DNA of 64,000 nucleotides. It comes from a virus. The position numbers and the translations under genes were made by a program. The notes below the pieces were generated by a model, which searched no databases, had not been told where the DNA came from, and saw nothing but the letters and a program-made list of their open reading frames with translations. The stretch lies in the IMG/VR virus record IMGVR_UViG_3300042889_001503, positions 186,001 to 250,000 of that record. One strand, 5' to 3'. Below are positions 1 through 64,000 of the stretch, in pieces (within the stretch, counting starts at the first letter, position 1; the number at the start of each line of letters is the position of its first letter).

Positions 1-533
1 TCGACCTTACGGAAGATAGTCCACATAGAGTTCGACAAACGGCTTGGGGTTCTTGGATGAGTGCGTCAGCACCTTATATCTATAATCCTAAAGAGTGTAT
101 CATATTGGCTTATAAGAAAAGTAGTAAAAAATTAACTAAAGGAGTTTCACAATGGATGGGAATATCAACTGAGGTTACTACTGAAGATGGTAAGGTTAAA
201 AACAAAATGATTTATCAGGACGAAGATAAAAAAGAATTTATGAATTTGGTGTTTGGTAGATGGGAATATTTTGCGGATACTAGGTCATTAACTAAAGCCA
301 CATTCTCAATGGACATTCCATCAAAGGCGATTAAGATATTGTCTTATAAAAATGATATTGTTCTTGACCCTTTTATGGGAAGTGGGACTTCAGCTTTTGC
401 GGCTGAGTTATTAGATAGACGATGGATTGGAATTGAGTTATCTCCGGATTATACAGAAATTGCAAGGAAAAGAGTTCAATCATTAATTGATGAACGAAAA
501 CAAACAAAATTAGAATTAAAAGAAGAGGTGTAA
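1..533 (+). CDS. DNA methyltransferase, C-terminal part (5' truncated by window)
   Basis: The frame is open from base 3, so the ATG at 57 is internal and the gene starts outside the window. The visible part carries a WGSWMSASAPYIYNP segment and then FMGSGT (about residue 106 counted from base 57) followed by a WIGIELSPDY strand. FxGxG-type motif I lying at the C-terminal end is typical of beta-class N6-adenine or N4-cytosine methyltransferases, whose DPPY motif would lie in the missing part. Phages use such enzymes to protect DNA from restriction. The specificity is not readable. A terminator overlaps the stop codon. Confidence 0.85.
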   Translation, partial: DLTEDSPHRVRQTAWGSWMSASAPYIYNPKECIILAYKKSSKKLTKGVSQWMGISTEVTTEDGKVKNKMIYQDEDKKEFMNLVFGRWEYFADTRSLTKATFSMDIPSKAIKILSYKNDIVLDPFMGSGTSAFAAELLDRRWIGIELSPDYTEIARKRVQSLIDERKQTKLELKEEV

Positions 534-547
534 TAACCTCTTTTTTA
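522..547 (+). terminator. rho-independent terminator overlapping the methyltransferase stop
   Basis: AGAGGT / ACCTCT stem around the stop codon, followed by a T-run. Confidence 0.7.
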
Positions 548-554
548 TTTTCTG

Positions 555-564
555 TATATTTATA
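555..564 (+). promoter_or_regulatory. late-type box TATATTTATA
   Basis: Ends 15 nt before the ATG of the peptidoglycan-binding gene at 580; member of the long-spacing class. Confidence 0.5.
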
Positions 565-579
565 ACTAAAACAATTACT

Positions 580-936
580 ATGGCAAAAAGATTTATAATT
601 TCGGAAGATGAAAAAAGAGATATCCGTTCAAGATATGGTTTAGTTAATGAACAAAATGATGGTTTTGAACTTAAAAAAGGGATACAATGTTTCCTTAACA
701 AAAAAGGTTATAAAGATGATGCGAATCAACCATTAAAAGTTGACGGATTACTAGCGGGTAAAACAGCGGAAGCTTTAAGTAAATATCAATCTAAGATTGG
801 TGTTACCGCAGATGGTGTTTGGGGTCCTGAAACACAAAATAAAATGTCTGATAAAGACGTTCAACTTTTTAAACAATGTGTATCCGATGAAGGTAGTTTC
901 ATTGATAAAGGTTTACATATGTTTGGTTTAGATTAA
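580..936 (+). CDS. peptidoglycan-binding-like protein with leader
   Basis: 118 residues. The N-terminus MAKRFIISEDEKRDI resembles the leader family of this window (I-S-E at 7-9, LVNE at about 21-24). Residues 30-90 match a PG_binding_1 fold: KKGIQCFLNKKGY, then LKVDGLLAGKTAEALSKYQ and GVTADGVWGPETQNK, the DGxxGxxT pattern occurring twice. Such domains anchor phage lysins to cell wall, but no catalytic domain is attached. Its stop overlaps the next ATG (TAATG), so the two genes are probably co-transcribed. Cargo or structural role is inferred. Confidence 0.8.
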   Translation: MAKRFIISEDEKRDIRSRYGLVNEQNDGFELKKGIQCFLNKKGYKDDANQPLKVDGLLAGKTAEALSKYQSKIGVTADGVWGPETQNKMSDKDVQLFKQCVSDEGSFIDKGLHMFGLD

Positions 937-2342
937 TGAAAAAACTTATAAAAGAAAGTGGATTAAGAGACATTAACGCTCTTGCTAAAAGATACCCTAA
1001 AGCTGAAATATATTTTCACCAAGATTTAGATGGTGTAACTACGGCTATTGCGATGAAAGAATATCTTAAGAATAATGGTATTGATGTAATAGATTCTCAT
1101 ATCATCCAATATGGTGATAAAGAGTTCGCTGTAAAGAAGAATGACGCTAAAGGGGACGTGATGCCTGTTTTAGTTGATTTTGCTCACGGAAAACCAATGT
1201 TTGTGATTCACACAGACCACCACGATAGACAAGCCGGAGCTGAAGACACTAAATCAACATCATTTAGAAGTTCCCGTTCAAATGTTGAGACAATCTCTCA
1301 GGTAGTTTCTCCAAAAGAATTATTCCCATCCTCAGACATATTACTTATTTCTACTGTAGATTCTGCAAACTATGCGGTTAACGATATTTCAGTGGACCAA
1401 GTAATCTCTTACTTATTCAGATTAGATAAAGAGAAATCGTTAGAAAAGAATAAAATGTTAATGGGGTTAGTTGTTAACAAACTATTATTAGCGTTTAAAA
1501 ACAAACCAGGGTTCTTAGAGACATTGGTTATGGAATGTTCTCCATCGTTATTAAATATACTTCACACCATTAAACGAATAATGGTTGAGAAAGGATACGC
1601 GAAACCGGACCAACTTGAAAAGAATAAAGAAGACTATGTCACATCAATGCAAACTAACCCTAATGTTAAAGTATTAGGTAATGTTATTGTTCAATATGGT
1701 GGGGGTTCAATGTTTAAGCCAGGTTCTTACGATAGATACACACCATTCAAAAATAATCCTGAGGCTGACTTTATTGTTATTGCTTGGCCGTTAGGGTTAG
1801 TTCAAGCGTCTTGTAACCCATTCAAAGGAGAACGTCAATTAAAAGGTGTGAATTTAGGTGAGATTGCCCAAGAGGTATTATCAAAATGGGAGGACCAATT
1901 AAAACAAAGAGAGATAACCCTTTCAACAATTAAATGGATTTCAGAATCATCAAAAGATTTTAATTCGGAATCAACAGGATTTACCTTTAAAGATTTTGTT
2001 GCGTTGTATGGTAAGGAATATAAAAATAAGGAAGATGGTAAAGAGGAATTAATTCACATCGGTGAGATGATGGAAAAACCTTTCTCTGAGTTACCTGAAG
2101 AACATAGACAAATGTTAGATAACATTAAGGTAAATGCTTGGGATTTTATTCAGGCAAATAGTGGGGGACACAAATGTATTACAAATATATCGGGGTTAAA
2201 TTTTATGGGTAGAAGTAATCGTCCACCAAAAGGGACCGGTGGTTATAATAGAGAATCGGAAGATGCTCCTTACATTAAGTTTACTAAAATGATTCAGAAT
2301 GAGTTTGTGAAATTATTACAGGAAAAGATAAATCAATCGTAG
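936..2342 (+). CDS. DHH-family phosphoesterase-like protein
   Basis: 468 residues. HQDLDG at 28-33, a VDF strand at 80-82 and HTDHHD at 92-97 are the metal-binding motifs of the DHH superfamily (RecJ, NrnA, PPX type), which hydrolyse phosphodiester or pyrophosphate bonds. The C-terminal half contains GGHK near residue 410, similar to the DHHA1 GGGH loop, although divergent. RecJ-like exonuclease or nanoRNase function cannot be separated from sequence alone. It begins MKKLIKESGL, with I-K-E at 5-7, like the packaged-leader family. It overlaps the convergent DUF192 gene by 10 nt. Confidence 0.75.
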   Translation: MKKLIKESGLRDINALAKRYPKAEIYFHQDLDGVTTAIAMKEYLKNNGIDVIDSHIIQYGDKEFAVKKNDAKGDVMPVLVDFAHGKPMFVIHTDHHDRQAGAEDTKSTSFRSSRSNVETISQVVSPKELFPSSDILLISTVDSANYAVNDISVDQVISYLFRLDKEKSLEKNKMLMGLVVNKLLLAFKNKPGFLETLVMECSPSLLNILHTIKRIMVEKGYAKPDQLEKNKEDYVTSMQTNPNVKVLGNVIVQYGGGSMFKPGSYDRYTPFKNNPEADFIVIAWPLGLVQASCNPFKGERQLKGVNLGEIAQEVLSKWEDQLKQREITLSTIKWISESSKDFNSESTGFTFKDFVALYGKEYKNKEDGKEELIHIGEMMEKPFSELPEEHRQMLDNIKVNAWDFIQANSGGHKCITNISGLNFMGRSNRPPKGTGGYNRESEDAPYIKFTKMIQNEFVKLLQEKINQS

Positions 2343-2680
2343 TGAATAACTTTATCACCCGATTTAACACCTAATTTTTTACAGGTTCCACCTTGAAGTT
2401 CAAGTATCATATCACCTTCACCACAATAGTTTCTACAATCTTTGGTTTTACAAGGGGGACAGTTGTGGTGAATTTTTGTTATAATATCATCTTCAATCAT
2501 AATGATGTCCAATGGTATTATACAATTTTTCATCCAAAAACAGTGTTGACCTTCGGACATAATAAATAACATACCATTAAAGGTATCATCAAATCTTTTA
2601 TTCATCATACCTTGACTAGTGTCTTTGGATGAGATGACAGTTTTGACTTTGAATTTATTTTTGTTTATAGTTAATTCCAT
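2333..2680 (-). CDS. DUF192 family protein
   Basis: Start chosen at MELTINKNKF because a late-type box lies just upstream; an upstream ATG would add six residues. The pattern GMMNKRF, then FWMKNCIIPLDIIMIE and finally LELQGGTCKKLGVKSGDKV is diagnostic of DUF192, a small all-beta family of unknown role. An insert PPCKTKDCRNYCG adds four cysteines that are unusual for the family and might bind metal. It is a single gene convergent with the DHH gene. Confidence 0.85.
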   Translation of the reverse strand: MELTINKNKFKVKTVISSKDTSQGMMNKRFDDTFNGMLFIMSEGQHCFWMKNCIIPLDIIMIEDDIITKIHHNCPPCKTKDCRNYCGEGDMILELQGGTCKKLGVKSGDKVIHYD

Positions 2681-2685
2681 ATACT

Positions 2686-2693
2686 TATAAATA
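2686..2693 (-). promoter_or_regulatory. late-type box (TATTTATA on minus strand)
   Basis: Core of the motif, 5 nt before the DUF192 start codon. Confidence 0.45.
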
Positions 2694-2709
2694 CACAAAA
2701 AAATATAAA

Positions 2710-3135
2710 ATGAAAAAAGTAAAACGATATTCCGGTGTAATTGTCAAATGTGGTGATGAGGTATTGTTGTGTAAAAGAAACGCTACGGGTAGTTTACCGG
2801 GGCAGTGGAGTATACCGGGTGGTAATTTGGAAAAAAATGAACATCCTTTGGATGGTATTCAAAGAGAATTTGAAGAAGAAACAAATTATACGTTAGATAA
2901 TAAATTAAATTTAGTTGGGTTTGTTAAACGATATAATCGTGATGGTTCTGAGGTTAAAGGGTTGATGTATGTCTTTATGATGGAGACGGACGAGAAGATA
3001 AATCCGGACTTGGAAAATGCTAGAGATGGTGAGGAACATACGGAATGTGGTTATTTTAACCTTGAAAATCTACCATTTGATGATAAAAGTGACCAATTAT
3101 GTAGATTAATTACAAGAATATTAAAAAAAGATTGA
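2710..3135 (+). CDS. NUDIX hydrolase
   Basis: 141 residues. A Nudix box spans residues 37-60 with GG, the REFEEE helix at 52-57 and all Gx5Ex7REUxEExGU positions except the terminal glycine, where NY is found. The family hydrolyses nucleoside diphosphates linked to another group; an 8-oxo-dGTP or dNTP sanitising, NAD- or cap-type role cannot be chosen. It begins close to the divergent DUF192 gene. No leader is present, so it is probably a cytoplasmic enzyme. Confidence 0.9.
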   Translation: MKKVKRYSGVIVKCGDEVLLCKRNATGSLPGQWSIPGGNLEKNEHPLDGIQREFEEETNYTLDNKLNLVGFVKRYNRDGSEVKGLMYVFMMETDEKINPDLENARDGEEHTECGYFNLENLPFDDKSDQLCRLITRILKKD

Positions 3136-3152
3136 CTTTTCTAATTTTACGA

Positions 3153-3241
3153 TATATTTATAATCTCATTCAGCCAACAACCCCTTTCTACGGTTGGTAT
3201 TATTAAAACCCTCAACAGAGTAAATTTTGTTGAGGTTTTTT
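3153..3241 (+). ncRNA. candidate short transcript with hairpin and terminator
   Basis: A TATATTTATA box (3153-3162) is followed by no ORF. It is followed by a CCAAC/GTTGG hairpin (about 3173-3197) and then a strong terminator, CCTCAAC/GTTGAGG plus eight or more T (3212-3241). A roughly 75-nt RNA is inferred; readthrough from the NUDIX gene is the alternative. Confidence 0.35.
3212..3241 (+). terminator. rho-independent terminator
   Basis: CCTCAAC stem with GTTGAGG and a long T-run, downstream of the NUDIX gene. Confidence 0.8.
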
Positions 3242-3264
3242 TTTGTTTATATCAAAAATAGTGT

Positions 3265-3272
3265 TATCTTTG
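3265..3272 (+). promoter_or_regulatory. Bacteroidetes-type promoter TATCTTTG
   Basis: The box lies 23 nt before the ATG at 3296. A TTG at about 3244 fits the -33 element. The sequence ATCAAAAATAGTGTTATC is nearly repeated at the 9251 promoter. Confidence 0.75.
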
Positions 3273-3295
3273 TCGGGAATTTAATTTATAAAATT

Positions 3296-3802
3296 ATGGA
3301 AGTATTAGGTATTATTTTAGGTATTATTTTGGCAATAGTTGTTTTAATTGGTGTTTATAGTTCTGTCCAAAACAAAAACAGAAAGGCTAGATGTAAAAAT
3401 TGGAAAGTTGGTGATAAATTATCTTTGATTAGAGGTGATTACCATAGAATTTTAGAACAAAACAGTAAAGAGTTTGCAACCCTTGAAGGGTGGGATTTGA
3501 ATAATCTTTATATTAGTTGTGGTAATAATATGACATATCAAGTTAATTGGTCTGTAATGAATTTTAACAAATCAGCAACTTGGAGAAAAAATTATGAAGA
3601 TGCTAAGAAAGTAATGGGTTGTGAACCCGGATTTACAGGTGGTGTTGGAGAAGGTAGTAAATCTACCGGTAAAAAAGTTGATGGTAAACCAATTGACTTA
3701 ATGAATGAAATTGAGTGTGAGGTGTATTTGAAACAATCATTAGAAAATGAAGATTATGATACAGCTGAGTTAATTAAAAAAAGAATGGAAAAATTTAGAT
3801 AA
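3296..3802 (+). CDS. membrane-anchored protein with UVR-like C-terminus
   Basis: Start at ATG 3296, placed by the promoter box at 3265; the upstream in-frame extension overlaps that promoter. Residues 1-25 form one hydrophobic membrane segment (EVLGIILGIILAIVVLIGVY), followed by a soluble domain. The last 35 residues (ECEVYLKQSLENEDYDTAELIKKRME) resemble a UVR motif, a two-helix module found in UvrB/UvrC and McsA. Partner and function are unknown. First of a four-gene run. Confidence 0.8.
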   Translation: MEVLGIILGIILAIVVLIGVYSSVQNKNRKARCKNWKVGDKLSLIRGDYHRILEQNSKEFATLEGWDLNNLYISCGNNMTYQVNWSVMNFNKSATWRKNYEDAKKVMGCEPGFTGGVGEGSKSTGKKVDGKPIDLMNEIECEVYLKQSLENEDYDTAELIKKRMEKFR

Positions 3803-3803
3803 T

Positions 3804-3986
3804 ATGAGAGAAATGTTAAGAGGGATGTTTTTGTCCATACTGATTTATAGTGTGGTTATTGGTTTAGTGTGTGTTAGTGTTATAGTATGTGGAGGTAATA
3901 TACATCAGATTCCAACCGGAGTATTTATAGGTGTTGGTGCTTGTTGTGGAGTTTTAGCGTCAATTATTAATAATAAATTAGATTAA
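3804..3986 (+). CDS. small membrane protein
   Basis: 60 residues with two hydrophobic segments (about 7-29 and 35-54). One base separates it from the preceding membrane protein and one from the next, so it is an operon member. No family recognised. Confidence 0.75.
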   Translation: MREMLRGMFLSILIYSVVIGLVCVSVIVCGGNIHQIPTGVFIGVGACCGVLASIINNKLD

Positions 3987-3987
3987 G

Positions 3988-4242
3988 ATGAGAAATTGGG
4001 TATTTGTGTTTGTAATAGTTGTTTTTGCGGTTGTTATTGGTATTGTTGGTTATAGAGGGTATTTGATTGGTGAAATAAAAAAAGGTGGACACCTATATGA
4101 AATATCCATTCCGGGTAACAAACGTCAAGAGACAAGTTTCTACACTGAAAAGTATGTGGAGAAAGATGGGTGTATAACATTCAAGGATGAGTTTGGTAGG
4201 TCACATAGAATATGTGGTATGTATAACATTACAGAGTATTAA
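3988..4242 (+). CDS. small membrane-anchored protein
   Basis: 84 residues with one N-terminal hydrophobic helix (residues 4-24), then a short soluble part ending in CITFKDEFGRSHRICGMYNITEY. Unknown function; third in the operon starting at 3296. Confidence 0.75.
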   Translation: MRNWVFVFVIVVFAVVIGIVGYRGYLIGEIKKGGHLYEISIPGNKRQETSFYTEKYVEKDGCITFKDEFGRSHRICGMYNITEY

Positions 4243-4243
4243 G

Positions 4244-4501
4244 ATGGAAAAAACACACATCAACAAAATTAAACAAGCGGTTGATATTATTTGTGCACAG
4301 AACAATTTAAAACAACCTTTAACTGTTCCATCCGCAGGTAAATTGATTGTGGAATATAACGGGATTGATTACGCAATTGAATTATTTGAAAATGCTTATA
4401 TTGAATGTAAGGAAACTCCGAATAGGAATAACCCATTTGCTTTTGCGGCTTACAAATCAACTTTAGAAACAATTTTAATCCCGATGAGAAATAATAAATA
4501 A
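4244..4501 (+). CDS. small protein, unknown
   Basis: 85 residues from MEKTHINKIK; the longer in-frame start would overlap the upstream gene by 56 nt and is less likely. The protein is soluble and mixed alpha/beta, with no family recognised. A terminator follows at once. Confidence 0.7.
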   Translation: MEKTHINKIKQAVDIICAQNNLKQPLTVPSAGKLIVEYNGIDYAIELFENAYIECKETPNRNNPFAFAAYKSTLETILIPMRNNK

Positions 4502-4508
4502 AATTTAA

Positions 4509-4539
4509 CCCCAAATAATTTTTTGTTTGGGGTTTTTTA
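4509..4539 (+). terminator. rho-independent terminator
   Basis: CCCCAAA / TTTGGGG stem with a T-run, ending the operon that begins at 3296. Confidence 0.85.
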
Positions 4540-4542
4540 TTA

Positions 4543-4550
4543 TATCTTTG
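4543..4550 (+). promoter_or_regulatory. TATCTTTG promoter
   Basis: Located directly after the terminator and 18 nt before the ATG of the CCA-adding enzyme. Confidence 0.75.
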
Positions 4551-4568
4551 TAGAATAATTTAGGAAAA

Positions 4569-5306
4569 ATGGAAAATATGTTTAAGTTTTACGAGGTCGG
4601 GGGAAAAGTTAGAGACGAGATTTTAGGTCTTGAATCTAAGGACGTGGATTACGTTGCAGTTCCCAACAAAAAATTGTTACAGGACTTTGATACTGCGGAA
4701 TCTATGTTCTCTATGTTGGAACAATACTTAAAAGATGAGAAGTTTGAAATTTTCTTAATCACAGCAGATTGTTTTACTATCAGAGCTAAGTTCCCAAAGA
4801 ACCACAAGTATAGTGGTGTTGCTGACTTTGTAATGGCTCGTAAGGAGATTGGCTACATTCCGGGAACAAGAACACCAATCGTTAAACCGGGGACCTTATA
4901 TGATGATTTGGAAAGACGTGACTTCACATTAAACGCGTTAGCGAAAGATGAGGATGGAACAATCATTGATTACTTTGAAGGGTTAAGAGATTTGGCGGAT
5001 GGTAGATTAGTTACACCATTGGAAACAAAGAAAACATTTGATGATGACCCATTAAGAATTTTGAGAGCGGTACGTTTCTCTATTACAAAAGGGTTTAGAA
5101 TGGGTTACATTATGGACGACATTCAAGAATACGATTACGAATCTAAAATGGGGGTGGTTTCAACTGAAAGAATCAGGGAAGAATTGTTAAAGTGTTTCAA
5201 ATATGATACATTAAAAACTTTGGAAATTTTAGATAACATTCCAAGATTAAAAAGATACATTTTCAAAAACAATCTGTTGTGGTTAAAACCAACAATGGAA
5301 CAATAA
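4569..5306 (+). CDS. tRNA nucleotidyltransferase / poly(A) polymerase family
   Basis: 245 residues. GGKVRD at 11-16 and DVD at 25-27 form the nucleotidyltransferase active site; RRDFTLNALA at 116-125 and DPLRILRAVRF at 160-170 are class II CCA/PcnB signatures. Cellular members are about 400 residues. This one stops after the neck region and lacks the body/tail and HD domains. Known family members add or repair the 3' CCA of tRNA or poly-adenylate RNA. Together with Pth2 at 35993 it suggests phage maintenance of tRNA during infection (inference). Confidence 0.88.
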   Translation: MENMFKFYEVGGKVRDEILGLESKDVDYVAVPNKKLLQDFDTAESMFSMLEQYLKDEKFEIFLITADCFTIRAKFPKNHKYSGVADFVMARKEIGYIPGTRTPIVKPGTLYDDLERRDFTLNALAKDEDGTIIDYFEGLRDLADGRLVTPLETKKTFDDDPLRILRAVRFSITKGFRMGYIMDDIQEYDYESKMGVVSTERIREELLKCFKYDTLKTLEILDNIPRLKRYIFKNNLLWLKPTMEQ

Positions 5307-5313
5307 TATTAGT

Positions 5314-5958
5314 ATGGATAAAGAAACAAAACAAATGTTGGACGTAATGACGTTAGCATCAGAGATGATTTCCAACGGAGGACTTTATAGTATATTTGGT
5401 GGGTTGACTAAAAAACCAAAACCGGTTAATCCTTATCAGTCCTTAAATGATGGGTTTGAACTTAGACCAATTAAGTTGTTAAAGAAAGAATCTGAAAATC
5501 CAAGGATTGTTGAGTCAAAATACTCGCATCTATATAAAGATGATGTGAAGGTTTCTGATGAAATATTCCGGAAAGGTGGTTTGTGTCACGGATTTAAGGA
5601 GGGGTATTGTGGATTAATTCATTATATAAGAACAAAGGAACCTAAGAAGAGTGATAGTGGATTTAGTTTTGGTGATTCGGTAATTATCGATACCAAAGGT
5701 AAGATTTGTTTATCTCGTACTGGTCTTGATTATCCATATCACGTTGGTGGTAATGTGGGTTCGGTTGGTAATTACTACTATAATTTACTTACCGGCGAGA
5801 AGATTTGTTACAGACCATCTTCAGTAATTGTAGGTGTTGAATGTCTATACCTTGACAGTAGATATAATTTTGACTATTACGAAGTTAAAATTCCTTTCGG
5901 TGTGTATAAGTTGAATAAGATTACATTAGAATTAACAAAAATTGATGAGATAAAGTAA
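5314..5958 (+). CDS. hypothetical protein
   Basis: 214 residues, 7 nt after the CCA gene. The middle is beta-rich with repeated Gly/Tyr (GGNVGSVGNYYYNLLTGEKICYRP). No membrane segment, leader or recognised family. Confidence 0.75.
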   Translation: MDKETKQMLDVMTLASEMISNGGLYSIFGGLTKKPKPVNPYQSLNDGFELRPIKLLKKESENPRIVESKYSHLYKDDVKVSDEIFRKGGLCHGFKEGYCGLIHYIRTKEPKKSDSGFSFGDSVIIDTKGKICLSRTGLDYPYHVGGNVGSVGNYYYNLLTGEKICYRPSSVIVGVECLYLDSRYNFDYYEVKIPFGVYKLNKITLELTKIDEIK

Positions 5959-5987
5959 AAAAAGTTTTTATATTAAAAAAATAGTGT

Positions 5988-5995
5988 TATCTTTG
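5988..5995 (+). promoter_or_regulatory. TATCTTTG promoter
   Basis: Ends 20 nt before the ATG at 6016; TATTAAAAAAATAGTGT upstream matches the 3265 and 9251 promoters. Confidence 0.75.
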
Positions 5996-6015
5996 TAATC
6001 ACAAAACATATAGAT

Positions 6016-6291
6016 ATGACAACAACAAATTATACAATCAGAATTGAGAACGAGAAGTTTGGAAAACTATTAGGTGAGACATTTGCTGACGCAATCCAAT
6101 TCAAATTATTCTTGAAGATGGTTCAGGGTTGTCTTGAATTAAAAAACGATTTGACTTTCTTCAACGGGAGTGATTTCTTAATTCACGTTCCATACAAATA
6201 CTTGGTGGATTCGTTTATTGTTACATCAACATTTGAAATGTCGTTGGCTGACCATATGAGAAGTAAAGTAGAAGCATTAGTAACTAAGTAA
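6016..6291 (+). CDS. small soluble protein, unknown
   Basis: 91 residues starting MTTTNYTIRIENEKFG, with its own promoter. No recognisable family. First of a short run through 7246. Confidence 0.75.
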   Translation: MTTTNYTIRIENEKFGKLLGETFADAIQFKLFLKMVQGCLELKNDLTFFNGSDFLIHVPYKYLVDSFIVTSTFEMSLADHMRSKVEALVTK

Positions 6292-6300
6292 ATTTAAGTT

Positions 6301-6555
6301 ATGAGTTTAATAATTTCGCTGATTATTGTTGGGTACATAGTGTATAAGCTGTGGAAAAAGATTGTTTTAATAATTATGATTGTCGTTGCTCTTGGATTTA
6401 TATTTTCCGTTAATGAAGTTAACAAAATCATTACGGGTTTAACGACAGATGATGTTAAAACAGATAGTATCGAACAGGTTGATAAAATTAATGATAATAT
6501 AAATAAAGAAACATCATCGGTTAGTGATGAAGAAATTAATAAATTAGGGTTATGA
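6301..6555 (+). CDS. small membrane protein
   Basis: 84 residues; hydrophobic segment(s) at about 2-40, then an acidic, Asp/Ser-rich tail. Its stop overlaps the next ATG (ATGA-type, 4 nt). Confidence 0.75.
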   Translation: MSLIISLIIVGYIVYKLWKKIVLIIMIVVALGFIFSVNEVNKIITGLTTDDVKTDSIEQVDKINDNINKETSSVSDEEINKLGL

Positions 6556-6743
6556 ATATAGATAAACTTGCTGGGGTATTTATGGTGGGGTTTTGGATTG
6601 GGATGTTAACATTTTTTATGGTGTTTCTTATGTTATGTTCAGACAAACCAACAGAGATTCAATCAAACAAAATAATTCAACCGGAGAAAAGATTAACAAC
6701 AGATGGAAAAACGGTAGACACATTATACATTTATAAACAATAA
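6552..6743 (+). CDS. small membrane-anchored protein
   Basis: 63 residues; one membrane helix (about 8-30) followed by a 30-residue polar tail. Such pairs of one-helix proteins are reminiscent of phage Rz/Rz1 or inner-membrane modulators, but nothing specific supports that here. Confidence 0.7.
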   Translation: MNIDKLAGVFMVGFWIGMLTFFMVFLMLCSDKPTEIQSNKIIQPEKRLTTDGKTVDTLYIYKQ

Positions 6744-6745
6744 CA

Positions 6746-7246
6746 ATGAGTACAAATTACTACAGAATACCGAAAGCTAGTGAGGTTAGAATCAAATACC
6801 TTGACTTGGTTGAAAGAATAAATGATTTGGATATATGGAGTCCGGATAACATAATGAATGAGTTTAGTGACATTGAAAGAGGTTTTGAGAGATGGTCTCC
6901 GTGGGATGTGTTCATTGATGGATTGAAGATTCATATTGGTAAAAGAAGTTCAGGGTGGAAATTCCTATGGAACTTTCAGGATAATAAATTCTACACTAAT
7001 AAGGAAGAACTTTTTAAGTTCATCCGTTCAGGTAGAGTTGTGGACGAATATGGTGAATTACAAGACACCGAAGAGTTCATTAAGATGGCTTTGGGGTGGG
7101 GACAACCTGATGGTTATGTGTTGGATAAGAATTATATGGACGAACAAAGTAGGTTGGCTCATTATAAACCTTTCACCGATATGTCCAAGTATTATGATAA
7201 AGAAGTTGACGGACTTAGAGTATCATCAACAGCTGAGTTTTCCTAG
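6746..7246 (+). CDS. hypothetical protein
   Basis: 166 residues, acidic and Trp/Tyr-rich (ERWSPWDVF, GWKFLWNF, ALGWGQPDGY). No family recognised. A 106-aa frame starting at 6936 in another phase is a shadow. Confidence 0.75.
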   Translation: MSTNYYRIPKASEVRIKYLDLVERINDLDIWSPDNIMNEFSDIERGFERWSPWDVFIDGLKIHIGKRSSGWKFLWNFQDNKFYTNKEELFKFIRSGRVVDEYGELQDTEEFIKMALGWGQPDGYVLDKNYMDEQSRLAHYKPFTDMSKYYDKEVDGLRVSSTAEFS

Positions 7247-7300
7247 TTCTCTTTAAAGATAGGATGGTGGAGTCGCCGACATTTCAGTCGGTCCAAAATT

Positions 7301-7327
7301 AACCCTCACAATAGTGGGGGTTTTTTG
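7301..7327 (+). terminator. rho-independent terminator
   Basis: CCCTCAC / GTGGGGG stem plus T-run. A second hairpin, CCGAC/GTCGG (about 7276-7291), precedes it. Confidence 0.8.
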
Positions 7328-7335
7328 TTTTATAT

Positions 7336-7345
7336 GATATTTATA
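7336..7345 (+). promoter_or_regulatory. late-type box GATATTTATA
   Basis: 12 nt before ATG 7358. It directly follows a terminator, so transcription must restart here. Confidence 0.6.
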
Positions 7346-7357
7346 AATAAACTGAAT

Positions 7358-7678
7358 ATGAAGGATATTATATTAACAGAAAAACAACTTGAAAAGTTGG
7401 TTACCAAAATGAAAACCATTAAAGAAGATGAAGGTCGTGGTTCATATATGGCAAAACAACAATTATATACTATTGTTAAGTTAGCTGAAAAGATGTGGGA
7501 AAAGATGGAAGAAGAAGAAAACGACCAACTTGACGATTGGATGGAAAGTAAAATAGCTCAGGTAGAACAAAGTATTACATCTGTTGTTAGAGCATATATG
7601 TATGACGAATTGAAAGATGATGAAGAAGTTGGGGGAATGAATAAACTAGGGTTTGACGACCTGATAATAGGAAAATAA
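7358..7678 (+). CDS. short-leader protein, acidic
   Basis: Start MKDIILTEKQLEKL at 7358 rather than the upstream in-frame ATG at 7325, which lies over the terminator and late box. Leader L-T-E at residues 6-8 and a second I-K-E near 22-24 fit the [I/L]-x-E rule. The rest is a charged, helical chain (KMWEKMEEEENDQLDDWMESKIAQ). Unknown function. Confidence 0.75.
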   Translation: MKDIILTEKQLEKLVTKMKTIKEDEGRGSYMAKQQLYTIVKLAEKMWEKMEEEENDQLDDWMESKIAQVEQSITSVVRAYMYDELKDDEEVGGMNKLGFDDLIIGK

Positions 7679-7679
7679 A

Positions 7680-8276
7680 ATGGCAGAAGATACATTAAAA
7701 GACAAATTTATGGACAACATTAAAAAAATGGATTCATCAAAAGAAACCAAAGAAGAAACTAAACCAACTGAAACAAAAACAAGTGGTGTTGAGTTATATA
7801 AATTGGATTCTAAGACAATTCAAATATTGACTGACAGAATTAAAGATGAGTATATTGCTCATTACTATTACAGAGCGGCGGCAAATTGGTGTCAAGATAA
7901 GAATTATAAAAAGGCTGCTGAGTTTTTTAATAATGAGGCTGATGATGAATTAGTTCACGCTAAAGGGATTCAAGAGTATATGACAGATTTTAATATCATT
8001 CCGGTAATACCTCAAGCACCAACATCACATAGTTTTGATAGTTTGGTTGATATCATTTACGGAGCGTATAAAGTTGAATTAGCTCTTATGAAAGAGTATA
8101 ACAAAAATTCTCAAGATTTATTTAGTACTGATATTACTACATATGATTTCTTAAAGGCGTATAGAGAATTTCAAAAAAGTGCTGTTGTAGAATATAATGA
8201 TTTAATCAACGCAATTGATTTGGTTGATAAAACAGATAAGTTCCAAGTGTTATACTTTGAACAAACTTATTTCTAA
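7680..8276 (+). CDS. ferritin-like four-helix protein
   Basis: 198 residues. After a charged, flexible 35-residue N-terminus, residues 45-180 read as a ferritin/bacterioferritin bundle: E57 in IKDEYIAHYYYRAAANW, then NEADDELVHAKG with the E-x-x-H pair (E90, H93), and later KVELALMKEYN and SAVVEYNDLINAI with further Glu. These supply the di-iron ligands of the family. Ferritin-like proteins store iron or protect DNA from peroxide; here a host-stress or virion role is inferred. It has no leader but lies between two leader genes with 1-nt gaps. Confidence 0.75.
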   Translation: MAEDTLKDKFMDNIKKMDSSKETKEETKPTETKTSGVELYKLDSKTIQILTDRIKDEYIAHYYYRAAANWCQDKNYKKAAEFFNNEADDELVHAKGIQEYMTDFNIIPVIPQAPTSHSFDSLVDIIYGAYKVELALMKEYNKNSQDLFSTDITTYDFLKAYREFQKSAVVEYNDLINAIDLVDKTDKFQVLYFEQTYF

Positions 8277-8277
8277 A

Positions 8278-9201
8278 ATGAAAGATTTAATCAGACGTAT
8301 ATTAAAAGAACAAGAAGAAGAACCTGTCTTAAGTAAGAAGGAGATTTTGTTGTTTAAATTTATTAACGATAATAAGCAGAAATCAGGAACCAAAACTGAA
8401 ATGATTCGACTTATTAAAGATATGTTAGGATATTTTGGTTTCCCACAAAGTGATGCCACTATGTATTACGAAATATATACCGCTAACTTCAGACCGGACG
8501 GGGACTATAAAAGTTTAACAAAGGACAATTTCAAAGACTATAGACAATTCAAACAAAGAAAAGTTACCAACAATACCGCCTATGAATATGCGACAGCTAA
8601 GATGCCGTTTAAAGGTTCAAACATTGAAGGACAATGGAATGTAAACAATAACAATGATTGGTATTATGTTATTGAGTCATATGGTTGGTATCCGGTATTT
8701 TTATTTATTAATAACCAATGGTATAGAACATTAGATACCTATTCAAGTTCTACTAGAAAACAAATGAGTCAAATTGACCCGGTTAAATACGATTCAAATT
8801 TACGAGCAAATGTTATGAGTATAACTAAAGGTGAGATGGAACGTCTTATAAATGGTAGTTATAATATTGATAGAGTTAAATCTGATAGGGTAACAAGTTT
8901 TGTAACACATAAAGATAATAAGACTAATCAATCAAAATTAATTAGTGGAGGTTATGGTGATAATGCTCATAGAGTTAATTTTATGATTAAAGATATTGAA
9001 GATGTTGATGGTAAAATTAAAATATCTGTTGAAATTCTTAAGGCAGGTAAAATGATTGGTAGAAAAATGTCTCCGGATTCCAATTTTAAAGATGACCCCG
9101 AATTATTGAATAACATTATGAAAACTATTAAACAAGACATACTGAGAACTTATCCGACTCACTTAACGGATGATAACACGGAAATAGAATTATTAAATTA
9201 A
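8278..9201 (+). CDS. helical-leader protein, unknown
   Basis: Start at MKDLIRRILKEQEEE (8278); the longer in-frame start overlaps the ferritin-like gene. The leader is an amphipathic helix with L-K-E at 9-11. The 308-residue body has NNNNDWYYVIESYGWYPVFLFINNQWYR and no recognised family. A terminator follows. Confidence 0.75.
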   Translation: MKDLIRRILKEQEEEPVLSKKEILLFKFINDNKQKSGTKTEMIRLIKDMLGYFGFPQSDATMYYEIYTANFRPDGDYKSLTKDNFKDYRQFKQRKVTNNTAYEYATAKMPFKGSNIEGQWNVNNNNDWYYVIESYGWYPVFLFINNQWYRTLDTYSSSTRKQMSQIDPVKYDSNLRANVMSITKGEMERLINGSYNIDRVKSDRVTSFVTHKDNKTNQSKLISGGYGDNAHRVNFMIKDIEDVDGKIKISVEILKAGKMIGRKMSPDSNFKDDPELLNNIMKTIKQDILRTYPTHLTDDNTEIELLN

Positions 9202-9202
9202 A

Positions 9203-9230
9203 AAAGAGGGACATTTAGTTCCTTTTTTTT
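9203..9230 (+). terminator. rho-independent terminator
   Basis: AGGGA/TTCCT-type stem with eight T. Confidence 0.65.
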
Positions 9231-9250
9231 GTTTATATCAAAAATAGTAT

Positions 9251-9258
9251 TATCTTTG
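9251..9258 (+). promoter_or_regulatory. TATCTTTG promoter
   Basis: 21 nt before ATG 9280, and nearly identical in its flanks to the 3265 promoter. Confidence 0.75.
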
Positions 9259-9279
9259 TACTCACAAAACAGATATACT

Positions 9280-10020
9280 ATGACAACTACCACCACATCA
9301 ACGACATCAAAAGTTAGAAATTACCAAGGTTCTAACAAATTTTTATTAAGTATTAAATCATCTTTGGAAAAATGGGGAAACTTAACACCTAAACAAGTGG
9401 AATTCGCTGAGAAAGCACTTAAAAGTGTTCAAACCGTTAATGTTGAAACAATGTCTGAAAACTTACAAAAGATTGCTAAGTATGATGGACCAAATAGTTT
9501 CGTCAATGAAATAAAAGGTAAGTTACTTAAATACGGAACATTGTCTGACAAACAAGTAAACGCTACGTTAACTCAAATCCAAAAGGATATTGATAAAGAG
9601 GATACTCGCAATTTCAAAATTCCTACTCCGGGTGATACGGTAACTGTTGGACGTAAAATTGGTCAACAAATGAAAGAGACTTACGGATTAGAATTTAATC
9701 CAATGGTTATTGACATTACTAAGTTGTTGGCAGTTTCTCCAAAGGCGTTCAAGTTCTCAGGAAAAATGACAACAGGAAGAAGTAAAGTTTGTAGATGTTG
9801 TGCTAAAACATTGACTGATGAGTTTTCAATGTTAACAGGTGTTGGAAAGACTTGTGCTAAACATATGAGAATCCCTTACATCACTGACATAAATCAAGCC
9901 GACAGATTCCGTGAGGATTACTTGAGAAGAGTTGAAGAGATTGGTGAAATGGAATTTTGGGTTCCTAAATCTCAAGTTAAAAAGTGGGATGGTGAATGGG
10001 TTTTGAAATACATAATGTAA
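9280..10020 (+). CDS. zinc-finger protein with duplicated helical module
   Basis: Start MTTTTTSTTSKVRN (9280) follows the promoter; the frame upstream crosses it. Two copies of a module, FLLSIKSSLEKWGNLTPKQV (about 22-41) and VNEIKGKLLKYGTLSDKQV, are followed by CRCCAKTL...GVGKTCAKH, a CxxC...C..H zinc site like that of DUF6011. Similar proteins are common in phages but uncharacterised. DNA or RNA binding is plausible. Confidence 0.75.
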   Translation: MTTTTTSTTSKVRNYQGSNKFLLSIKSSLEKWGNLTPKQVEFAEKALKSVQTVNVETMSENLQKIAKYDGPNSFVNEIKGKLLKYGTLSDKQVNATLTQIQKDIDKEDTRNFKIPTPGDTVTVGRKIGQQMKETYGLEFNPMVIDITKLLAVSPKAFKFSGKMTTGRSKVCRCCAKTLTDEFSMLTGVGKTCAKHMRIPYITDINQADRFREDYLRRVEEIGEMEFWVPKSQVKKWDGEWVLKYIM

Positions 10021-10021
10021 T

Positions 10022-10360
10022 ATGAACCCATATCCTAAACGATTACAACTACTTTTAAAAGAAGTTTATAAAGAGTTTCCTGAATTAAGGAGACACCCGG
10101 ACTATCGTATGTATTATTTGTATTGGTCATATCCTAATGAAAGGGAATATTTTATTGTTTTAACAAATTCAATACCTGATGATTATGGAAGTGACAATAT
10201 GGTATCAATAATTAATAGTCTTGCTAAGACATTTGGATTTGTGGAGGGGGTTTTAATGAAACCGGATGATTTTGATAAATATATTAAAACCCCCATTGAA
10301 GATTCCATTAAAGAATTAAGGGGTAGTGAGTTTAAAACTTGTGGATACGAGGTTTGGTGA
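10022..10360 (+). CDS. hypothetical protein
   Basis: 112 residues, 1 nt after the zinc-finger gene. Starts MNPYPKRLQLLLKEVYKEFPEL. Mixed alpha/beta, no family recognised. Confidence 0.7.
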   Translation: MNPYPKRLQLLLKEVYKEFPELRRHPDYRMYYLYWSYPNEREYFIVLTNSIPDDYGSDNMVSIINSLAKTFGFVEGVLMKPDDFDKYIKTPIEDSIKELRGSEFKTCGYEVW

Positions 10361-10418
10361 TTTGACTTCCGGTAAAAAATGATTATACTATACAAACAAA
10401 GAACAAAACAATTTTATT

Positions 10419-10856
10419 ATGAATATAAAGAAAGCTTTAAAAGAGAAAAACCGATTGGTTAAAGAGATTCAAGATTTGCACGTTAGAGTGGCGACATACA
10501 ACTCAGTTGAGGTTGGTAATGTTAGACCATATTCGGCTAAAGAATGTATGGAGCAAATCAACCAAAAAAGTAATGAGTTGGTGGAACTTAAAACAAACAT
10601 CCACAGAGCAAATGGTCCGGTATATAATCACATTTTTAGATTATCGGAATTGAAATCTATGATTACAAGAATCAAAAACTTGGATTGTAACGAAGGAAGT
10701 GTTCAAGATTACTACTCAAGAAATCGTGAGACACCATTAGTAAAAGTGACGGAAATCTCAATTGTTGAGAGAGACGAGATGGTTAAACATATGGAAAACC
10801 AAATTGAAGAAATTCAGGATATTTTGGACAACCATAACCAAATCACCAATATATAG
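10419..10856 (+). CDS. coiled-coil protein
   Basis: 145 residues. Heptad-like helices (ALKEKNRLVKEIQDLHVRV and KHMENQIEEIQDILDNH) suggest a coiled coil. Unknown role. Confidence 0.75.
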   Translation: MNIKKALKEKNRLVKEIQDLHVRVATYNSVEVGNVRPYSAKECMEQINQKSNELVELKTNIHRANGPVYNHIFRLSELKSMITRIKNLDCNEGSVQDYYSRNRETPLVKVTEISIVERDEMVKHMENQIEEIQDILDNHNQITNI

Positions 10857-11053
10857 TTCAGTGTCCGGGAGGGATTTAATGTAATGTAATATTGACTATC
10901 AATATTCAACATACAAACTATTAACAGAGTCCTCGACGTTTTGATGATGATTAAGTACTCAAACCTCAACACTCAGCAGTTCAAAATTAATTTGTCAAAA
11001 CTTAAAACTCTTTTTAACTTACTTATTGAACTTCCAACCTGACTATAAAAAAA
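10857..11053. other. noncoding gap between convergent genes
   Basis: About 200 nt without an ORF. It holds AATATTGACTATCAATATT-like and other weak inverted repeats and no clear promoter. It may be 3'-UTR. Confidence 0.5.
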
Positions 11054-11077
11054 CCCCTTGATAAATCAGGGGGTTTT
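11054..11077. terminator. bidirectional terminator
   Basis: CCCCTTGAT / ATCAGGGGG stem flanked by A-run and T-run, between convergent genes ending at 10856 and 11083. Confidence 0.8.
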
Positions 11078-11082
11078 GTATT

Positions 11083-11784
11083 TTAGAATTTTATTTCAAA
11101 GTTTATCGGAACGTTAACATTTTCTTCGTAGTTTTGTTCTAAATTTAAATAAATTTGGGAATCTGATGGATTAAATATAAAACTACCTTGACCACCTTCG
11201 TTGTTATACCAATCTACATCAGTTTCTTCTAACCAGTGATATAACATATCTTCAATAAGTTTTGGCATATCTTCAGATGACCCGTTAATAGACATATCAC
11301 CATCTAAAGACCCCTCATCACCTCCACCTTGAAATTGTACCATACCTTCACCATTTTCACCAATCAGTTCAAATATCCTTAAAACTTCGTTATATGTTTC
11401 TTCACTATAATCTTCAGAAATTTCTTCTAAAGTTTTTGAAAACTCAAATCCGTTACTTTCAAATTCCCATTGAGTTGCGGACGCTGTTAATGTTCTTTCA
11501 ATACAATCAATTTCAAGGGTTAATTGTCCTCTAAGGTCACAATCTGTGGTAGTGTTTTCAAATAGTTCATTAGATTCAATTATTTCAGTAAGAACTTCAT
11601 CAATTTTTGCGTAAGTTTCTATAGATATGTTTGTTTGTGGTGAGTGAAACTGTTCATCTTCCCAATCTAAACCACACGATTCTATATAGTATTCTTTATA
11701 AGCGGTTTCAGCTCCATATGATTGTAGATAAAACGAGAAATGTTTTAATGATTTTAATTGTTCGTCAGTTACTTGTGGTTGCAT
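11083..11784 (-). CDS. acidic protein, unknown
   Basis: 233 residues, very acidic (many Glu/Asp), with MQFQGGGDEGSLDGDMSINGSSEDM-like Gly/Ser loop and LYHWLEETDVDWYNNEGGQGSF near the C-terminus. A similar VDWYNN/EGG style occurs in the other minus-strand genes of this section. Function unknown. Confidence 0.75.
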   Translation of the reverse strand: MQPQVTDEQLKSLKHFSFYLQSYGAETAYKEYYIESCGLDWEDEQFHSPQTNISIETYAKIDEVLTEIIESNELFENTTTDCDLRGQLTLEIDCIERTLTASATQWEFESNGFEFSKTLEEISEDYSEETYNEVLRIFELIGENGEGMVQFQGGGDEGSLDGDMSINGSSEDMPKLIEDMLYHWLEETDVDWYNNEGGQGSFIFNPSDSQIYLNLEQNYEENVNVPINFEIKF

Positions 11785-11796
11785 AAATCTTTTTAT

Positions 11797-11806
11797 TATA
11801 AATATA
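11797..11806 (-). promoter_or_regulatory. late-type box (TATATTTATA on minus)
   Basis: 12 nt before the ATG of the 11083-11784 gene. Confidence 0.5.
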
Positions 11807-12157
11807 TTAATCTACATTAATGTCTAGTGTTCTTATCATCCACATAGGTTTTTCTTTGGATTCTATTGCTTGTAACCATTCACGAGGTGTTGGAACGTAA
11901 TTGAAACAATCTTCTTTTATATGGTCGGTTAATATATATCGTGTATAAACAACTTTCCCATCTGAGTTGGTAAAGTGACTACCAAACCTTTGTTCTGCTT
12001 CGTGAATACCCATACTATGATGTCTGAACATTCTGTGTATTGAGTGTGGCACCCAAAGTTTGCTTTCGTCTAGCCATTCGTGAAGGAATAGATAGTCGGT
12101 GTATAGTCCGCCATATTTTTTTGCGGATGATTTTGCGTGGATTACTGAATGTGCCAT
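11807..12157 (-). CDS. DUF6915-like protein
   Basis: 116 residues. HAKSSAKKYGGLYTDYLFLHEWLDESK, then HRMFRHHSMGIHEAEQRFG and a C-terminal PTPREWLQAI match the conserved pattern I know from DUF6915 proteins of phages and bacteria. The His cluster (HRMFRHHSMGIH) could bind metal. Biochemical role unknown. Confidence 0.75.
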   Translation of the reverse strand: MAHSVIHAKSSAKKYGGLYTDYLFLHEWLDESKLWVPHSIHRMFRHHSMGIHEAEQRFGSHFTNSDGKVVYTRYILTDHIKEDCFNYVPTPREWLQAIESKEKPMWMIRTLDINVD

Positions 12158-12223
12158 AAATTTGATATTTTATTTGGTTATTAACTATTTATAATTATAA
12201 TTAAAATTACCACATAGAAAAGA

Positions 12224-12742
12224 ATGAAATTAATAATAACGGAATCCAAACATAAGAGCGTCGTATTCAAATACTTTGATAAGTTTGGGGGTGAGGTAGA
12301 TAATCAATTCATCAATATGTTTAAGTTGGATGATAGAACTGGTATGGTTAGTTATGATGATGCTTACAAATACTTAATTGAGTGGAGAGGTGAGGAAGAA
12401 TCAAAAGAACTTGCCAAAACTTTATTACTTCAGAATCCCCATCATATAGATGAGTATGGTGGATACGATTTCTTCTTTGAGGTGGATGACATTGACTATT
12501 GGGAATTGGATGAAAAACAACCAAATGTTGTTGTTAGTGTAAAAGTTAATGATTTGTCGGGAACAGTTACCGTTTCAAATGGTGAGAATAGAACATTAGA
12601 AGATGCGTTAAATGATGATGATTATGGGTGGGAAGTTAGTGACGAGGTTCAGTGGGGTATAAATGATTATTTCAAGGAGAACATAACATCAAAAACAGGA
12701 ATTAAAGTAATATTTGATTCAGAATATATTAGTCAACAATAA
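12224..12742 (+). CDS. short-leader protein
   Basis: 172 residues with leader MKLIITESKHKSVV (I-T-E at 5-7). The remainder is acidic with VSVKVNDLSGTVTVSNGENRTLEDAL, a beta-rich segment. Unknown function; starts a three-gene + unit. Confidence 0.8.
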   Translation: MKLIITESKHKSVVFKYFDKFGGEVDNQFINMFKLDDRTGMVSYDDAYKYLIEWRGEEESKELAKTLLLQNPHHIDEYGGYDFFFEVDDIDYWELDEKQPNVVVSVKVNDLSGTVTVSNGENRTLEDALNDDDYGWEVSDEVQWGINDYFKENITSKTGIKVIFDSEYISQQ

Positions 12743-12743
12743 T

Positions 12744-13775
12744 ATGAAGCCACATTTACAAGAATATATAGACGAATTTAATTCCGGAGAATTTGAAGAT
12801 TTACTTGGATTCTTTGGTAGTATGGAACAAATACTTAAGTTCTTCCATAAACAAAATCTATTACAATATATTGACCCTTTTGACGATAATTTAAGTGATT
12901 ATCAACTAGAGATACTGAATTACTTATTAAACGTCTTAAACGATAAAGAAACATTAAAATATTGTATAGCTCAATTAGATGATATAGAATTTAAAGATGA
13001 TGGATGTTATTTAAGAATTACAGATAAAGAAGACTTAGCTGAGTTGTTTGATAATAATGGAAGAAATTTAACTGCAAGAGATTATGTTAAAGCCATATTT
13101 GGTGAAGATAATTGGGAACATTACAGCAATACTACCGATGATGTATATAGAGATGTTATTGAAGAGTTGAACCCCGAGAACATAGAACGATTAAAACAAC
13201 ATATGTTAGATGTGTTAACTAATTGGAAAATTGAGGTTGATGATAGTTCACCTGATTTATTTAACAATTATTCTGAAGAAGGTATTTTTTATTTAACACC
13301 GGAGAATGTTGGTGATGTTATTGGTGATGAAGAATCATTTATGTATTTACTTGATAATGATTATTTACCTGATGTAACCGGTGACTTATATAGTATTCAT
13401 TCCAATGCTTATAACAATGCGTATGAAACAGAAATATATAATGACGCTATGAGTGAATTAGAAACATTCTTTGATGTGAAATCGGGTAAATGGGAATCAA
13501 GACCAACAAGTCATAATCCTGACAAACTTATTGAAACCTATATAATAAAATTTAATCCAAACGAGGTTGTTAATTCTATTAAGAAATTTGTTGCGGATAC
13601 TAGTAATTGGGGGTATTATGCGAATAACCTTGATTATGTTACTAGTTGGTTAAATATGATGAATACTTTTATGGACAATGGTGATGAACCTTGGCTTGAC
13701 TTTAGAATGCCGGATTACCCGGATAGTGGTTTAGTTGATAAATACATAAATGAAATATTTCCTGACTACATATAA
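12744..13775 (+). CDS. hypothetical acidic protein
   Basis: 344 residues from MKPHLQEYIDEF; this start abuts the previous stop. Very acidic, with no recognisable domain and a Tyr/Asn-rich middle (NAYNNAYETEIYND). Its stop overlaps the next ATG. Confidence 0.75.
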   Translation: MKPHLQEYIDEFNSGEFEDLLGFFGSMEQILKFFHKQNLLQYIDPFDDNLSDYQLEILNYLLNVLNDKETLKYCIAQLDDIEFKDDGCYLRITDKEDLAELFDNNGRNLTARDYVKAIFGEDNWEHYSNTTDDVYRDVIEELNPENIERLKQHMLDVLTNWKIEVDDSSPDLFNNYSEEGIFYLTPENVGDVIGDEESFMYLLDNDYLPDVTGDLYSIHSNAYNNAYETEIYNDAMSELETFFDVKSGKWESRPTSHNPDKLIETYIIKFNPNEVVNSIKKFVADTSNWGYYANNLDYVTSWLNMMNTFMDNGDEPWLDFRMPDYPDSGLVDKYINEIFPDYI

Positions 13776-14140
13776 TGGAAGATAGAAAAATAGAATCAAT
13801 TAAAAAAAACATCGTTAAATTGTTTGATGAGGTTATGGTTATAGAAGGTCAATATGGTATGCCTTATTCTAGTGGTGAGGATTATGCGGATTGGTCTGTT
13901 ACTTATAAGATTGATAAAATTAGTCTTTGGAACGTCACACGATATAAACGTTGTCAATATGGTGGGACCATATATCTTAATCCAATTGAAATTAAGGTTG
14001 GGTTTGAAGGTGATTGGGAATATATGAAATACATCACAGATTTACCAAGTTGGATTGAAGATGAAATTAAAGATTCAATTCTTGATGAGGTTGAAACTTG
14101 GTTTCCCAATGTTTGTGCGGATGTTGATTTTTCTTATTAA
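13775..14140 (+). CDS. hypothetical protein
   Basis: 121 residues. The stop codon shares TTAA with the stop of the convergent gene on the minus strand, leaving no space for a terminator. No family recognised. Confidence 0.75.
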   Translation: MEDRKIESIKKNIVKLFDEVMVIEGQYGMPYSSGEDYADWSVTYKIDKISLWNVTRYKRCQYGGTIYLNPIEIKVGFEGDWEYMKYITDLPSWIEDEIKDSILDEVETWFPNVCADVDFSY

Positions 14141-14793
14141 GTCAAACCATTTCCAAATCTATCGAAATATCCAATAACAGCGTTTGAATACATATATGTG
14201 CTATCATACATATTTTTATTATTAATTATTTCTGTTATAATGTGCCAAACCAAGTCTAATTCTTGTTCTTGAGCACTCTCGTTATAGACAAAGCTTTCAA
14301 TAAATTCCCCAAGTGCGTCATCATCAATTTCTCCACCGTTAATCATTGGGTTAGTTAATTCCAACGATAAATAAAAATTAAACATTTCATGGTCTTCGTA
14401 ACCAATATCCCAATTCAATACGTAACATTCCGAATTAAGTTTTTCTTCATCATGTAACTCAATAGATGTAAAATTACTACACTTGTCATTAATTTTCTGT
14501 CTTAATTCTTGGTTAATATAAAAGTATCTTATGTTACCTACTCTACAATATTTTTCATAAATGTCTTTTCCCCACTCTGGTAAATCTTTGGTTCCGGTCA
14601 TTACCATAAAGTCGTATAGTGATTCCTCAAGGTGTCCATCAACAACAAAATTACTGTAAGATATATCGTTAGGGTTTTCTATATCCCATTCAATAGAGTC
14701 CTCGTTAAGTTGAGGATATAATAATAATCCATTGATATTAAGGGGCGTATCTATGGTTTTAAGAAATAGTCGTAATAATTTATCTTTGTTCAT
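14137..14793 (-). CDS. hypothetical protein
   Basis: 218 residues. The N-terminus MNKDKLLRLFLKTIDTPLN is a short amphipathic helix akin to that of the 15378 and 17310 minus-strand genes (MEKHKLLSLVKKTANYF; KTLFKFIKMVMEE). Unknown function. Confidence 0.75.
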   Translation of the reverse strand: MNKDKLLRLFLKTIDTPLNINGLLLYPQLNEDSIEWDIENPNDISYSNFVVDGHLEESLYDFMVMTGTKDLPEWGKDIYEKYCRVGNIRYFYINQELRQKINDKCSNFTSIELHDEEKLNSECYVLNWDIGYEDHEMFNFYLSLELTNPMINGGEIDDDALGEFIESFVYNESAQEQELDLVWHIITEIINNKNMYDSTYMYSNAVIGYFDRFGNGLT

Positions 14794-14796
14794 AAC

Positions 14797-14806
14797 AATA
14801 AATATA
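14797..14806 (-). promoter_or_regulatory. late-type box (TATATTTATT on minus)
   Basis: 3 nt before the ATG at 14793; abuts a plus-strand copy, forming a divergent pair. Confidence 0.55.
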
Positions 14807-14816
14807 TATATTTATA
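14807..14816 (+). promoter_or_regulatory. late-type box TATATTTATA
   Basis: 19 nt before ATG 14836; back to back with the minus-strand box. Confidence 0.45.
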
Positions 14817-14835
14817 TAAATAATGAATATAGTTT

Positions 14836-15381
14836 ATGGGAAAATTTGAAAGTTGGTTGCAAAATTTAATTGAAAAAGAAGGATTTGACGAGGCTAAGTC
14901 AATGTTGGGTTTAACCACAATAGAATTAATTCAGAAAAGTGATTGTCAAATAGATTTTGAGATGGCAAATTATATTCTTGATTATTTATTTAGGGAAAAA
15001 CTATTTCCTTGGAAATATAAAAAATGTCAATTAAGTTATGATGGGTTTAGTGGTGTAGTTAATTGGGACTGTGATTGGAGTGGTGATTTTTATAATGATT
15101 ATAATGATGAAACAACATCTAGTATGGCGACACCATTTTGGGATGGTTATGGTAATATTCCCGTTGACACTGAATTATATAAGGCGGTGGATTCAAATAA
15201 TAATGGGATTTTATTAGGACCTGATGATTTGGATAATAGTCAATCTTACACTTCTATTGAGTGGAATAAAAAATTTGATAATCTTGCCTCATACAGTATG
15301 TGGATAAGAAGATTTTACTTACCTAACGTTTATGAAGCAATCTCACAACATTTGGATAATTATCGTAATTACGAAGATTAA
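14836..15381 (+). CDS. hypothetical protein
   Basis: 181 residues starting MGKFESWLQNLIEKEG, with Asp/Tyr/Trp-rich middle (VNWDCDWSGDFYNDYND). Its stop shares TTAA with the convergent zinc-finger gene. Confidence 0.75.
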   Translation: MGKFESWLQNLIEKEGFDEAKSMLGLTTIELIQKSDCQIDFEMANYILDYLFREKLFPWKYKKCQLSYDGFSGVVNWDCDWSGDFYNDYNDETTSSMATPFWDGYGNIPVDTELYKAVDSNNNGILLGPDDLDNSQSYTSIEWNKKFDNLASYSMWIRRFYLPNVYEAISQHLDNYRNYED

Positions 15382-16196
15382 ATTAAAATTCTCTCGTCTG
15401 TTTTCTTTAGATATAAATCTTTTGTGTCTTTAGTTACATATAATAATACGTCACCATTGTCATATTCTGTGTAATCATCAACAATTTCCTCAGACATACC
15501 CAACAATATTGTTTGGGAATTAAACCCAAAATTTTTAGCATCTTCTCCATCTAATTGTTCGTCAGGTTTTGCTTTGAAGAAATAATCTTTCCAACGACCA
15601 CTCCAAGATATATAATCTAAATATTGAATCTCAACTTGTTCATCACTATATATATTTCCTGTTGCGTCACAATTTGAACAATTTACGTCTCCATCGCCAC
15701 CACAATAATTGCAAGATTCTTCTCCACTACCATTACATCTTCCACAAGTCATTCTTCCGGAACCTTCACACATATCACATTCTTCACCGGCATCTTCATC
15801 CATACCTGAACCACCACAATAGTCACAATCTTCTTCACCATTACCATCGCAACGATTACATTCTGTTTCACCTGTTCCATCACAATAATCACAAGGTTCG
15901 CGTCCGTTATGACAATCAGGACAATCAACTTCAGGTTCGGTATTGTAGATTTCAATTAACTCAACGGAATACATATTGGTTTCAATTCTGTCATAAGCTT
16001 CATCAATGTCTTGTTCCTTATTATTAATAGGAATTAAGAAACTATAAAAAATAACATCTTCAGGTGACATTCTATCTAATAATGGTTTGAAGTGTTTATC
16101 ATTCCATAAAGATTGGTATACGGAGTTAGGTGATGAGTAGTCATCAAAGTAGTTTGCCGTTTTCTTAACTAATGAAAGTAATTTGTGTTTTTCCAT
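15378..16196 (-). CDS. DnaJ-like CxxCxGxG zinc-finger protein
   Basis: 272 residues. Eight CxxC pairs lie between residues 92 and 176 (92, 102, 113, 124, 140, 151, 162, 173), mostly 11 residues apart with CxxCxGxG spacing as in the DnaJ cysteine-rich domain. DnaJ has four such repeats; this has eight, and no J domain or DnaJ C-terminal domain is visible. It probably binds several zinc ions and may act in protein folding or assembly. A TATATTTG box lies 14 nt upstream. Confidence 0.8.
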   Translation of the reverse strand: MEKHKLLSLVKKTANYFDDYSSPNSVYQSLWNDKHFKPLLDRMSPEDVIFYSFLIPINNKEQDIDEAYDRIETNMYSVELIEIYNTEPEVDCPDCHNGREPCDYCDGTGETECNRCDGNGEEDCDYCGGSGMDEDAGEECDMCEGSGRMTCGRCNGSGEESCNYCGGDGDVNCSNCDATGNIYSDEQVEIQYLDYISWSGRWKDYFFKAKPDEQLDGEDAKNFGFNSQTILLGMSEEIVDDYTEYDNGDVLLYVTKDTKDLYLKKTDERILI

Positions 16197-16210
16197 AATA
16201 TTTTAGATTA

Positions 16211-16218
16211 CAAATATA
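16211..16218 (-). promoter_or_regulatory. TATATTTG promoter (minus)
   Basis: 14 nt before the ATG of the zinc-finger gene; overlaps the plus-strand late box at 16215. Confidence 0.45.
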
Positions 16219-16224
16219 TTTATA
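16215..16224 (+). promoter_or_regulatory. late-type box TATATTTATA
   Basis: Ends 3 nt before ATG 16228. Confidence 0.6.
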
Positions 16225-16227
16225 AAT

Positions 16228-17313
16228 ATGAGAATTATAATTAAAGAAAACCAATATTTTAAAATATTAGAGAATACTGATATAGAACCGTCAAAAACAA
16301 CTATTAAAAACATTTGTGATAGTGAGAAGTTCTGTAAAGCCCAAGGTAAGATTACCTTTGGTCAGTTACGAGCAATTGTTGAGAGTGCTACAAAACAAAG
16401 AATATTTAAACACGTTGGTGAAGGTGGTGTTAAAGCGACAATTAGATTATTGCCTTGGTTCTTACCACAACTTATGATTCCTGGTATTGTTGGTGGAGTT
16501 ATTAGAGCCGTTAACAAAATATTAAAACCAAGTTTAACTGAAACTGAAAATTATAAAACTTTTTGGGGTAAAGTAATTCTTAAATCATTTCAGGTTGCTG
16601 AGGGTGATTTACATTTAAGTGACCCCTTCTCTAAGATATTCTTCATATCCGATGGTTTAATGACTATGATGGATGATAAATATAAAATTAGGTTTGCTAG
16701 ACATATTGCAGAAATTGCTTCAAACAAACCGGATGACGAAGAAGTTCCTGAGTATTTTGTTGAGAATGAGTTAAGACATTGGGTTAACGATAAGTTTTTA
16801 TTGGACCCACCATTATCATCAAGGTTAAACGAACAAGAGGAAATTGTGGATACAACACCCAACTTTAATAAATTAGTTTATCTACCTGAAGAGAAAGCTA
16901 TGATTGGTGCCTATATGATTACCGGGGATAGTGGGAAGATGATTGATGTATTAAACATTCACGAACAATTGGATAATGCTGGTTTGTTTATGGATGGTGC
17001 GGAATCATACAACATTCATATATTCTTTAGTAAGTTACCAAAATCTCAAATAGAAATGTTAGGTCCGGTTGAAGGTAAAGAAGGTTTTGAATTTATTAAA
17101 ATACCTTATTGGTTGTATAAGAAAATGTCTACAGAATTATCTATCAGACGATACACAAAATTAAAAAGATTATCGATTGCTCGAAGTCAGGTAAATGATT
17201 ACTTTCTTAAATTAATTAACAATCCGGATGTTGAGAGGTATTTTAATATAGTTGATACGGATGATATTAGTCAACAAAGATTTAAATCATATCAAAGACA
17301 TTACAAACCTTAA
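16228..17313 (+). CDS. short-leader protein, unknown
   Basis: 361 residues; leader MRIIIKENQYFKILE (I-K-E at 5-7). Residues about 85-115 hold a moderately hydrophobic stretch (LLPWFLPQLMIPGIVGGVI). The protein is otherwise soluble and unrecognised. Its stop shares TTAA with the convergent 17310 gene. Confidence 0.8.
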   Translation: MRIIIKENQYFKILENTDIEPSKTTIKNICDSEKFCKAQGKITFGQLRAIVESATKQRIFKHVGEGGVKATIRLLPWFLPQLMIPGIVGGVIRAVNKILKPSLTETENYKTFWGKVILKSFQVAEGDLHLSDPFSKIFFISDGLMTMMDDKYKIRFARHIAEIASNKPDDEEVPEYFVENELRHWVNDKFLLDPPLSSRLNEQEEIVDTTPNFNKLVYLPEEKAMIGAYMITGDSGKMIDVLNIHEQLDNAGLFMDGAESYNIHIFFSKLPKSQIEMLGPVEGKEGFEFIKIPYWLYKKMSTELSIRRYTKLKRLSIARSQVNDYFLKLINNPDVERYFNIVDTDDISQQRFKSYQRHYKP

Positions 17314-17804
17314 ACAATTCTAAAGGTAGTGTCATCAATAGAATCGTCAGTAGTCTCAGAATTATAAATGTCGGTGTCAATCAAATCTCCATCCCAAACT
17401 GAGTAGTCACCCTCTTGATTCATTCCACGAGCGTAGTTAAATATATCACCTTTTTCTGAGCTATAAGTTTCAATTTGATGTCTATATGTTTGTTTAACCC
17501 ACTGAGTTTCCCACAAATACCAATCAAATTCTACTTTTTTAAATGTTGGTTTATTAAGGTTGTTGGTTAATCTATCTTCTTCAAACAAATCTTCATTCAA
17601 TTTCCAAACATTATAAATGTAATCACAATCAAGTGAGCTATCGTTACCTCTAATTCCAAGAGTCGATTCAATAGTTTCAACACCTTCTTGTAATTCATAA
17701 TCTTGGGATGATTCCAACGTTTCAAAATCAACCTCTTCCATCACCATTTTAATGAACTTAAATAGGGTTTTGTCGGGTATTGTGTCAAAGATACTTGCGC
17801 TCAT
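17310..17804 (-). CDS. hypothetical acidic protein
   Basis: 164 residues, Asp/Glu-rich, ending in SVWDGDLIDTDIYNSETTDDS. No family recognised. Third case of the shared-TTAA convergent arrangement. Confidence 0.75.
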   Translation of the reverse strand: MSASIFDTIPDKTLFKFIKMVMEEVDFETLESSQDYELQEGVETIESTLGIRGNDSSLDCDYIYNVWKLNEDLFEEDRLTNNLNKPTFKKVEFDWYLWETQWVKQTYRHQIETYSSEKGDIFNYARGMNQEGDYSVWDGDLIDTDIYNSETTDDSIDDTTFRIV

Positions 17805-17817
17805 AAAAGTTTTTTAT

Positions 17818-17827
17818 AATAAATATG
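17818..17827 (-). promoter_or_regulatory. late-type box (CATATTTATT on minus)
   Basis: 13 nt before the ATG of the 17310-17804 gene. Confidence 0.45.
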
Positions 17828-17847
17828 ACGGATTAAAAAAAAATGTC

Positions 17848-17855
17848 TATATTTG
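17848..17855 (+). promoter_or_regulatory. TATATTTG promoter
   Basis: Ends 6 nt before ATG 17862, so the mRNA would begin at or very near the start codon. Confidence 0.65.
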
Positions 17856-17861
17856 CCTCAT

Positions 17862-18593
17862 ATGGCACGACAAGCATTATATGATGATTTAGATTTAGTT
17901 TCCCGAGGTTATAGAATTAACCCCGATTGGAACAGGAATTTCCGTGAGGACCAAGATAAGGTAACCAAAGTAGTTAATGGAATTTTGGATATGAATTTAG
18001 GACCTTACATTAACCAAGAAAGAACAATGTTGTCAGAGTTTTATTTCACAAAGTATTGGGGTGTTGGGAACTATTGTTTTGTTTATAAAATGAAAGAAGA
18101 ATATAATCAAACTGAAGTTCTTATTGGGGCTATTATGGAATCAACGGATGAAGTATTAAGATGGTATGACTTGACTACTATGATTAATTTCAATATTATT
18201 ATCATCACACCACATAGAACAATTAGAAAAACTTATTTGGATTTGTTATATGAATATGTTACTATGGCGGCTAACGGTAGATTTTTCTCAGCTCAAGATG
18301 TGATTCTTAATCACCCAAGAATTCAACAAATGAAAGAATGGGTTACAAGATATAGAGAATATGATAGAGTAACAAGAAAAACTGTTTTGAGTGACCACCC
18401 ATATTCTAGAATGGAAAAAAATGGAGAACACGGTGAAATTCTACAATTAAGGTATGATGTTGATTCTAGAAAGAGAGAAACGATGAATCAATATATTGGT
18501 GGTGGACAACAAATGAGTTATTCTATAGAACAAAGACAAAGAGTTGAAAAAGAAAGTTTAATAACAAGAATAAAAAATAAAATAAAATGGTAA
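17862..18593 (+). CDS. hypothetical protein
   Basis: 243 residues from MARQALYDDLDLVSRG; a TTG nine bases earlier lies in the promoter box. The C-terminus is basic and helical (KRETMNQYIGGGQQMSYSI, then RIKNKIKW). No family recognised. Starts a + operon through the HD hydrolase. Confidence 0.75.
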   Translation: MARQALYDDLDLVSRGYRINPDWNRNFREDQDKVTKVVNGILDMNLGPYINQERTMLSEFYFTKYWGVGNYCFVYKMKEEYNQTEVLIGAIMESTDEVLRWYDLTTMINFNIIIITPHRTIRKTYLDLLYEYVTMAANGRFFSAQDVILNHPRIQQMKEWVTRYREYDRVTRKTVLSDHPYSRMEKNGEHGEILQLRYDVDSRKRETMNQYIGGGQQMSYSIEQRQRVEKESLITRIKNKIKW

Positions 18594-18595
18594 AT

Positions 18596-18799
18596 ATGCA
18601 AACATTAGTGTTTAATAGTACAGAGAAAACAGCTGTACTTAAAGAAGGGTTTAGAGGAATGGAATTACTAAACTTTAAAGATGTTCCAACAGTAAAAGTT
18701 GAGAACGGGTATTACGAGGTAATGCAAATACAAGGAGAACAAAAAGTTCCGGTGTTAAGAGTACCAATGGCGAATACGAATATGTTAATTCAAAAATAA
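18596..18799 (+). CDS. small protein, unknown
   Basis: 67 residues from MQTLVFNSTEK (an ATG nine bases earlier is possible). All-beta looking, ending in PVLRVPMANTNMLIQK. 1 nt before the HD hydrolase. Confidence 0.65.
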   Translation: MQTLVFNSTEKTAVLKEGFRGMELLNFKDVPTVKVENGYYEVMQIQGEQKVPVLRVPMANTNMLIQK

Positions 18800-18800
18800 T

Positions 18801-19316
18801 ATGAACTACGTAGATTGGTGTATTGAACAACACCGTAAAACAAATCATTTCTACGACAGATATTTGCCGTATGAATTTCACCTACGAATGGTGAACAATG
18901 TGTATGAGGATTTTCAACACCTATTAGATGAGGAGTTAAATGATTATTGTGGTAAAGCTGTTTGGGCTCACGATACAATAGAAGACACACGAGTATCTTA
19001 TAATGATGTAAAAAATCAATTAGGAGATGAAGTTGCTGATATCGTTTACGCAGTTACCAACGACAAAGGTAAGAATCGTAAAGAGAGAGCGGGAGACAGA
19101 TACTATGAGGGTATTAGAAATACTCCGGGAGCTGTGTTTGTGAAACTATGTGATAGAATTGCGAACGTTCAGTATGGTAAGATGACTAAATCTCGTATGT
19201 TTGAGATGTATAAAAAAGAAAACCCCGAGTTCATCCGTCAGTTGGGGTATGATATGAACGAGTACAATGTATATGGGGATGTGTTCCATTATTTGAATAA
19301 TTTATTTAGAGATTAA
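18801..19316 (+). CDS. HD-domain hydrolase, SpoT/MESH1-like
   Basis: 171 residues. H27, the HD pair at 57-58 (AVWAHDTIEDTRVS), ED at 61-62 and D118 (FVKLCDRIANV) match the metal-binding and catalytic positions of the RelA/SpoT N-terminal HD domain and of MESH1. Those enzymes remove the 3' pyrophosphate of (p)ppGpp. No synthetase, TGS or ACT domain is present, so this would be a stand-alone hydrolase. I infer that it could blunt the host stringent response. Another nucleotide substrate remains possible. Confidence 0.82.
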   Translation: MNYVDWCIEQHRKTNHFYDRYLPYEFHLRMVNNVYEDFQHLLDEELNDYCGKAVWAHDTIEDTRVSYNDVKNQLGDEVADIVYAVTNDKGKNRKERAGDRYYEGIRNTPGAVFVKLCDRIANVQYGKMTKSRMFEMYKKENPEFIRQLGYDMNEYNVYGDVFHYLNNLFRD

Positions 19317-19320
19317 AAAT

Positions 19321-19569
19321 ATGGAAGATTTATTAAAGTTTGTATTTAGATTTGTGTTATGGATGGCTTGGTTTACGACCACAATTATTGGTCTTAATCT
19401 TCTTAATCAAAAAGTTGATTGGCAAAACTATTTGGGTGTTTTTATCCTTTGTCTATCTCTATTGTGTGTTGTTTATTATGTTAAAAATAATTTCCACACA
19501 CTATTAAATGTTGTAAAAGATAATTTATCAAAAATGGTGGTGTATTTAAAAAAAATGTTTAAAAAATAA
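19321..19569 (+). CDS. small membrane protein
   Basis: 82 residues, two hydrophobic helices (about 8-26 and 36-54) and a basic tail. Resembles the neighbour at 19575 in layout (start E/S-LLKF). Confidence 0.75.
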   Translation: MEDLLKFVFRFVLWMAWFTTTIIGLNLLNQKVDWQNYLGVFILCLSLLCVVYYVKNNFHTLLNVVKDNLSKMVVYLKKMFKK

Positions 19570-19574
19570 AAGAT

Positions 19575-19805
19575 ATGAAAAGTTTATTAAAGTTTTTAGG
19601 AGTATTAGTTGTGTTGTTTGTTTGGGTTGAATTGATTAACTTATCGTTCTATCTTATGGATTTATCTGACACCTATATTTTCTATGGTGGGGTTTTATTG
19701 TTGGCGTTGATAACAGTTGGACCAATCCTTTATTTTGGGGATAACATTGTAATGTTCTTGAAGAATATGAAAGGTGTTTTTAGTAGTGAGGAAAAAAAAG
19801 AATAA
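19575..19805 (+). CDS. small membrane protein
   Basis: 76 residues with N-terminal helix KFLGVLVVLFVWVELI and a second helix VLLLALITVGPILYF. Possibly an ancient duplicate of the preceding gene. Confidence 0.75.
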   Translation: MKSLLKFLGVLVVLFVWVELINLSFYLMDLSDTYIFYGGVLLLALITVGPILYFGDNIVMFLKNMKGVFSSEEKKE

Positions 19806-19833
19806 AAAAAATTGTATGTTAAACAAAATTGAG

Positions 19834-19841
19834 TATCTTTG
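19834..19841 (+). promoter_or_regulatory. TATCTTTG promoter
   Basis: 39 nt before ATG 19881; TTG at about 19812 fits the -33 element. Confidence 0.75.
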
Positions 19842-19880
19842 TACTCTAATTAAAAAATAATAATTTAAAAAAGTAAAAAA

Positions 19881-20720
19881 ATGAAAAGAATTTTAGCGAT
19901 TGTGGGTGTAGTGGTATTGTTTTTAGCAGTATTTAATTCGTGTGAAGTAATTGATGCAGGACACGTAGGGGTTAAAGTTGATATGTATGGTTCCGGTAAA
20001 GGTGTCAATAACGTAACAGCGTGTACAGGATGGGTATTTTATAATCCTGTTACAACAAAGGTTTATGAGTTTCCAACTTTTATCCAACACAAAGAGTATA
20101 AGAATACTGAGGATGGGGACAACTCTTTCACGGTTAATACAAAAGATGGTTCCGAGTTCAGAGTATCTCCTATCTTAAACTACTCTGTAAGTGCCGATAA
20201 AGCTCCTTCAATCTTTGCGAAGTATAGAAGAACGTTACCGGAGTTAGAGGAAGGTTTCTTAAAGACGGCTATTTACGACGCATTCCGATTGGCGACCAAT
20301 AAGTATACCGCAGAACAATTAATCTCTAATAGAGCACTGTTTGAAGTTGAAGTAAGAAAGTTGTTAGAATCACAGGTTGTTAAAGAAGGATTTATTGTGA
20401 ATCAATTTACGTCTAATTTAGAATACCCAACATCGTTCAAGAATGCAATTAACGCTAAGAACAACGCGGTACAGGCGGCATTAACCGCGGAGAATCAAGT
20501 ACAGACTGCGACAGCTCAAGCTAAGATTAAAGTGGCGAAAGCACAAGGGGACGCTGAGGCTTTGTTAACAAACGCAAGAGCTGAGGCAGAATCAAACAAG
20601 TTGAGACAATCTACTTTAACACCAATGTTGTTACAACAACAATGGATTGAGAAATGGGATGGAGCACTTCCAAGTACTCAATTGGCTTCCGGAGCAAACA
20701 CAATGTACGGATTAAAATAA
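19881..20720 (+). CDS. SPFH/Band 7 (prohibitin-like) lipoprotein
   Basis: 279 residues. An N-terminal hydrophobic helix ends in VFNSC (lipobox-like, C21). The SPFH domain starts at DAGHVGVKVDMYGS and continues through GWVFYNPVTTKVYEFPTF and LKTAIYDAFR. A long helix (NNAVQAALTAENQVQTATAQ, then AKAQGDAEA) is the typical flotillin/prohibitin coiled coil, with LLQQQWIEKWDGALP at the C-terminus. Family members form membrane rings that scaffold or inhibit proteases such as FtsH. A role in the host envelope during infection is inferred. Confidence 0.85.
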   Translation: MKRILAIVGVVVLFLAVFNSCEVIDAGHVGVKVDMYGSGKGVNNVTACTGWVFYNPVTTKVYEFPTFIQHKEYKNTEDGDNSFTVNTKDGSEFRVSPILNYSVSADKAPSIFAKYRRTLPELEEGFLKTAIYDAFRLATNKYTAEQLISNRALFEVEVRKLLESQVVKEGFIVNQFTSNLEYPTSFKNAINAKNNAVQAALTAENQVQTATAQAKIKVAKAQGDAEALLTNARAEAESNKLRQSTLTPMLLQQQWIEKWDGALPSTQLASGANTMYGLK

Positions 20721-20730
20721 TATTAATAAT

Positions 20731-20761
20731 GGAAAAGGGGTGAGATAATTACTCCTTTTCC
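20731..20761 (+). terminator. stem-loop after the SPFH gene
   Basis: GGAAAAGG / CCTTTTCC stem. The downstream sequence is A-rich rather than T-rich, so it may be an mRNA-stabilising hairpin or weak terminator. Confidence 0.5.
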
Positions 20762-20783
20762 TATAATAAAATAAAAAAAAATT

Positions 20784-21143
20784 ATGTTAGGATTAGTATT
20801 GGTAGGATTATTGATTATAGATTTAATTCTCTTCGTGTCGTTTGAGTTAGTCAACATTAACGTATGTGGGTACCCACCAAAAGATGAGGATGTTTTAGAG
20901 TTCCTTGAGAAAGTTAAAAAAAGTAACCCATCACTTTTAGATGGTGCTAAACCGGATAGTATGTTACGTTCAAATGGTAACCCGTTTATCTCAAATAGTT
21001 TAAAAACTGTTTTAATGGGTTGTTATATTAATGATGTCGGTACAATACCAAGATGGTATAAGTCGTATGGTGAGATTCAAAAATTATATGTTGAGTTGGG
21101 TGCGAATAGTAGTAAAACAAAAAAAGAAAAATTAGGATTATGA
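20784..21143 (+). CDS. membrane-anchored protein, tandem paralogue A
   Basis: 119 residues; membrane helix at 2-22, then YPPKDEDVLEFLEK, YINDVGTIPRWYKS and a C-terminal KEKLGL. These three blocks recur in the next gene, showing a tandem duplication. Function unknown. Confidence 0.78.
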   Translation: MLGLVLVGLLIIDLILFVSFELVNINVCGYPPKDEDVLEFLEKVKKSNPSLLDGAKPDSMLRSNGNPFISNSLKTVLMGCYINDVGTIPRWYKSYGEIQKLYVELGANSSKTKKEKLGL

Positions 21144-21508
21144 TAACACTTTTAGTAATATTAGTAATTATTGTGTCAATAGTTTTAGTGGCGGTGGAAA
21201 TAGTTAATTTATTTGAATTTGGTATACCCCCAAACGATTCTGACATTTTAGAGATGGTGGAAAAGTATGAGGTTGAGTACGAGGTAGATAAAAAATGGAA
21301 CGATAAGTTTAAACTTAAAGCTTCTTATAGGTCAAACACTCCTAATATAAATCAAACACAGTATAGTATTATATTTCCATACTACATAAGTGATGTAGGT
21401 TTAGTACCAATTTGGTATAAATCCACAAAAATAATTGAACAATTATTTAAAGACAAAATTGCAAAGTCTAAGTATAAAATAACAACAAGAGAAAAATTAG
21501 GATTATGA
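21140..21508 (+). CDS. membrane-anchored protein, tandem paralogue B
   Basis: 122 residues; helix at 2-22, then IPPNDSDILEMVEK, YISDVGLVPIWYKS and REKLGL. Overlaps both neighbours by 4 nt (ATGA). Confidence 0.78.
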   Translation: MITLLVILVIIVSIVLVAVEIVNLFEFGIPPNDSDILEMVEKYEVEYEVDKKWNDKFKLKASYRSNTPNINQTQYSIIFPYYISDVGLVPIWYKSTKIIEQLFKDKIAKSKYKITTREKLGL

Positions 21509-22062
21509 GATTAAATAAAAATTCAGTTAGTTCAAGACTATACAAATGGTTTTATGGTGTTAGTGAATACCAAGGGTTACCAAACAACTTATGTCCATAC
21601 TTTTGGAAAGTAGTGTTGATGTATTTAACAATCATTCCATACACATTAATATCAATCCCGGTGGTTGTTTATGATTTGTTTGATAAAAATTATAGCAATG
21701 GGGATAGAAAGACCGGTGAAAGATTAGGTATTAGTGTTGGTGTTTACATTGCATTATTTATTCTTGCGACTTTAATCTCGGCAATACTTGCCTTATTCAT
21801 TAAAGTTGAGAAAAACACTTTGTTTGAATTTTTGGTAGTTGGTGGTTGTTTATTTTGGACAGGTCTTATTGTTATCGGAGTGATTGAAGGTGTTAAACAT
21901 TTGAGAGAATATTCTACAACTGATAAGTCCTATTATTCTGAAACAGAAAAGAAATGGATTTATGAAAAAACCAAAGTTAATCTAACTACAGAATTTATTA
22001 AGGCGAAGTATAATAAATATTGTCCTAAGATTGATTGGGTTAGTAATGAATCAAAAGATTAA
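21505..22062 (+). CDS. multi-spanning membrane protein
   Basis: 185 residues with three to four hydrophobic segments (about 35-52, 70-90, 103-125). Unrecognised. Co-transcribed with the two paralogues by 4-nt overlaps. Confidence 0.75.
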   Translation: MRLNKNSVSSRLYKWFYGVSEYQGLPNNLCPYFWKVVLMYLTIIPYTLISIPVVVYDLFDKNYSNGDRKTGERLGISVGVYIALFILATLISAILALFIKVEKNTLFEFLVVGGCLFWTGLIVIGVIEGVKHLREYSTTDKSYYSETEKKWIYEKTKVNLTTEFIKAKYNKYCPKIDWVSNESKD

Positions 22063-22348
22063 TTACTTTAAAAAAATGTTGGAACACCAACACCCTAACC
22101 TCTATCATAGAGTTGGTATTAGTGCTGAGTTAGTCTCTAACTATTATCAATGTCGAGGGGTGGATGGTAGAATGAGAGCGGAACTTAATTATATCCCACA
22201 AAAATGTGAAATTGTAATTTCATTTCCCAATGTTGATTCATTATATTACGATATGTGTTTTTATGTGGATTATCTATGGGGTGGAAACGTTGATGTAATA
22301 GCTTCATTTGATTTTAACGGAACTAATCATTTTAAATTTACAGTATAA
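22046..22348 (+). CDS. small protein, unknown
   Basis: 100 residues from MNQKINYFKKMLEHQHPNLY, overlapping the previous gene by 17 nt. A Tyr-rich beta segment (LYYDMCFYVDYLWGGN). No family recognised. Confidence 0.7.
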   Translation: MNQKINYFKKMLEHQHPNLYHRVGISAELVSNYYQCRGVDGRMRAELNYIPQKCEIVISFPNVDSLYYDMCFYVDYLWGGNVDVIASFDFNGTNHFKFTV

Positions 22349-22353
22349 AAAAC

Positions 22354-22377
22354 CCTCATTATGGAGGGTTTTTTTAT
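22354..22377. terminator. terminator between convergent genes
   Basis: CCCTC / GGAGGG stem with A-run and T-run. Confidence 0.8.
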
Positions 22378-22961
22378 ATCTTATATTTTGTAAAGTCAGT
22401 TGAAGTTGGTTTTTCATTTTTGAAGTAATATACTTCTATCTTCCCATCATAGTTAATTGTTTTTCTATATGCTGTTGGAACGGTTGCTCCGGACGGTAAC
22501 TTAATTGATTTTGGACCGAAGATACATCTGATTTCAACTACAACTACTTTATGTGTTTTTGATAGTTCTCGTTCTCTTACTTCAAGTAATCTCCACGTTG
22601 TTCTGTTAAGGTTCTCTTGTTGTAGAGAACAATTCAGGTAAGTGAATGTTTTGAATAGAGTTTCTTTATCACAATTAAAGTCGGCCGCGGGAGCTAAATG
22701 ACCTTTATCGTAAGGGTTTTTTTCGTAATCTTTAGCGTCAGATGTTTTAATTGAATCACAAACATAAAAGTCCATCCCGGTTCTTGACGCAGTTCCATTT
22801 GGACATTGAACGGTGTAACGAATAAATTTAGGTTGTTCCAACTTCTCTGAATATACAATCTCAAACATTGGTGTTTTAACCACAATACTATCTCTTAATA
22901 CTTTTTGTGAAAATGATGTGAATGTGATTAGGGTAATTAATACTAATAAAATGTTTTTCAT
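22374..22961 (-). CDS. secreted DNA/RNA non-specific endonuclease (NUC1 / EndoG type)
   Basis: 195 residues. A signal peptide (MKNILLVLITLITFTSFSQ) precedes the beta-beta-alpha-metal nuclease domain: DKGHLAPAAD at 85-94 matches the DRGH motif with H88 as general base, and YLNCSLQQENLNRTTWRLLE supplies the downstream Asn and Glu of the Mg site. Arg is replaced by Lys in DRGH. Such enzymes cut DNA and RNA without sequence specificity. The signal peptide suggests periplasmic or extracellular action, for example degrading host or competitor DNA or extracellular DNA (inference). Confidence 0.88.
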   Translation of the reverse strand: MKNILLVLITLITFTSFSQKVLRDSIVVKTPMFEIVYSEKLEQPKFIRYTVQCPNGTASRTGMDFYVCDSIKTSDAKDYEKNPYDKGHLAPAADFNCDKETLFKTFTYLNCSLQQENLNRTTWRLLEVRERELSKTHKVVVVEIRCIFGPKSIKLPSGATVPTAYRKTINYDGKIEVYYFKNEKPTSTDFTKYKI

Positions 22962-22974
22962 AATAATGTTTTAC

Positions 22975-22984
22975 TATAAATATC
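22975..22984 (-). promoter_or_regulatory. late-type box (GATATTTATA on minus)
   Basis: 13 nt before the NUC1-like ATG. Confidence 0.55.
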
Positions 22985-23005
22985 GTAACCATTATTTGTT
23001 TTTGT

Positions 23006-23015
23006 TATATTTATA
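23006..23015 (+). promoter_or_regulatory. late-type box TATATTTATA
   Basis: 5 nt before ATG 23021; forms a divergent pair with the box at 22975. Confidence 0.6.
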
Positions 23016-23020
23016 GAGGT

Positions 23021-24613
23021 ATGAAATTATTAGAAAGTATAAAACAAATTATTACTGAGGCTTCAAAGAAAAAAATCTTAATGGATAAGATTGGTTTTAA
23101 TGAGGATAATGCTGACCTATTAGATAAATTGTGTGGTCCGTTATCGGTTTGGATGGCAAAAAAAATGATGGAGTTCCAACAATATAGTAGTGGAAGGTTG
23201 GGTAATCAAGTAAAAACGGGTTCTGAATTAATAGACCAAATGAATAACAATGGTGTTTTAAGAATGAAACAGAGTGGTATCCAATCTATTATGGATTGGG
23301 TTCGGGTTGGTTTAAACGGTAATTTGGGCGAATATAAAGATTTACCTTTTGTTGACTTGGTTTTACAGTCAAAAGAATGGCACGATAATTTGGAAATTGG
23401 ACAGGGTGATATTAATTATAAAGAACAAAACCCAACTATATTAGATTTCACTGATGAAAATGGAAATGGGTTTTATTGGGCTGATTTGAATACAAAAAAC
23501 TCATCAGAAGAATGTAATAGAATGGGACATTGTGGAAGAAGTTCTTATGGATATCTTTATTCATTAAGACAAGTAATTCCGATTAACAACAAATATAAAT
23601 TAAACAAATCAGTTCTAACTGCGGCAATTGGTGAGGATGGTATTATGTATCAGTTGAAGGGTGTTAAGAACTCAAAACCAAAAGATGAATACCATCAATA
23701 CATTCAACCGTTATTCTATGTGTTAGGTGGTGAAGGTGAAGAAGATGATTATCTAATTCAAGGTTTTGGAACGGAGTACGCATCTGAACAGGATTTTAAA
23801 TTGTCTGACTTACCGGAACAAACAATCAAAGAATTGTATCAAAATAGACCGGAGTTGTTCTCGTCAAGACCTATGCAACGATTGTTAGATAAGATGGGTA
23901 TTATTGAAATGGAACCATTACCAACAGGATTCTCATTAGAAATTAAACCTGAGGATTTTGATGATTATGTTGATGGATGTACCTATCGTACTTATACTAA
24001 TAGAACAACCGGAAAACAAACAAGAACAAGTATTTTTGTTGAAATAATGGCTGGTGATGCTTGGGATTTGTGGAATCAAGACGGTTACGAAGATTTTGGT
24101 AGTTATTTCCAATATACAGTAGACAAACCAACCGAAGAAAGATTGTGGGATATTGTTAGAAAAATGGCAGAAAGAGATGGTGTTGAATTAGATGAGGATT
24201 TAGATTTAGAAGATTCTATCAAACAAGTGGATGATGATTGGGAAATAAGAAATGCTATTGGTGGTGCGATAAATGATGCTGACGCAAATGATTATGTAGA
24301 TTTTCTACAGAAAGAAATTGAGTCGGCGTTAGAGTTTTATGGTAATGTATATGAATTTAATGACACCGGAGCCAAAATTCAAGTCGATTTAGCTAATTTA
24401 GTTGATATTGATGAAGGTTGGGTTGATGAAATATTTGAAAATCATATGAATAGGGATGGTAAGTATGATTTAGAAGGAATATTTAATGAATTATTATCTG
24501 AAAGTCATATTGATAAACCTGACTTTGACCCCGATGACAGATGGTATCCATCACCTGATGATAGTGTTGTAAATGAAAATGTTAATTATAGATTAGATGA
24601 TATAAGTATATGA
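23021..24613 (+). CDS. large helical-leader protein
   Basis: 530 residues. Leader MKLLESIKQIITEASKKK, with I-T-E at 11-13. The first half contains FYWADLNTKNSSEECNRMGHCGRSSYG, then LTAAIGEDGIMYQLKGVKNSKP. The pattern (Cys-x-x-Met-Gly-His-Cys-Gly followed by a beta-hairpin) recalls PcfJ-like and related phage proteins, but the link is weak. The C-terminal half is very acidic. Catalytic function unknown. Four nt overlap with the glycosyltransferase. Confidence 0.75.
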   Translation: MKLLESIKQIITEASKKKILMDKIGFNEDNADLLDKLCGPLSVWMAKKMMEFQQYSSGRLGNQVKTGSELIDQMNNNGVLRMKQSGIQSIMDWVRVGLNGNLGEYKDLPFVDLVLQSKEWHDNLEIGQGDINYKEQNPTILDFTDENGNGFYWADLNTKNSSEECNRMGHCGRSSYGYLYSLRQVIPINNKYKLNKSVLTAAIGEDGIMYQLKGVKNSKPKDEYHQYIQPLFYVLGGEGEEDDYLIQGFGTEYASEQDFKLSDLPEQTIKELYQNRPELFSSRPMQRLLDKMGIIEMEPLPTGFSLEIKPEDFDDYVDGCTYRTYTNRTTGKQTRTSIFVEIMAGDAWDLWNQDGYEDFGSYFQYTVDKPTEERLWDIVRKMAERDGVELDEDLDLEDSIKQVDDDWEIRNAIGGAINDADANDYVDFLQKEIESALEFYGNVYEFNDTGAKIQVDLANLVDIDEGWVDEIFENHMNRDGKYDLEGIFNELLSESHIDKPDFDPDDRWYPSPDDSVVNENVNYRLDDISI

Positions 24614-25320
24614 GTTTAAGTAAGGATTTAACAATTGTAATCCCCTGTAAAAATGAGGGATTAATCATAAAGAAAACTTTAGGATTGTTAAACTTGCAAA
24701 ATAATATTAAAGGTGTAAATGTAATGGTTGCCGATTCTTCAACGGACGATGGATTCACACAGAAATGTATTCTTGGTTCATACCATACCAACATCAATGT
24801 AAAAATAGTTAAAGGGGGATTTCCGGCTGAAGCCAGAAACAATGGTGTCAAAAAGATAAAAACTCCTTATGTTTTATTTTTGGATGCCGACATATTCATC
24901 AACCAATATTGTTTATTAAATTGTATGGTTGAAGTTATGAAAGAAAATGATTATCATTTGTCAACAACTAAAATGAGAACTGACGATGGTGATTACAATT
25001 ATGTGTACAAATCATTTGATGTTATCCAATACTTAACCAAATTCTCCACACCCTTTGCGGTTGGAGGATTTATGTTATTTAATTTAGAGGAATTCAATTC
25101 ATTGGGAGGATTTAATCCGGATGACAAGTTCGCTGAGGATTATCATTTAAGTTCAAAAATAAAACCAAATAAGTTTTATGTGGCAAACAAAATTGTTTAT
25201 ACCACATCAAGACGATTCAAGAACAAAGGTTTATTCTATATGGTTAAGATGATGATTAAATCTTGGTTTAATAGAAATAATGATGAGTTCTTCACAAAGG
25301 AACATAATTACTGGACATAA
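24610..25320 (+). CDS. GT2 family glycosyltransferase
   Basis: 236 residues. TIVIPCKNEG at 8-17, VADSSTDDG near 40, DAD at 92-94 (the metal/nucleotide-sugar DxD) and AEDYHLSSKI near 175 (the ED general-base region) match GT-A fold family 2. No C-terminal membrane helices. It would add a sugar to DNA, to a virion protein or to a host envelope molecule; the acceptor cannot be read. Adjacent phosphoesterase overlaps by 1 nt. Confidence 0.87.
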   Translation: MSLSKDLTIVIPCKNEGLIIKKTLGLLNLQNNIKGVNVMVADSSTDDGFTQKCILGSYHTNINVKIVKGGFPAEARNNGVKKIKTPYVLFLDADIFINQYCLLNCMVEVMKENDYHLSTTKMRTDDGDYNYVYKSFDVIQYLTKFSTPFAVGGFMLFNLEEFNSLGGFNPDDKFAEDYHLSSKIKPNKFYVANKIVYTTSRRFKNKGLFYMVKMMIKSWFNRNNDEFFTKEHNYWT

Positions 25321-26039
25321 TGAAATACAAAACAATAATTCTATCAGACATTCACTTGGGTTCCAAATCAAGTAGAGCCAACGATGTTATAGAATTTCTT
25401 GAAAACAACACCACAGAGACATTAATATTAAATGGGGATATCGTTGATGGTTGGGCACTCAAAAGAGGTGGTAAATGGACCGAAAGTCATACCAAAGTAT
25501 TGAGAAAGATAATGAAGATGAGTGAGAAAGGTGTGAATGTTATTTGGCTTAGAGGAAATCACGATGAGTTCCTAAAAGATTTCATTCCATTTCATTTATC
25601 CAATCTAACAATCACGGAGGATTATACCTTCACATCCATAGATGGTCGTAAGATGTATGTGTTTCACGGAGATGTATTGGATGTATTCATTACCAAAGCA
25701 AAATTTTTAGCTCACATCGGTTCAATAGGTTATGATATAGCATTATGGATGAATAGAGTTTACAACAAATATCGTGAGATGAGAGGGTTACCTTATTATT
25801 CCATCTCCAAAGATATTAAAAGTGGGGTTAAGAAAGCCGTTAATTTCATAAATGATTTTGAACATAACGCAATACTATTGGCTTACAAAAAAGGATGTGA
25901 TGTTGCCGTATGTGGACACATTCATCAACCGGAGTTAAAAGACAATTATATGAATAGCGGGGATTGGTGTGAAAACTGTACCTCATTAGTGGAAACAAAA
26001 AAAGGAACGTGGAAAATAATAGAGTTTCACAAAAAATAA
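25320..26039 (+). CDS. calcineurin-like metallophosphoesterase (LpxH-like)
   Basis: 239 residues. All signature motifs are present: D-x-H at 10-12, GDIVD at 39-43, GNHDE at 79-83, VFHGD near 113 and VCGHIHQPE near 200. The layout matches UDP-2,3-diacylglucosamine hydrolase-like proteins often encoded next to glycosyltransferases in Bacteroidetes. Substrate unproven; the pairing with GT2 suggests a lipid or glycan modification unit that may have been acquired from a host. Confidence 0.87.
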   Translation: MKYKTIILSDIHLGSKSSRANDVIEFLENNTTETLILNGDIVDGWALKRGGKWTESHTKVLRKIMKMSEKGVNVIWLRGNHDEFLKDFIPFHLSNLTITEDYTFTSIDGRKMYVFHGDVLDVFITKAKFLAHIGSIGYDIALWMNRVYNKYREMRGLPYYSISKDIKSGVKKAVNFINDFEHNAILLAYKKGCDVAVCGHIHQPELKDNYMNSGDWCENCTSLVETKKGTWKIIEFHKK

Positions 26040-26040
26040 A

Positions 26041-26220
26041 ATGGAATATAAGATAAATACCGAAAATAAAACTATCACAATAACTGATAGTGCTGGAAGA
26101 GTTGATGAGATTAAATCATTGATGACTTTATTCCCTGACTATACCCTAATTACAGGTATATTCAAGAAGGAATGTGTCTGTAATCCATCCAAAGGTGGTG
26201 ACGGAATTTGTAAATGTTAA
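26041..26220 (+). CDS. small Cys-rich-tailed protein
   Basis: 59 residues, 1 nt after the phosphoesterase. The C-terminus FKKECVCNPSKGGDGICKC has five Cys, a possible metal site. Confidence 0.65.
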   Translation: MEYKINTENKTITITDSAGRVDEIKSLMTLFPDYTLITGIFKKECVCNPSKGGDGICKC

Positions 26221-26228
26221 AAAAAATA

Positions 26229-26258
26229 ACCCTAAGAGTTGAATTCTTGGGGTTTTTT
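26229..26258 (+). terminator. rho-independent terminator
   Basis: CCCTAAGA / TCTTGGGG stem with T-run. Confidence 0.8.
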
Positions 26259-26261
26259 ATT

Positions 26262-26269
26262 TATATTTG
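26262..26269 (+). promoter_or_regulatory. TATATTTG promoter
   Basis: Directly after the terminator and 4 nt before ATG 26274: a leaderless-type arrangement. Confidence 0.65.
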
Positions 26270-26273
26270 TGCT

Positions 26274-26420
26274 ATGGATAATTTAAAAAACTTTATAGTA
26301 AATAATAAATACGACTTTTTATCTTTAGGTTGTATAATTTTAATGTTCTCTGTTAGTGCGGTATTTGCCATACCATCACTTGTTTTTCTTGTAATCGGAG
26401 TAAGTGAATCAAAAAATTAA
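26274..26420 (+). CDS. small membrane protein
   Basis: 48 residues from MDNLKNFIVNNKYD, with one or two hydrophobic segments (about 15-44). Start fixed by the promoter box; the longer frame runs through the terminator. Confidence 0.7.
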   Translation: MDNLKNFIVNNKYDFLSLGCIILMFSVSAVFAIPSLVFLVIGVSESKN

Positions 26421-26935
26421 TGGGTAAGTTATTACCTGTACCATATCCCGGTCAATCTATGGATGAATACCGGGAACAATTAGTTAACTTCCAAAAGAAT
26501 TATTGGAGTTTCTTAAAACCATCCAAAGGTGGAAGTAAGTTCATCCCTTTACCACCATTAACATTAATCAAAAAAACAAAAGAAATGAGTTCAAAAAAAT
26601 TAAGCGAACACGTCGAACAAGAATTATTCGACAAAGAAAAAAGAGTTATACCAAGTGTTTCACCTGAATACAGAGTGAAATTAAACGAAGGAGTTGACCC
26701 TAAAAAAGTTATTAAAACAACACCTGTAATCCGTAAAGAATCTGTATTGGGGTCAGTTGAGGATAAACCGGTTAAAAAGAAAAAACCATACTACAGAAAA
26801 AAATACAACAAACCAAAACCTGTTGAGGTTGTGATTCCGGAATCAACTAACCCAAACACTTTTGTTAGAGGATTTGTAATTGGGGTTATTGTTGGTATTA
26901 TATTAACATCAATTATTGAAACAATTATAAATTAA
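26420..26935 (+). CDS. basic protein with C-terminal membrane anchor
   Basis: 171 residues. Pro-rich N-terminus (LLPVPYPGQSMDEYREQ), a Lys-rich middle (KPVKKKKPYYRKKYNKPKP) and a C-terminal helix GFVIGVIVGIILTSIIETII. A tail-anchored topology is inferred. Confidence 0.75.
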   Translation: MGKLLPVPYPGQSMDEYREQLVNFQKNYWSFLKPSKGGSKFIPLPPLTLIKKTKEMSSKKLSEHVEQELFDKEKRVIPSVSPEYRVKLNEGVDPKKVIKTTPVIRKESVLGSVEDKPVKKKKPYYRKKYNKPKPVEVVIPESTNPNTFVRGFVIGVIVGIILTSIIETIIN

Positions 26936-26950
26936 AAAACTATTATTTGT

Positions 26951-27070
26951 ATGTGGTTCTATATTTTAATTGTAATATTTGTTGGTTTAGGTGTTGGGTC
27001 TTGGTTGTATATAATGTTTGAGTTATTTAGAAATATTGTTAGACGATTAAAAGAAAAAAAAGATGTTTAA
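26951..27070 (+). CDS. small membrane protein
   Basis: 39 residues, MWFYILIVIFVGLGVGSWLY start and basic tail RRLKEKKDV. Overlaps the next gene by 8 nt. Confidence 0.6.
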   Translation: MWFYILIVIFVGLGVGSWLYIMFELFRNIVRRLKEKKDV

Positions 27071-27380
27071 AGAGGGTGATAAGTATATCCACTTTACCAA
27101 GTATGGTGGGATAAATAAAGGTGTTGTTAGTGAATTTTTTAATACACATTGTATTGATACTAAAAACTGTGTTGCGTATGAAGTTCCCCACGTTAGAAAT
27201 GAGAATGGAATTGTATTAAATCTTAGAGAAGATGGACTTATTTATAAGATAACGCACGAATATTCGGAAGAAGAGTGTGAAAATATAAGAAAAGTTGGGA
27301 AATATTATCAAAATAGGAAACAAAACAAAATAGATGAATATTTATCCGATGAAGATGTATTAATCTTCCCTAATCTATAA
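27063..27380 (+). CDS. small soluble protein, unknown
   Basis: 105 residues starting MFKEGDKYIHFTKYGGINKG, an SH3-like beta beginning. No family recognised. Confidence 0.7.
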   Translation: MFKEGDKYIHFTKYGGINKGVVSEFFNTHCIDTKNCVAYEVPHVRNENGIVLNLREDGLIYKITHEYSEEECENIRKVGKYYQNRKQNKIDEYLSDEDVLIFPNL

Positions 27381-27395
27381 GTAATTCCAACAAAA

Positions 27396-27554
27396 ATGAA
27401 ATTCATTGCACCTGTCGCAATTCTAGTGATTTTAGTGTCGCTAGCTCTTTATTTAGTAAAGAAAAAACCTAAACAAATTGTTTCAGAGGAAGTGGTTATT
27501 GAACCACCGGTGAAGAAGAAAAGAGTGTATAAAAAGAAAACAAAGAAGGTATAA
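27396..27554 (+). CDS. small membrane-anchored basic protein
   Basis: 52 residues: MKFIAPVAILVILVSLALYLV helix and a Lys-rich tail (VKKKRVYKKKTKKV). Confidence 0.6.
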   Translation: MKFIAPVAILVILVSLALYLVKKKPKQIVSEEVVIEPPVKKKRVYKKKTKKV

Positions 27555-27664
27555 TGGTAACACCTGACCCTTCCGCACCACTACCGTTATTAATCGGTGT
27601 GATTTGTTTGTTTGTGATAATAGTGTTGAGAGATGAGTTTAAAAAAGATAAAGATAAGAGTTAA
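27554..27664 (+). CDS. tiny membrane protein
   Basis: 36 residues, one helix (LPLLIGVICLFVIIVL). Start overlaps the previous stop (ATAATGG). Confidence 0.5.
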   Translation: MVTPDPSAPLPLLIGVICLFVIIVLRDEFKKDKDKS

Positions 27665-27806
27665 ATTATTATTTGTGTTCCTTGGATGGTGTGTATCAGA
27701 TATCCGAGAGAACTACGGTGATATGAAATCTCGTTATGTTTTGGAAACCGACCCTGAATTATTTGAACTTCAAGAATTTGTTAAAGAACTAATTAAGAAA
27801 AAATGA
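27633..27806 (+). CDS. small basic protein
   Basis: 57 residues, MSLKKIKIRVKLLFVFLGWC then ETDPELFELQEFVKELIKKK. Overlaps the previous frame by 32 nt; coding status moderate. Confidence 0.5.
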   Translation: MSLKKIKIRVKLLFVFLGWCVSDIRENYGDMKSRYVLETDPELFELQEFVKELIKKK

Positions 27807-27917
27807 ATGATTGTGTAACTTTTTTGATGTCTGTTACGTATAATAACTGACAATAAAGTTGATGAGATAATAAATAAAAAAAACTTTAAAAAAGTTTGGT
27901 AGTATTAAAAAAAGTGT

Positions 27918-27925
27918 TATCTTTG
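27918..27925 (+). promoter_or_regulatory. TATCTTTG promoter
   Basis: Strong copy with the TAGTATTAAAAAAAGTGT upstream context seen at 3265, 5988 and 9251. It drives a region with no sizeable ORF. Confidence 0.75.
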
Positions 27926-27929
27926 TCAA

Positions 27930-28110
27930 ACAAATAAGGAATAAAAGATTATGTCGAAAAAGAGGGGCGGAAACCCAAATACGTCGAAAGATGGTGACAA
28001 GGAATGTTAGGCAATCCTAAAACCTAACTGCTAAGAATCAAGTGTTATGATTCGGGTTAACAACCTCAACTTATGGTGAAACAAAAAAAGGTTCCTTCGG
28101 GAACCTTTTT
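27930..28110 (+). ncRNA. candidate structured small RNA
   Basis: From the promoter to the terminator (about 175 nt) only a 19-codon frame (27951-28010) exists. Several hairpins are visible: GGG/CCC near 27965-27976, GTTAGG/CCTAAC near 28005-28028, and AATCA/TGATT near 28036-28052. It ends in a GGTTCC-UUCG-GGAACC tetraloop terminator. No known riboswitch or RNA family recognised. Confidence 0.5.
28090..28110 (+). terminator. UUCG tetraloop terminator
   Basis: GGTTCC TTCG GGAACC followed by TTTTT. Confidence 0.85.
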
Positions 28111-28594
28111 AATTGGGCATATTTCTTGTAAACACATCACCATATCTATCAACAATAATTGTTGGGGATTCGTTAACTCTAAATTTAAGATGGTTAGGGT
28201 GTTGAATTGATGTATTTATAATTATTTTAATCCTATTATGTGTTCCATTTAACCACATATGATAATCAATACCCGCTACATTGTCGATAACATTAATTGA
28301 ACATCTAACAACACATTCTTGCATTATTCTTCTTGCTGATTGTATTATTGTTGATTCTATATCCATTATAGAATCGTTAATTTCATCTGGGTCAACTCTT
28401 TGAAATGAACTACTAGAACCGACAGACTCCTGAGAATGGGGGTTTTTATACAAGTTAATTAAACTATTTTCACTTCTATGTAATCTTCTAATAAAATCTT
28501 GTTCACCTAAGATATTATTTACAACAATTTCATATATTAAAATTGGTTTTGGTTCTGTATATTCCCTTAATATCTGTCTAATTAATTCCTTCAT
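28109..28594 (-). CDS. helical-leader protein
   Basis: 161 residues from MKELIRQILREYTEPKP (L-R-E at 9-11). Start chosen because the late-type box is 3 nt upstream. Body unrecognised, with a Ser-rich patch and VRCSINVIDNVAGIDYHMWLN. Confidence 0.75.
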   Translation of the reverse strand: MKELIRQILREYTEPKPILIYEIVVNNILGEQDFIRRLHRSENSLINLYKNPHSQESVGSSSSFQRVDPDEINDSIMDIESTIIQSARRIMQECVVRCSINVIDNVAGIDYHMWLNGTHNRIKIIINTSIQHPNHLKFRVNESPTIIVDRYGDVFTRNMPN

Positions 28595-28597
28595 AGT

Positions 28598-28607
28598 AAT
28601 AAATATA
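28598..28607 (-). promoter_or_regulatory. late-type box (TATATTTATT on minus)
   Basis: 3 nt before the ATG at 28594. Confidence 0.6.
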
Positions 28608-28648
28608 TATTTTTTCAATAAATGCTTGTGCAATTAAAGTAAATGTGT

Positions 28649-28656
28649 TACTTTTG
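28649..28656 (+). promoter_or_regulatory. TACTTTTG promoter
   Basis: Serves the 37-codon gene at 28699. Confidence 0.6.
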
Positions 28657-28698
28657 TCCTATCAAACTGAAACAATAACCTTAACACATACAGAAACT

Positions 28699-28812
28699 AT
28701 GAAAACAATTACCTTCACAATGCAAGAGATATGGGCGGCTTCTCGTCCATCTGTTCAAAAAAGTAAAAAAGCTTACAACAGAAAACCAAAACACAATAAA
28801 GATAAGTACTAA
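28699..28812 (+). CDS. tiny basic protein
   Basis: 37 residues, MKTITFTMQEIWAASRPSVQ then a Lys/Asn-rich tail. It has its own promoter and terminator, which supports expression. Confidence 0.6.
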   Translation: MKTITFTMQEIWAASRPSVQKSKKAYNRKPKHNKDKY

Positions 28813-28819
28813 TATCAAA

Positions 28820-28840
28820 CCCATCTCCGGATGGGTTTTT
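28820..28840 (+). terminator. rho-independent terminator
   Basis: CCCATC / GATGGG stem and T-run. Confidence 0.8.
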
Positions 28841-28846
28841 TATTTA

Positions 28847-28949
28847 ACGAGAGTAAAAAGTTAAAATAATTACCTTCGTTTTATTTTGGGGAGTAAAAAA
28901 TTGATAAAATTACCCTCGTAATATAAACGAGAGTAATTTTTACCTTCTT
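28847..28949. repeat. cluster of ACGAGAGTAA / TTACCNTCGT operator-like repeats
   Basis: ACGAGAGTAA at 28847 and 28927, inverted copies TTACCTTCGT at 28870, TTACCCTCGT at 28910 and TTACCTTCTT at 28940. The 28910/28927 pair forms an inverted repeat around a 7-nt spacer, 40 nt upstream of the late box for gene 28965. Confidence 0.6.
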
Positions 28950-28951
28950 GT

Positions 28952-28961
28952 TATATTTATA
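28952..28961 (+). promoter_or_regulatory. late-type box TATATTTATA
   Basis: 3 nt before ATG 28965, directly after the operator-like repeats. Confidence 0.6.
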
Positions 28962-28964
28962 GAT

Positions 28965-29333
28965 ATGGATGTTAAAATTAGTGAGGGGAAGTTAGAGTTT
29001 TTAATGGATACTATCTTTGATGGTTTGGGTGTAGATGTCAATCGTCTATCACACAATTTCCAAGTAAGAATGAGTTATTTAGAATTTTTAGCTTCTGTAA
29101 CAACAAGACGAGAAATGGTTGCTAAATATGATTTTGAGTGGAATTACATAATTGTGTTTGATGATAAGTTTTATGATTTGGTTAAACCTTGGGTTTCTCG
29201 GAAAGTTTATGATGTAATTAAAGAAGATTTAATTAAGAGAATTTTTAAGGTGTATACCAAGAAATATAAATCAATATATAAAGAGGAGCCTAAATCAATT
29301 AAATTTGTTGATAAGGATTTTAATAAAGTTTAA
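28965..29333 (+). CDS. short-leader-like protein
   Basis: 122 residues starting MDVKISEGKLEFLMD (I-S-E at 5-7). Basic C-terminal half (KRIFKVYTKKYKSIYKEEPK). No family recognised. Confidence 0.75.
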   Translation: MDVKISEGKLEFLMDTIFDGLGVDVNRLSHNFQVRMSYLEFLASVTTRREMVAKYDFEWNYIIVFDDKFYDLVKPWVSRKVYDVIKEDLIKRIFKVYTKKYKSIYKEEPKSIKFVDKDFNKV

Positions 29334-29342
29334 TAAAAAAAA

Positions 29343-29371
29343 GAAGGAAGTAGTTGTTACTTCCTTTTTTT
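29343..29371 (+). terminator. rho-independent terminator
   Basis: GGAAGTA / TACTTCC stem and T-run. Confidence 0.8.
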
Positions 29372-29376
29372 ATGCC

Positions 29377-29384
29377 TACTTTTG
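29377..29384 (+). promoter_or_regulatory. TACTTTTG promoter
   Basis: 4 nt before ATG 29389; leaderless-type. Confidence 0.6.
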
Positions 29385-29388
29385 TCGA

Positions 29389-29880
29389 ATGGAAATGGAC
29401 TTTACAAAATACTCGGTAGAAGAATTAAGAGAACTTCAAAACAAGATTGGTTATTATTTACAAACTCGTAATGATGATTTTGTTTATATCTGTGAGATTA
29501 GGTCGTATGGTAAAAATTGGGTGAATAAATACACCAATGAACTTGCTGTGAATGATTTGTGTGCTGATTACGATGGTTATGATGGTATCGTGGATGTATA
29601 TACAACCAATCCGGACGCTAACATTAGTAACTATGGTGAGGTTAATTACATTAAATCTGAGGACCAATACCGTAAGTGGAAACAGAGTGAGACATTAATC
29701 TCTCAGATAAAAAGTGCGGAAGATAAGTTGGCGAAATGGAATGATAGAGATAACATCCCATTCCATTCAAGACCAACCTTTGCTCCGATGTGGACAGAAC
29801 AAGATATCCTTGGGTGGAGAAATGAATTAGAAACAATTGAGTGGGATTATGAAGAGCCCGTTTCAATTAAAAAAAAGTGA
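29389..29880 (+). CDS. hypothetical protein
   Basis: 163 residues from MEMDFTKYSVEELRELQNKI. The N-terminal helix resembles SAP- or HeH-like phage modules, but this is weak. The middle has TTNPDANISNYGEVNYIKSE. Confidence 0.72.
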   Translation: MEMDFTKYSVEELRELQNKIGYYLQTRNDDFVYICEIRSYGKNWVNKYTNELAVNDLCADYDGYDGIVDVYTTNPDANISNYGEVNYIKSEDQYRKWKQSETLISQIKSAEDKLAKWNDRDNIPFHSRPTFAPMWTEQDILGWRNELETIEWDYEEPVSIKKK

Positions 29881-29888
29881 AGACGATT

Positions 29889-30296
29889 ATGATGAATAAC
29901 GATTCTTATACAGGAAATGAAATGGGTGATAAACCGAAAGAGTTGACTATGAAAGAGATTAACGAGAAATATGTTAATCGTATTATTGAGTCATTAGAGA
30001 ATGACAAAGAACTTTGGGTGAGAGAAGTCATGTGTGGAATGGGAGGATGTTTTGTGGATTATTATAGTCCAAAATATTCAACTAAAGATGGAGGAACTTT
30101 ACAATTCTCGGACAAGGAATATGCCAAAGCTCATATTGATGGGAGACCTGCTTGGGAAATTCCATTTTGGATGTATCATAACCCATTTAGTGACAAGTCA
30201 AGAAGATTAAGAAGAGCGATGGATGTAATGAGAGTATATCTTATTAACAAGAAAGACAACGAGTATAAAGATAAATTAAGTAAATCAATTGAATAA
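29889..30296 (+). CDS. hypothetical protein
   Basis: 135 residues from MMNNDSYTGNEMG; a GTG start 12 bases upstream is possible. VREVMCGMGGCFVDYYSP is a distinctive Gly/Cys segment. Unknown function. Confidence 0.7.
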   Translation: MMNNDSYTGNEMGDKPKELTMKEINEKYVNRIIESLENDKELWVREVMCGMGGCFVDYYSPKYSTKDGGTLQFSDKEYAKAHIDGRPAWEIPFWMYHNPFSDKSRRLRRAMDVMRVYLINKKDNEYKDKLSKSIE

Positions 30297-30297
30297 T

Positions 30298-30498
30298 ATG
30301 TGGGTAGAAACTAAAATAGTGATGGATGGTGGTTACCAAGAGGCAATCATCTCACAAAATGAAACACAAAACGCAATTGTCTTAAATATTGTTGAGGTTG
30401 AAGAACCGGGTTCGGCAAGATTGTATATGTCTTATGATGAGGCGTTAAGATTGGCAAATGAGTTAATAGATTTTGTAAGTAAAAACAGAGGGAAATAA
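30298..30498 (+). CDS. small protein, unknown
   Basis: 66 residues from MWVETKIVMDGGYQ; beta strands followed by a helix (YDEALRLANELIDFVSKN). Stop overlaps the next ATG. Confidence 0.7.
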   Translation: MWVETKIVMDGGYQEAIISQNETQNAIVLNIVEVEEPGSARLYMSYDEALRLANELIDFVSKNRGK

Positions 30499-31106
30499 TG
30501 GAAGGATACATTTATTTAGGGGAATATTACGATGTGATTGGTAGACCTGTTGCTTTACCGGATAAAAAAATAGGGTTTTCTAAAGTTCCGGTTTCAAGAG
30601 AATATCAACTCAATAGAACTAAGTCTCCGATTGGATATAGAGTTCTTGAAGTTTATAAGGTTGATAATATGAATAAGGTTGAAAAAATGTTACATTCCAT
30701 ATTGGATAGCCGTAGGTTAGTTGGGGAGTGGTTTAGAGATGATGAAGATACATTAACCGGTGACTTTATTAACTTTATGATTTCTTATGGTGGTGTAGTA
30801 TCAAGTATTAGTGAGATTAAAGAATCAAAAGAATTTTTAGAATCTACTCCTGATACAAGATTAATTGATTTGGCAAACAAATTATGTAACGATACAATAT
30901 TAATTAGAACTTATTTAGGTAATGACTATGAAGTGACCCTTACAACGAAAGGCATGTTGGTATTCAATGGGGAGTCATTTGACACACCAAATAAGTTATA
31001 CAATAATGGGGTGGTAAAGTTTGTTAAAGGTGTTAAAGGTGGTAGTGGAACAAATAACCTATCACAATTTAAATTTAAATTAACGGGTGAGCGTTTAAAA
31101 GATTAA
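30498..31106 (+). CDS. GIY-YIG-like (T5orf172/MUG113 type) protein
   Basis: 202 residues. The N-terminus GYIYLGEYYDVIGRPVAL, then KIGFSKVPVSREYQLNRTKS, KVEKMLHSILDSRRLVGEWF resembles the T5orf172 branch of GIY-YIG nucleases (Tyr, KIG strand, Arg, H...GEWF helix). The canonical second Tyr/Ile/Gly is replaced by KIGFSK. DNA cleavage, as in phage recombination or exclusion endonucleases, is plausible. The C-terminal 90 residues are unassigned. Confidence 0.72.
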   Translation: MEGYIYLGEYYDVIGRPVALPDKKIGFSKVPVSREYQLNRTKSPIGYRVLEVYKVDNMNKVEKMLHSILDSRRLVGEWFRDDEDTLTGDFINFMISYGGVVSSISEIKESKEFLESTPDTRLIDLANKLCNDTILIRTYLGNDYEVTLTTKGMLVFNGESFDTPNKLYNNGVVKFVKGVKGGSGTNNLSQFKFKLTGERLKD

Positions 31107-31108
31107 TT

Positions 31109-31444
31109 ATGGAAAAGAAATTAGGAAAGATTGAGTCAATAAGTTTTGGTCTTGGTGGTTATCAGGGAGCAATGATTGGTCTTCACGTTACATTAGGTAA
31201 TGGAAGTTGGGGTGTTGGAGATTCAAGAGCCAATTGGGATGCGGAGCAAATAAAGTGGTCCGAACATAGCAAATGGACAGAAGAAGATAGAGACGGTTGG
31301 TATGCTGAAATTATGAGATATGTTTCATCGTTACTAAAAGACGCTAAGGTTAACTCAGTTGACCAATTAAAAGGAAAACCGGTTGAGGTAACCTTTGATG
31401 GTAATATGTTAAAGAGTTGGAGAATACTAACTGAAGTATTATAG
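31109..31444 (+). CDS. phage protein, unknown
   Basis: 111 residues. KIESISFGLGGYQGAMIGLH followed by SWGVGDSRANWD is a pattern I have seen in other phage hypothetical proteins. No function. Confidence 0.75.
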   Translation: MEKKLGKIESISFGLGGYQGAMIGLHVTLGNGSWGVGDSRANWDAEQIKWSEHSKWTEEDRDGWYAEIMRYVSSLLKDAKVNSVDQLKGKPVEVTFDGNMLKSWRILTEVL

Positions 31445-31448
31445 TATT

Positions 31449-31658
31449 ATGGGGTGGAAATCAACAATTGATATTAGTCGTGAAGAAGCAATTAAATTAA
31501 TTCAGTCAAAGATGTCTGATGAGGTTTTTAAGTCTATGTTAAATAGAGATATTGAGTATATGATGGAAGATATGGGGTTTGGAGACAATCCGGATTGGGA
31601 ATATTTTGGTCATAACTTCTTTGTTGTGAATGAAGTAAAGGAATATGAAAATGACTAA
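31449..31658 (+). CDS. small protein, unknown
   Basis: 69 residues, MGWKSTIDISREEAIKLIQS; typical phage small helical protein with an acidic C-terminus. Confidence 0.72.
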   Translation: MGWKSTIDISREEAIKLIQSKMSDEVFKSMLNRDIEYMMEDMGFGDNPDWEYFGHNFFVVNEVKEYEND

Positions 31659-31845
31659 GTTTAACTACGCAAAGATAGAGACTCCGGATGGTGAACTTGT
31701 AGGGTATATTGCTATGGAGATTGACACAGAGAATGAAGTGGCGGTGTTAGATTATGTTGCAGATAATGGATACGTTTTAATCAAATCCACAAAGGAAGAA
31801 TATGATGGTGCCGATGATGAATACACCGAAATTGAGATAAGATAA
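31651..31845 (+). CDS. small acidic protein
   Basis: 64 residues from MTKFNYAKIETPDGELVGY, overlapping the previous gene by 8 nt. Beta-rich, unknown. Confidence 0.7.
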   Translation: MTKFNYAKIETPDGELVGYIAMEIDTENEVAVLDYVADNGYVLIKSTKEEYDGADDEYTEIEIR

Positions 31846-31851
31846 TAATAA

Positions 31852-31875
31852 CCCCCACAATGATTGGGGGTTTTT
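31852..31875 (+). terminator. rho-independent terminator
   Basis: CCCCCA / TTGGGGG stem and T-run. Confidence 0.8.
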
Positions 31876-31884
31876 AATTTATAT

Positions 31885-31894
31885 GATATTTATT
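31885..31894 (+). promoter_or_regulatory. late-type box GATATTTATT
   Basis: 3 nt before ATG 31898, at the head of the first leader-gene cassette. Confidence 0.65.
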
Positions 31895-31897
31895 GTT

Positions 31898-32092
31898 ATG
31901 AAGTTAATTATAACAGAGTCACAATATGAAACCATCAACGAGATGATTAAACTTAACATTAAGGTAGGTGATACCATTATGGGTGGAAAATTTAAGAACA
32001 AGAAGGTTGTTGTGAAGACAATCGACAAGAATGAAAAGGGGGATATTACAATAAACGGTAAACCATTGTTACGTTTTAGAATCATAGAATAA
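31898..32092 (+). CDS. short-leader protein
   Basis: 64 residues: MKLIITESQYETINEMIKLN leader (I-T-E at 5-7), then a small basic domain (GGKFKNKKVVVKTIDKNEKGD) with an SH3/OB-like look. First gene of the 31.9-34.4 kb cassette; stop overlaps the next ATG. Confidence 0.78.
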   Translation: MKLIITESQYETINEMIKLNIKVGDTIMGGKFKNKKVVVKTIDKNEKGDITINGKPLLRFRIIE

Positions 32093-32421
32093 TGAAGATA
32101 TTGATTAAAGAAGATAAAAGAGATAGAATTGCCAAACGGTTATTAACTGAGGAATTCTCCGGAATGTATGAAGATGTTAATTATATGACAGATTCACGGG
32201 GGGAACACAAAACAATCGAATACCGTAATGGTGAAGGAATCATAATGATTTACGGTAATACTGATAATATTTTATATATCTGTGAAGATGTCACTCGTCC
32301 ACTTAATCTACTTAGTTACACACCAAAACAACTTAAAGATGTTATTGGTGAATGGTTCTCAGAGTTTTTTGAATTACCGGTTCAATATATTCATCACGTA
32401 AATAAATCAGTGTTAAACTAA
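32092..32421 (+). CDS. short-leader, WF-tail family protein
   Basis: 109 residues. Leader MKILIKEDKRDRIAKRLL (I-K-E at 5-7). Beta-rich middle and the C-terminal motif GEWFSEFFELPVQYIHHV, the same position and pattern as in 40227, 52934 and 58641. Confidence 0.78.
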   Translation: MKILIKEDKRDRIAKRLLTEEFSGMYEDVNYMTDSRGEHKTIEYRNGEGIIMIYGNTDNILYICEDVTRPLNLLSYTPKQLKDVIGEWFSEFFELPVQYIHHVNKSVLN

Positions 32422-32422
32422 T

Positions 32423-33016
32423 ATGAAAGAGTTAATTAAAAAAATATTACGAGAGGAAGTTCAGAAGAGATTTACAAAATCTAATCAAAGTTTTGAGCGT
32501 CTTATTATTAAACAGATGGAGTCTTTAATATCCGAAACAAATAGAGTTGTTGTCCCACCTGAAGAGAATTATGGAAACTTTAATGAGGAGTGGTGTAAAG
32601 GTGATAAAATTATTATGCAGGCAAGATACTTTTTCAGTAGTGAAGATAGTGATGAAGAAAAGTTTTTTGGTGGTGATTTATATGTTAATAAAGAAGAAAT
32701 TGATTTTTTATCTCAAATGTTACAGGTTAGAAAACCCTATTTACTTAATGTAATTACCGAATGGTATGATGAGAAATACGCTACCAAGTTTGGTCAAGAA
32801 ACCGGACACCCGGAATTGGAGATTGATGAGACTCACGAAACGGATAGTGACCATAAATGTTATAAAATGATTAATACTTCAAACCTAAGTAGAGAATATA
32901 TGATTGATTATATTGATACAAATACATTATATAAACTTAGTGAATTGGAAAAACTACCTGATGATGAGTTAGAAAGAAAATACCGAAGTGTTTATAATAT
33001 CCAATTAAATAAGTAA
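32423..33016 (+). CDS. helical-leader protein
   Basis: 197 residues, leader MKELIKKILREEVQKRF (L-R-E at 9-11). The body contains VITEWYDEKYATKFGQETGH, a variant of the W(F/Y)-x-x-K-Y motif placed internally. 1-nt overlap with the next ATG. Confidence 0.76.
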   Translation: MKELIKKILREEVQKRFTKSNQSFERLIIKQMESLISETNRVVVPPEENYGNFNEEWCKGDKIIMQARYFFSSEDSDEEKFFGGDLYVNKEEIDFLSQMLQVRKPYLLNVITEWYDEKYATKFGQETGHPELEIDETHETDSDHKCYKMINTSNLSREYMIDYIDTNTLYKLSELEKLPDDELERKYRSVYNIQLNK

Positions 33017-33396
33017 TGAAAGTATTAATAACTGAGAGCAGATTAGAAAGTTTAATCATTGATTACTTAAATGATTCGTATTACCCTGATTATGGGTGGG
33101 CAAATCCTGATGTTTATCAAAAAGATGTTAAACAATATGGTGATGTTCTTTTCTTTGTTGATGACCGAGAATCTTATATTTATTATGGTTGTAATGCAAA
33201 CGCCGGTCCGGAAGATGAGTTCTTTGCGGGTTATGGTCATCTACATAATTATAAATGTCCTTTACTGTCAATATACCCCCTTATAACTCAAAGATTGGAT
33301 TCTACTTTTGGTGACATATGGAAACCAATATTCAAGAAATGGTTTGAAGATAATACAGGGTTAGAGGTTACTCAATTAACAACAAATTTCATATAA
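33016..33396 (+). CDS. short-leader, WF-tail family protein
   Basis: 126 residues. Leader MKVLITESRLESLIIDYLND; C-terminus FKKWFEDNTGLEVTQLTT. The middle YGWANPDVYQKDVKQYGDVL is similar in layout to the 58641 protein. Confidence 0.78.
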   Translation: MKVLITESRLESLIIDYLNDSYYPDYGWANPDVYQKDVKQYGDVLFFVDDRESYIYYGCNANAGPEDEFFAGYGHLHNYKCPLLSIYPLITQRLDSTFGDIWKPIFKKWFEDNTGLEVTQLTTNFI

Positions 33397-33695
33397 TGAA
33401 AGTATTAATAAAGGAAAGTAAGTATAATAATTTAATTGAGAACTATATCCTCAATGGTTATCCTGTAGTTAAAAACGTGACATTTACAACAAAGGATGTT
33501 TACTTGGCTAGTGGTAATAAAAGTGAGAGAAGAACAATTCAAAGAAACATCATTAATGTTGGGTTTAGAGGAGGTGAGATGCAGAATAGTCCAACACGAA
33601 CATTAAGAGAAATTAGAGCTGATATTAATCGTATGTTTGGTTTGGATATTGATATGTCAGGTTCACATTGGGGTATTGAGTATAAAATGTTGTAA
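33396..33695 (+). CDS. short-leader protein
   Basis: 99 residues, leader MKVLIKESKYNNLIENYI. C-terminal IRADINRMFGLDIDMSGSHW is a variant tail without the WF pair. Confidence 0.76.
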   Translation: MKVLIKESKYNNLIENYILNGYPVVKNVTFTTKDVYLASGNKSERRTIQRNIINVGFRGGEMQNSPTRTLREIRADINRMFGLDIDMSGSHWGIEYKML

Positions 33696-33697
33696 GT

Positions 33698-34027
33698 ATG
33701 AGAATAGTAATCACAGAAAATAAAAGAGATATGTTATTTAGAGAGGAGTTTAAAAACCTGTTTAATAAATTAACTCCAACAAGAGCCGGACATACCGAGA
33801 ACATTATCTACATATACTTTGATGAGGTATATGATGATAATGCGGTTACAGGGTTGGTATATAGACCAAGTAATCGTCAATTAATTATATATCCGGATTA
33901 CTTTATTAGTTTAAGAATGTTTGTTTCATCTGAAGAAGAACTAAAGGAAATGATAGGAATATGTTATGAGGAATTAACTGATAAAATAGTTAGATATTCT
34001 TGGATTTGGATAGATAATGAGTTATGA
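33698..34027 (+). CDS. short-leader protein
   Basis: 109 residues, leader MRIVITENKRDMLFREEF. Middle strand ENIIYIYFDEVYDDNAVTGL; tail ELKEMIGICYEELTDKIVRY. Overlaps the next gene by 4 nt. Confidence 0.76.
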   Translation: MRIVITENKRDMLFREEFKNLFNKLTPTRAGHTENIIYIYFDEVYDDNAVTGLVYRPSNRQLIIYPDYFISLRMFVSSEEELKEMIGICYEELTDKIVRYSWIWIDNEL

Positions 34028-34353
34028 AAATATTAATCACAGAAAATAAAAGATACCAATTAGCCTACAAGATATTAGACGATATTTTGAATGGATTGAC
34101 TCGTGAGGACATTGATTTAAATAAGGATTCCGTATTTAGTAACCAACAAATAATATTCAGAGATAACAGCGATGACATTTTTATGTGGTGGTCCGAAAAA
34201 TACGATTTATTGGAAGTTAATAAAGTTATGTGGGAACCACTAAGATTGTTCTCATTCAGTGGAGAAGAACTTGAAAGAGTTATTCATTGGTGGGTTAAAA
34301 ATAGATTAAGAATAGAACCGGAGGAGATTAATTTAATTGGTGACTATTATTAA
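34024..34353 (+). CDS. short-leader, WW-tail family protein
   Basis: 109 residues, leader MKILITENKRYQLAYKIL. Tail LERVIHWWVKNRLRIEPEEI follows the family pattern. Last gene of the cassette. Confidence 0.78.
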   Translation: MKILITENKRYQLAYKILDDILNGLTREDIDLNKDSVFSNQQIIFRDNSDDIFMWWSEKYDLLEVNKVMWEPLRLFSFSGEELERVIHWWVKNRLRIEPEEINLIGDYY

Positions 34354-34383
34354 ATGTCTTTTATTCTGAACAAAAACAATAAT

Positions 34384-34405
34384 AATGTCCGTAATAACGG
34401 ACATT
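34384..34405. repeat. perfect inverted repeat
   Basis: AATGTCCG and CGGACATT arms around TAATAA, directly before the direct-repeat pair. Confidence 0.65.
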
Positions 34406-34462
34406 TACATTTATTCCTACGTAAAAGTGTTGCCAATTACATTTATTCCTACGTAAAAGTGT
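34405..34462. repeat. 26-nt direct repeat pair
   Basis: Two exact copies (34405-34430 and 34437-34462) beginning TTACATTTATTCCTACG, separated by 6 nt, in the gap between the cassette and a minus-strand gene. Confidence 0.8.
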
Positions 34463-34525
34463 AATCAACAAATATATTTCATTTGTATAACTCCACACAA
34501 TGTGTAGTGGAACGCAAACAGAATA

Positions 34526-34804
34526 TTACTTCATATTCTTTAACACAGCCTCCAACATAGAGATAGATTCCTTATCTTTTTTTGATTTCACTGACTTAGA
34601 ATTAAGATACTCCAACGACTCAACCATCTCCTGTTTTTTATCCATAGGTTTGAAAGGGGAGTTTGGAACATTAATAGACTGTTTAACAACTTGTGGTTGA
34701 TAAACGGGAGGAGTCACGTTAGGGTATAACGTATTATATACCTTGATGGCATTATCGGACCCCTTAGTGGTTAGACGAATGATTAAGTATTTAAGTAGTT
34801 TCAT
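34526..34804 (-). CDS. small basic protein
   Basis: 92 residues, MKLLKYLIIRLTTKGSDNAI; a Pro-rich middle (YPNVTPPVYQPQVV) and helical charged C-terminus. Unknown function. The divergent gene 34853 lies beyond its promoter. Confidence 0.7.
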   Translation of the reverse strand: MKLLKYLIIRLTTKGSDNAIKVYNTLYPNVTPPVYQPQVVKQSINVPNSPFKPMDKKQEMVESLEYLNSKSVKSKKDKESISMLEAVLKNMK

Positions 34805-34808
34805 ATTT

Positions 34809-34816
34809 CAAAGATA
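34809..34816 (-). promoter_or_regulatory. TATCTTTG promoter (minus)
   Basis: 4 nt before the ATG of the 34526-34804 gene. Confidence 0.65.
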
Positions 34817-34839
34817 CAACATATTTTTTGTTCTCACAA

Positions 34840-34849
34840 GATATTTATC
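34840..34849 (+). promoter_or_regulatory. late-type box GATATTTATC
   Basis: 3 nt before ATG 34853. Confidence 0.6.
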
Positions 34850-34852
34850 ACT

Positions 34853-35260
34853 ATGGACATACAGGAAAACGTATATAGAATTAAACAAATAATGACTGAA
34901 GGTAAGGACGCTTATGTCTCAAGAGCTCGTTCTGACCAAGAGTATGAGGAAGAATATCCAAAATGGAAAAAAACTATAATTAAACTTTTAGAGATGGAAA
35001 TAGATTCAAAGGCAGAAATTAACAATGGTAAAATAATAGTTTTGCTTAATGGGAAAAACCTTGACAAAAATCTAATTAAATATGATAAAATAAATGAAAG
35101 ATTATGGTATGATTATTCCTTACAAGAAAATTTGGAAGGTTATATACCATACGGTTATTTATCAAGACATTTTAAATACGGACTTCAGGACTTCTTCAAA
35201 AAACATTTCCCGGACTATGGTGTTAGAGAACTAACGGCTGCGAGTTTAGTAAGTTACTAA
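34853..35260 (+). CDS. helical-leader protein
   Basis: 135 residues, leader MDIQENVYRIKQIMTEGK (M-T-E at 14-16, slightly off the [I/L]-x-E rule). The C-terminal LSRHFKYGLQDFFKKHFPDY is related to the WF-tail helix. Unknown function. Confidence 0.75.
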   Translation: MDIQENVYRIKQIMTEGKDAYVSRARSDQEYEEEYPKWKKTIIKLLEMEIDSKAEINNGKIIVLLNGKNLDKNLIKYDKINERLWYDYSLQENLEGYIPYGYLSRHFKYGLQDFFKKHFPDYGVRELTAASLVSY

Positions 35261-35265
35261 TGAAA

Positions 35266-35667
35266 TTATTCCAATAAATGTTTAACATCGTTATAACTTT
35301 TATTGTTATCCATACAAAAATCATATAGTTTTATAACACTATCAATCTCGGGGTGTTTATTTTTAATCCATTCCATCATAACAATATTAAATTTGTCAGA
35401 AGGTAAAGATAACATAGGTGCAAGTAGGTTTGAGAATCCGTAAATACCTTTGACAGTATAACCATCATTTATATATGTTACATTCTGACCGGTCCCAAAT
35501 ATTTTTTTCTTACGTCGTTTAATTCCGATAATTGATTGTTTCCCATAAGAAAATAAAAAATAACCATTCATACTGACAACCAATACTTCTTCCAACGAGG
35601 TTATCTCGTTAATTTTAGGATAGAATACACTAATGTATTTGTCTATTATTTTAAGTTGGTCCAACAT
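35266..35667 (-). CDS. hypothetical protein
   Basis: 133 residues; MLDQLKIIDKYISVFYPKIN, with a basic KRRKKKIFGTGQNVTY segment. Unknown; 1-nt overlap with the upstream minus gene. Confidence 0.72.
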   Translation of the reverse strand: MLDQLKIIDKYISVFYPKINEITSLEEVLVVSMNGYFLFSYGKQSIIGIKRRKKKIFGTGQNVTYINDGYTVKGIYGFSNLLAPMLSLPSDKFNIVMMEWIKNKHPEIDSVIKLYDFCMDNNKSYNDVKHLLE

Positions 35668-35915
35668 TACACTTTGAAGATAAATTCTTTAGACATATTC
35701 TTTTTACACTCAGTTCCGATTGGGAACATACCTTGACTATTAGAAACATCTTCACAGTCAACAGCAAGCCAATCAGTAGTCATATGAACCATAAACTTTA
35801 CTTGTTCCGGTTTCATAGGTTTGTTACAACAAACACATCTCTCGGTGTGTCCATCCTTTTGTAATCTTTCGTTTTTATCGAAGTTAGGGCTGATGTATAG
35901 TTCGGTAGTGTTCAT
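35667..35915 (-). CDS. zinc-ribbon-like small protein
   Basis: 82 residues from MNTTELYISPNFDKNERLQK, start set by the TATCTTTG box. ERCVCCNKPMKPEQV and FPIGTECKKN give CxxC...C positions. Resembles phage DUF6011-like zinc knuckles, which is tentative. Confidence 0.72.
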   Translation of the reverse strand: MNTTELYISPNFDKNERLQKDGHTERCVCCNKPMKPEQVKFMVHMTTDWLAVDCEDVSNSQGMFPIGTECKKNMSKEFIFKV

Positions 35916-35934
35916 AATAATATCATTTAGATTA

Positions 35935-35942
35935 CAAAGATA
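35935..35942 (-). promoter_or_regulatory. TATCTTTG promoter (minus)
   Basis: 19 nt before ATG 35915. Confidence 0.7.
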
Positions 35943-35992
35943 CAATTATATTTTTATTTGACAAAATAACTTTCAATGATTATTATTGTTGT

Positions 35993-36241
35993 ATGAGAAT
36001 TAAAGCGATATATAAGAAAAACTTAAAGATGAGTGAGGGTAAAGTGGCGGCACAGATTGCTCACGCAGTTAAGAATTTGGGAATAACACCGGTTGATAGT
36101 GATATCATAGTATTAAAGGTGTCAGATAAGAAGTTTGATGAGTTAACATCACAGAATGATTGTTACATTCAAACAGATAAAGGTATGACCGAGGTGGAGT
36201 CGGGAACACAAACCGCGGCGGCGTGGATAGAAATACAATAA
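35993..36241 (+). CDS. peptidyl-tRNA hydrolase, Pth2 type
   Basis: 82 residues. KMSEGKVAAQIAHAVKN at 12-28 carries the Pth2 active-site Lys/Gln/His region, and the C-terminus DKGMTEVESGTQTAAAWIEI matches the conserved D-x-G-x-T-x-(V)-x-x-G-(T)-x-T. Pth2 releases peptides from tRNA and is archaeal/eukaryotic in distribution but recurrent in phages. About 35 residues shorter than cellular Pth2 in the middle. Rescue of tRNA pools alongside the CCA-adding enzyme is inferred. Overlaps the next ATG by 1 nt. Confidence 0.85.
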   Translation: MRIKAIYKKNLKMSEGKVAAQIAHAVKNLGITPVDSDIIVLKVSDKKFDELTSQNDCYIQTDKGMTEVESGTQTAAAWIEIQ

Positions 36242-36522
36242 TGATATTACCTGCTGACTACACAAAATTAACCCAACCACAAAGGAGGGAAGTTAGACTA
36301 CAATATATCAAGGAACAGAATAATCTTTGTATGTATTGTGGTGAAACATTATATGAAGGCGCACCCGAAAGAATAACAAAAAAACCAATTACTTGGGGTT
36401 TATTTCCTCCGGGATTTTTAGACCACCCAATCCATCTTCAACATTGTCATAAGACTAATATGACTGAAGGTGCCGTCCATAGTTATTGTAATGCCGTTCT
36501 ATGGCAATACGAGGGGAGATAA
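36241..36522 (+). CDS. HNH / recombination-endonuclease-VII-like protein
   Basis: 93 residues from MILPADYTKLTQPQRREVRL. NNLCMYCGETL (CxxC), then DHPIHLQHCHKT, MTEGAVHSYCNAVLWQYEG form the Cys-His-Asn arrangement of small phage HNH/EndoVII-like nucleases. Only three clear Cys remain for zinc, so activity is uncertain. Confidence 0.75.
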   Translation: MILPADYTKLTQPQRREVRLQYIKEQNNLCMYCGETLYEGAPERITKKPITWGLFPPGFLDHPIHLQHCHKTNMTEGAVHSYCNAVLWQYEGR

Positions 36523-36532
36523 AATTAAACGA

Positions 36533-36558
36533 GGGAAAGTAATTTTTCCCTTTTTTTT
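36533..36558 (+). terminator. rho-independent terminator
   Basis: GGGAAA / TTTCCC stem followed by eight T; immediately before a late box. Confidence 0.8.
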
Positions 36559-36567
36559 ATATTTATA
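36558..36567 (+). promoter_or_regulatory. late-type box TATATTTATA
   Basis: 3 nt before ATG 36571. Confidence 0.6.
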
Positions 36568-36570
36568 GTT

Positions 36571-37341
36571 ATGAACTTACACGAAGATATACAAAGAATA
36601 AGACAAATGATGATTTCTGAGGAGATGGTCCAATCAGATGCGTGGAAATCAATCAAAAAAACATTAGACATTCTTAAAAAGAAAAAGAAAGTTTTAATCT
36701 TAAGTTGTTCCAATAGATATAATTGGGATGAAAAAAACCTTGACATACCAAAATCAAAGATGATTGCAATGTATCTTAACGATGAGTTAAAAGACTCAGT
36801 GTTAATTGATGTTTCCGAACTTAACATTGTTCCTTGTGAGGGGAATGTATCAAGAAAAGACGGGAACAGTTGTGGATTACTTAAATCTATGCTCAAAGAT
36901 AAGAAAAAGAATCCATCCGGAGACCATAGATGTTGGGCAAGTTATAACAATCCAAAGGATGAGTTATGGAAGATATCCAAAGAGTTATTTGAGTCAGATG
37001 CTGTTGTATTCTTTAGTTCAATTAGATGGGGACAAACCAATATGTTCTATCAGAATTTAATTGAGCGATTGACTTGGATTGAGAACAGACACGCAACATT
37101 GGGGGAATCAAATCTTGTTAAAGATATTGAGACAGGATTCATTTGTGTTGGACAGAATTGGAATGGTGAGAACGTAACTGAAACACAGAAAGAAGTTCAT
37201 AAGTTTTATGGATTCAAACCAAACAATGACTTGTATTGGAATTGGCAATATACCAAAGATGTGAATGATGAAACTCAAAAATCATATAAGGATTCACACA
37301 AGAAGTTTATTAAAGATACAAAATTACCTGAAGATAAATAA
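36571..37341 (+). CDS. NAD(P)H/FMN reductase-like flavodoxin fold with helical leader
   Basis: 256 residues. Leader MNLHEDIQRIRQMMISEEM (I-S-E at 15-17). After it, KKVLILSCSNRYNWDEKNLD, then LKDSVLIDVSELNI, a Cys-containing insert and DAVVFFSSIRWGQTNMFYQN LIERL match the NADPH-dependent FMN reductase fold (phosphate loop after strand 1, then SS-x-R-W-G-Q...K/N-LIER). An oxidoreductase preceded by a packaging-type leader is unusual. The substrate is unknown. Confidence 0.78.
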   Translation: MNLHEDIQRIRQMMISEEMVQSDAWKSIKKTLDILKKKKKVLILSCSNRYNWDEKNLDIPKSKMIAMYLNDELKDSVLIDVSELNIVPCEGNVSRKDGNSCGLLKSMLKDKKKNPSGDHRCWASYNNPKDELWKISKELFESDAVVFFSSIRWGQTNMFYQNLIERLTWIENRHATLGESNLVKDIETGFICVGQNWNGENVTETQKEVHKFYGFKPNNDLYWNWQYTKDVNDETQKSYKDSHKKFIKDTKLPEDK

Positions 37342-38066
37342 TGAACTTACGACATGACATAAAAAGAATATTAAGGGAAGAAACAAATAAAGATTTAACT
37401 TCGGTAATAGAAATGTTATTAGAGGGATTTGTTAATGACCACAAAGACATTCTTTGTAAGGTTGAGGTTAAGCACCCGGACAAGAGAACCAAACTACCAC
37501 ATTCGGATAATGTTTATGAGAATTACAGAGCAACATTTTATTTAATTGCTCATAAAGGTGGGTATTCAACAACAAGAGCTCAATTGATGGATAACGTAAT
37601 GAATGAGGTGTGGGATTTGGTATATAATTATACCGGACAGAAATTAGATATGTTTACCAAACACGTAAAGAGTTGTGACGATATTATAAAAGAGAGTAAA
37701 GATAATAGTATTTCTGATATGATAAAAACTTTGGGGGTTTCTGATGCCATTAAGTATTTTGGGAATTACTACACAATTGAGCCATACTTAAAAGTGGTTG
37801 ATAAAGTTAATTTTATTAAAGAAAAAGTTAGAGAATTAAGTGATGATGGTAGTGGTGTTGGTTTACACGAGATAAATGAAGAGCCACTTCATTATAGTGA
37901 TGAAGATGGGGAGGAACATCAAATAGAATGGTTAGGACTAACAAGTGTAGACATTAGTGTATATGAAGATGAGTATAGTGGTCATTTAAGGGACTATTAT
38001 TCTAAGTATGAAAGTTTACCTGTGCAAATAATTGAGGAATTGGTTGAGATATTATTAAACCACTAA
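37341..38066 (+). CDS. helical-leader protein (family with 38070, 38618)
   Basis: 241 residues, leader MNLRHDIKRILREETN (L-R-E at 11-13). Residues about 130-230 (AIKYFGNYYTIEPYLKVVDK, FIKEKVRELS) align with the 38618 protein, showing paralogy. N-terminal half unrecognised. Confidence 0.77.
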   Translation: MNLRHDIKRILREETNKDLTSVIEMLLEGFVNDHKDILCKVEVKHPDKRTKLPHSDNVYENYRATFYLIAHKGGYSTTRAQLMDNVMNEVWDLVYNYTGQKLDMFTKHVKSCDDIIKESKDNSISDMIKTLGVSDAIKYFGNYYTIEPYLKVVDKVNFIKEKVRELSDDGSGVGLHEINEEPLHYSDEDGEEHQIEWLGLTSVDISVYEDEYSGHLRDYYSKYESLPVQIIEELVEILLNH

Positions 38067-38069
38067 GAT

Positions 38070-38615
38070 ATGAATTTAAACGAGAACATACATAGAATCC
38101 ATCAGATGATGGGTGTAGTGAGTGAAGATGTGAGTCCAAACACTGTTAAAACAATAATTGATATATTAGGTATTAGAGATGCTATTAATTATTATGGGGG
38201 TTATGAGAACCTTAAAAAATATCTAAATTTGGTTTATGATAGGAAGAGTGGTAAATGGGTGCACGCGAGTACATTACAGACCAATCCTGTTGATTTAAAT
38301 ACTATTACATCAAGAGAAGATAAGATTGAGTTTATTAAGGATACAATTTTTACTCAATACTACGGATTGTTTACTTATGGAGATGAAGGTTGGGACGAGA
38401 GTGATTATTCTGTGTTAGAGAGTACTGAAACTTATGAAAAGGTAGCATTTACATACTATACTGATGAATTAAATGTAACAACATTTTATAGAAATGAGAA
38501 TGGTGAGTTTTCATCTCAAACCGAAAATGATGACCATAGTGAAACAATTAAATATGAGGATTTACCGGATGATATGATTAATAACGCATTTGAGTTTATA
38601 GCTAAAAAAATTTAA
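38070..38615 (+). CDS. helical-leader protein, paralogue
   Basis: 181 residues. MNLNENIHRIHQMMGVVSED leader; the first 44 nt of this gene are identical to those of 38618. Body motif AINYYGGYENLKKYLNL relates it to its neighbours. Confidence 0.78.
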   Translation: MNLNENIHRIHQMMGVVSEDVSPNTVKTIIDILGIRDAINYYGGYENLKKYLNLVYDRKSGKWVHASTLQTNPVDLNTITSREDKIEFIKDTIFTQYYGLFTYGDEGWDESDYSVLESTETYEKVAFTYYTDELNVTTFYRNENGEFSSQTENDDHSETIKYEDLPDDMINNAFEFIAKKI

Positions 38616-38617
38616 TT

Positions 38618-39076
38618 ATGAATTTAAACGAGAACATACATAGAATCCATCAGATGATGGGGATTATCAATGAGAATAAAGTGGTTGATGTTGTTCAAGA
38701 AATGGGGTTATACCAAGCCACTCGTTATTTTGGGGGTTATGACAAAGTTACAAAATTAATGGGGGATTATGTGTTCTCAAATGAAGAAATGATTGATTTT
38801 ATTAGAGAGGCTATAAAACATTTAGCTTACAAACATAATTCAACCGGGATATCTACGTATGAATTAAATATGAATTCTATTCCATATGGTTCTCCTGATG
38901 AGGAGTTACATCAAATTGAGTATTTCAACCCGGAGTATGTTACCATAGATGTTTATGGTGGTGAAGAGTATGAAAGACACAGAAGTAGTTATACTGAACG
39001 ATATGAGGATTTGGATGATAATACATTAGATGAGGTTTTCCTGTTTATGGTTGACGCAGTAGAACACTACAAATAG
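38618..39076 (+). CDS. helical-leader protein, paralogue
   Basis: 152 residues. MNLNENIHRIHQMMGIINEN leader (I-N-E at 17-19). ATRYFGGYDKVTKLMGDY then MIDFIREAIKHLA parallels the 37341 protein. Confidence 0.78.
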   Translation: MNLNENIHRIHQMMGIINENKVVDVVQEMGLYQATRYFGGYDKVTKLMGDYVFSNEEMIDFIREAIKHLAYKHNSTGISTYELNMNSIPYGSPDEELHQIEYFNPEYVTIDVYGGEEYERHRSSYTERYEDLDDNTLDEVFLFMVDAVEHYK

Positions 39077-39078
39077 AT

Positions 39079-39492
39079 ATGAGTTTACAAGATACCATAA
39101 GAAGAATATTAAGAGAGGAATCCTATTCTCCGGCGAGTGATGAATATACTCCGGGGGAATATATTGTTCATAAATCAAATCCTATATGGAGAGACAACAT
39201 AGAACTTACCGGATTACAAACATCGGTGGGGGAATGTTATCAATCACACGTCGGTGACGATGAAGAATGTAAACCATCCATATTTGCAACAGATTCATTA
39301 GATGAAAAAGATATGTTTGATTCCACATATGACGATGACATTTGGATTATCAATACGGAATGTGCCGGGGTTACTTGGTATAAAGACAAACATTTTGATG
39401 GTGGATATTACAAACATCATATAGTTACATTCGAGAACATATCACCGGACTGTCTTAGATTATTATATAAAGGAACGGGGAAAAGTTATTAA
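39079..39492 (+). CDS. helical-leader protein
   Basis: 137 residues, leader MSLQDTIRRILREESYSPAS (L-R-E at 11-13). The body (PIWRDNIELTGLQTSVGECY, PSIFATDSLDEKDMFD, TWYKDKHFDGGYYKHHIVT) has the layout of ADP-ribosyltransferase-like phage proteins that carry IFAT and KD motifs, but I cannot confirm it. Confidence 0.75.
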   Translation: MSLQDTIRRILREESYSPASDEYTPGEYIVHKSNPIWRDNIELTGLQTSVGECYQSHVGDDEECKPSIFATDSLDEKDMFDSTYDDDIWIINTECAGVTWYKDKHFDGGYYKHHIVTFENISPDCLRLLYKGTGKSY

Positions 39493-39553
39493 TGTATATT
39501 ATAATATACAAAACACAATAAAAACGGGGATAATGTATATTATAGTATACATT
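39491..39553. repeat. two near-identical palindromes
   Basis: TGTATATTATAATATACA (39493-39510) is a perfect 18-nt palindrome, and a near copy ATGTATATTATAGTATACAT lies at 39533-39552. They bracket the 5' side of gene 39561. Confidence 0.75.
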
Positions 39554-39560
39554 TAACACT

Positions 39561-39818
39561 ATGGAGGCAGTATTAAAAATAGTAGATAAGTTAATAGATA
39601 AATTCATATTACCTATGGATGATGATATTATGGAATATCACATAACATCATATGATGATACAATAGAGATTACATTTTGGATGGCAGGAACCGAATCGGA
39701 AGTTGAGGAGGAGATTGTGGAAGAATGTTGGACCGTTTTAAGTACACTTGGTTCAATACCCTACAGATTTTTATTTAGATTCACTACAGAGGGGGACAAT
39801 TTCTACGAATACTCATAA
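39561..39818 (+). CDS. small acidic protein
   Basis: 85 residues, MEAVLKIVDKLIDKFILPMD; mixed alpha/beta with EVEEEIVEECWTVLSTLG. Sits between palindromes and a direct-repeat pair, suggesting regulated expression. Confidence 0.72.
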   Translation: MEAVLKIVDKLIDKFILPMDDDIMEYHITSYDDTIEITFWMAGTESEVEEEIVEECWTVLSTLGSIPYRFLFRFTTEGDNFYEYS

Positions 39819-39870
39819 TATAAGTCCTAAACCTTATAAACCACTAATATAAGTCCTAAACCTTATAAAC
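39816..39870. repeat. 26-nt direct repeat pair
   Basis: Exact copies at 39816-39841 and 39845-39870 (core ATAAGTCCTAAACCTTATAA, itself an imperfect dyad), separated by 3 nt at the convergence of 39561 and 39877. Confidence 0.8.
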
Positions 39871-39876
39871 GTGGGA

Positions 39877-40230
39877 TTAATCAATATGATATTTAGTGAT
39901 ATGATATCTACCACATTTATTACAATGCCAAGTAGTATATACAACCTTTTCAACGTGTAGATTATATCTTTCCATAAACCAAGGGATAAAGATATCGTTT
40001 ATATCATAACCACTTGTAACACCAAACATAGATACTAATTGATTTGATATCTCCTCAGATAATTCAACTATTCCATTATCACGATTAAATGTGAAAGACA
40101 TATCGTCACCACTATCTTTATAGATAATAAATCTATGACCAACGGAATACTTCCTTAAGTTACCATAGTCCATATCCAACCATTTGGTAACGACATTTTT
40201 TCTCTTGTTCTCTGTGATTATTACTTTCAT
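39877..40230 (-). CDS. short-leader, WF-tail protein with zinc knuckle
   Basis: 117 residues, leader MKVIITENKRKNVVTKWL (I-T-E at 5-7). The tail IPWFMERYNLHVEKVVYTTWHCNKCGRYH adds CxxC...H to the family motif. Overlaps the upstream paralogue by 4 nt. Confidence 0.78.
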   Translation of the reverse strand: MKVIITENKRKNVVTKWLDMDYGNLRKYSVGHRFIIYKDSGDDMSFTFNRDNGIVELSEEISNQLVSMFGVTSGYDINDIFIPWFMERYNLHVEKVVYTTWHCNKCGRYHITKYHID

Positions 40231-40532
40231 ATTTGTTCTACTCTATGACATTTCTTGGCTCTAAACCCAAACTTTTTATTACCCCAATCCAATAACAACT
40301 CACTAACTTCATCGTTATCAAATCCGAACATACTACGGATAAAATCCCATATTTCATTTAAAACATAGAATCCTTTTACTCTACTGTTGTAAAGCATTTT
40401 GAACATTCCCTTATCGGATATGAATACTCCTTCGTGTGAGGGGAATATCATCTTTTTTAAGTCGGGATATTCCTCTTCTAACCAATTAATGGCGAGACGG
40501 ATTCGTTTGTTCTCTGTGATTATAATCTTCAT
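40227..40532 (-). CDS. short-leader, W-tail family protein
   Basis: 101 residues, leader MKIIITENKRIRLAINWL. Then SMFGFDNDEVSELLLDWGNK KFGFRAKKCHRV. Paralogous to 39877 and 52934. Confidence 0.78.
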   Translation of the reverse strand: MKIIITENKRIRLAINWLEEEYPDLKKMIFPSHEGVFISDKGMFKMLYNSRVKGFYVLNEIWDFIRSMFGFDNDEVSELLLDWGNKKFGFRAKKCHRVEQI

Positions 40533-40536
40533 ATCA

Positions 40537-40546
40537 AATAAATATC
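40537..40546 (-). promoter_or_regulatory. late-type box (GATATTTATT on minus)
   Basis: 4 nt before ATG 40532; a TATCTTTG box lies just beyond it. Confidence 0.6.
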
Positions 40547-40549
40547 TAA

Positions 40550-40557
40550 CAAAGATA
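40550..40557 (-). promoter_or_regulatory. TATCTTTG promoter (minus)
   Basis: 17 nt before ATG 40532; stacked with the late-type box, suggesting dual-phase expression. Confidence 0.55.
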
Positions 40558-40602
40558 AAACATTTTATTGATTATCCGGGGGGAATTATATATAATTAGA
40601 GT

Positions 40603-40779
40603 ATGGAAGAATTAACATTATTAGAAGCGTTATGTATTGTGAGAACAGGTTTTGCCACAGAGGAGGAAAAACAACTTCTTTTTATGGCGGAAGATGTTAT
40701 ACAACAGGAAAGTAGAAGGTTACACTTAATATATAGAAAAGCGTTAATAGAAAACGAACTAAAACAAATAAATAAATAA
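40603..40779 (+). CDS. small helical protein
   Basis: 58 residues, MEELTLLEALCIVRTGFATE; charged helices, no family. 4 nt before the nitroreductase, likely co-transcribed. Confidence 0.65.
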   Translation: MEELTLLEALCIVRTGFATEEEKQLLFMAEDVIQQESRRLHLIYRKALIENELKQINK

Positions 40780-40783
40780 TACT

Positions 40784-41407
40784 ATGGAATTAATAGAATC
40801 GTTACAGTGGAGATATGCCACCAAGAAAATGAATGGGGACAAAATCCCACAAGATAAATTAGAAAGAATCTTAGAGGCGACAAGATTGGCTCCGAGTTCA
40901 TATGGGTTAACACCGTATCAGGTAATCGTGGTGGAGGACCAAGAATTAAAGGAGAGATTGGTGGGAGCTTGTTACGGACAAACTCAATTAAAGGATTCAT
41001 CAGCTGTATTGGTATTTGCGGTGTGGGACGAGATTACTGAATGGGCGGTGGAGAATTATATCAATGATATTGCAAACCAAAGAAATATCCCGGTAAATGT
41101 ATTAGAGGATTTCAAAGGAATGATGATAGGGACAATCTCCAATATGACGGAGGAACAAAAACAAACGTGGGCTCAGAAACAAACGTATATAGGATTAGGA
41201 TTCTCATTAGTAGCATCAGCAGTAGAAGGTGTGGATTCAACTCCAATGGAGGGATTCTTACCTAATAAAGTAGATGAGGTATTAGGATTAAGAGAATTAG
41301 GATTAAAGTCTACATTAGTTCTTACATTAGGATATAGAGATACAGAAGGAGATTCATTATCTACAATGAAGAAGATAAGAAGAGATAATCTATTCATCAG
41401 AAAATAA
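40784..41407 (+). CDS. nitroreductase family protein (NfsB-like)
   Basis: 207 residues. WRYATKKMNGDKIP at 9-22 and EATRLAPSSYGLTPYQVIVV at 31-50 match the FMN-binding start of the family; GLGFSLVASAVEGVDSTPMEGF near 143 is the typical dimer/FMN segment. These flavoenzymes reduce nitro compounds or quinones with NAD(P)H. Full length and intact. A metabolic accessory gene, likely of bacterial origin. Confidence 0.9.
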   Translation: MELIESLQWRYATKKMNGDKIPQDKLERILEATRLAPSSYGLTPYQVIVVEDQELKERLVGACYGQTQLKDSSAVLVFAVWDEITEWAVENYINDIANQRNIPVNVLEDFKGMMIGTISNMTEEQKQTWAQKQTYIGLGFSLVASAVEGVDSTPMEGFLPNKVDEVLGLRELGLKSTLVLTLGYRDTEGDSLSTMKKIRRDNLFIRK

Positions 41408-41420
41408 TAGATAGAAAGAA

Positions 41421-41447
41421 CCTCACCAATTAAAGGTGGGGTTTTTT
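41421..41447 (+). terminator. rho-independent terminator
   Basis: CCTCACC / GGTGGGG stem and T-run after the nitroreductase. Confidence 0.8.
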
Positions 41448-41669
41448 ATTATAAGATAAAATACTAAACGATAAATCTATTCGTTCATAGTCCTACACTC
41501 CGTTCCGGAATTCACTCATAGTTTCATCCTTTACTATTTTCTTATGTATAAGAAATCCATTTATTTATACACGTCAACTTCCATATGTATAAAAAACTCA
41601 ATAATTTATACATAACAGTTTACAGTTTACTATAAACAGTCAATAGTAAACAATCCCCCCACTTATACC

Positions 41670-41688
41670 GGGGGAACAGAGTTCCCCC
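41670..41688. repeat. perfect hairpin
   Basis: GGGGGAAC and GTTCCCCC arms with an AGA loop, no T-run. Confidence 0.7.
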
Positions 41689-41727
41689 CTCTGAAGAAGG
41701 GGACAATAAAGGGACACGATTAGTTAT

Positions 41728-41792
41728 CCGGTATGGTGTTCATTATTAATGAATGTTCATTTGCAATGAACAATAAGATTAAATGAACATTG
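41728..41792. repeat. GTTCATT/AATGAAC element cluster
   Basis: TTCATTATTAATGAA palindrome, then GTTCATTTGCAATGAAC (perfect arms, 3-nt centre), then a further ATGAACATT. Looks like a multi-site operator. Confidence 0.65.
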
Positions 41793-41836
41793 TAATGGAT
41801 ATTACGGTAACTTGTATTACGGTATCGATTAAAAAG

Positions 41837-41893
41837 TTATGTTTTGTATCAATACAGTCAGTTTTAAACTCACAAGAGTGATACGAAACATAA
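41837..41893. repeat. long inverted repeat
   Basis: Arms 41837-41851 (TTATGTTTTGTATCA) and 41879-41893 (TGATACGAAACATAA) pair with one mismatch (a G-U pair in RNA) around a 27-nt loop. Confidence 0.7.
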
Positions 41894-42254
41894 GTTTTAA
41901 TGGTATTTTGTGTCTCTATGGTGTCCCATATATAAATCATTTAGTTCGTCCATTGTAGGGTATTTAATTGTCCCCTAACGGTTCGTTGAAGTAATCTTCC
42001 TAACACCTAACGGTTCCCACGCATCATACACCATTACTGACATTTATCGCTGGGAAACACCTATAGTAAAATAATTAGTCCTGAGAGTATCGTCAGGGGG
42101 AAAAAATTGACTTCTCACTATGCTGGAACACAATAATGGTGGGAGAAAGTGGTAAACTAAGGTAAGTCTGTGGTATTAAAAGGGGGAAAAGGATTATCCC
42201 CAATGACGAAAGAGACTGACATTTTGTCAAAAACAAGAATTTTAACATAAAAAG

Positions 42255-42326
42255 TTATTAACAATTCCCCCTGACAGTGTTGATAAGTGGATTGTTGATA
42301 ACTATATTTAGAAAAAGTTATTAACA
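42255..42326. other. DnaA-box-like repeat cluster I
   Basis: TTATTAACA at 42255 and 42318, TGTTGATAA (TTATCAACA on the other strand) at 42278 and 42293. TTATCAACA differs by one base from the DnaA box TTATCCACA. Confidence 0.55.
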
Positions 42327-42329
42327 ATT

Positions 42330-42623
42330 ATGGTACCAAAACAATACTTAACCGGATTTACCCCTACTGTCAGTGTGTCAGGTGATACATATATAGTGGA
42401 TTATGAGATAGGGGAATGTGTATACACCTATTCGAGGGTGGGGAAAAGAATAAAACAGGAGGTCCTTCAACTTATCAAATGTGATATGTGGAAGGTGATT
42501 ACATTAATTAATGAGGACAACCAATTAGACGAGGGGGATTATAGGGATATCAATATGGAAATCCGGAATCATTCCCTACGTTATGTGACTGAGTTTATAA
42601 ATGGTCAGAGTCTTCATCTATAA
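42330..42623 (+). CDS. hypothetical protein
   Basis: 97 residues, MVPKQYLTGFTPTVSVSGDT; no leader, no known family. The start lies only 4 nt after a DnaA-box-like repeat. Convergent with the small minus-strand gene. Confidence 0.65.
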   Translation: MVPKQYLTGFTPTVSVSGDTYIVDYEIGECVYTYSRVGKRIKQEVLQLIKCDMWKVITLINEDNQLDEGDYRDINMEIRNHSLRYVTEFINGQSLHL

Positions 42624-42750
42624 TAGTTCTCTTCCACCACTTCAGGAACTTGTTATCCGGAGAAAGGTGGGGGATGATAAGTTTGTCTATCAATATCATT
42701 ATGATGGATAGAGAACCCATTACCATTAGGAAGATTAAAAATGTCAACAT
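42595..42750 (-). CDS. small membrane protein with WW-K tail
   Basis: 51 residues too short for most callers: a membrane helix (MLTFLIFLMVMGSLSIIMIL) then LSPDNKFLKWWKRTIIDEDS. The helix plus D-x-x-F-x-x-WW-(K/R) layout recurs in small Bacteroidetes-phage membrane proteins I have seen. A TATCTTTA box (about 42796-42803, minus) and an operator palindrome lie upstream. Overlaps the end of 42330-42623 by 29 nt. Confidence 0.6.
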   Translation of the reverse strand: MLTFLIFLMVMGSLSIIMILIDKLIIPHLSPDNKFLKWWKRTIIDEDSDHL

Positions 42751-43061
42751 AGTTTATATTATTAAGAGTTACCGGTGATAATCACCGTCAATTAGTAAAG
42801 ATACAAATAAATTATGACATTCTCAACAAAAGGGGGGATTGTTTAATAATAATATTAAATAAAAAAAATAAACCCTTAGTGTGATTATGAGATTCGTAAT
42901 AAAATGGGGGATTTATATAAAAAATATAAAGCAGGTTGGAGTCTACTCTTCCACCACTCGGTCCGCCCCCTGTCGGGTTGATTACCGATTCAGTGATACA
43001 AATATACGACTAATAATTTACACCACCAAACAAAACCGGGGATTATTTAATATTATTTCAA
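42751..43061. other. intergenic region with GC-rich island
   Basis: Holds the operator palindrome, G-runs (GGGGGGATT), and a GC-rich island at about 42934-42990 (ACTCTTCCACCACTCGGTCC) that is unlike its surroundings. ACTCTTCCACCACT is nearly repeated at about 42630. I see no supportable tRNA or gene. Confidence 0.5.
42773..42787. promoter_or_regulatory. operator-like palindrome
   Basis: CGGTGATAATCACCG, 15 nt, between the minus-strand TATCTTTA box and ATG 42750. Confidence 0.6.
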
Positions 43062-43071
43062 TATATTTATC
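43062..43071 (+). promoter_or_regulatory. late-type box TATATTTATC
   Basis: 3 nt before ATG 43075. Confidence 0.6.
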
Positions 43072-43074
43072 TGT

Positions 43075-43557
43075 ATGGCAAAAGAAGAAACACCAAAGGA
43101 CATTACCCCAAAGAAAAGAAGGGGAATAGATATTGCAGTCAATGGACTAAGAAAGACATATCCATTTGTAATAGGGTATGAGGATGACCCGGGAGACCAA
43201 TACGCAGCATCACACTACATTGATTTAATAATAGACCTACAGAAACTATCTGACTATATGGATGTTCCTGTTAATCCCTATTGGGTGAACTTCGCAAGTC
43301 ATCCGGACTATAGAAGGATATACTCCTTATGGTCCTACCTGAAGTTCCCCGAGGAAATTGAGGTTACATATGATAGAGACATATCAAACCATCCCGGATA
43401 TAAATTGGGGAAGGATGTAATCTATCTACTTGAATCTATATATGAATACATCCCCGAGGAATACAAACTGTTCTATGAGTTCACCTCTGAGTTTGCCCCC
43501 GACAAACCTATGACACTCCCCGTGACTCTAAAGGTTAACGGATACATTATGACATAA
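43075..43557 (+). CDS. hypothetical protein
   Basis: 160 residues, MAKEETPKDITPKKRRGIDI. Tyr/Pro-rich, with DPGDQYAASHYIDLIIDLQK and LLESIYEYIPEEYKLFYEF. It has a late box but no leader, so it is a candidate structural protein rather than cargo (weak inference). Confidence 0.72.
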   Translation: MAKEETPKDITPKKRRGIDIAVNGLRKTYPFVIGYEDDPGDQYAASHYIDLIIDLQKLSDYMDVPVNPYWVNFASHPDYRRIYSLWSYLKFPEEIEVTYDRDISNHPGYKLGKDVIYLLESIYEYIPEEYKLFYEFTSEFAPDKPMTLPVTLKVNGYIMT

Positions 43558-43573
43558 GGTCATGTTCATAACC

Positions 43574-43629
43574 TGTTGATAACTTCTTATCATAAGTTAT
43601 TAACAACTGTCACCCTGTCATGTTGATAA
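43574..43629. other. DnaA-box-like repeat cluster II
   Basis: TGTTGATAA at 43574 and 43621 and TTATTAACA at 43597, matching cluster I 1.3 kb upstream. Confidence 0.55.
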
Positions 43630-43660
43630 CTTTATTTGGATATATCGAATACACTCCCTA

Positions 43661-43690
43661 CCCCCCTATAATTACATAGGGGGTTTTTTT
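43661..43690 (+). terminator. rho-independent terminator
   Basis: CCCCCCTAT / ATAGGGGG-type stem followed by seven T. Confidence 0.8.
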
Positions 43691-43940
43691 GACCCCTCCC
43701 CGGTAAACACCCCCCATACCCCCTCCCTTACTACCGTGGGGGTATCCCCCCTCCCCTCCCTCCCCCTATAATAGTCCAAATAGGGGGGATAATCCCTTCT
43801 GCAACGTCTAAGGGTAAAAAAAACTTTATATGAAAATCGTTTTAAAATTTCTAAAAAAATTTTTGGGAAAAAATCCCCCCAATTAATGGGGTGTCCGGAT
43901 AGTGAAAAAAAATTTTTGGAAAAATTTGGTGGGAATTATG
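43691..43940. other. C-rich then A-rich noncoding region
   Basis: About 250 nt without a gene. C-runs from 43691 to 43770 include the quadruplex motif, and GGGGTATCCCCC and CCCCCTATAATAGTCC...GGGGGG dyads follow. From 43810 it becomes poly-A/T with TTTTTTGGGAAAAAATCCCCC dyads. Confidence 0.5.
43746..43766 (-). other. strong G-quadruplex motif
   Basis: The plus strand has runs of 6, 4, 3 and 5 C separated by single T. The minus strand therefore carries four G-tracts with 1-nt loops, an extremely stable quadruplex type. Confidence 0.75.
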
Positions 43941-43948
43941 GAATGTAT

Positions 43949-43956
43949 TATCTTTG
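43949..43956 (+). promoter_or_regulatory. TATCTTTG promoter
   Basis: 13 nt before ATG 43970. Confidence 0.7.
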
Positions 43957-43969
43957 TAAAAAATAAGAT

Positions 43970-44218
43970 ATGGGAAAAGAAACGGTTGAGCAGGGGTTTG
44001 ATAGAATATACGATTCAATGGATTTTACTGAATTTTGTTTTCCTTCATTTAAGTTGGGGGTTAAATGGGAACAAGAACAAAATGGTTTAACTATGGATGA
44101 GGGGATTGACTTTGGTAAGGAGTTATCTAAATGGGGTTACAATAAGGGTAATTCAATTGATGTTGAGATTTTGGTTAATGAGATACTTCCGGATTTATTC
44201 AAACAATTTAATAAATAA
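43970..44218 (+). CDS. small acidic protein
   Basis: 82 residues, MGKETVEQGFDRIYDSMDFT; helical, with VEILVNEILPDLFKQFNK tail. No family. 3 nt before the next gene. Confidence 0.72.
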   Translation: MGKETVEQGFDRIYDSMDFTEFCFPSFKLGVKWEQEQNGLTMDEGIDFGKELSKWGYNKGNSIDVEILVNEILPDLFKQFNK

Positions 44219-44221
44219 GAT

Positions 44222-44977
44222 ATGAGAAATATATTTTTAATCCCCACTTCAATGGAGAGTAGATTGTGGAGGGATTTGGATTCCAATAAATTGACGTTTG
44301 AAAATTTATCGAAACCCAATAGTAATGAATGTACCAAGTGTTCCAATGAGTATGTGTATATTACCTCTGATGAGAAATTTGTTAGAGATGAATATATAAC
44401 TGATGGACTTGAGGTAATTAAGGCAACACCAAAGTTGGTTGATGCTCAAGGATTGGTTAATAGAAGAGAATGGAAGAAAATCGTTATGACCAATGACTTG
44501 GAATTAACTGAGAATGGTATTCAACAGATTGGGGATTTATTTTTCCGATGGTTTGTTTTGAATCCTACCTGTGAGGAAGTTGAGATTGGTAAAACCAATA
44601 AACTCCTTGATGTATATGAGGACAAGTGGGAAGTGAGATATCACATTTACGATATACACGAGAAACCGAAAAAGAATTTCTATTGTGGGGATGAGGTTGA
44701 CTATGGGGAACAGTGTGACTTTCAATGTGAGAGATGTGTTAATTGTACCGGAGTTGATTATGGATATCTTCCAAAGGAGGATTTGGGTTATACCACTAAG
44801 ATTGGGATTAAGGTTGTCGATGGTATGGTTAGACCTCTTATGGTTCCAAAGAAATATTTTGGTGAAGTTGAACATATACATTATAGTTCGGTATTTGATT
44901 GGTTATCTAAAAAGGATTACCTATCTGATAAACGAGAAGATATACAGAGAGAGTTTGAACAATACTTAAATAAATAA
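44222..44977 (+). CDS. phage protein with Cys cluster, unknown
   Basis: 251 residues. MRNIFLIPTSMESRLW, then VYITSDEKFVRDEYITDGLE and WFVLNPTCEEVEIG form a pattern I know from many Bacteroidetes-phage hypothetical proteins. GDEVDYGEQCDFQCERCVNCTG adds four Cys (CxxxCxxC...C), a possible zinc site. Function unknown. Confidence 0.77.
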   Translation: MRNIFLIPTSMESRLWRDLDSNKLTFENLSKPNSNECTKCSNEYVYITSDEKFVRDEYITDGLEVIKATPKLVDAQGLVNRREWKKIVMTNDLELTENGIQQIGDLFFRWFVLNPTCEEVEIGKTNKLLDVYEDKWEVRYHIYDIHEKPKKNFYCGDEVDYGEQCDFQCERCVNCTGVDYGYLPKEDLGYTTKIGIKVVDGMVRPLMVPKKYFGEVEHIHYSSVFDWLSKKDYLSDKREDIQREFEQYLNK

Positions 44978-44987
44978 TATTGATATA

Positions 44988-45016
44988 CCCCCGCTTATGT
45001 AGTTGGGGGTTTTTTA
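44988..45016 (+). terminator. rho-independent terminator
   Basis: CCCCC / GGGGG stem with T-run. Confidence 0.8.
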
Positions 45017-45072
45017 TTTGACATTGGGGATATAATTGATTATTCTTTAATTCCATAAGGTATATAACAATT

Positions 45073-45480
45073 ATGGTAAAAACAAAATCAATTTCGTTTC
45101 TCAAATACAATAGGTTTGAGTTCGGAGAACAAATCGTTAGTCAATTCGTGGTCTTTGAATGTAAGTGGCTATTCTCAATCATCTTCTTTTATTTTCATAA
45201 ATCTCTTGGTAGTCAGGATAGGTTTCATACCCACGCTTTTAACGCGTGGTCTGTAAAACTGTTTGGGGGATATGATGAGCACATCTTGGATGACGAGGTT
45301 GGTGGGGAATATCATATTGTTAGACGTGAGAAGGTCTTGGTTTACTTCCCCCGGGATTCGTATCATCGGATATCTAATAGTGATGGATGTATGACGGTAT
45401 TGTTCTCGGGTCCTTGGAAAAAGACTTGGAAGGAATATGTTAATGGGGAAGTTGTTCACTACGGTTGGGGTCGGGAATGA
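45073..45480 (+). CDS. cupin-fold-like protein
   Basis: 135 residues. RFHTHAFNAWSVKLFGGYDEH supplies HxH and Glu/Asp positions of cupin motif 1; VLVYFPRDSYHRI supplies the motif 2 His. Metal-dependent or binding function possible. Similar proteins are seen in phages. Substrate unknown. Confidence 0.7.
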   Translation: MVKTKSISFLKYNRFEFGEQIVSQFVVFECKWLFSIIFFYFHKSLGSQDRFHTHAFNAWSVKLFGGYDEHILDDEVGGEYHIVRREKVLVYFPRDSYHRISNSDGCMTVLFSGPWKKTWKEYVNGEVVHYGWGRE

Positions 45481-45491
45481 CGGACCTCTGA

Positions 45492-45545
45492 CCACCCGAA
45501 CTCCCTCCGGTCGTATTCAAATCCCCCCGCCCCCTTTTTTTGAAA
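45492..45545. repeat. GC-rich intergenic repeat, copy 1
   Basis: CCACCCGAACTCCCTCCGGT continuing to a C-rich stretch and a T-run. A near-identical copy lies at 47645-47690. Both follow a stop codon. Confidence 0.75.
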
Positions 45546-45574
45546 AAATATTTGTTAATATAAACTTTTTATAT

Positions 45575-45582
45575 TATCTTTG
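45575..45582 (+). promoter_or_regulatory. TATCTTTG promoter
   Basis: 20 nt before ATG 45603. Confidence 0.75.
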
Positions 45583-45602
45583 TGGTATTAAAATAAACTA
45601 CT

Positions 45603-46679
45603 ATGATAAATCAGGAATTATTGGCTGAGGCAACAAATAAATTTAAGACATCGAATGACGACATTAAGTTAGAGGGGAATATTATTGACCTATTGATGAA
45701 ATGTTATATTAAGTATGACCCATCAAAGAGGGGGAATACTCTTCAGAAGTTGATTATCGAATATTTGGGTAAAGACGTTCTTACGATTCCGGCTACTTGG
45801 AACTGTGGGGACTTTGCGTTGGGTGTAGAATCATTCAAGGGGAATAAGTTATTGAGTAAGATTTTAAAGAAATTGGATTATATCATTGGGGAGACTAAGG
45901 TTAAGGATTCTAAATCTATGATAAAGATGAGAAATGACATTATTCAAAGATTCTTTGAAATTGTTTCAACCTTCTATGAGATTAAGACATCTTATTTGAA
46001 TGATAAGGGTTCCTACACAATTGGGAACATTAGGACATATCAGAATTATCACAACTTGATTGTTTTATTGGTTGACTGTGAGGATTCGTTTAATTATAAA
46101 CTTCTTTCAATTCCGAAGGAGGATTTAAAGGAGTTTAAGATGCACCACCAACACGGAACTAAGGAATCTAACAATGATACAAAGAACCCCCATTTATCGT
46201 TTCACGTTAAGAAGGGTTCTGATATTGAAGATAGTTTAAAGAAGTGGGAGTTACCGGGAGGTTTTGAGGGATTGAACAAGGTATGTAAGATTCAAAGTAG
46301 TAAAGTTCGTAGAAATAGTTCAAAGTTGACAAAGGAACAATATGATTACATCATAAATGATGAGGTTAAGTTATTCTTTAGTGAACGTGGTTTTGAGGAT
46401 TATGTAATTGACAATGAGATTGACATTATTCCGTATATCTACAAGAAATTCCGTAACATTAAGAAAAGTTCATATAGTAGAGGGGAATCTTATTGGGAGA
46501 ATGACATGGGTGAGGTTTTATTTTATTATCAGAACCGGTCTTACATTGTATATGATAGTGTACTTGAGGATATATCTGAAAAGTTTAATTTAACTTATAA
46601 GGATGTTATGAATTATCTATCCGTATATTTTGATTTGAGGTATCCTAATTTGAAACACTATCAGGTTTTGGAGAATTAG
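45603..46679 (+). CDS. PD-(D/E)xK nuclease-like protein
   Basis: 358 residues. NCGDFALGVESF near 67-78 and FYEIKTSYLN near 124-133 could be the D...E-x-K catalytic pair of a restriction-endonuclease fold. The C-terminal region is Lys/Tyr-rich (YIYKKFRNIKKSSYSRG). A phage homing-type, Holliday-junction or repair nuclease are alternatives. The match is by motif only. Confidence 0.5.
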   Translation: MINQELLAEATNKFKTSNDDIKLEGNIIDLLMKCYIKYDPSKRGNTLQKLIIEYLGKDVLTIPATWNCGDFALGVESFKGNKLLSKILKKLDYIIGETKVKDSKSMIKMRNDIIQRFFEIVSTFYEIKTSYLNDKGSYTIGNIRTYQNYHNLIVLLVDCEDSFNYKLLSIPKEDLKEFKMHHQHGTKESNNDTKNPHLSFHVKKGSDIEDSLKKWELPGGFEGLNKVCKIQSSKVRRNSSKLTKEQYDYIINDEVKLFFSERGFEDYVIDNEIDIIPYIYKKFRNIKKSSYSRGESYWENDMGEVLFYYQNRSYIVYDSVLEDISEKFNLTYKDVMNYLSVYFDLRYPNLKHYQVLEN

Positions 46680-46689
46680 ATATATTGAA

Positions 46690-46719
46690 CCCCCCGCTTT
46701 TATTGGTTGGGGGTTTTTT
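46690..46719 (+). terminator. rho-independent terminator
   Basis: CCCCCCG / TTGGGGG stem with T-run. Confidence 0.75.
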
Positions 46720-46759
46720 ATTTGAAATTAATTGTTTATACTTAAGAAAAAAAGTTATT

Positions 46760-47185
46760 ATGAAAAAGTTATTGTTATTATTTGCTCTGTTGTTGATGAT
46801 TGGGTGTAATATGCCTGTTTATAAAACATATCACACAGATAAAATTTATTTAAGACAATTGGTGAATCGTGATGTTACGGAAACTCATACTTCGGGTTCG
46901 TTCTTTTTGATTGCCGGTTCGGTTAGTTCGGATAGTGAAACCCAAACTGTTATAAAAGTTATGGGTGAGGTTAATGGTGAATATCGTTTTATGCAATTTG
47001 ATTTTACTAAAGCAAGAATCAAAATTGATAATAAGGTCACCACCCCATATATTGTTTTGAATTATGTGGACGATGAAAATAAATCAGTTGATTACTTATT
47101 GGAATACGATTACAACGTAAAGTCCGTTACCATTATTTGTCCGGAACAATATTTACCTGAGAAATTATTACCAATTCAAATATAG
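46760..47185 (+). CDS. predicted lipoprotein
   Basis: 141 residues from MKKLLLLFALLLMIGCNMP (start at 46760; the longer frame begins in the terminator). The signal peptide ends in the lipobox LMIGC. The mature part is beta-rich. Envelope location expected; function unknown. Confidence 0.8.
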   Translation: MKKLLLLFALLLMIGCNMPVYKTYHTDKIYLRQLVNRDVTETHTSGSFFLIAGSVSSDSETQTVIKVMGEVNGEYRFMQFDFTKARIKIDNKVTTPYIVLNYVDDENKSVDYLLEYDYNVKSVTIICPEQYLPEKLLPIQI

Positions 47186-47192
47186 AGATATT

Positions 47193-47642
47193 ATGGAAAA
47201 CGAAGATAATATAATAAACCTTGCCAACTTTTATGATGGACCTTATGGTGGTGTTCCATCTCGGATTGCAACACCTCAACCCACCTTTAATGAGTTCCCG
47301 GATAACAAGGAAATTGATGTCCCCGAAAAATTAAAGGATGTTGTTAAGAAGATGTGTCCCGAGATTTTGAATATTGTTTCGGTTGGGTATAGAGAACAAA
47401 CTGTTTATAACCCTATGAACTTTGAACCGGTATACAAGTATTTGGTTGGTGTTGATTTATATTTTGATAATCATAATGGAATGAAAAAAGGTAAACACGA
47501 ATATAGTAAGGAAATTGATGATTATTTTAAAATGACATACGGTAGTGAGATGGATTTTATATCCTTTCACGTTCAGTCATTTATCTTTCCCCCCGAGAAG
47601 ACCACTAAGGACAAGTTCTTTGAGTTGTTTGGTAAGGTGTAA
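47193..47642 (+). CDS. hypothetical protein
   Basis: 149 residues, MENEDNIINLANFYDGPYGG; VYKYLVGVDLYFDNHNG and SFHVQSFIFPPEK. No family recognised. Followed by the second copy of the GC-rich repeat. Confidence 0.72.
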   Translation: MENEDNIINLANFYDGPYGGVPSRIATPQPTFNEFPDNKEIDVPEKLKDVVKKMCPEILNIVSVGYREQTVYNPMNFEPVYKYLVGVDLYFDNHNGMKKGKHEYSKEIDDYFKMTYGSEMDFISFHVQSFIFPPEKTTKDKFFELFGKV

Positions 47643-47644
47643 CC

Positions 47645-47690
47645 CCACCCGAACTCCCTCCGGTCGATTTCAAATCCCCCCGCCCCTTTT
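47645..47690. repeat. GC-rich intergenic repeat, copy 2
   Basis: Matches copy 1 with small indels; also follows a stop codon and ends in TTTT. Confidence 0.75.
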
Positions 47691-47705
47691 ATTTTGGAGT
47701 TGGGG

Positions 47706-47715
47706 GATATTTATT
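47706..47715 (+). promoter_or_regulatory. late-type box GATATTTATT
   Basis: 14 nt before ATG 47730. Confidence 0.55.
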
Positions 47716-47729
47716 ATAAAAGATATATT

Positions 47730-48062
47730 ATGTTTTCAGCAGGTGGAGTTTATGTAATGGTAGCAGGAATCCTATTGGGATTAGCTGTTATAGGTGGGTC
47801 AGTTTATTATGTTAATAAAATGTTTGCTGATAACACTCAGGAAATATTGGTTCGGTTTATTTTATTAATATTCACCTCATTGGTTGCGTTATTTATTGTT
47901 GATAAGGTAATTGCTTGGCAGGTTAAACTATTGAGTGATGAGCAGAATGGGCAATTATTTGATTTGATTAAAACATTGGTGTTAATGATATTCTCGTATT
48001 ACTTTGGAACTAAAGAAGGAGTTGAAACCAATGGTGACCAAAATAAGAAAGATAAAGAATGA
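47730..48062 (+). CDS. small membrane protein, holin-like
   Basis: 110 residues from MFSAGGVYVMVAGILLGLAV. Two to three membrane helices (about 3-24, 37-56, 72-85), the last ending in IFSYYFGTKEG, and a charged C-terminus NGDQNKKDKE. The size, topology and (Y)FG(T/S)-x-EG end resemble phage holins. A late-type box fits lysis timing. No endolysin is adjacent. Confidence 0.55.
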   Translation: MFSAGGVYVMVAGILLGLAVIGGSVYYVNKMFADNTQEILVRFILLIFTSLVALFIVDKVIAWQVKLLSDEQNGQLFDLIKTLVLMIFSYYFGTKEGVETNGDQNKKDKE

Positions 48063-48364
48063 AAATTATTATAACAGAAGAACAGTATGGTAGAATGTTT
48101 AATTCCAAACTTTGGTTAAGACGTAACTATGATTTGGTTAAACAGGAGTTGAAGGCTACAATGGACTTCACCCGGGACCGTATCTGTGATAAAGATGAAT
48201 TTGAAAATTTTGAATATTATTTCTTCTCCGTGTTTATGGATTGCCTTCACCCTTATTATTATGAGGAAGAGAATTTTGATTATAAGGAATTTCAAACCAC
48301 GTTAACTGATATGTTCTATGTTGAATGTACCGAGTTTTATTTTAACGGTAGAGAGAAATGTTAA
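48059..48364 (+). CDS. short-leader protein
   Basis: 101 residues, leader MKIIITEEQYGRMFNSKL (I-T-E at 5-7). Acidic, Tyr-rich body. Overlaps the holin-like gene by 4 nt; opens the second cassette. Confidence 0.77.
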   Translation: MKIIITEEQYGRMFNSKLWLRRNYDLVKQELKATMDFTRDRICDKDEFENFEYYFFSVFMDCLHPYYYEEENFDYKEFQTTLTDMFYVECTEFYFNGREKC

Positions 48365-48384
48365 CACCCCTTTTAAAGTTAAGG

Positions 48385-48394
48385 GATATTTATT
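48385..48394 (+). promoter_or_regulatory. late-type box GATATTTATT
   Basis: 4 nt before ATG 48399. Confidence 0.62.
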
Positions 48395-48398
48395 TGAT

Positions 48399-48764
48399 AT
48401 GAGAATTATTATAACAGAAAGTAAATTTAAAAGTATGGTTACCAAAATGGTTGGGTATGATTTATCCCACCGTATTGAGATGATTACAAGTTGGGAGAAT
48501 TTAACCGGTTCGGAAAAACATAATGTATTTGGTGATAATAAATCTATTTTTGTTCAGTATCAAAACCATTATGGTCCGATGTATATATTTTCAAATTTTA
48601 AAGGACATAATTATTTGGCTCAAAATCAAAAAGGTAAACTATGGTTTATTGTTGATACAAGTACTGGATACGAAATAGATTACTATGATTTTTTACAAAT
48701 GCTTAATCTTGATATGACGGGTATTAGTTTAAGAAAAATAATCGATGAATTTGCTGAAGAATGA
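48399..48764 (+). CDS. short-leader protein
   Basis: 121 residues from MRIIITESKFKSMVTKMV, start set by the late box. Middle NKSIFVQYQNHYGPMYIF. No family. 4-nt overlap with the next gene. Confidence 0.77.
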   Translation: MRIIITESKFKSMVTKMVGYDLSHRIEMITSWENLTGSEKHNVFGDNKSIFVQYQNHYGPMYIFSNFKGHNYLAQNQKGKLWFIVDTSTGYEIDYYDFLQMLNLDMTGISLRKIIDEFAEE

Positions 48765-49099
48765 AAATAATAATTACAGAAAGTAAAGTTGGGCAAGTAA
48801 AAAATTTAGTACAAGAAATTATTGATGATGAGTTAAATAACTTACGTCAAGAGGCTGATGAAGAGTGGGGTTTGGGTGAAATGGATGAGATAAATGAGGT
48901 TGGTTCTGTTGAAAAGATTGTTGTTGATGAAATAAAAACAACTGATGGTATTAGTGTTAATGTCAATCTTTATTTAAACACAGATAGAGAAGATTTTGAA
49001 ATAATTTTACCAATGATTGAATATACTATTGAGCAATGGATTCCTAATGCTAAAATTCATATAAACAAAATATATCTAAATGAAAATAATAATTACTGA
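48761..49099 (+). CDS. short-leader acidic protein
   Basis: 112 residues, leader MKIIITESKVGQVKNLVQ; Glu-rich helix then a beta-alpha half. Overlaps the next gene by 20 nt: the end of this ORF encodes NENNNY in the same bases as the next MKIIITE. Confidence 0.76.
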   Translation: MKIIITESKVGQVKNLVQEIIDDELNNLRQEADEEWGLGEMDEINEVGSVEKIVVDEIKTTDGISVNVNLYLNTDREDFEIILPMIEYTIEQWIPNAKIHINKIYLNENNNY

Positions 49100-49400
49100 G
49101 AGACAGAATAATTTATTGATGGAGGATTTACCCATTAGTCTTCGTAGACGAATTAATTATAATATTCTTAAAGACCATTTGGATTTTTCCATATTAGAAT
49201 CCGTTAATCCTTGTGATTATAGTACATTAGGGGATTTTATTGGTGAGATGTGTGATATGATGGTTGTGGATTTTTTAGATGATTTTGAATATGATAGCGG
49301 TCTAAAAGTTAGTCCAAAAGATAAAGATGATTTTTATTATTTTATGACTGATAATTTTGCTGATTACCTTCAAGAATTTTATGATAAACAATGTGCGTAA
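49080..49400 (+). CDS. short-leader acidic protein
   Basis: 106 residues, leader MKIIITERQNNLLMEDLP. Asp-rich C-terminal half. Start is nested inside the previous gene. Confidence 0.76.
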   Translation: MKIIITERQNNLLMEDLPISLRRRINYNILKDHLDFSILESVNPCDYSTLGDFIGEMCDMMVVDFLDDFEYDSGLKVSPKDKDDFYYFMTDNFADYLQEFYDKQCA

Positions 49401-49404
49401 CCGA

Positions 49405-49414
49405 TATATTTATA
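49405..49414 (+). promoter_or_regulatory. late-type box TATATTTATA
   Basis: 14 nt before ATG 49429. Confidence 0.5.
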
Positions 49415-49428
49415 TTAAAACAAATTAT

Positions 49429-49920
49429 ATGAAAAAAATTGTAAGATTAACTGAAGGAGAGTTAACAAATTTAATAAAAAGAATATTAAAGGAGGATTCG
49501 ACAAAAAATAATTGTCATAAAGAATATACAAACCCTGAATCCAATACAGACCCATACATATATAGAATGGGTCCGGAATGTATTTGGCAAACTAAAAGTG
49601 ATAAAACAAAAAAACAAATAGGTAAAGAAATACCTGATTGGATTTCATTATATAAAAATGAAAAGGCAAACCAAAAACTTGATAAATGGTTCCCAAACGC
49701 TAAATCGGATTGTTCAAAATGTAAAAATGGTGGTATTAAAAAAACCCCACCATCTGATTTAATTAAGAAAAAAGTTGATTTAGTTAAGGGTAAAATTGGT
49801 GAAAATAAATGTCCTAAAACCATAAATTGTATGCCGTCACCTAATGGTAAACCTAACCCTTGTGATGATTTTTTTATTAGTTACTGTATCAAATCAGGTA
49901 AGACTTCGGCAACATATTAA
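49429..49920 (+). CDS. helical-leader Cys-rich protein
   Basis: 163 residues from MKKIVRLTEGELTNLIKRIL, containing two candidate sites: L-T-E at 7-9 and L-K-E at 20-22. The body has CxxC (DCSKCKNGG) and further Cys (NKCPKTINCMPS, PCDDFFISYC), suggesting disulfides or metal. Confidence 0.76.
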   Translation: MKKIVRLTEGELTNLIKRILKEDSTKNNCHKEYTNPESNTDPYIYRMGPECIWQTKSDKTKKQIGKEIPDWISLYKNEKANQKLDKWFPNAKSDCSKCKNGGIKKTPPSDLIKKKVDLVKGKIGENKCPKTINCMPSPNGKPNPCDDFFISYCIKSGKTSATY

Positions 49921-49925
49921 TAATT

Positions 49926-50387
49926 ATGAAAAAGAAAATTATAAAATTAACGGAATCAGATTTAAAAAACATTGTGATGAGAATTATCAATGAACAATTT
50001 GATATGGACTACTACGACATTATTTTGGATTTATATAACGAGGTTGGTCTTGAGGGTATGACTGATGAAGAAATTGAATATTTGAAAAGTGGCGGTGAGA
50101 GTAATGTCCCTGAAAGATTTTTGGGTGGAGACTTGGATATTGATTCTGAGGAATCTGAAGATTTTGGTGGACTTGATAGATTCAAGGAAATTATGGACGG
50201 ATACAATCATAAGATTGTGGATACCGCTCCCGACGGTAAGTTGAGAGTTGTCTTTAGAGAAAACCCTGAGATATTGGAAAGACTTGATGGTGTGGTTCCG
50301 GAATCATTAATAGAAGTTAGACAAGGACATATAATCATTCTTGTTCCTGAAAATTGGACGGATGATATTTTCGGAGAAGAAATATAA
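49926..50387 (+). CDS. helical-leader protein
   Basis: 153 residues, MKKKIIKLTESDLKNIVMRI start, with L-T-E at 8-10 and I-N-E at about 21-23: the same compound leader as the previous gene. Acidic body. Confidence 0.76.
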   Translation: MKKKIIKLTESDLKNIVMRIINEQFDMDYYDIILDLYNEVGLEGMTDEEIEYLKSGGESNVPERFLGGDLDIDSEESEDFGGLDRFKEIMDGYNHKIVDTAPDGKLRVVFRENPEILERLDGVVPESLIEVRQGHIIILVPENWTDDIFGEEI

Positions 50388-50394
50388 TTTAAGA

Positions 50395-50419
50395 CCCCAC
50401 CTTGACAGTGGGGTTTTTT
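50395..50419 (+). terminator. rho-independent terminator
   Basis: CCCCAC / GTGGGG stem with T-run, closing the second cassette. Confidence 0.8.
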
Positions 50420-50449
50420 ATTTCTATCTTTAGACAAAACTTAAACATT

Positions 50450-50632
50450 ATGTCAAAACATTATCAGGTAGATTATTATTTAATCTATGAAGGAGGGGGT
50501 AAAGCATCTCAATCAACAACACTAATTATGGAATCAGACTCTGATTCGGAAGCAATTAGAAAAATTAAAGGTAAGAATAATTTAACATCCAATGTTAAAG
50601 AAATTCAAATAATTAAAATAAAAAAATCTTAA
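50450..50632 (+). CDS. small protein, unknown
   Basis: 60 residues, MSKHYQVDYYLIYEGGGKAS; one beta-beta-alpha-beta module. TATCTTTA lies 18 nt upstream as a possible promoter. Confidence 0.68.
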   Translation: MSKHYQVDYYLIYEGGGKASQSTTLIMESDSDSEAIRKIKGKNNLTSNVKEIQIIKIKKS

Positions 50633-50636
50633 CATT

Positions 50637-50921
50637 ATGTCAGAACAAACACCAAAAACAATTGCAGTATTCGCTACAGAATATTATGAAACATCAATCA
50701 CCAGAGAACCGGTAGAATTAACCCTTGCAGATTATCCTGAATTGGAAGGTATGTCACAGGACGAAGCTATTAACTATGTTGAATTAAATGCTTCGGATAT
50801 GGCATCAACAAATCCTGATATGTATGAATCATTGGAGGAAGAATTAAATGATATGGATATTCGTAGAGACAAAATCACGAATGAAACCCAAGAAATTAAC
50901 GCGGTAGCTGAAATGTTTTAA
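50637..50921 (+). CDS. small acidic protein
   Basis: 94 residues, MSEQTPKTIAVFATEYYETS; very acidic helices. No family. 4 nt after the previous gene. Confidence 0.7.
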   Translation: MSEQTPKTIAVFATEYYETSITREPVELTLADYPELEGMSQDEAINYVELNASDMASTNPDMYESLEEELNDMDIRRDKITNETQEINAVAEMF

Positions 50922-50929
50922 GAATTAAA

Positions 50930-50960
50930 CCCCAATTATTTATTTAGTTGGGGTTTTTTT
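50930..50960 (+). terminator. rho-independent terminator
   Basis: CCCCAA / TTGGGG stem and T-run. Confidence 0.8.
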
Positions 50961-50962
50961 AT

Positions 50963-50970
50963 TATCTTTG
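50963..50970 (+). promoter_or_regulatory. TATCTTTG promoter
   Basis: 4 nt before ATG 50975; leaderless-type, immediately after the terminator. Confidence 0.7.
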
Positions 50971-50974
50971 TCAA

Positions 50975-51235
50975 ATGAAAAAGTTGGTATTCAAATATTT
51001 TGACACATTTTGTTACGGGGAACTAATTCCGGATGAGGGTGACTCTAATTGGATGAAACCATTTATTGAGTATAATGCGTTTGGATATTCAATTAACGAA
51101 AACTATCTATTTTATAATGGAGGTTTGATGGACGATGTTATGGGGATGTTTAGTGTCGGTAAAGCTGACTTTAGAGAATATTTAATGGAGTGGTTTCAAA
51201 ATAGATATAATTTACCGGTATCAAATGTTGTGTAA
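50975..51235 (+). CDS. WF-tail family protein without leader
   Basis: 86 residues from MKKLVFKYFDTFCYGELIPD. C-terminus REYLMEWFQNRYNLPVSNVV carries the family motif, but the MKIxITE leader is absent and the promoter is host-type, so this member may act in the cell rather than be packaged. Confidence 0.74.
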   Translation: MKKLVFKYFDTFCYGELIPDEGDSNWMKPFIEYNAFGYSINENYLFYNGGLMDDVMGMFSVGKADFREYLMEWFQNRYNLPVSNVV

Positions 51236-51252
51236 TAAATAAAAATAAAAAA

Positions 51253-51531
51253 ATGAATGAGTTAACAGTTGCTGTAACGTGGAGACGAAAAGATAAAACA
51301 AATTATTTTGATATTAAATTCCCAAAGGACCAAGAGTTATTATCGGTTAAGGAATCAATAATGATGTTGGCTGCCGGTATGTCTATGTTAATTAAAGCCG
51401 GACACAAACGAGGAGATTTTAAAGATTACGAAATGTTTGAACACGTAATTGATTATATGAAAAGTGAGTTTGTTTCTACAGAATCATTTGAAGACGCTAC
51501 TATCCAACCAAACACAATTAAGAGTGAGTAA
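51253..51531 (+). CDS. small protein, unknown
   Basis: 92 residues, MNELTVAVTWRRKDKTNYFD. Beta then helix (AAGMSMLIKAGHKRG). No family. Confidence 0.7.
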   Translation: MNELTVAVTWRRKDKTNYFDIKFPKDQELLSVKESIMMLAAGMSMLIKAGHKRGDFKDYEMFEHVIDYMKSEFVSTESFEDATIQPNTIKSE

Positions 51532-51784
51532 TAAAAGAGAACAAAACATTTTTAAATTTTTAGATATTACCTATGGTAGTTGTATATTATTTGAAAACGA
51601 TACGTGTTACTATATTGCCGGTGTTTGTATCTATTACAAAAGTTCTAAACAAGTTGGGTGGACAGGTGTTACTCATTTAGATTTAGTTAGAACTTTTGGT
51701 GAAGGAAGATACTACCCCCAACTAAACAAATGGTTCTCTGAGAAATATAATTTAGAAGTTATTAAAACCCCCATCTTTAATTAG
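51524..51784 (+). CDS. WF-tail family protein, probable GTG start
   Basis: 86 residues if started at GTG 51524 (VSNKREQNIFKFLDITYGSC), overlapping the previous stop by 8 nt; an ATG at 51464 would overlap much more. C-terminus LNKWFSEKYNLEVIKT is the family motif. No leader. Confidence 0.66.
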   Translation: MSNKREQNIFKFLDITYGSCILFENDTCYYIAGVCIYYKSSKQVGWTGVTHLDLVRTFGEGRYYPQLNKWFSEKYNLEVIKTPIFN

Positions 51785-51791
51785 ATTGGGG

Positions 51792-51801
51792 GATATTTAT
51801 T
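51792..51801 (+). promoter_or_regulatory. late-type box GATATTTATT
   Basis: 3 nt before ATG 51805. Confidence 0.62.
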
Positions 51802-51804
51802 TAT

Positions 51805-52932
51805 ATGAATATTAAGATAAGTAAAAATCAATACGATAAATTAAAAAAGAAAATACAATTGACAATTGATTTCCCAAAAGAAATCGTTGTTAGGTTTGGA
51901 GGTTTTAAACCCGACGACTATTACCAACCAACATTTGTGTATCTTGATGAAATGCCTGAAGATGATATTCTTAAACTAAAAGAGTTAAAAGATAGAAACG
52001 AGGGTTTAACCGTTAAACTTAATAATATTTACACAAAAGAAGAATTTGATTTCCCGTTGGAAATTATAAATTTCACTAAATCACGAGGTAATCCATACAT
52101 ATTTAAATCAGAATACGAAAAGATTGAATCCGAACTTGAATCCCACGAACTTATATTAAGTGCTGATTTATTAAAAAAATCAATTTCAAAATTTCCTCAA
52201 TTTATGTTGAATACGTTATATGACCTATATCCAAATAATATTGGTAAAAATAGTTTCATTGATGGTGATGGTATTTGTAATAGTGAAGATGGGTTGATAG
52301 ATATTCCAAACACAAATGTTCCCGGACAAACTTGGTCAATCCTTAATTATTTTGATACCAATCCAATGGTTATCAAAAAACTTATTGAATGGTTTATGCA
52401 CGGGGTATTTAATAATAATGAGACACCAAAGATAGTTTCTAACGAGAAATTTAAGGAATGGATTAAAAATAATTCATCCTCATTGTTTAAAGATGGTGAA
52501 TACTTGGAGGAACTCGTTAACATTAATCTTAAATCATATAAGTCAGGGGTAAAAACCGAAAATTCGGCAATTAAAAAATTAACTGAATCACCATTTAATA
52601 TTGATGGAAAAAACATTAAACAATATTGTTCAGGTTCAAAACAAGATAGAGTTGATGGTAAAGATATTGAAATAACGACTACTGAAGGTGTTCGTTATGC
52701 TCAGATTAAACCATTATCGGGGTATAAGGTTAATGAAATTACAATAGAAAATAAAATTACAAAAGAATATGAGGTTAACACTTATCAAATGAAAAACTAT
52801 AAGAGTAAACCAATTCAATATCTTATTTTCTCAAACGCAAAAAATATTTTAATATTTGAAAATAATAATTACAAAATTATTGGTACCGGTTTAGTAGTGT
52901 TTAAAAATCCACCATTATCTAATTTAGATTAA
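51805..52932 (+). CDS. possible PD-(D/E)xK nuclease with variant leader
   Basis: 375 residues. MNIKISKNQYDKLKKKIQ has the leader shape but lacks the Glu of I-x-E. Near residues 278-302, GSKQDRVDGKDIEITTTEG and YAQIKPL could be a D...(E/Q)-x-K nuclease core (D287, Q300, K302). The N-terminal half (to about 150) is separate, with DGDGICNSEDGLID, a Ca-loop-like segment. Function assignment tentative. Confidence 0.5.
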   Translation: MNIKISKNQYDKLKKKIQLTIDFPKEIVVRFGGFKPDDYYQPTFVYLDEMPEDDILKLKELKDRNEGLTVKLNNIYTKEEFDFPLEIINFTKSRGNPYIFKSEYEKIESELESHELILSADLLKKSISKFPQFMLNTLYDLYPNNIGKNSFIDGDGICNSEDGLIDIPNTNVPGQTWSILNYFDTNPMVIKKLIEWFMHGVFNNNETPKIVSNEKFKEWIKNNSSSLFKDGEYLEELVNINLKSYKSGVKTENSAIKKLTESPFNIDGKNIKQYCSGSKQDRVDGKDIEITTTEGVRYAQIKPLSGYKVNEITIENKITKEYEVNTYQMKNYKSKPIQYLIFSNAKNILIFENNNYKIIGTGLVVFKNPPLSNLD

Positions 52933-52933
52933 T

Positions 52934-53254
52934 ATGAGGGTTATAATTACAGAAGATAAAAGGGAACGTCTTATTGATAATTTTTTATCTGAGGAATATG
53001 GTGGATTAATCCGATATGAACCTAAAAACAGACCTGACCTTATTTTTTTTGTAAAAGACACGGGAAAAGACCCTATAAAAAGAGATATTGTATTATTTTA
53101 CAATAAAGATGACCAATATGCTTTTATTAATTGGAATATTGTGGATAGTATTAGAATGTTCACCGGTGATGAATGGGACTCAGAACAATTTGTTAAAAGA
53201 TGGTTAAAGAAAACTTACGGGATTGACCCGATTAAATTATACAACAATTTTTAA
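52934..53254 (+). CDS. short-leader, WL-tail family protein
   Basis: 106 residues, leader MRVIITEDKRERLIDNFL. FFVKDTGKDPIKRDIVLFYN middle, then FVKRWLKKTYGIDPIKLYNN. Closely parallels 40227. Confidence 0.78.
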   Translation: MRVIITEDKRERLIDNFLSEEYGGLIRYEPKNRPDLIFFVKDTGKDPIKRDIVLFYNKDDQYAFINWNIVDSIRMFTGDEWDSEQFVKRWLKKTYGIDPIKLYNNF

Positions 53255-53255
53255 T

Positions 53256-54071
53256 ATGAACAAAAGATTAAAATACTTATCTCTTATTAAGAAATTAATT
53301 TCTTGCGAAAGTCGTGAGCAATTATCCGACACTATTAAAGAAATTAATGAATTTAATAAAGAATATTCTATTACCTCAACGTCGGAAGAATTTAAAAAAT
53401 TTGAAATTGCTATTGCAGTAATGAGAGTTAAATTAAAACGTAAACACGATATTATAGAAAACCAATTGAGGGGTCAAAAACAAAATAACAAGACTAATAT
53501 GAAAATAGTAATTACAGAAAGACAAGAAGATTTATTATTCAGTTTACTAACCGAAGGGGAAAACAAACCAACCAACCCAAAGTTATGGGCACAATGTCTT
53601 GCTTGGGCAAGGTCAAGATATAAAGTATGTCCAAGTGCGTATTGTAATGGAGCTGCTGCCAAACGATATAAATCAAAAGGTGGTGGATGGAGAAAAAATA
53701 AAAAATCCACTAATGAGGCATCAAGTCCAACACAACAAGCGGCGATTGCCATCAATATGAAGAAGAAAGGGGTTGAACCAAAGAACGAAAATGTTAATGA
53801 AGATTTGAAAAGATGGTTTAAGGAGAAGTGGGTTGATGTAAGCAAAAAAGTTGACGGGAAACATCCACCCTGTGGAAGAAAGGACGCTGATGGTAAGTCA
53901 TATCCAAAATGTCGTCCATCAAAAAAGGTTTCATCTGAAACACCTAAGGTGGCTTCATCATATGATAAAGATGAGAAGAAAGCGATGACACAACAAAAAC
54001 GAAGAGCTGAAAAGAAAGACCCAAAAGTGGGAACAGGAAATAAACCAACAATGACACATTACGAAAAATGA
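53256..54071 (+). CDS. DUF5872-type protein with internal leader start
   Basis: 271 residues from MNKRLKYLSLIKKLIS. At 53499 an in-frame ATG begins MKIVITERQEDLLFSLLTEG, a perfect short leader, so a 190-residue second product is likely. That part contains LWAQCLAWARSRYKVCPSAY CNGAAAKRYKSKGGGW and LKRWFKEKWVDV...PPCGR...YPKCRPS, patterns I associate with DUF5872 and related marine-virus proteins. Basic and probably virion-associated. The upstream 81 codons look like a separate helical protein, fused without a stop. Confidence 0.76.
   Translation: MNKRLKYLSLIKKLISCESREQLSDTIKEINEFNKEYSITSTSEEFKKFEIAIAVMRVKLKRKHDIIENQLRGQKQNNKTNMKIVITERQEDLLFSLLTEGENKPTNPKLWAQCLAWARSRYKVCPSAYCNGAAAKRYKSKGGGWRKNKKSTNEASSPTQQAAIAINMKKKGVEPKNENVNEDLKRWFKEKWVDVSKKVDGKHPPCGRKDADGKSYPKCRPSKKVSSETPKVASSYDKDEKKAMTQQKRRAEKKDPKVGTGNKPTMTHYEK
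53499..54071 (+). CDS. nested short-leader form of the DUF5872-type protein
   Basis: Alternative product of the same frame. Leader I-T-E at 5-7 and L-T-E at about 17-19. If the leader must be N-terminal to work, this is the packaged form. ATG is preceded by AAGACTAAT with no late box visible. Confidence 0.55.
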   Translation: MKIVITERQEDLLFSLLTEGENKPTNPKLWAQCLAWARSRYKVCPSAYCNGAAAKRYKSKGGGWRKNKKSTNEASSPTQQAAIAINMKKKGVEPKNENVNEDLKRWFKEKWVDVSKKVDGKHPPCGRKDADGKSYPKCRPSKKVSSETPKVASSYDKDEKKAMTQQKRRAEKKDPKVGTGNKPTMTHYEK

Positions 54072-54439
54072 AAATAGTGATTACAGAATCTCAATACAAC
54101 AAACTATTCAACGACTTAGACGATAGTTTTTTTGGAACCGTAGAAGAAACCAACTTTGTTGTTGGTGACTTACTGACTGAGGCGGAATATCAGGGACGCA
54201 AAGTTCAACTTGGTAAAATTATGCAAGGGGATGTTAAAAAATTCAAAGTGTATGTTAAGAACGACAAAGGAAATGTTGTTAAGGTTAACTTTGGTTTTGG
54301 TGGTAAATCGGCAAAAGGAAAACGAATGGTTATCAAAAAAAATAATCCGGCTAGAAGAAAATCTTTTAGAGCAAGAATGAATTGTGATAGTCCGGGACCA
54401 AGATGGAAAGCAAGATACTGGGCTTGTAGAACTTGGTAA
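54068..54439 (+). CDS. short-leader virion-type basic protein
   Basis: 123 residues, leader MKIVITESQYNKLFNDLD. YQGRKVQLGKIMQGDVKKFK, then VKVNFGFGGKSAKG and RRKSFRARMNCDSPGPRWKA RYWACRTW is a conserved pattern in many marine and uncultured phages (Cys and Trp at the end), function unknown. Overlaps the previous gene by 4 nt. Confidence 0.8.
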   Translation: MKIVITESQYNKLFNDLDDSFFGTVEETNFVVGDLLTEAEYQGRKVQLGKIMQGDVKKFKVYVKNDKGNVVKVNFGFGGKSAKGKRMVIKKNNPARRKSFRARMNCDSPGPRWKARYWACRTW

Positions 54440-54440
54440 T

Positions 54441-54812
54441 ATGGATGTAAAAATTAAATACGATAAATTGTTTTCCACGTTTGAAAAAATGATGGAAGAG
54501 TATTCCAATTTGGACCACACCGAAAAATCTTACGATTCTTGGATTCAGGAAAAGGGTGGTTATATTGATTTGGATGTTATAAATTTTTATCGCGATATTG
54601 AAGAAGATTATGAAGATGATGATTGGGTTATGCAATATCAAGATAGTTCAGGTGATGAAGGAAGAGATGAAGATTTACCAATATTAAGATATGGTGATGG
54701 TTATTCATTTAAATCTGAACAGTCAATGTTTGGGCATCACTTTGATGAGTTATTAAAAGATTGGTTTGAAAAAGTATACGGGTATAATGTTAAAACAATT
54801 GAAAGGATATAA
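54441..54812 (+). CDS. WF-tail family protein, degenerate leader
   Basis: 123 residues from MDVKIKYDKLFSTFEKMM; this start looks like a leader that has lost ITE. Acidic middle and C-terminus LLKDWFEKVYGYNVKTIERI. Overlaps the next ATG by 1 nt. Confidence 0.74.
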   Translation: MDVKIKYDKLFSTFEKMMEEYSNLDHTEKSYDSWIQEKGGYIDLDVINFYRDIEEDYEDDDWVMQYQDSSGDEGRDEDLPILRYGDGYSFKSEQSMFGHHFDELLKDWFEKVYGYNVKTIERI

Positions 54813-55204
54813 TGAATATAGAAGATGAAATAGTTCCCAAAATGATTACCAAGTATATGAATACTTTTGGTAATAAAAAAATAAATGAAATGACTTGTTC
54901 CGACACAAAGTATAACTTCAGTGTTCATATTGTTAATTTGTATAAAGGTGAGGAACGTTGGAAGTTTGATGATAGTTGGAGAAATACATACGACTATGTT
55001 CTTGTTATTGATTCTGAGATTCCGGTCCCTAATAATATCTGTGATGAGTATAAAGAAAAACATTTTAAGGATGAAAGAGCTTTAAAATACCCGTTATTGT
55101 GGGCGTTTGACACTGAAATGATAGATGATTTAAAATATATGGGGGTTGATTTAACCTCTTGGTCATTTGGTAAAGCGGGGTTACATTTTAAAAATAGAGA
55201 ATAG
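54812..55204 (+). CDS. hypothetical protein
   Basis: 130 residues, MNIEDEIVPKMITKYMNTFG; middle WKFDDSWRNTYDYVLVIDSE. No family. Confidence 0.72.
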   Translation: MNIEDEIVPKMITKYMNTFGNKKINEMTCSDTKYNFSVHIVNLYKGEERWKFDDSWRNTYDYVLVIDSEIPVPNNICDEYKEKHFKDERALKYPLLWAFDTEMIDDLKYMGVDLTSWSFGKAGLHFKNRE

Positions 55205-55229
55205 TGATACTTATTAGTAAATCATTATT

Positions 55230-55346
55230 ATGTCAAAATCAAAAAAAATAGGGAAACCTAAAAAAAACAGAGTAAATGTTGTTAAGAAATTAAAGATAAT
55301 GAATAAAAACAACGAAATCCTTTCAAGATTAAAATCTGAATTGTAA
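55230..55346 (+). CDS. tiny basic protein
   Basis: 38 residues, MSKSKKIGKPKKNRVNVVKK; Lys-rich and helical. DNA- or RNA-binding is possible. Terminator follows. Confidence 0.55.
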   Translation: MSKSKKIGKPKKNRVNVVKKLKIMNKNNEILSRLKSEL

Positions 55347-55352
55347 AATTAA

Positions 55353-55378
55353 CCCCATCCTAAACGGTGGGGTTTTTT
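55353..55378. terminator. terminator between convergent genes
   Basis: CCCCA / TGGGG stem with A and T runs. Confidence 0.75.
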
Positions 55379-56082
55379 AATTTATCTTCCATCATCGAAT
55401 ATACCTTCTCCTTTAATTTTTTGGTGTCCTTAATTGTTAACCCGTCAACACTAACCTCATCTAAAAATACAACACGATTTATTCCCGGAGTTAACCCAAA
55501 CAAACTTGAATGATGAAGACGTTTATCTGTGTCCAACAATAACATTGGTTTAATAGGTGTTTGAGTTTCAATAGCAATTCTAAATGCTCCGTCAAAGAAA
55601 TCACATAACGTATCATCCGTATCATTAAACTTACCTTCCGGAAATAAAAATATTGAAATCCCTTTTGAAATTTCTGATTTTAATTTTCTGATACTCTCAA
55701 CACGACTACTTGACTCAGTCCGTTTAATTGTTATTACACAGGTTTTCCAAATGTAACCCAACAAAGGTATTGATGATGTTTCGTGTTGACCCAAAACTCT
55801 AAAAGGTTGATTGATACTCAACGCAATTGATGGTGCGTCCATATAGGATTTATGGTTTGAGATAAAAACATATTGTTTATTCTTATCGTGAGGTTTGTCG
55901 TAAATTATTTTGTGACGAATACCAATTAAGAAGAACCAAGATTTTGCCCACAGGTTAACCACCCGGTAATTCATATTGGTCCCTTTCATACCAAAAAATG
56001 AAAATACAAATATGATTGGTGATATCAATAACATTATTAAGACAAATGTTATTAACGAATAAATTGTAAATATTTTTTTCAT
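55360..56082 (-). CDS. 1-acyl-glycerol-3-phosphate acyltransferase (PlsC-like)
   Basis: 240 residues from MKKIFTIYSLITFVLIML, the start 1 nt after the upstream stop. Membrane helix at 5-30. NHKSYMDAP near 76-84 is the NHxxxxD catalytic motif, LFPEGKF near 150 the EG(T/K) substrate motif, and PIKPMLL the fourth block. Acyltransferases of this group make phosphatidic acid. A phage copy may remodel host membrane lipids (inference). Its 3' end overlaps the terminator stem. Confidence 0.86.
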   Translation of the reverse strand: MKKIFTIYSLITFVLIMLLISPIIFVFSFFGMKGTNMNYRVVNLWAKSWFFLIGIRHKIIYDKPHDKNKQYVFISNHKSYMDAPSIALSINQPFRVLGQHETSSIPLLGYIWKTCVITIKRTESSSRVESIRKLKSEISKGISIFLFPEGKFNDTDDTLCDFFDGAFRIAIETQTPIKPMLLLDTDKRLHHSSLFGLTPGINRVVFLDEVSVDGLTIKDTKKLKEKVYSMMEDKLKNPTV

Positions 56083-56083
56083 A

Positions 56084-57517
56084 TCAAATTTGTTTTCCAT
56101 ATTCAATAACGGTTTCAGTTTTTTCTTCTTGACGGTGACCGCCAACATAAGTTCCACATACTTTATTACCATTATCAATCACGTCCTCAATTTGAGTCTC
56201 CCATCTAATATATAGAAGACTTGTTGATGGGTCGGTATAATTTCCTGACATAGTTTTTTTTACACCGTTTTTAATCACACCATTAATTCTTCCTTTGTGG
56301 TGATATACATCTTCATAGGTTTCTTTAACACCTTCACTAATAACGTCCTTTATTAAATCTGTTGGGACATCCCAATCACATTCAATGGTGTCCGTAATAC
56401 CTTTGTTAATAATCTTATCAATTATGTTTTCACCAACATATTGACGTGGGGTGGAACTTCTCACACCATCTCTAACGACAAGATGTGATTCTAAAATAAG
56501 TTCTCTACCGCTAGTATCTAAAATCAGAAGAGCATTCTTTTTTTGTTTTGTTTCTTTTACACCATTTTTAAGTGCGTCTTCCATTTTATTATCAAAAAAT
56601 TTCATCACATCAACGTGACTAGTTTCTTTAACACCAATATCAATCACTTTATAAGCATCAACCCTAAGTTTTGACATATGATATTTAGTTTCCTTCACAC
56701 CCTTATCAATTACTTCTTCACATAAAAATTGGAATTTATCTCCCGATTTGGTTTCTTTCACACCTTCTTTAATGACACCATTAATCCAACTTTGATTTTC
56801 GTACTCACTATATTGAGTGTCTCTCACACCATTTTGAATAACATCTTTAACGTCACCTCTAAATCCTTTATACTCGTAAATTTCTTTCACCCCATTTTGA
56901 ATGATGTCGTTAATATCTCCAAGTTTTTTATCTGAACTTCCGTTATCGGTATCTTTAACAAGGAATGGTCGATGGAAATGGAGGGGGTCAGTTTTCTTCA
57001 CACCATTTTCAAGAGTACCCTCAACTGATAAGGTTCTTTTATCGCCCCAATAATCGGTGTTCTTCACCCCATTTTGAATGATATCGTCAACCCCAAGAAG
57101 AGTACGTCGTAATGTGCTATTAGTTTCTTTCACCCCATTCTCAATGGTATCGTCAACGGACCAACACGTTTTCATATGAGCCATCTTAGTTTTATTTACA
57201 CCATTTTCAAGAGTATCTTCAAATTGTTGTTTTCTATCCCGGGCATCTCTAAAGAGTGTAACATAAGTTAACTCTTTATTTATAATATTGTCTTCCACCC
57301 ATTTTGTGATGAGGTGTTGATTCTGAACGCAATCCAACGAAGCGTAAGCAAAAACACTTTTAAAAAAGTTGTAATTATACCACAGAGTTTTATTCTCAGT
57401 TAATTCAATCACCCATTGTTTAGTCTCAGTAAAGATTAACCAAGTGGAATCATTGTGGGTGTAGGTATCCACACCTTCGGTAAATTCGTTGATTAGTTTA
57501 TGTATAATTTTTTCCAT
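56084..57517 (-). CDS. repeat protein, about 13 copies of a GVK(E/K)T module
   Basis: 477 residues. From about residue 75 to the C-terminus a unit of 20-36 residues recurs, with core (D/I)-x-(I/L)-x-x-G-V-K-(E/K)-T, for example DDTIENGVKETNS, DDIIQNGVKNTDY, EGTLENGVKKTDP, NGVIKEGVKETKS, DVISEGVKETYED. Several units are 22 residues, and each core looks like a short helix. The N-terminal 75 residues are non-repetitive (FTEGVDTYTHNDSTWLIFTE). A binding scaffold or fibre-like role is conceivable; no family recognised. Its own TATCTTTG box lies 4 nt upstream. Confidence 0.82.
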   Translation of the reverse strand: MEKIIHKLINEFTEGVDTYTHNDSTWLIFTETKQWVIELTENKTLWYNYNFFKSVFAYASLDCVQNQHLITKWVEDNIINKELTYVTLFRDARDRKQQFEDTLENGVNKTKMAHMKTCWSVDDTIENGVKETNSTLRRTLLGVDDIIQNGVKNTDYWGDKRTLSVEGTLENGVKKTDPLHFHRPFLVKDTDNGSSDKKLGDINDIIQNGVKEIYEYKGFRGDVKDVIQNGVRDTQYSEYENQSWINGVIKEGVKETKSGDKFQFLCEEVIDKGVKETKYHMSKLRVDAYKVIDIGVKETSHVDVMKFFDNKMEDALKNGVKETKQKKNALLILDTSGRELILESHLVVRDGVRSSTPRQYVGENIIDKIINKGITDTIECDWDVPTDLIKDVISEGVKETYEDVYHHKGRINGVIKNGVKKTMSGNYTDPSTSLLYIRWETQIEDVIDNGNKVCGTYVGGHRQEEKTETVIEYGKQI

Positions 57518-57521
57518 ACAA

Positions 57522-57529
57522 CAAAGATA
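57522..57529 (-). promoter_or_regulatory. TATCTTTG promoter (minus)
   Basis: 4 nt before the ATG of the repeat protein. Confidence 0.7.
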
Positions 57530-57573
57530 CTAAAACTATTTCTTATTATCTAATAATAATTTATATTTTTACA

Positions 57574-57870
57574 ATGAAGAAGTTGATTATTATCAGAAAA
57601 GTGTTTAAGGAATTATATCCTGAGTTAAAGGTGCTTGTCCGGTATAACCAAAAAAAGTATTTTGAAATCATTCTCAAAAATGTTAAAGGGTCTTATGTAG
57701 ACGACACTTCATTTAAATATATGCTCACCATCCCGGGTTCTGAAAATATTGTAATTGAAGATTTTGTTAATTCTTTATTTGGGTATTGTTCCATTCTCAA
57801 TGAGGATAATTGTATAATAAAGTATTTGGATAAAAAAGGTTCCCGAACAATCACTAAAATATTACAATAG
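57574..57870 (+). CDS. small protein, unknown
   Basis: 98 residues, MKKLIIIRKVFKELYPELKV. Starts like 10022 and 62074 (KxLYPxLxV), which suggests a shared small domain. No function. Confidence 0.7.
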   Translation: MKKLIIIRKVFKELYPELKVLVRYNQKKYFEIILKNVKGSYVDDTSFKYMLTIPGSENIVIEDFVNSLFGYCSILNEDNCIIKYLDKKGSRTITKILQ

Positions 57871-57881
57871 ATTATTGATAG

Positions 57882-58088
57882 ATGAATAAATTTTATCTAT
57901 ACTTACCTATGGAAGAATCTAAAATAACAAGAACTATTAAGTTCGTAGACAAAAAATGTGTTATGAAACCAATGGATGGAGAAACCGGTTTAACTGAAAC
58001 TTGGAACACCCACCCAACCGTTGACAATCCAAGAGATGTTTTTTTTAAACAAGAAGGAACCACATATTATTTAGTTTCATCTAAATAA
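57882..58088 (+). CDS. small beta protein
   Basis: 68 residues from MNKFYLYLPMEESKITRTIK; ATG 57909 is an alternative start. No family. Terminator follows. Confidence 0.62.
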   Translation: MNKFYLYLPMEESKITRTIKFVDKKCVMKPMDGETGLTETWNTHPTVDNPRDVFFKQEGTTYYLVSSK

Positions 58089-58092
58089 TTCT

Positions 58093-58118
58093 AACCTCCG
58101 GTTAAACGGGGGTTTTTT
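58093..58118 (+). terminator. rho-independent terminator
   Basis: CCTCCG / CGGGGG stem with T-run. Confidence 0.78.
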
Positions 58119-58132
58119 AATTTAATGAAAAT

Positions 58133-58627
58133 ATGAAATTTATTATTTGTTTATTGTTTTGTTTGGTTGGGTATTCACAGATTCCCAATAACATTATTAT
58201 CGGAGATTCCCAAACTCCATACGTTGATAGAAACTCAAAAAAAGTAGAGAGGGTGGTTGGACTATGGAAAGGTGGGATTGCTGTCCCATACCTTACAAAA
58301 ATGGTTCAGAGATATAAAGTTTCACCCAATGTCCAAAATGTTTTTTTGTGTATTGGAACCAACGACTTATATGTGGATAAAGGAATTGATAAATTATTTA
58401 AGTCAATACGGATTACATTTCCAAATACCAAGATTTATGTTATTCAGGGTTCTTGGGGTTGGGGTGGTGTTACTCACACCAAGTATGATAAGATTAAAAA
58501 ATATTATAAACGATATCAAGAATTGGGTGGAACAATAATTGGACCACCAATTGGTAAAGGTGACCCCCATTGTGATTGTCCTGTATATAAAGAAATCGGA
58601 AAAGTTATTGATAATATCTTGTTGTGA
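58133..58627 (+). CDS. secreted SGNH/GDSL-like hydrolase
   Basis: 164 residues. Signal peptide MKFIICLLFCLVGYS, then NNIIIGDSQTPYVD (GDS, catalytic Ser near 25), FLCIGTNDLYVDKG (G-x-N-D, block III) and DPHCDCP as a candidate Asp/His block V. The family deacylates esters, including O-acetyl groups of glycans or peptidoglycan. A role in host-surface modification or lysis is inferred. Confidence 0.78.
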   Translation: MKFIICLLFCLVGYSQIPNNIIIGDSQTPYVDRNSKKVERVVGLWKGGIAVPYLTKMVQRYKVSPNVQNVFLCIGTNDLYVDKGIDKLFKSIRITFPNTKIYVIQGSWGWGGVTHTKYDKIKKYYKRYQELGGTIIGPPIGKGDPHCDCPVYKEIGKVIDNILL

Positions 58628-58637
58628 GATATTTATT
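58628..58637 (+). promoter_or_regulatory. late-type box GATATTTATT
   Basis: Begins 1 nt after the SGNH stop and ends 3 nt before ATG 58641. Confidence 0.65.
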
Positions 58638-58640
58638 GAT

Positions 58641-59033
58641 ATGAAAATTATAATAACTGAGAGTAAATTAAATCAAGCGGTCATTGATTACCTGAACGAG
58701 ACATACGATACCAATAACATTGGTTGGACATATGGTATTGATGATTGGGGTAATGAAGTGGACTACGCAATTGAATTTTATACTGACGATTATGATGAAG
58801 GTGATAATACTTTATTTAGATGGTATGGTGAAGATTATTGGGATAGTGATGATGCTGATGGTTGGGGTGAACCATATCGTAGCGAATTAAAAAGTAAATC
58901 TCCTTTGTTAATATTTGAAAATGATGATGTTTTTATTGCTTTAAACGGTTATTTTGGTGATAAATGGAAACAACCATTTATTGATTGGTTTTGGGATAAA
59001 TTCCACGTACCGGTTAAGACAATCAATAAGTAG
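58641..59033 (+). CDS. short-leader, WF-tail family protein
   Basis: 130 residues from MKIIITESKLNQAVIDYLNE. Asp/Trp-rich middle (YGEDYWDSDDADGWGEPYRS) and tail PFIDWFWDKFHVPVKTINK. Start fixed by the late box. Confidence 0.8.
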   Translation: MKIIITESKLNQAVIDYLNETYDTNNIGWTYGIDDWGNEVDYAIEFYTDDYDEGDNTLFRWYGEDYWDSDDADGWGEPYRSELKSKSPLLIFENDDVFIALNGYFGDKWKQPFIDWFWDKFHVPVKTINK

Positions 59034-59114
59034 TGGAAAATAATTGATAAAATACCTCTTTTAGTGGAAAAAAACGCCATAAATGGTATAAAATTTGATA
59101 TTTAATGGAAAACT

Positions 59115-59375
59115 ATGAAAAAAATTGTATTACTTTTAATGTTGGTTTTGTTAACTTCTTGTGAAGGTTATCAGACTATGGTTTACGCTTACGGTATTCG
59201 TCAAAGACCAGAACCACAACCAAGACCAAAACGAGTGTATCATTATTACACACCATACACTTATTATCCGGTAGTGACTCCGGTTTATGTTTATCCACGA
59301 AGATTTTCCGCACCATATTTTAATGTTAGAGGGAACAACTTTGAACAACAACATCAGGGGGGAAGAAGACGTTAA
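59115..59375 (+). CDS. predicted lipoprotein, Pro/Tyr-rich
   Basis: 86 residues. MKKIVLLLMLVLLTSC ends in the lipobox LLTSC. The mature part is RQRPEPQPRPKRVYHYYTPY-like and low complexity, ending in HQGGRRR. Envelope surface location likely; function unknown. Confidence 0.78.
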   Translation: MKKIVLLLMLVLLTSCEGYQTMVYAYGIRQRPEPQPRPKRVYHYYTPYTYYPVVTPVYVYPRRFSAPYFNVRGNNFEQQHQGGRRR

Positions 59376-59410
59376 TTTTTTTTAATCAATTTGGATTTTT
59401 ATTTTTTTGA

Positions 59411-59452
59411 GATATTTATAAAAACTAGAGCATTATATTACTAGTTTTTTTT
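59411..59452 (+). ncRNA. orphan late-type box followed at once by a terminator hairpin
   Basis: GATATTTATA at 59411-59420, then AAACTAG/CTAGTTT stem (59422-59447) and eight T. No ORF lies between this box and the next terminator at 59500. Could be a very short transcript or a decoy/vestigial unit. Confidence 0.35.
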
Positions 59453-59499
59453 ATTAAATTTATTCTTATTATTAAGATAAAAATATCAAGACCCAAATT

Positions 59500-59522
59500 C
59501 CCTCCTGTCCGGAGGGTTTTTT
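59500..59522 (+). terminator. rho-independent terminator
   Basis: CCCTCC / GGAGGG stem with T-run, the second of two consecutive terminators. Confidence 0.8.
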
Positions 59523-59531
59523 ATTTACACA

Positions 59532-59541
59532 GATATTTATA
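59532..59541 (+). promoter_or_regulatory. late-type box GATATTTATA
   Basis: 3 nt before ATG 59545. Confidence 0.65.
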
Positions 59542-59544
59542 GTT

Positions 59545-60663
59545 ATGAAAATTAAGATTACCGAAACTCAATATAAAAATTTAGACGAAGCCGTTGGTGT
59601 CCCAACCAATATTATTTCCGTCTCCCAACAACTATACGATAAGATGATGTTGGAACTTAGACCCAACGCCAATTTAAACGCTCAATTCCAAAAAACAATT
59701 ACCTTAAAAGGTGATTTTCAAATTAACGAATATAAGTTTGACACAATAAAATTATCTTTTAATGTTCACGATTTGGATGATTATGAATTTGACGGTATAG
59801 AAAAACCTAAAGTGTTGTTAAATGGTATGACACACCACGGGAAGGTTAAGATGAATGCTAAGTTTAATTATGAGGCAAACCAAAATATGAACAAAATTGA
59901 ATTGTCAATTACTTTTGTTGTTGATAATGATGCGACAAGTCAAGACGTTATTGATGAGTTTAAGAAAGAACGAACATTAATGATTTCAAGTTTGGCTCAC
60001 GAACTAAAACACGCTTATGATGAATCTGTTAACCCAATAGTTCAAACACATAAAAGAGTTGATTATAATATTGGGACTCAAAGAAGATTTGGGAATATCC
60101 CACCGTTAAATAAATTATTAAATTATATGTATTTTGCTCACACCACAGAAAATTTGGTTAGAGCAACTGAAGTATATGCCGCGTTGGAAGAGAGTGGAAT
60201 CACAAAGGAAGATTTTCTTAAATTTATCACAAACCATAAAGTTTACGTTGCCTATAAAGATGGGATTAATTTAACTTACGAGGGATTAAAAGAAGATTTA
60301 AAGAATATTATTCCTCAAATTAAACAAACTTTTGACGATAGTGGTATTAGTTATCCGGAGGACGCATCTGATGATGAGATGGTTGAAGTGACATTAGAGG
60401 TATTCTTTAAAACATTATTACAATGGAAAGCTGGTGGTATGAGAGATTTTTTAACCGATGATTTTATGGAAGAACTATTTGGATTCAGAGGTGCTAAACA
60501 AAGATATTTTGATAAGTATCTTAGTAAGATTACTCGATTTGGTAACGACTACGAGAAATTCTTCAAATATGAGATTAATCAAACAAGAAACATTTGTCTT
60601 AAGATGACAAAAAAATTAAGTAAATTATATTCCTTAATAAAAGACAAAAACCCCCAACAATAG
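59545..60663 (+). CDS. zinc metallopeptidase-like protein with short leader
   Basis: 372 residues. Leader MKIKITETQYKNLDEAVG (I-T-E at 5-7). ISSLAHELKHAYDES at about 148-161 has HExxH (HELKH 152-156), the zinc-binding helix of metallopeptidases. A downstream third ligand cannot be named; E near 178-182 or H207 (FAHTTEN) are options. If the leader directs packaging, this is a protease carried in the virion. Confidence 0.75.
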   Translation: MKIKITETQYKNLDEAVGVPTNIISVSQQLYDKMMLELRPNANLNAQFQKTITLKGDFQINEYKFDTIKLSFNVHDLDDYEFDGIEKPKVLLNGMTHHGKVKMNAKFNYEANQNMNKIELSITFVVDNDATSQDVIDEFKKERTLMISSLAHELKHAYDESVNPIVQTHKRVDYNIGTQRRFGNIPPLNKLLNYMYFAHTTENLVRATEVYAALEESGITKEDFLKFITNHKVYVAYKDGINLTYEGLKEDLKNIIPQIKQTFDDSGISYPEDASDDEMVEVTLEVFFKTLLQWKAGGMRDFLTDDFMEELFGFRGAKQRYFDKYLSKITRFGNDYEKFFKYEINQTRNICLKMTKKLSKLYSLIKDKNPQQ

Positions 60664-60677
60664 TTGAGGGTTTTTTT
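60651..60677. terminator. terminator between convergent genes
   Basis: CCCCAAC / GTTGAGGG stem with A and T runs. Confidence 0.8.
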
Positions 60678-60681
60678 ATTA

Positions 60682-61014
60682 TTAAGATTTAAATTTTTCT
60701 CCTTTAACTTTCACCCATTCCAAATCACCATCTAAAATTAAGACATCACTATATGATGGGACATCTTTAGTGTTTTCCTCGGTGTGTTTATCATCATAAT
60801 CATCCCCAATAGATGGGATAACTTTAACAAAATCAGAACCTTCTTCGGTGATTGTTATTTTCCATTCACCATTATATAAAATAGTTCCTTTAGTCCCTAA
60901 TGAAGTTTTAAACTTGATAGGTTTTCTCTCGGATGAGTAAGCCTCGACCTCATCAATAATTTGTCCGTCAATCTCAATTAAATCATCGGACGCTCCGTAA
61001 ATCCTTGTTATCAT
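60682..61014 (-). CDS. hypothetical protein in ClpP operon
   Basis: 110 residues, MITRIYGASDDLIEIDGQII DEVEAY; beta-rich. Downstream of the ClpP-like gene with a 1-nt gap. Unknown, but similar small beta proteins occur in phages. Confidence 0.74.
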   Translation of the reverse strand: MITRIYGASDDLIEIDGQIIDEVEAYSSERKPIKFKTSLGTKGTILYNGEWKITITEEGSDFVKVIPSIGDDYDDKHTEENTKDVPSYSDVLILDGDLEWVKVKGEKFKS

Positions 61015-61015
61015 A

Positions 61016-61750
61016 TTATCGTTTTAAGATTTCTTTAGAGTAAAATTCATCAAACCCAACCATCATTTCTGTCATAGATTTGTTTGTCTCTAATCCAACG
61101 ATGTTATCAATTAAACCAAACTTTTTCGCCTCATCTGAGTTGAACCATTTGTCATTTCTTGATGACTCATACATCTCGTCAAATGTTTTCCCACAATTCT
61201 CCGCCAAGATTTTGAATAACATATAGTTATACTTCTCCGCCTCCAATTGGTTGATACGAGTGTCCTGAACATTTCCTTGTGTTCCGTGAGATACCATATG
61301 TGTCATAATTTTTGAGAAGATTAATGAACTTCTTTTTCCTTTGGCTCCTGACGATACTAATACGGAACCCATAGACGCACACATCCCAACATTTAATGTT
61401 GCAACATCCGGTTTGATGTAGTTCATAGTATCTCGGATTCCAAGACCTGACAATACGGAACCTCCCGGAGTGTCAAGATACATACTGATATCTTTTTTAT
61501 CTGTGGTTTCCAAGAAGATAAGTTGAGCTTGTATGATAGATGCCATCTGACTCTCAACCGGTCCGGAAACCCAAATAATTCTGTCCATCATAAGTCGGGA
61601 GAAAATATCAAGTTGAGTTGCTCTCATCTCTCTTTCTTCCAAAATGTATGGAGTAACACTCTCGATGTGTTTTTGGTAGTAATCCAAATTAAGTCCTGAA
61701 ATACCTCTGTCGCTCATCGCGAACTTTTGAAACTCTTTTCCGTAATTCAT
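61016..61750 (-). CDS. ClpP-like serine protease
   Basis: 244 residues. YLDTPGGSVLSG at 91-102 (oxyanion-hole Gly), MCASMGSV with S126, MTHMVSHGT with H151 and RNDKWFNSDEAKKFGLID with D200 match the Ser-His-Asp triad and order of ClpP. No ClpX/ClpA is nearby, so it may use host ATPases. Phage ClpP-like enzymes act either in the cell or as prohead proteases; the HMVSHGTQGN segment is close to cellular ClpP. A prohead role, which would fit the leader system, cannot be excluded. Confidence 0.88.
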   Translation of the reverse strand: MNYGKEFQKFAMSDRGISGLNLDYYQKHIESVTPYILEEREMRATQLDIFSRLMMDRIIWVSGPVESQMASIIQAQLIFLETTDKKDISMYLDTPGGSVLSGLGIRDTMNYIKPDVATLNVGMCASMGSVLVSSGAKGKRSSLIFSKIMTHMVSHGTQGNVQDTRINQLEAEKYNYMLFKILAENCGKTFDEMYESSRNDKWFNSDEAKKFGLIDNIVGLETNKSMTEMMVGFDEFYSKEILKR

Positions 61751-61974
61751 TATGCTTTTTGTTTGGTTGGTACTAATGTTAATGCTTTTGCAACGGCAGC
61801 ATCTTTGGACTTTAATCCTTTCTCAATAAGTTTTCCGTTTTTGTAGATTCGGAAATCATACGTCATTGAATACCCGTGTTTTTTTGTTGTATCTGGTTTT
61901 GACGTTGCTAACACATAAATGTCATTAAGACCCACTTTAACAACATACTTCCCTTTTGAACTTTGTTTTCCCAT
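61750..61974 (-). CDS. small basic protein, first in ClpP operon
   Basis: 74 residues from MGKQSSKGKYVVKVGLNDIY, start chosen because the TATCTTTG box covers the longer frame. AT-hook-like basic ends; beta middle. Overlaps the ClpP ATG by 1 nt. Confidence 0.72.
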   Translation of the reverse strand: MGKQSSKGKYVVKVGLNDIYVLATSKPDTTKKHGYSMTYDFRIYKNGKLIEKGLKSKDAAVAKALTLVPTKQKA

Positions 61975-62004
61975 CTTTAAATGTTTTAGATTATTAATAT
62001 TGGA

Positions 62005-62012
62005 CAAAGATA
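62005..62012 (-). promoter_or_regulatory. TATCTTTG promoter (minus)
   Basis: 30 nt before ATG 61974; drives the three-gene ClpP unit. Confidence 0.7.
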
Positions 62013-62073
62013 TACAAAAAATGTTATTACAACAACTTTTAATTAAAAATATTTTTATTATACTTGTGGTATT

Positions 62074-62307
62074 ATGGAGCAGAAAAAATTTGAAAAGATA
62101 TTATATTCATTATATCCCGACCTTGAGGTTATGGACTACACCTTGTTTGAGAGGTATGACGTTGGTGAGGATGGTCAATTTGAGAATAAAATGACTTCGG
62201 CAATTTTTGTTACGGTTAAAGGTGAGTTTCAAAGTACCGGTGTTAGTATTGGTGAAGATATTAGTCGTATGGCAAATATTGAAGTTGTTGTAGATAAATT
62301 TGAATAA
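62074..62307 (+). CDS. small protein, unknown
   Basis: 77 residues, MEQKKFEKILYSLYPDLEVM. Abuts the next gene with no gap. A TATACTTG box lies about 12 nt upstream. Confidence 0.7.
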   Translation: MEQKKFEKILYSLYPDLEVMDYTLFERYDVGEDGQFENKMTSAIFVTVKGEFQSTGVSIGEDISRMANIEVVVDKFE

Positions 62308-62727
62308 ATGGAGAAGAAACCGGATTTAGTTGTTTGGAGTGAAAAGGATGGTTACGACGCAAAATTAAAGTCGTATCCGACGAGTGCTGGTGGTCAAGGT
62401 TTTGACTTACCTAATGTTCCGTTGTTTAGAGAACAGTCATCAAAAAAGATGATGGATGTCTTTAACAGGGAACATCAAGAAATAAAAGAAAGGATTGAAA
62501 AGATGTATGATGAGTATAATACTTCCATTATGGTGTGGGAATCTAAAATTTCTTTTGAGCCGATAGTAGGAAAGTCATATTTTTTATATAACTTTGCAGG
62601 AGAATTAACATTATCTCTTATTGCACCCAATGAATGGAGACGAGGAGACGATTTTGTTGGTGAGTATTTATTAAATTCTGATAACAAATGGATAACAAAA
62701 AATCTTGCAAAGAATGTCCCTGGATAG
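62308..62727 (+). CDS. phage protein, unknown
   Basis: 139 residues, KPDLVVWSEKDGYDAKLKSY PTSAGG then SFEPIVGKSYFLY; the second half looks like an SH3-like beta domain (SYFLYNFAGELTLSLIAPNEW). Overlaps the next gene by 40 nt. Confidence 0.74.
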   Translation: MEKKPDLVVWSEKDGYDAKLKSYPTSAGGQGFDLPNVPLFREQSSKKMMDVFNREHQEIKERIEKMYDEYNTSIMVWESKISFEPIVGKSYFLYNFAGELTLSLIAPNEWRRGDDFVGEYLLNSDNKWITKNLAKNVPG

Positions 62728-62909
62728 TTAGGAATCACTTTAACGATATGATTATCGGACATTCAATGAAACACGACAAGTCCCACAATTGTCATATGAT
62801 ACCTCCGGATAAAAGAGGTGGTCTGTGGGAAACAAAAGAAGAAACTAAATGTATTGGTAGAAAACAATTTGAAAAACAAAAAGAATATGAAAGCAACATT
62901 ATCGTATAA
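62688..62909 (+). CDS. Cys/His zinc-binding protein (DUF6283-like)
   Basis: 73 residues. KSCKECPWIVRNHFNDM, then HSMKHDKSHNCHMIPPDK and ETKCIGR give CxxCPW...H...C-H...C, a pattern I associate with DUF6283 phage proteins. The family role is unknown. Confidence 0.76.
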   Translation: MDNKKSCKECPWIVRNHFNDMIIGHSMKHDKSHNCHMIPPDKRGGLWETKEETKCIGRKQFEKQKEYESNIIV

Positions 62910-63135
62910 CTTAAACGACCCGGATGACAGAATGGCTCATATGAGAGCGGTTAAATCTTTGGATATGGCATCCGCATTATTTGAAATTACAAGAAACCTA
63001 AAAAAACAAGTTGAAAGAAAGTTTGAGAATGATGATAAAGAATATGACGAATTTGATGGTATCCAAGAGGTATTTGAAAGAATTTACGAAATATTGGGAG
63101 ATAACAGTATAGATATAGATGAATTAATTAATTAA
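62887..63135 (+). CDS. conserved phage protein, unknown
   Basis: 82 residues from MKATLSYNLNDPDDRMAHMR. The LxYNLxDPDDRxAHxRAxKxxDMAxALxEI pattern is common in diverse phages. Overlaps the preceding gene by 23 nt. Function unknown. Confidence 0.77.
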   Translation: MKATLSYNLNDPDDRMAHMRAVKSLDMASALFEITRNLKKQVERKFENDDKEYDEFDGIQEVFERIYEILGDNSIDIDELIN

Positions 63136-63138
63136 GGT

Positions 63139-63342
63139 ATGGAACAAACAGAATTAGAATTTATGTTCTTTATGAAAGGAACATCAGGGTCATTTATGAC
63201 AAACTTATTTAAAACCATAATGAATGCTGATATAGGTAATCAAGTAAAACTATCATTGGGATTCCCTAACGAAGTTGAGGTGGTTCGTAGATATCAAAAC
63301 GAAGATGGTTATTGGCAAGAATTACAAAAAAAATTAGGGTAA
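63139..63342 (+). CDS. small protein, unknown
   Basis: 67 residues, MEQTELEFMFFMKGTSGSFM; resembles phage proteins with NLFKTIMNADIGNQVKLSLG FPNEVEVVRRY. 1 nt before the MgsA-like gene. Confidence 0.7.
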   Translation: MEQTELEFMFFMKGTSGSFMTNLFKTIMNADIGNQVKLSLGFPNEVEVVRRYQNEDGYWQELQKKLG

Positions 63343-63343
63343 T

Positions 63344-63730
63344 ATGAAAAAAAATACACGAATAGCGGTAATTGCTCACGACGGGAAAAAAGCGGATATG
63401 GTCGCCTTTATTATGAAGAGATTAGATTTCTTTAAAAAGGTTGATGTTATGGCAACAGGTACAACTGGAAAACATATTGAACACGCGGGACTTGATGTGA
63501 ATTGTCTTAAATCAGGTCCTTTAGGTGGTGATGCTCAAATTGCTTCGTTAATATCTGATGGTAAAATAGACGCTGTTGTGTTTTTTATTGACCCATTAGG
63601 TCTTCATCCCCATCAGGTAGATGTGAATATGTTATTACGAATTTGTAATGTTTATAATATACCATTGGCGACAAATTATTCCACAGCATCTTTAGTAATA
63701 AGTGGACTTAAAAAAAAATTAAAACTGTAA
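63344..63730 (+). CDS. mgsA: methylglyoxal synthase
   Basis: 128 residues, close to the family's usual length. AVIAHDGKKADMV at 8-20 with H12 and D13, CLKSGPLGGDAQIASLI near 56-72 and FFIDPLGLHPHQVDVNMLLR near 78-97 carry the catalytic Asp, phosphate-binding Ser/Gly and His. It converts dihydroxyacetone phosphate to methylglyoxal. One change: HPHDxDV has become HPHQVDV. Intact, probably of host origin. Role in infection unknown: it could relieve sugar-phosphate stress or release phosphate. Confidence 0.92.
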   Translation: MKKNTRIAVIAHDGKKADMVAFIMKRLDFFKKVDVMATGTTGKHIEHAGLDVNCLKSGPLGGDAQIASLISDGKIDAVVFFIDPLGLHPHQVDVNMLLRICNVYNIPLATNYSTASLVISGLKKKLKL

Positions 63731-63744
63731 CGTTAAATTAAATT

Positions 63745-64000
63745 ATGAAAAAGTTAGTATTATTATTGTGTTTAGTATTGTCATCGTGTTATGTTCCTGA
63801 AGTTCACGAAGGACCAATAGATAACACCGGACCAATTATCGTAAATCCCCCACCGGGTAGTGGAGGCGTTATCACAACACAAAGTTTGGTTGGTCAAACT
63901 TGGAAAATATTTTATTACCGAGTTGGTCCGATGGGAACGGTTATGAGTGCGAATGACACGTTAATCTTTTTAACCTCATCGACTTACACTTATAACGGAT
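63745..64000 (+). CDS. predicted lipoprotein (3' truncated by window)
   Basis: Open to the window end. MKKLVLLLCLVLSSCYVPEV ends its signal in the lipobox VLSSC; then a Pro/Gly linker (NPPPGSGG) and TWKIFYYRVGPMGTVMSAND, a lipocalin-like beta start. Host-type lipoproteins like this are common in Bacteroidetes. Confidence 0.78.
   Translation, partial: MKKLVLLLCLVLSSCYVPEVHEGPIDNTGPIIVNPPPGSGGVITTQSLVGQTWKIFYYRVGPMGTVMSANDTLIFLTSSTYTYNG

Follow-up and report, generated by a model that had tools for sequence, protein, structure and literature searches.

Phage T4 packages three IPs and Alt through short N-terminal leaders that act as capsid-targeting signals (CTS). The T4 rule places cleavage at L/I-x-E, with a propeptide of ~7 aa in Alt and of 10-19 aa in the IPs (PMC9026906); the genes start with MKTYQEFIAEA (ipII/ipIII) and MELITE (alt). 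The IPs of T-even phages include anti-restriction proteins (PMC3012670). The giant phages phiKZ and SPN3US enclose many proteins in their heads, and a distant relative of gp21 cleaves several of these on the C-terminal side of Glu (PMC10052503, PMC9026906).

The DNA analyzed here is a 64-kb stretch (the window) of a 272-kb IMG/VR record from a giant T4-like phage of bacteria. Genome-wide, ~25 genes start with MKxxITE, ~20 of which lie inside the window, and their consensus MK[I/V/L]xI[T/K]E forms a short N-terminal extension with an L/I-x-E end. Residues 3-5, after the MK, are hydrophobic. Every start listed by the first-pass annotation was found to encode an ORF with the leader as described, with a common stretch of ~7-9 residues instead of the 12-15 that had been claimed. 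The leader genes of the window are:

936..2342, +, variant leader MKKLIKESG, then DHH-like phosphoesterase
7358..7678, +, MKDIILTE..MKTIKEDE, 106 aa, motif end at Glu8
12224..12742, +, MKLIITESK, 172 aa; relatives (L030/L031) begin MKLKITEQQ
16228..17313, +, MRIIIKENQ, 361 aa, late-type promoter at -12
28965..29333, +, MDVKISEGK, 122 aa
31898..32092, +, MKLIITESQYETINE, then KOW-like module, 64 aa (KOW E 0.006, below cut-off)
32092..32421, +, MKILIKEDK, paralog family
33016..33396, +, MKVLITESR, paralog family
33396..33695, +, MKVLIKESK
33698..34027, +, MRIVITENK
34024..34353, +, MKILITENK, paralog family
39877..40230, -, MKVIITENK, paralog family
40227..40532, -, MKIIITENK, paralog family, late-type promoter at -13
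48059..48364, +, MKIIITEEQ
48399..48764, +, MRIIITESK, late-type promoter at -13
48761..49099, +, MKIIITESK
49080..49400, +, MKIIITERQ
51805..52932, +, degenerate leader MNIKISKNQ without Glu, late-type promoter at -12
52934..53254, +, MRVIITEDK, paralog family
53499..54071, +, MKIVITERQEDLLFSLLTE, then DUF5872 domain (PF19197, E 1.9e-15, residues 24-173)
54068..54439, +, MKIVITESQ..DLLTE, phrog_7595 module from residue 39; P1 Glu38 invariant in 21 aligned homologs
58641..59033, +, MKIIITESK, paralog family, predicted fold from residue 7
59545..60663, +, MKIKITETQ, then putative HExxH peptidase (HELKH)

Elsewhere in the record, additional copies were located at genome 90376, 90780, 180408, 267365 and 267601. 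As had been noted, the leader ends in [ILV]xE at residue 7 in nearly all listed copies, the exceptions being 7358, where MKDIILTE brings Glu to residue 8 instead of 7, and 51805, which starts MNIKISK and has no Glu. The latter counts against a propeptide, as does the shortness of the L/IxE motif. The variant at 936 (MKKLIKE) conforms to the residue-7 ending, and in homologs of its protein (L061, L062, L070) a second leader, MKIIITESQYK, is placed in front. Glu7 within [ILV]xE occurs in 30/335 genes vs 5 expected from the internal rate of 1.5% (P 1.8e-14). A degenerate pattern for MKIIITE[S/T]K matched 31 stretches in IMG/VR, all at ORF starts (ORFs of at least 52 aa); its permuted form had no matches there, and the pattern itself had none among 84,980 bacterial and archaeal genomes. 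In a small sample of phages, 257 distinct tagged ORFs fell into 80-109 families.

Compared with T4 IPI-IPIII, the genes share a short MK...L/IxE N-terminal propeptide design on diverse small proteins (PMC9026906, PMC3012670), but the leader is MK[IVL]xI[TK]E and not MKTYQEFIAE, it stands on ~25 genes rather than three, and further leader classes occur in the same genome. MKIIITE and MKTYQEFIAE have only the initial MK and the final IxE in common, a point against a CTS of the IP type; T4 Alt differs from the latter too, so similarity to it does not strictly define a CTS. Alt, with a propeptide of ~6-7 residues (MELITE), is close to MKIIITE in length and ending (PMC9026906), and the published T4 rule fits the leaders, in keeping with the parallel first drawn to the gp21 consensus and the short start of Alt. 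Alt is, however, a single ADP-ribosyltransferase, and no cargo here matched it. The abundance of candidate head-internal proteins in a giant phage recalls the ejection proteins of phiKZ and SPN3US, from which the present system differs in its clear Peptidase_S77 and L/IxE-type motif, and in mostly small cargo proteins with one common short leader.

The gp21-like protease that the first-pass annotation had proposed to look for elsewhere in the genome was found as a Peptidase_S77 gene at genome 28476-29201 (E 5e-25), a further likeness to T4. The same record contains a gp23-type major capsid protein (MCP; E 2e-65), a portal gene and an acidic scaffold candidate. The MCP reads LYENQASFLINE up to a predicted cleavage site, placed by position, and ATGEG after it; this maturation site at residue 60 (LINE/A, the slash marking the cut) has the same motif as the leaders.

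The deciding evidence came from the exchange of leaders on shared modules in other phages. [ILVMF]xE lies at most 16 aa upstream of the phrog_7595 module in 70/70 distinct loci and just upstream of the KOW-like module in 57/61. For both modules together, an [LI]xE-type junction directly precedes 127/131 distinct loci, where a background of 28% is expected (binomial P ~5e-65, not a strict probability since the loci are partly related). The leaders in front of the same modules are MKIIITE, LTESDL, NEIIKKVLxEE or the T4-IP-like MKTFQEYLKEA, MKSFKEFLDE, MKSFKQYLEE and MKKFKQYIDE, so that MKIIITE trades places with a T4-like CTS on orthologous modules, as a capsid-targeting signal of the IPI-IPIII type would. 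In 11 phages lacking Peptidase_S77 (HTVC202P, HTVC111P, HTVC106P, HTVC023P, Kolga, Aegir, CRP-2, CRP-3, CRP-6, CRP-902 and DSL-LC04), the module begins at or near Met, mostly as MAKYxGR, without such leaders, although the controls stem from few separate lineages and T4-type ancestry is a confounder of the link between leader and protease. In HTVC008M, C48C1 and S-BM3, which bear Peptidase_S77, sequence precedes the module, with a clear [LI]xE leader in C48C1. Two cases count against the link: HTVC008M has QEN and not LxE before its KOW module, and CRP-6 has LEE upstream of a module despite lacking the protease. In support, the phrog_7595 module of CRP-6 forms one protein with a head maturation protease (Peptidase_S78_2, E 7e-18). 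Peptidase_S77 was present in 12/12 module- or leader-bearing IMG/VR records of at least 250 kb and in 27/36 over all sizes. Flavobacterium phage immuto, the closest relative found among annotated isolates from Bacteroidota hosts, has no MKIIITE-class leaders in its genome; two of its genes carry MKKQILSEQFxRMQxLAGIITES, and its MCP site is IVSE/A.

With leader swapping weighing most, we consider it very probable that the leaders are propeptides that direct proteins to the capsid and are then removed by the prohead protease. The proposal that they load many cargo proteins into the head is thus upheld by the protease gene, the MCP motif and the exchange with T4-IP-like CTS, while packaging and cleavage themselves are inferred from sequence. 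Late in infection, in keeping with the late-type promoter motif at most leader operon heads (see below), proteins would be made that begin with MK[I/V/L]xI[T/K]E; this leader may bind a component of the prohead core, so that the protein becomes enclosed during shell assembly. Peptidase_S77 would then cut after [I/L]xE, at Glu7 and often at a second site at ~15-38, and the mature protein, freed inside the head, would be injected with the DNA.

The evidence is strongest for the cleavage junction, and targeting is deduced only from position and from T4. The leader might accordingly be cut by the prohead protease without being an address, for example as an inhibitory pro-region, with targeting by another part of the protein or by co-assembly. 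Some modules indeed form the C-terminal parts of large proteins, with an LxE junction and no short leader. We regard this as unlikely, since proteins otherwise without a common part have the same seven residues, leaving little else as address, and ten such residues suffice in T4 (PMC9026906).

The copies could also be paralogs, the leader being the start of one continuous, diverged protein family. The description of the proteins as unrelated and completely divergent held for most copies, the 25 representing 16-20 families, and failed for 8-9 that are paralogs and group after leader trimming (14-25 residues removed from the start, clustering with coverage limits, 25 genome-wide copies). One family of ~100-130 aa comprises 32092, 33016, 34024, 39877(-), 40227(-), 52934, 58641 and genome 90376. 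Single-linkage clustering without coverage limits produced one family with 17/25 proteins, which was rejected as an artefact of chaining via fused ORFs. In the family of the 58641 protein, helix residues past Glu7 (K9, L10, I14, Y17) are conserved too, and conservation is therefore not all leader. Its AlphaFold model (pLDDT 89.8), however, has coil at residues 1-6 and the first helix from residue 7. The remaining copies make up at least 15 more families, including DUF5872, phrog_7595, the KOW-like module and the HExxH protein, and these modules also appear behind different leaders or with no leader at all. Common descent is refuted as a full account by these families, the leader exchange and the model, and we hold it to be very unlikely.

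A nucleic-acid feature could likewise conserve gene starts, as an A-rich initiation region of leaderless late mRNAs or a recombination cassette of promoter and gene start. The motif [AG]TATTTAT, inferred to be a late promoter from its position before structural genes, precedes 14/17 leader operon heads vs 24/108 other non-structural heads (OR 16, P 3e-6). It lies at -12/-13 from the ATG in 8/24 class A genes and, over the whole genome, in 28 genes, a spacing that suggests leaderless transcripts. Yet operon-internal genes without a promoter keep the leader equally well, many genes with a -12 promoter have no leader, and A-richness does not explain Glu7 and I/L at residue 5. The same-codon fraction between leaders is 0.52 vs 0.49 expected from codon usage; the codons are as scrambled as usage predicts, so conservation resides in the protein, as had been proposed, and a nucleic-acid origin is highly improbable. 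Least probable is a destination other than the head, for instance the host membrane or a compartment built by the phage: the hydrophobic residues after MK would suit it, but a signal sequence would need to be longer, and the leader has the gp21 motif at its end, exchanges with T4-type CTS and is absent from the examined phages without Peptidase_S77.

Besides these capsid-targeting candidates, the window contains other leader classes:

580..936, +, FIISEDEKRDIRSRYGLVNEQ, then PG_binding_1 domain from residue 35
36571..39492, +, five genes with MNLxEDIxRIxQMMxxxSE / MxLxxxIxRILRE
49429..49920, +, KIVRLTEGELTNLIKRILKE
49926..50387, +, KIIKLTESDLKNIVMRIINEQ

Tentatively, and with somewhat less than even confidence, we see in this a general head-loading system of the phage and its relatives, in which several interchangeable leader classes (MKxIITE, LTESDL, NLHEDIxRIxQMM, RILNLHESATKRQYLxEQ and others) on ~40-60 proteins, perhaps addressing different core components, would allow a large mixed set of effectors to be injected right at the onset of infection.

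Pfam, PHROGs and PADLOC searches found almost no cargo function. Fold searches with the 58641 model returned nothing from the PDB at E 0.001, the hits being uncharacterised phage proteins only, and AlphaFold gave no usable model of the phrog_7595 protein (pLDDT 39.6). The proteins are small and diverse, which suggests effectors that counter host defence or serve host takeover, comparable to the T4 IPs and Alt. A search of the open literature turned up the T4 and SPN3US work but neither an account of MKIIITE-type leaders nor virion proteomics for this phage, a near relative or immuto. The kind of leader is known from T4; the sequence class is new and the scale larger. Giant T4-like phages carry a readable tag marking proteins that are probably injected. 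The tag offers a rule by which early effectors and anti-defence proteins can be sought in the sequences of the many unknown genes of these phages, and the leaders form a set of new packaging tags open to direct test.

The shared N-terminus MKxxITE (the leader, whose carriers we call class A proteins) was surveyed over the whole 272,437-base virus record, of which the window covers positions 186001-250000, by reading the rest of it piecewise, and simple gene calls gave 335 genes at 94% coding. The first-pass annotation had ascribed the leader to a series of genes in the window, and ORF reading found it on every one. Of the 335 genes, 30 encode glutamate at position 7 within [ILV]xE; the motif's rate inside the genes is 1.5% (P 1.8e-14), and the leader signal is not due to chance. 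The earlier claim that codons differ between copies was also borne out: identical leader residues used the same codon in 52% of pairs, while codon usage alone predicted 49%. Because these values are so close, the conservation lies in the protein. A degenerate search pattern built on MKIIITE[S/T]K was found in 31 stretches of IMG/VR, every one at an ORF start, while its permuted version gave no match there; among 84,980 genomes of bacteria and archaea, the pattern itself had no match.

The common N-terminus is real, but its strictly shared part spans only about 7-9 residues instead of the 12-15 first proposed. Likewise, the description of the cargo as unrelated holds in part. After trimming of 14-25 residues, clustering divided the 25 class A proteins of the genome into 16-20 families, but 8-9 of the 25 belong to a single paralogous family of ~100-130 aa. 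Over all gathered loci, 257 distinct class A ORFs fell into 80-109 families, a result retained in preference to a looser clustering, which was discarded. In the structure predicted for the product of gene 58641 (pLDDT 89.8), residues 1-6 form a coil and the first helix starts at residue 7, so the leader is predicted to lie outside the fold.

The cargo modules behind the leader were compared with their homologs. The phrog_7595 module of gene 54068 begins immediately after LLTE, and all 70 distinct loci with homologs of this module have an [ILVMF]xE junction in front of it; the background for this motif in an equal-sized window is 28%. Beyond the junction, the upstream sequence varies freely: MKIIITESQYNKLF, IIQISEEQFERLF, KIIRLTESDLKRI, NINEIIKKVLREE, MISLQELLNEE and MKTFQEYLKEA all occur, and it can also be the final part of a large protein. 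The KOW-like module of gene 31898 showed the same junction pattern in 57 of 61 distinct homologous modules, preceded by MKIIITEEQYxxLNE in some phages and by MKSFKEFLDE, MKSFKQYLEE or MKFYKYIKE in others. T4 ipII and ipIII begin with MKTYQEFIAEA. Since the modules are kept while the leaders are swapped, T4-like capsid-targeting sequences (CTSs) included, MKIIITE occupies the position held by a T4-like CTS in other phages. In DHH-like homologs of gene 936, a second leader is stacked in front (MKIIITESQYKMLIKES).

In T4, the prohead protease gp21 cleaves at L/I-x-E, the propeptides measure ~7 residues in Alt and 10-19 in the internal proteins, and ten residues of IPIII are sufficient for packaging (PMC9026906). 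A gp21-like protease was sought elsewhere in the genome, and a gene for a gp21-type prohead protease (Peptidase_S77) was found. The record also encodes a portal and a gp23-type major capsid protein (MCP), both outside the window. An acidic scaffold candidate with no family match lies between the protease and MCP genes. Sequence comparison placed a predicted cleavage site (slash) in the MCP at ...YENQASFLINE/ATGEG, compared with ...FGSFLTE/AEIGG in T4 gp23.

Phages that have the modules without Peptidase_S77 provide a natural control. In 11 such sequenced phages with phrog_7595 or DUF5872 modules, the module starts at or near the first methionine (MAKYQGR, MAKYKGR, MATYKGK and similar). C48C1, where the protease is present, carries MKKFKQYIDEG...LELTE/AEYQGKK, and the N-terminal stretch of HTVC008M is longer. 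Roseobacter phage CRP-6, one of the 11 without Peptidase_S77, has a fusion with LEE upstream of the module: in gp55 (833-1519 of its locus, L274), the phrog_7595 module is fused N-terminally to Peptidase_S78_2, a head maturation protease, which independently ties this module to the head interior. Among IMG/VR records bearing modules or leaders, the protease was present in 12 of 12 of at least 250 kb and in 27 of 36 overall, the remainder being possibly incomplete.

The motif [AG]TATTTAT is common upstream of structural genes. Among the 17 operon heads with leader genes, 14 have it upstream (16 with two starts shifted to the leader methionine); among the 108 remaining heads, 24 do (P 3e-6). This enrichment fits late expression of the leader operons.

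Genome-wide, the late-type motif ATATTTAT was found 11-14 bases upstream of the ATG in 28 genes, and a second spacing group lies ~22-26 bases from the ATG. With the motif so near the ATG, leaderless late mRNAs would follow.

Window 16228, 28965, 31898, 40532 (minus strand), 48399, 58641 and 59545: examples of genes with the close late-type motif

A host-type element, TAnnTTTG, was seen upstream of 27 of 108 non-structural operon heads (e.g. genome 1532 and 154892, in coordinates of the whole record), which suggests a Bacteroidota host.

Additional recurring leaders were observed on otherwise differing proteins. All of them end in [IL]xE, and the next residue is often Q, D or E. By rough patterns, all classes including MKxIITE amount to ~44 genes.

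Window 580-936, 36571-39492 and 49429-50387; genome 2402, 3224, 3898, 33815, 182034, 255869 and 265704: other leader classes

Two tandem duplicated genes (genome 174485-175882, 465 aa, and 175918-177309, 463 aa) start with MKI(I/T)xVLSNL(I/V)TEDARF, and both have a late-type promoter. An Endonuclease VII/HNH-like gene (genome 33104-33784) directly follows the MCP gene, starts with MKKILLE and has a late-type promoter at -12; its product is perhaps also packaged. Adjoining the head genes, genome 35526-36755 encodes a protein with HELRH and the start NKIQIKEA, a second possible metallopeptidase beside that of gene 59545.

Head targeting followed by cleavage by the prohead protease is the best explanation of the leader and very probable; the leader would work like the T4 CTS. 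Every feature of that system that can be tested in sequence was found, similarity to the T4 CTS letters aside, where the initial MK and the closing IxE agree. The literature found describes neither this sequence class nor so many cargo genes, nor several leader classes side by side.

Follow-up and report, generated by a model that had tools for sequence, protein, structure and literature searches.

The operon and its leader genes

Genes 38070 and 38618 sit in a compact five-gene operon (36571-39492, plus strand) in which a short leader opens every gene. The operon lies in a window of 64,000 nucleotides, namely, positions 186001-250000 of a virus record of 272,437 bp; coordinates are those of the window unless the full record (G000) or a relative is named. 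A terminator-like hairpin with a T run, GGGAAAGTAATTTTTCCCTTTTTTTT (36533-36558), and a late-type promoter box, ATATTTATA (36559-36567), 3 nt before the ATG, precede the operon. In the first gene, the class B leader MNLHEDIQRIRQMMISE (36571-36621; for the classes, see below) opens a conserved 256-aa protein that, by eye, looks flavodoxin-like. Gene 37341 combines the class C leader MNLRHDIKRILRE (37341-37379) with a body (37380-38066) that shares homology with the 38618 body in its C-terminal half. The product of gene 38070, of 181 aa, starts with the class B leader MNLNENIHRIHQMMGVVSE (38070-38126), with cleavage predicted after E19 from the site pattern, and its body (38127-38615), a remote paralogue of 38618, is confined to this phage and near-identical records. 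Gene 38618 (152 aa in all) joins the class B leader MNLNENIHRIHQMMGIINE (38618-38674) to a compact domain (38675-39076) that is confidently modelled by AF2. The last gene, 39079, carries the class C leader MSLQDTIRRILRE (39079-39117) before a body (39118-39492) with a modelled ADP-ribosyltransferase-like fold. All these features are on the plus strand. Beyond the operon, two near-identical (95%) copies of the palindrome-like TAATGTATATTATAATATACA, which are possible operators, flank the gap before gene 39561 (39490-39551), and two adjacent 26-nt direct copies of TAATATAAGTCCTAAACCTTATAAAC follow that gene (39816-39870).

The phage is T4-like, with a 272 kb genome and 327 genes; the record has a portal gene among its T4-type head genes and encodes a sigma-70 family factor (163675 of G000). 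Between the portal and prohead protease genes, outside the window, lies a gene for ribosomal protein bS21 (27723-27878 of G000, minus strand). A bS21 gene at such a position is a signature of bS21-encoding phages with freshwater Bacteroidetes as predicted hosts (PMC9723584), and we therefore group the present phage with these. The genome was handled locus by locus, and genes were called with a simple script in G000 and four related records (G002, G004, G006 and G007). Searches of annotated phages found no relevant match, whether the query was the protein of 38070 or of 36571, the DNA of the operon or a short leader.

The shared start of genes 38070 and 38618

The first-pass annotation described the first 44 nt of 38070 and 38618 as identical and the remainder of the two proteins as distantly similar, and both statements are borne out. 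The identity between 38070-38113 and 38618-38661 covers exactly 44 nt from the ATG, with only 1 nt more upstream, and encodes MNLNENIHRIHQMM plus the first two bases of Gly15. An exact match of this length in 272 kb is far beyond chance; given the same 14 amino acids, the use of the same codons has P ~9e-4 under the genome's codon usage. Past codon 15, the gapped alignment of the two genes retains 34/133 identical amino acids (26%) and 187/399 identical nucleotides (47%, codon-aligned), and over ungapped nt 61-160 the identity is 33/100. At the nucleotide level, then, the identity stops with the leader, although the two bodies are remote, old paralogues. Because the bodies are identical at 47% of the nucleotides and the start at 100%, the bodies must be old and the shared start is young or homogenised. 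The leader of 36571 is related to those of 38070 and 38618, with a nucleotide identity of only 32/45.

Identity confined to the leader is also seen at the nucleotide level between genes of other phages. Across five phages, 29 gene pairs are identical at 30 or more of 36 positions at the start codons, compared with none at codons 51-62. In G004, the neighbours 2253 and 2763 have unrelated bodies and share 43 nt of leader along with 40 identical nt upstream, a terminator-like hairpin included; in G002, the neighbours 76189 and 76665 show a leader-limited identity of 32 nt, against a background of none.

Comparison with a related locus, L020/G004, bears on how the pair arose. Leaving 38070-38617 out of the window makes the two colinear for 1604 nt, with zero indels; L020/G004 has the flank of 38070 upstream and the sequence of 38618 downstream, and the joint falls inside the 44-nt repeat. 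Since L020/G004 is without the whole 548-bp unit (38070-38617), leader and body were gained or lost here together, with the leader as the joint, and the proposal in the first-pass annotation that the leader alone had been copied is not established for 38070 and 38618. No ortholog of 38070 was found in the relatives examined, so that a gain in this lineage appears more parsimonious than repeated loss.

Leader classes and the exchange of leaders between bodies

N-terminal 22-mers were compared with internal segments in five phages, using only protein pairs with non-homologous bodies. The number of such pairs scoring 45 or more was 881 for the N-termini and 1-35 for the internal segments. The N-terminal clusters comprised several leader families alongside some tail-fibre repeats and signal peptides, the last of which served as a check on the method. 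The leader families are as follows: class A, MKIIITE (MKxxITE/IKE); class B, MNLxENIxRIxxMMGxIxE; class C, MKELIRxILRE; class D, MKKIxRLTESDLxxIVKRVIxE; class E/E2, ...VISEQ; and class F, MKLIxxIxxIITE. In T4, taken as a positive control, once apparent paralogous families such as homing endonucleases are set aside, the matches listed include only the capsid-targeting sequence (CTS) of IPII and IPIII, MKTYQEFIAE. Five leader strings had no occurrence in the literature searched.

Counted by regular expression, leader genes number 46-50 per genome in four large records of 327-391 genes. The present record has about 49 among its 327 genes, a few of them doubtful (e.g. 173217 and 186936), and 32 are in the window. 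Besides those of the operon, the window contains, on the plus strand, a class F leader, MKLLESIKQIITE (23021-23059); a gene run with class A and C leaders (32092-34353; genes 32092, 32423, 33016, 33396, 33698 and 34024), among them the class C leader MKELIKKILRE (32423-32455); a class B leader, MDIQENVYRIKQIMTE, on a GKDAYVSR body (34853-34900); a gene run with class A leaders (48059-49400; genes 48059, 48399, 48761 and 49080); and two class D leaders, MKKIVRLTEGELTNLIKRILKE (49429-49494) and MKKKIIKLTESDLKNIVMRIINE (49926-49994).

The spread of a leader over unrelated bodies is most evident in public virus contigs. A class B pattern limited to residues 1-14, searched at the DNA level, matched at least 93 distinct proteins in at least 39 body clusters (at least 45 representatives by a k-mer rule), and a class D pattern limited to residues 1-12 matched at least 133 proteins in at least 106 body clusters. 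Thus, as with T4-type capsid targeting, a short N-terminal sequence is common to proteins with unrelated mature parts. When a class D position matrix was run over all positions of the proteomes, the only non-N-terminal hit was a single protein, 168565, with its G002 ortholog. This protein (168565-169881 of G000, outside the window) has 438 aa, is kept in all relatives and contains an internal class D motif (KESYRLTENEMVGLIEKIVLEQ); its C-terminus (INEEFDRMKSLISY) resembles another leader class.

Conversely, the same body is found behind different leaders. The 37341 body has a class C leader here and a class F leader in G004 (MKLIRTIKSIVNE, with a body 88% identical) and in G002 (MKLIGTIKSILVE). 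The 39079 body is preceded by class C here, by class F in G002 and by class A in G006/G007, and, when these are aligned, all three leader types keep the Glu where the swap occurs. Another body family has a class C leader in G002 and a class B leader in G006, and within G006 the genes 79695 and 80163 have bodies that are 69% identical and starts that differ. With classes B and D on many unrelated bodies and bodies re-tagged in relatives, the leader is indeed a movable module, as had been suggested from the 44-nt repeat. The genes at 31898-32092 and 39079-39492, which are separate leader genes here, form one fused gene in G006/G007, in which the 31898 body comes after the 39079-type body.

Of the 29 records of 107 kb or more that carry leaders, 25 encode an S77 protease, compared with 2/4 random records of at least 100 kb, a size-matched control that is weak because large records are too few. 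A cultured phage of Flavobacterium, vB_FspM_immuto_2-6A, has distinct leader families that are built alike, MKKQILSEQFKRMQFLAGIITE↓S in two genes and MENFDLKKFLVENRLTYNSKLINE↓G in four, two of which are just upstream of the terminase gene; cleavage would give the new N-termini S(23)EMWDRD, S(23)QFNEEL and G(25)QALSP. Its capsid protein contains IVSE↓A (here and below, arrows mark cleavage points, predicted ones included).

The leader end as a predicted protease site

The prohead protease of T4, gp21, is reported to cleave after L/I-X-E (PMC9026906), and the leaders end in this motif at the joint with the mature part, as T4-type capsid-targeting sequences do. A D at the cut position in T4 prevents processing yet leaves targeting intact (PMC9026906). 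For the two classes whose search patterns stop short of the motif (at residue 14 for class B and residue 12 for class D), its frequency can be assessed independently. Among the matches listed, [ILV]-x-E was present in 42/45 unrelated class B bodies, with E at residue 17-20, compared with 6-7/45 in controls, and in 105/106 unrelated class D bodies, with E at residue 22 in 97 of them, compared with 9-14/106 in controls. The regular expressions for classes A, C and F include the Glu, so their site counts, at or near 100%, are circular and are left out. Two points on class A speak against the capsid-targeting reading proposed below: cleavage as predicted would leave a leader of only 7 residues, and its E belongs to the class definition.

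The record encodes both partners expected of such a site. Its prohead protease is a Peptidase_S77 homologue of gp21 (E 5e-25; PHROG head maturation protease), and its major capsid protein is related to T4 gp23 (PHROG 6.5e-67). In this phage and three relatives, the capsid protein has NQASFLINE↓AT before the conserved core, where T4 gp23 has FGSFLTE↓A. Since the propeptide region is split in the MAFFT alignment of this capsid protein with T4 gp23 and gp24, the equivalence of the sites is judged by the SFL(x)xE↓A string common to both and by its place before the conserved core. A gp21-type protease is thus found together with a gp23-type capsid protein that has a similar site, as in T4-type capsid targeting.

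The AF2 model of 38618 has a loose leader helix (residues 3-14), a linker (14-17) with pLDDT below 50 and Glu19 at the edge; the body after residue 19 is confident, and the leader helix is separate from it.

A late-type promoter box before leader genes

The box [AGT]TATTTAT[AT] was found upstream of 82/102 operon-first leader genes and of 158/576 other genes (odds ratio 10.8, p 4e-24). The TAnnTTTG box, which we take to be the Bacteroidota-type promoter box, showed the opposite trend (7/102 versus 131/576). The [AGT]TATTTAT[AT] box also precedes the scaffold gene and several tail or sheath genes, as well as some non-leader genes; we read it as a probable late promoter. Of 37 structural genes, only 17 are preceded by the box, and it is therefore the contrast between leader and non-leader genes that carries the argument for a late promoter. 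The median distance from the late-type box to the ATG is 4 nt in leader genes and 14 nt in others; a box so near the ATG would give nearly leaderless mRNAs.

The bodies

Pfam searches with the first ten bodies yielded nothing significant, matches were few overall, and PADLOC gave one weak match. The domains that could be named include peptidoglycan-binding, P-loop kinase, ParB-like and phosphatase domains. No structural relative of the 38618 model was found in the PDB. For the 39079 body, the model of which is of moderate confidence (pLDDT 76), the first six PDB matches are KptA/Tpt1 RNA 2'-phosphotransferases (best E 4.8e-3, probability 1.00, TM 0.51), with weak ART matches next in the list, and so the predicted fold appears to be like that of ADP-ribosyltransferases. 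Alt of T4 is a packaged and ejected ADP-ribosyltransferase (PMC9026906), and the body with the corresponding predicted fold is the one that has been re-tagged three ways. Most bodies are without a family assignment, and a role as ejected effectors is not independently visible in them.

Two other proteins of the window have conspicuous repeats: a 477-aa protein (56084-57517, minus strand) contains many imperfect VIxNGVKETxxx repeats, and a 272-aa protein (15378-16196, minus strand) contains a long, DnaJ zinc-finger-like run of CxxC repeats.

Leaders as putative capsid-targeting propeptides

Taken together, these observations make it highly probable, in our judgment, that the leaders are cleavable capsid-targeting propeptides on ejected cargo, that is, that they represent the T4 internal-protein system in a much expanded and reshuffled form. 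Under this scenario, a short helix at the N-terminus, amphipathic and some 7-25 residues long, would bring unrelated cargo into the prohead core late in infection, and the gp21-type protease would then cut after [ILV]-x-E at the joint of leader and body. The freed cargo would stay in the virion and subsequently be ejected with the DNA. As such a tag would work on almost any body, at the DNA level it would act as a module and a recombination joint, so that new bodies could be gained, lost or re-tagged beside an existing leader, and the 44-nt identity of 38070 and 38618 would be a recent trace of such an event.

The closest parallel is the CTS of the T4 proteins IPI, IPII, IPIII and Alt. In both cases, a short N-terminal propeptide with a gp21-type L/I-x-E end is found on divergent proteins in a phage with homologues of gp21 and gp23; in the internal proteins of T-even phages, the CTS is the sole common part (PMC3012670). 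The differences are considerable, however: four named internal proteins in T4 compared with approximately 46-50 leader genes per genome here; several leader classes, with re-tagged bodies and leader DNA serving as a recombination joint; and a host group that, here, is predicted to be Bacteroidota. With the T4 sequence MKTYQEFIAE, the leaders have only the short helix and the L/I-x-E pattern in common. We propose, therefore, that the leader system works like the T4 CTS but avoid the word homologue, given that the sequences are not similar and that packaging and cleavage are predictions. The T4 head propeptides of gp24 (MAKINELLRE↓S), gp22 (MLKEQLIAE↓A) and IPIII (MKTYQEFIAE) are all built like the leaders, and class C (MKELIRQILRE, MSLQDTIRRILRE) resembles that of gp24 in length, pattern and end; the gp24 and gp22 propeptides, however, are on shell or scaffold proteins, whereas class C leaders are on many small accessory proteins.

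Two other systems invite comparison. The ejection proteins of SPN3US and phiKZ have AXE and S/A-X-E propeptides that the prohead protease cuts after Glu (PMC10052503, PMC9026906). As proposed here, many ejected head proteins are matured by post-Glu cleavage in these phages; by contrast, the cleavage motif is another one, and the propeptide passages of these papers describe no shared, swappable leader. The PeSL promoter-terminator cassettes (Arbiol 2010 and Comeau 2014, as cited in PMC4503421) are also short repeats, lying between genes of T4-like phages, through which genes are shuffled as modules, and in G004 the repeat of one leader pair extends to the upstream terminator hairpin. According to that citing account, however, PeSL are non-coding, combining a terminator with an early promoter, whereas the window repeat consists of 44 nt of coding leader plus 1 nt, so that the repeat is not such a cassette.

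Could the leaders be tags for some other destination, such as a host protein, the membrane or the tail, with [ILV]-x-E as a binding motif rather than a cleavage site? Several unrelated leader classes and the many bodies without assignment would fit such a function, as would the signal peptides that cluster separately at N-termini, given that other targeting signals evidently exist. Nevertheless, the motif corresponds both to the specificity of gp21 and to the capsid cleavage site of the phage itself, the leader-gene promoters are of the late type, the Glu is retained when leader types swap, and the leaders have no visible hydrophobic core, all of which renders another destination improbable.

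It is still harder to reconcile the data with a DNA or RNA element at the gene start, for example, one for translation initiation on leaderless late mRNAs or by ribosomes with phage bS21. The closeness of the late-type box to the ATG of leader genes, the phage-encoded bS21 and the ATA codon for Ile7 in 87/89 class B leaders are compatible with such an element. However, the codons for Leu3, Glu5, Arg9 and Ile10 vary freely while the residues are constant, the signal formed by [ILV]-x-E at residue 19 or 22 belongs to the protein, internal operon genes also carry leaders, and the class D motif occurs inside one conserved protein, away from start codons; we regard this explanation as very improbable. 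No better does a plain tandem duplication fare, in which the bodies diverged, strong purifying selection kept the start and nothing moved: the bodies are indeed tandem remote paralogues (26% aa), and the 38618 leader in L020, 44/44 identical when the rest of the gene is 11% different, is strongly conserved, but the synonymous positions of the pair are identical as well when G002 has the same leader at 39/44, bodies at 47% nucleotide identity cannot match the age of a 100% identical leader, the leader is on dozens of unrelated bodies and one body can have several leaders, and a second adjacent pair, with unrelated bodies, has in common 43 nt and at least 40 upstream nt, so that this account, too, has very little likelihood.

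It seems fairly likely that a large T4-like lineage infecting Bacteroidota has an open-ended virion-loading system that relies on a few interchangeable tags. Each tag, fit for dozens to more than a hundred unrelated proteins, would determine what enters the head and is injected, and its DNA would double as the recombination joint at which cargo is acquired, lost or re-tagged. Injected proteins usually become known only after virion proteomics; if the leaders serve as targeting tags, sequence would reveal which proteins are injected by a phage group that is both large and ecologically common, and any protein with such a tag could be read as a likely injected effector. The injected proteins would then number approximately 45-50 per phage, with more than 100 unrelated families among the matches listed, and some of this cargo may consist of anti-defence or host-takeover factors. 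The phages would, furthermore, possess a DNA-level route to recruit cargo genes, by insertion beside, or recombination within, a ready-made tag.
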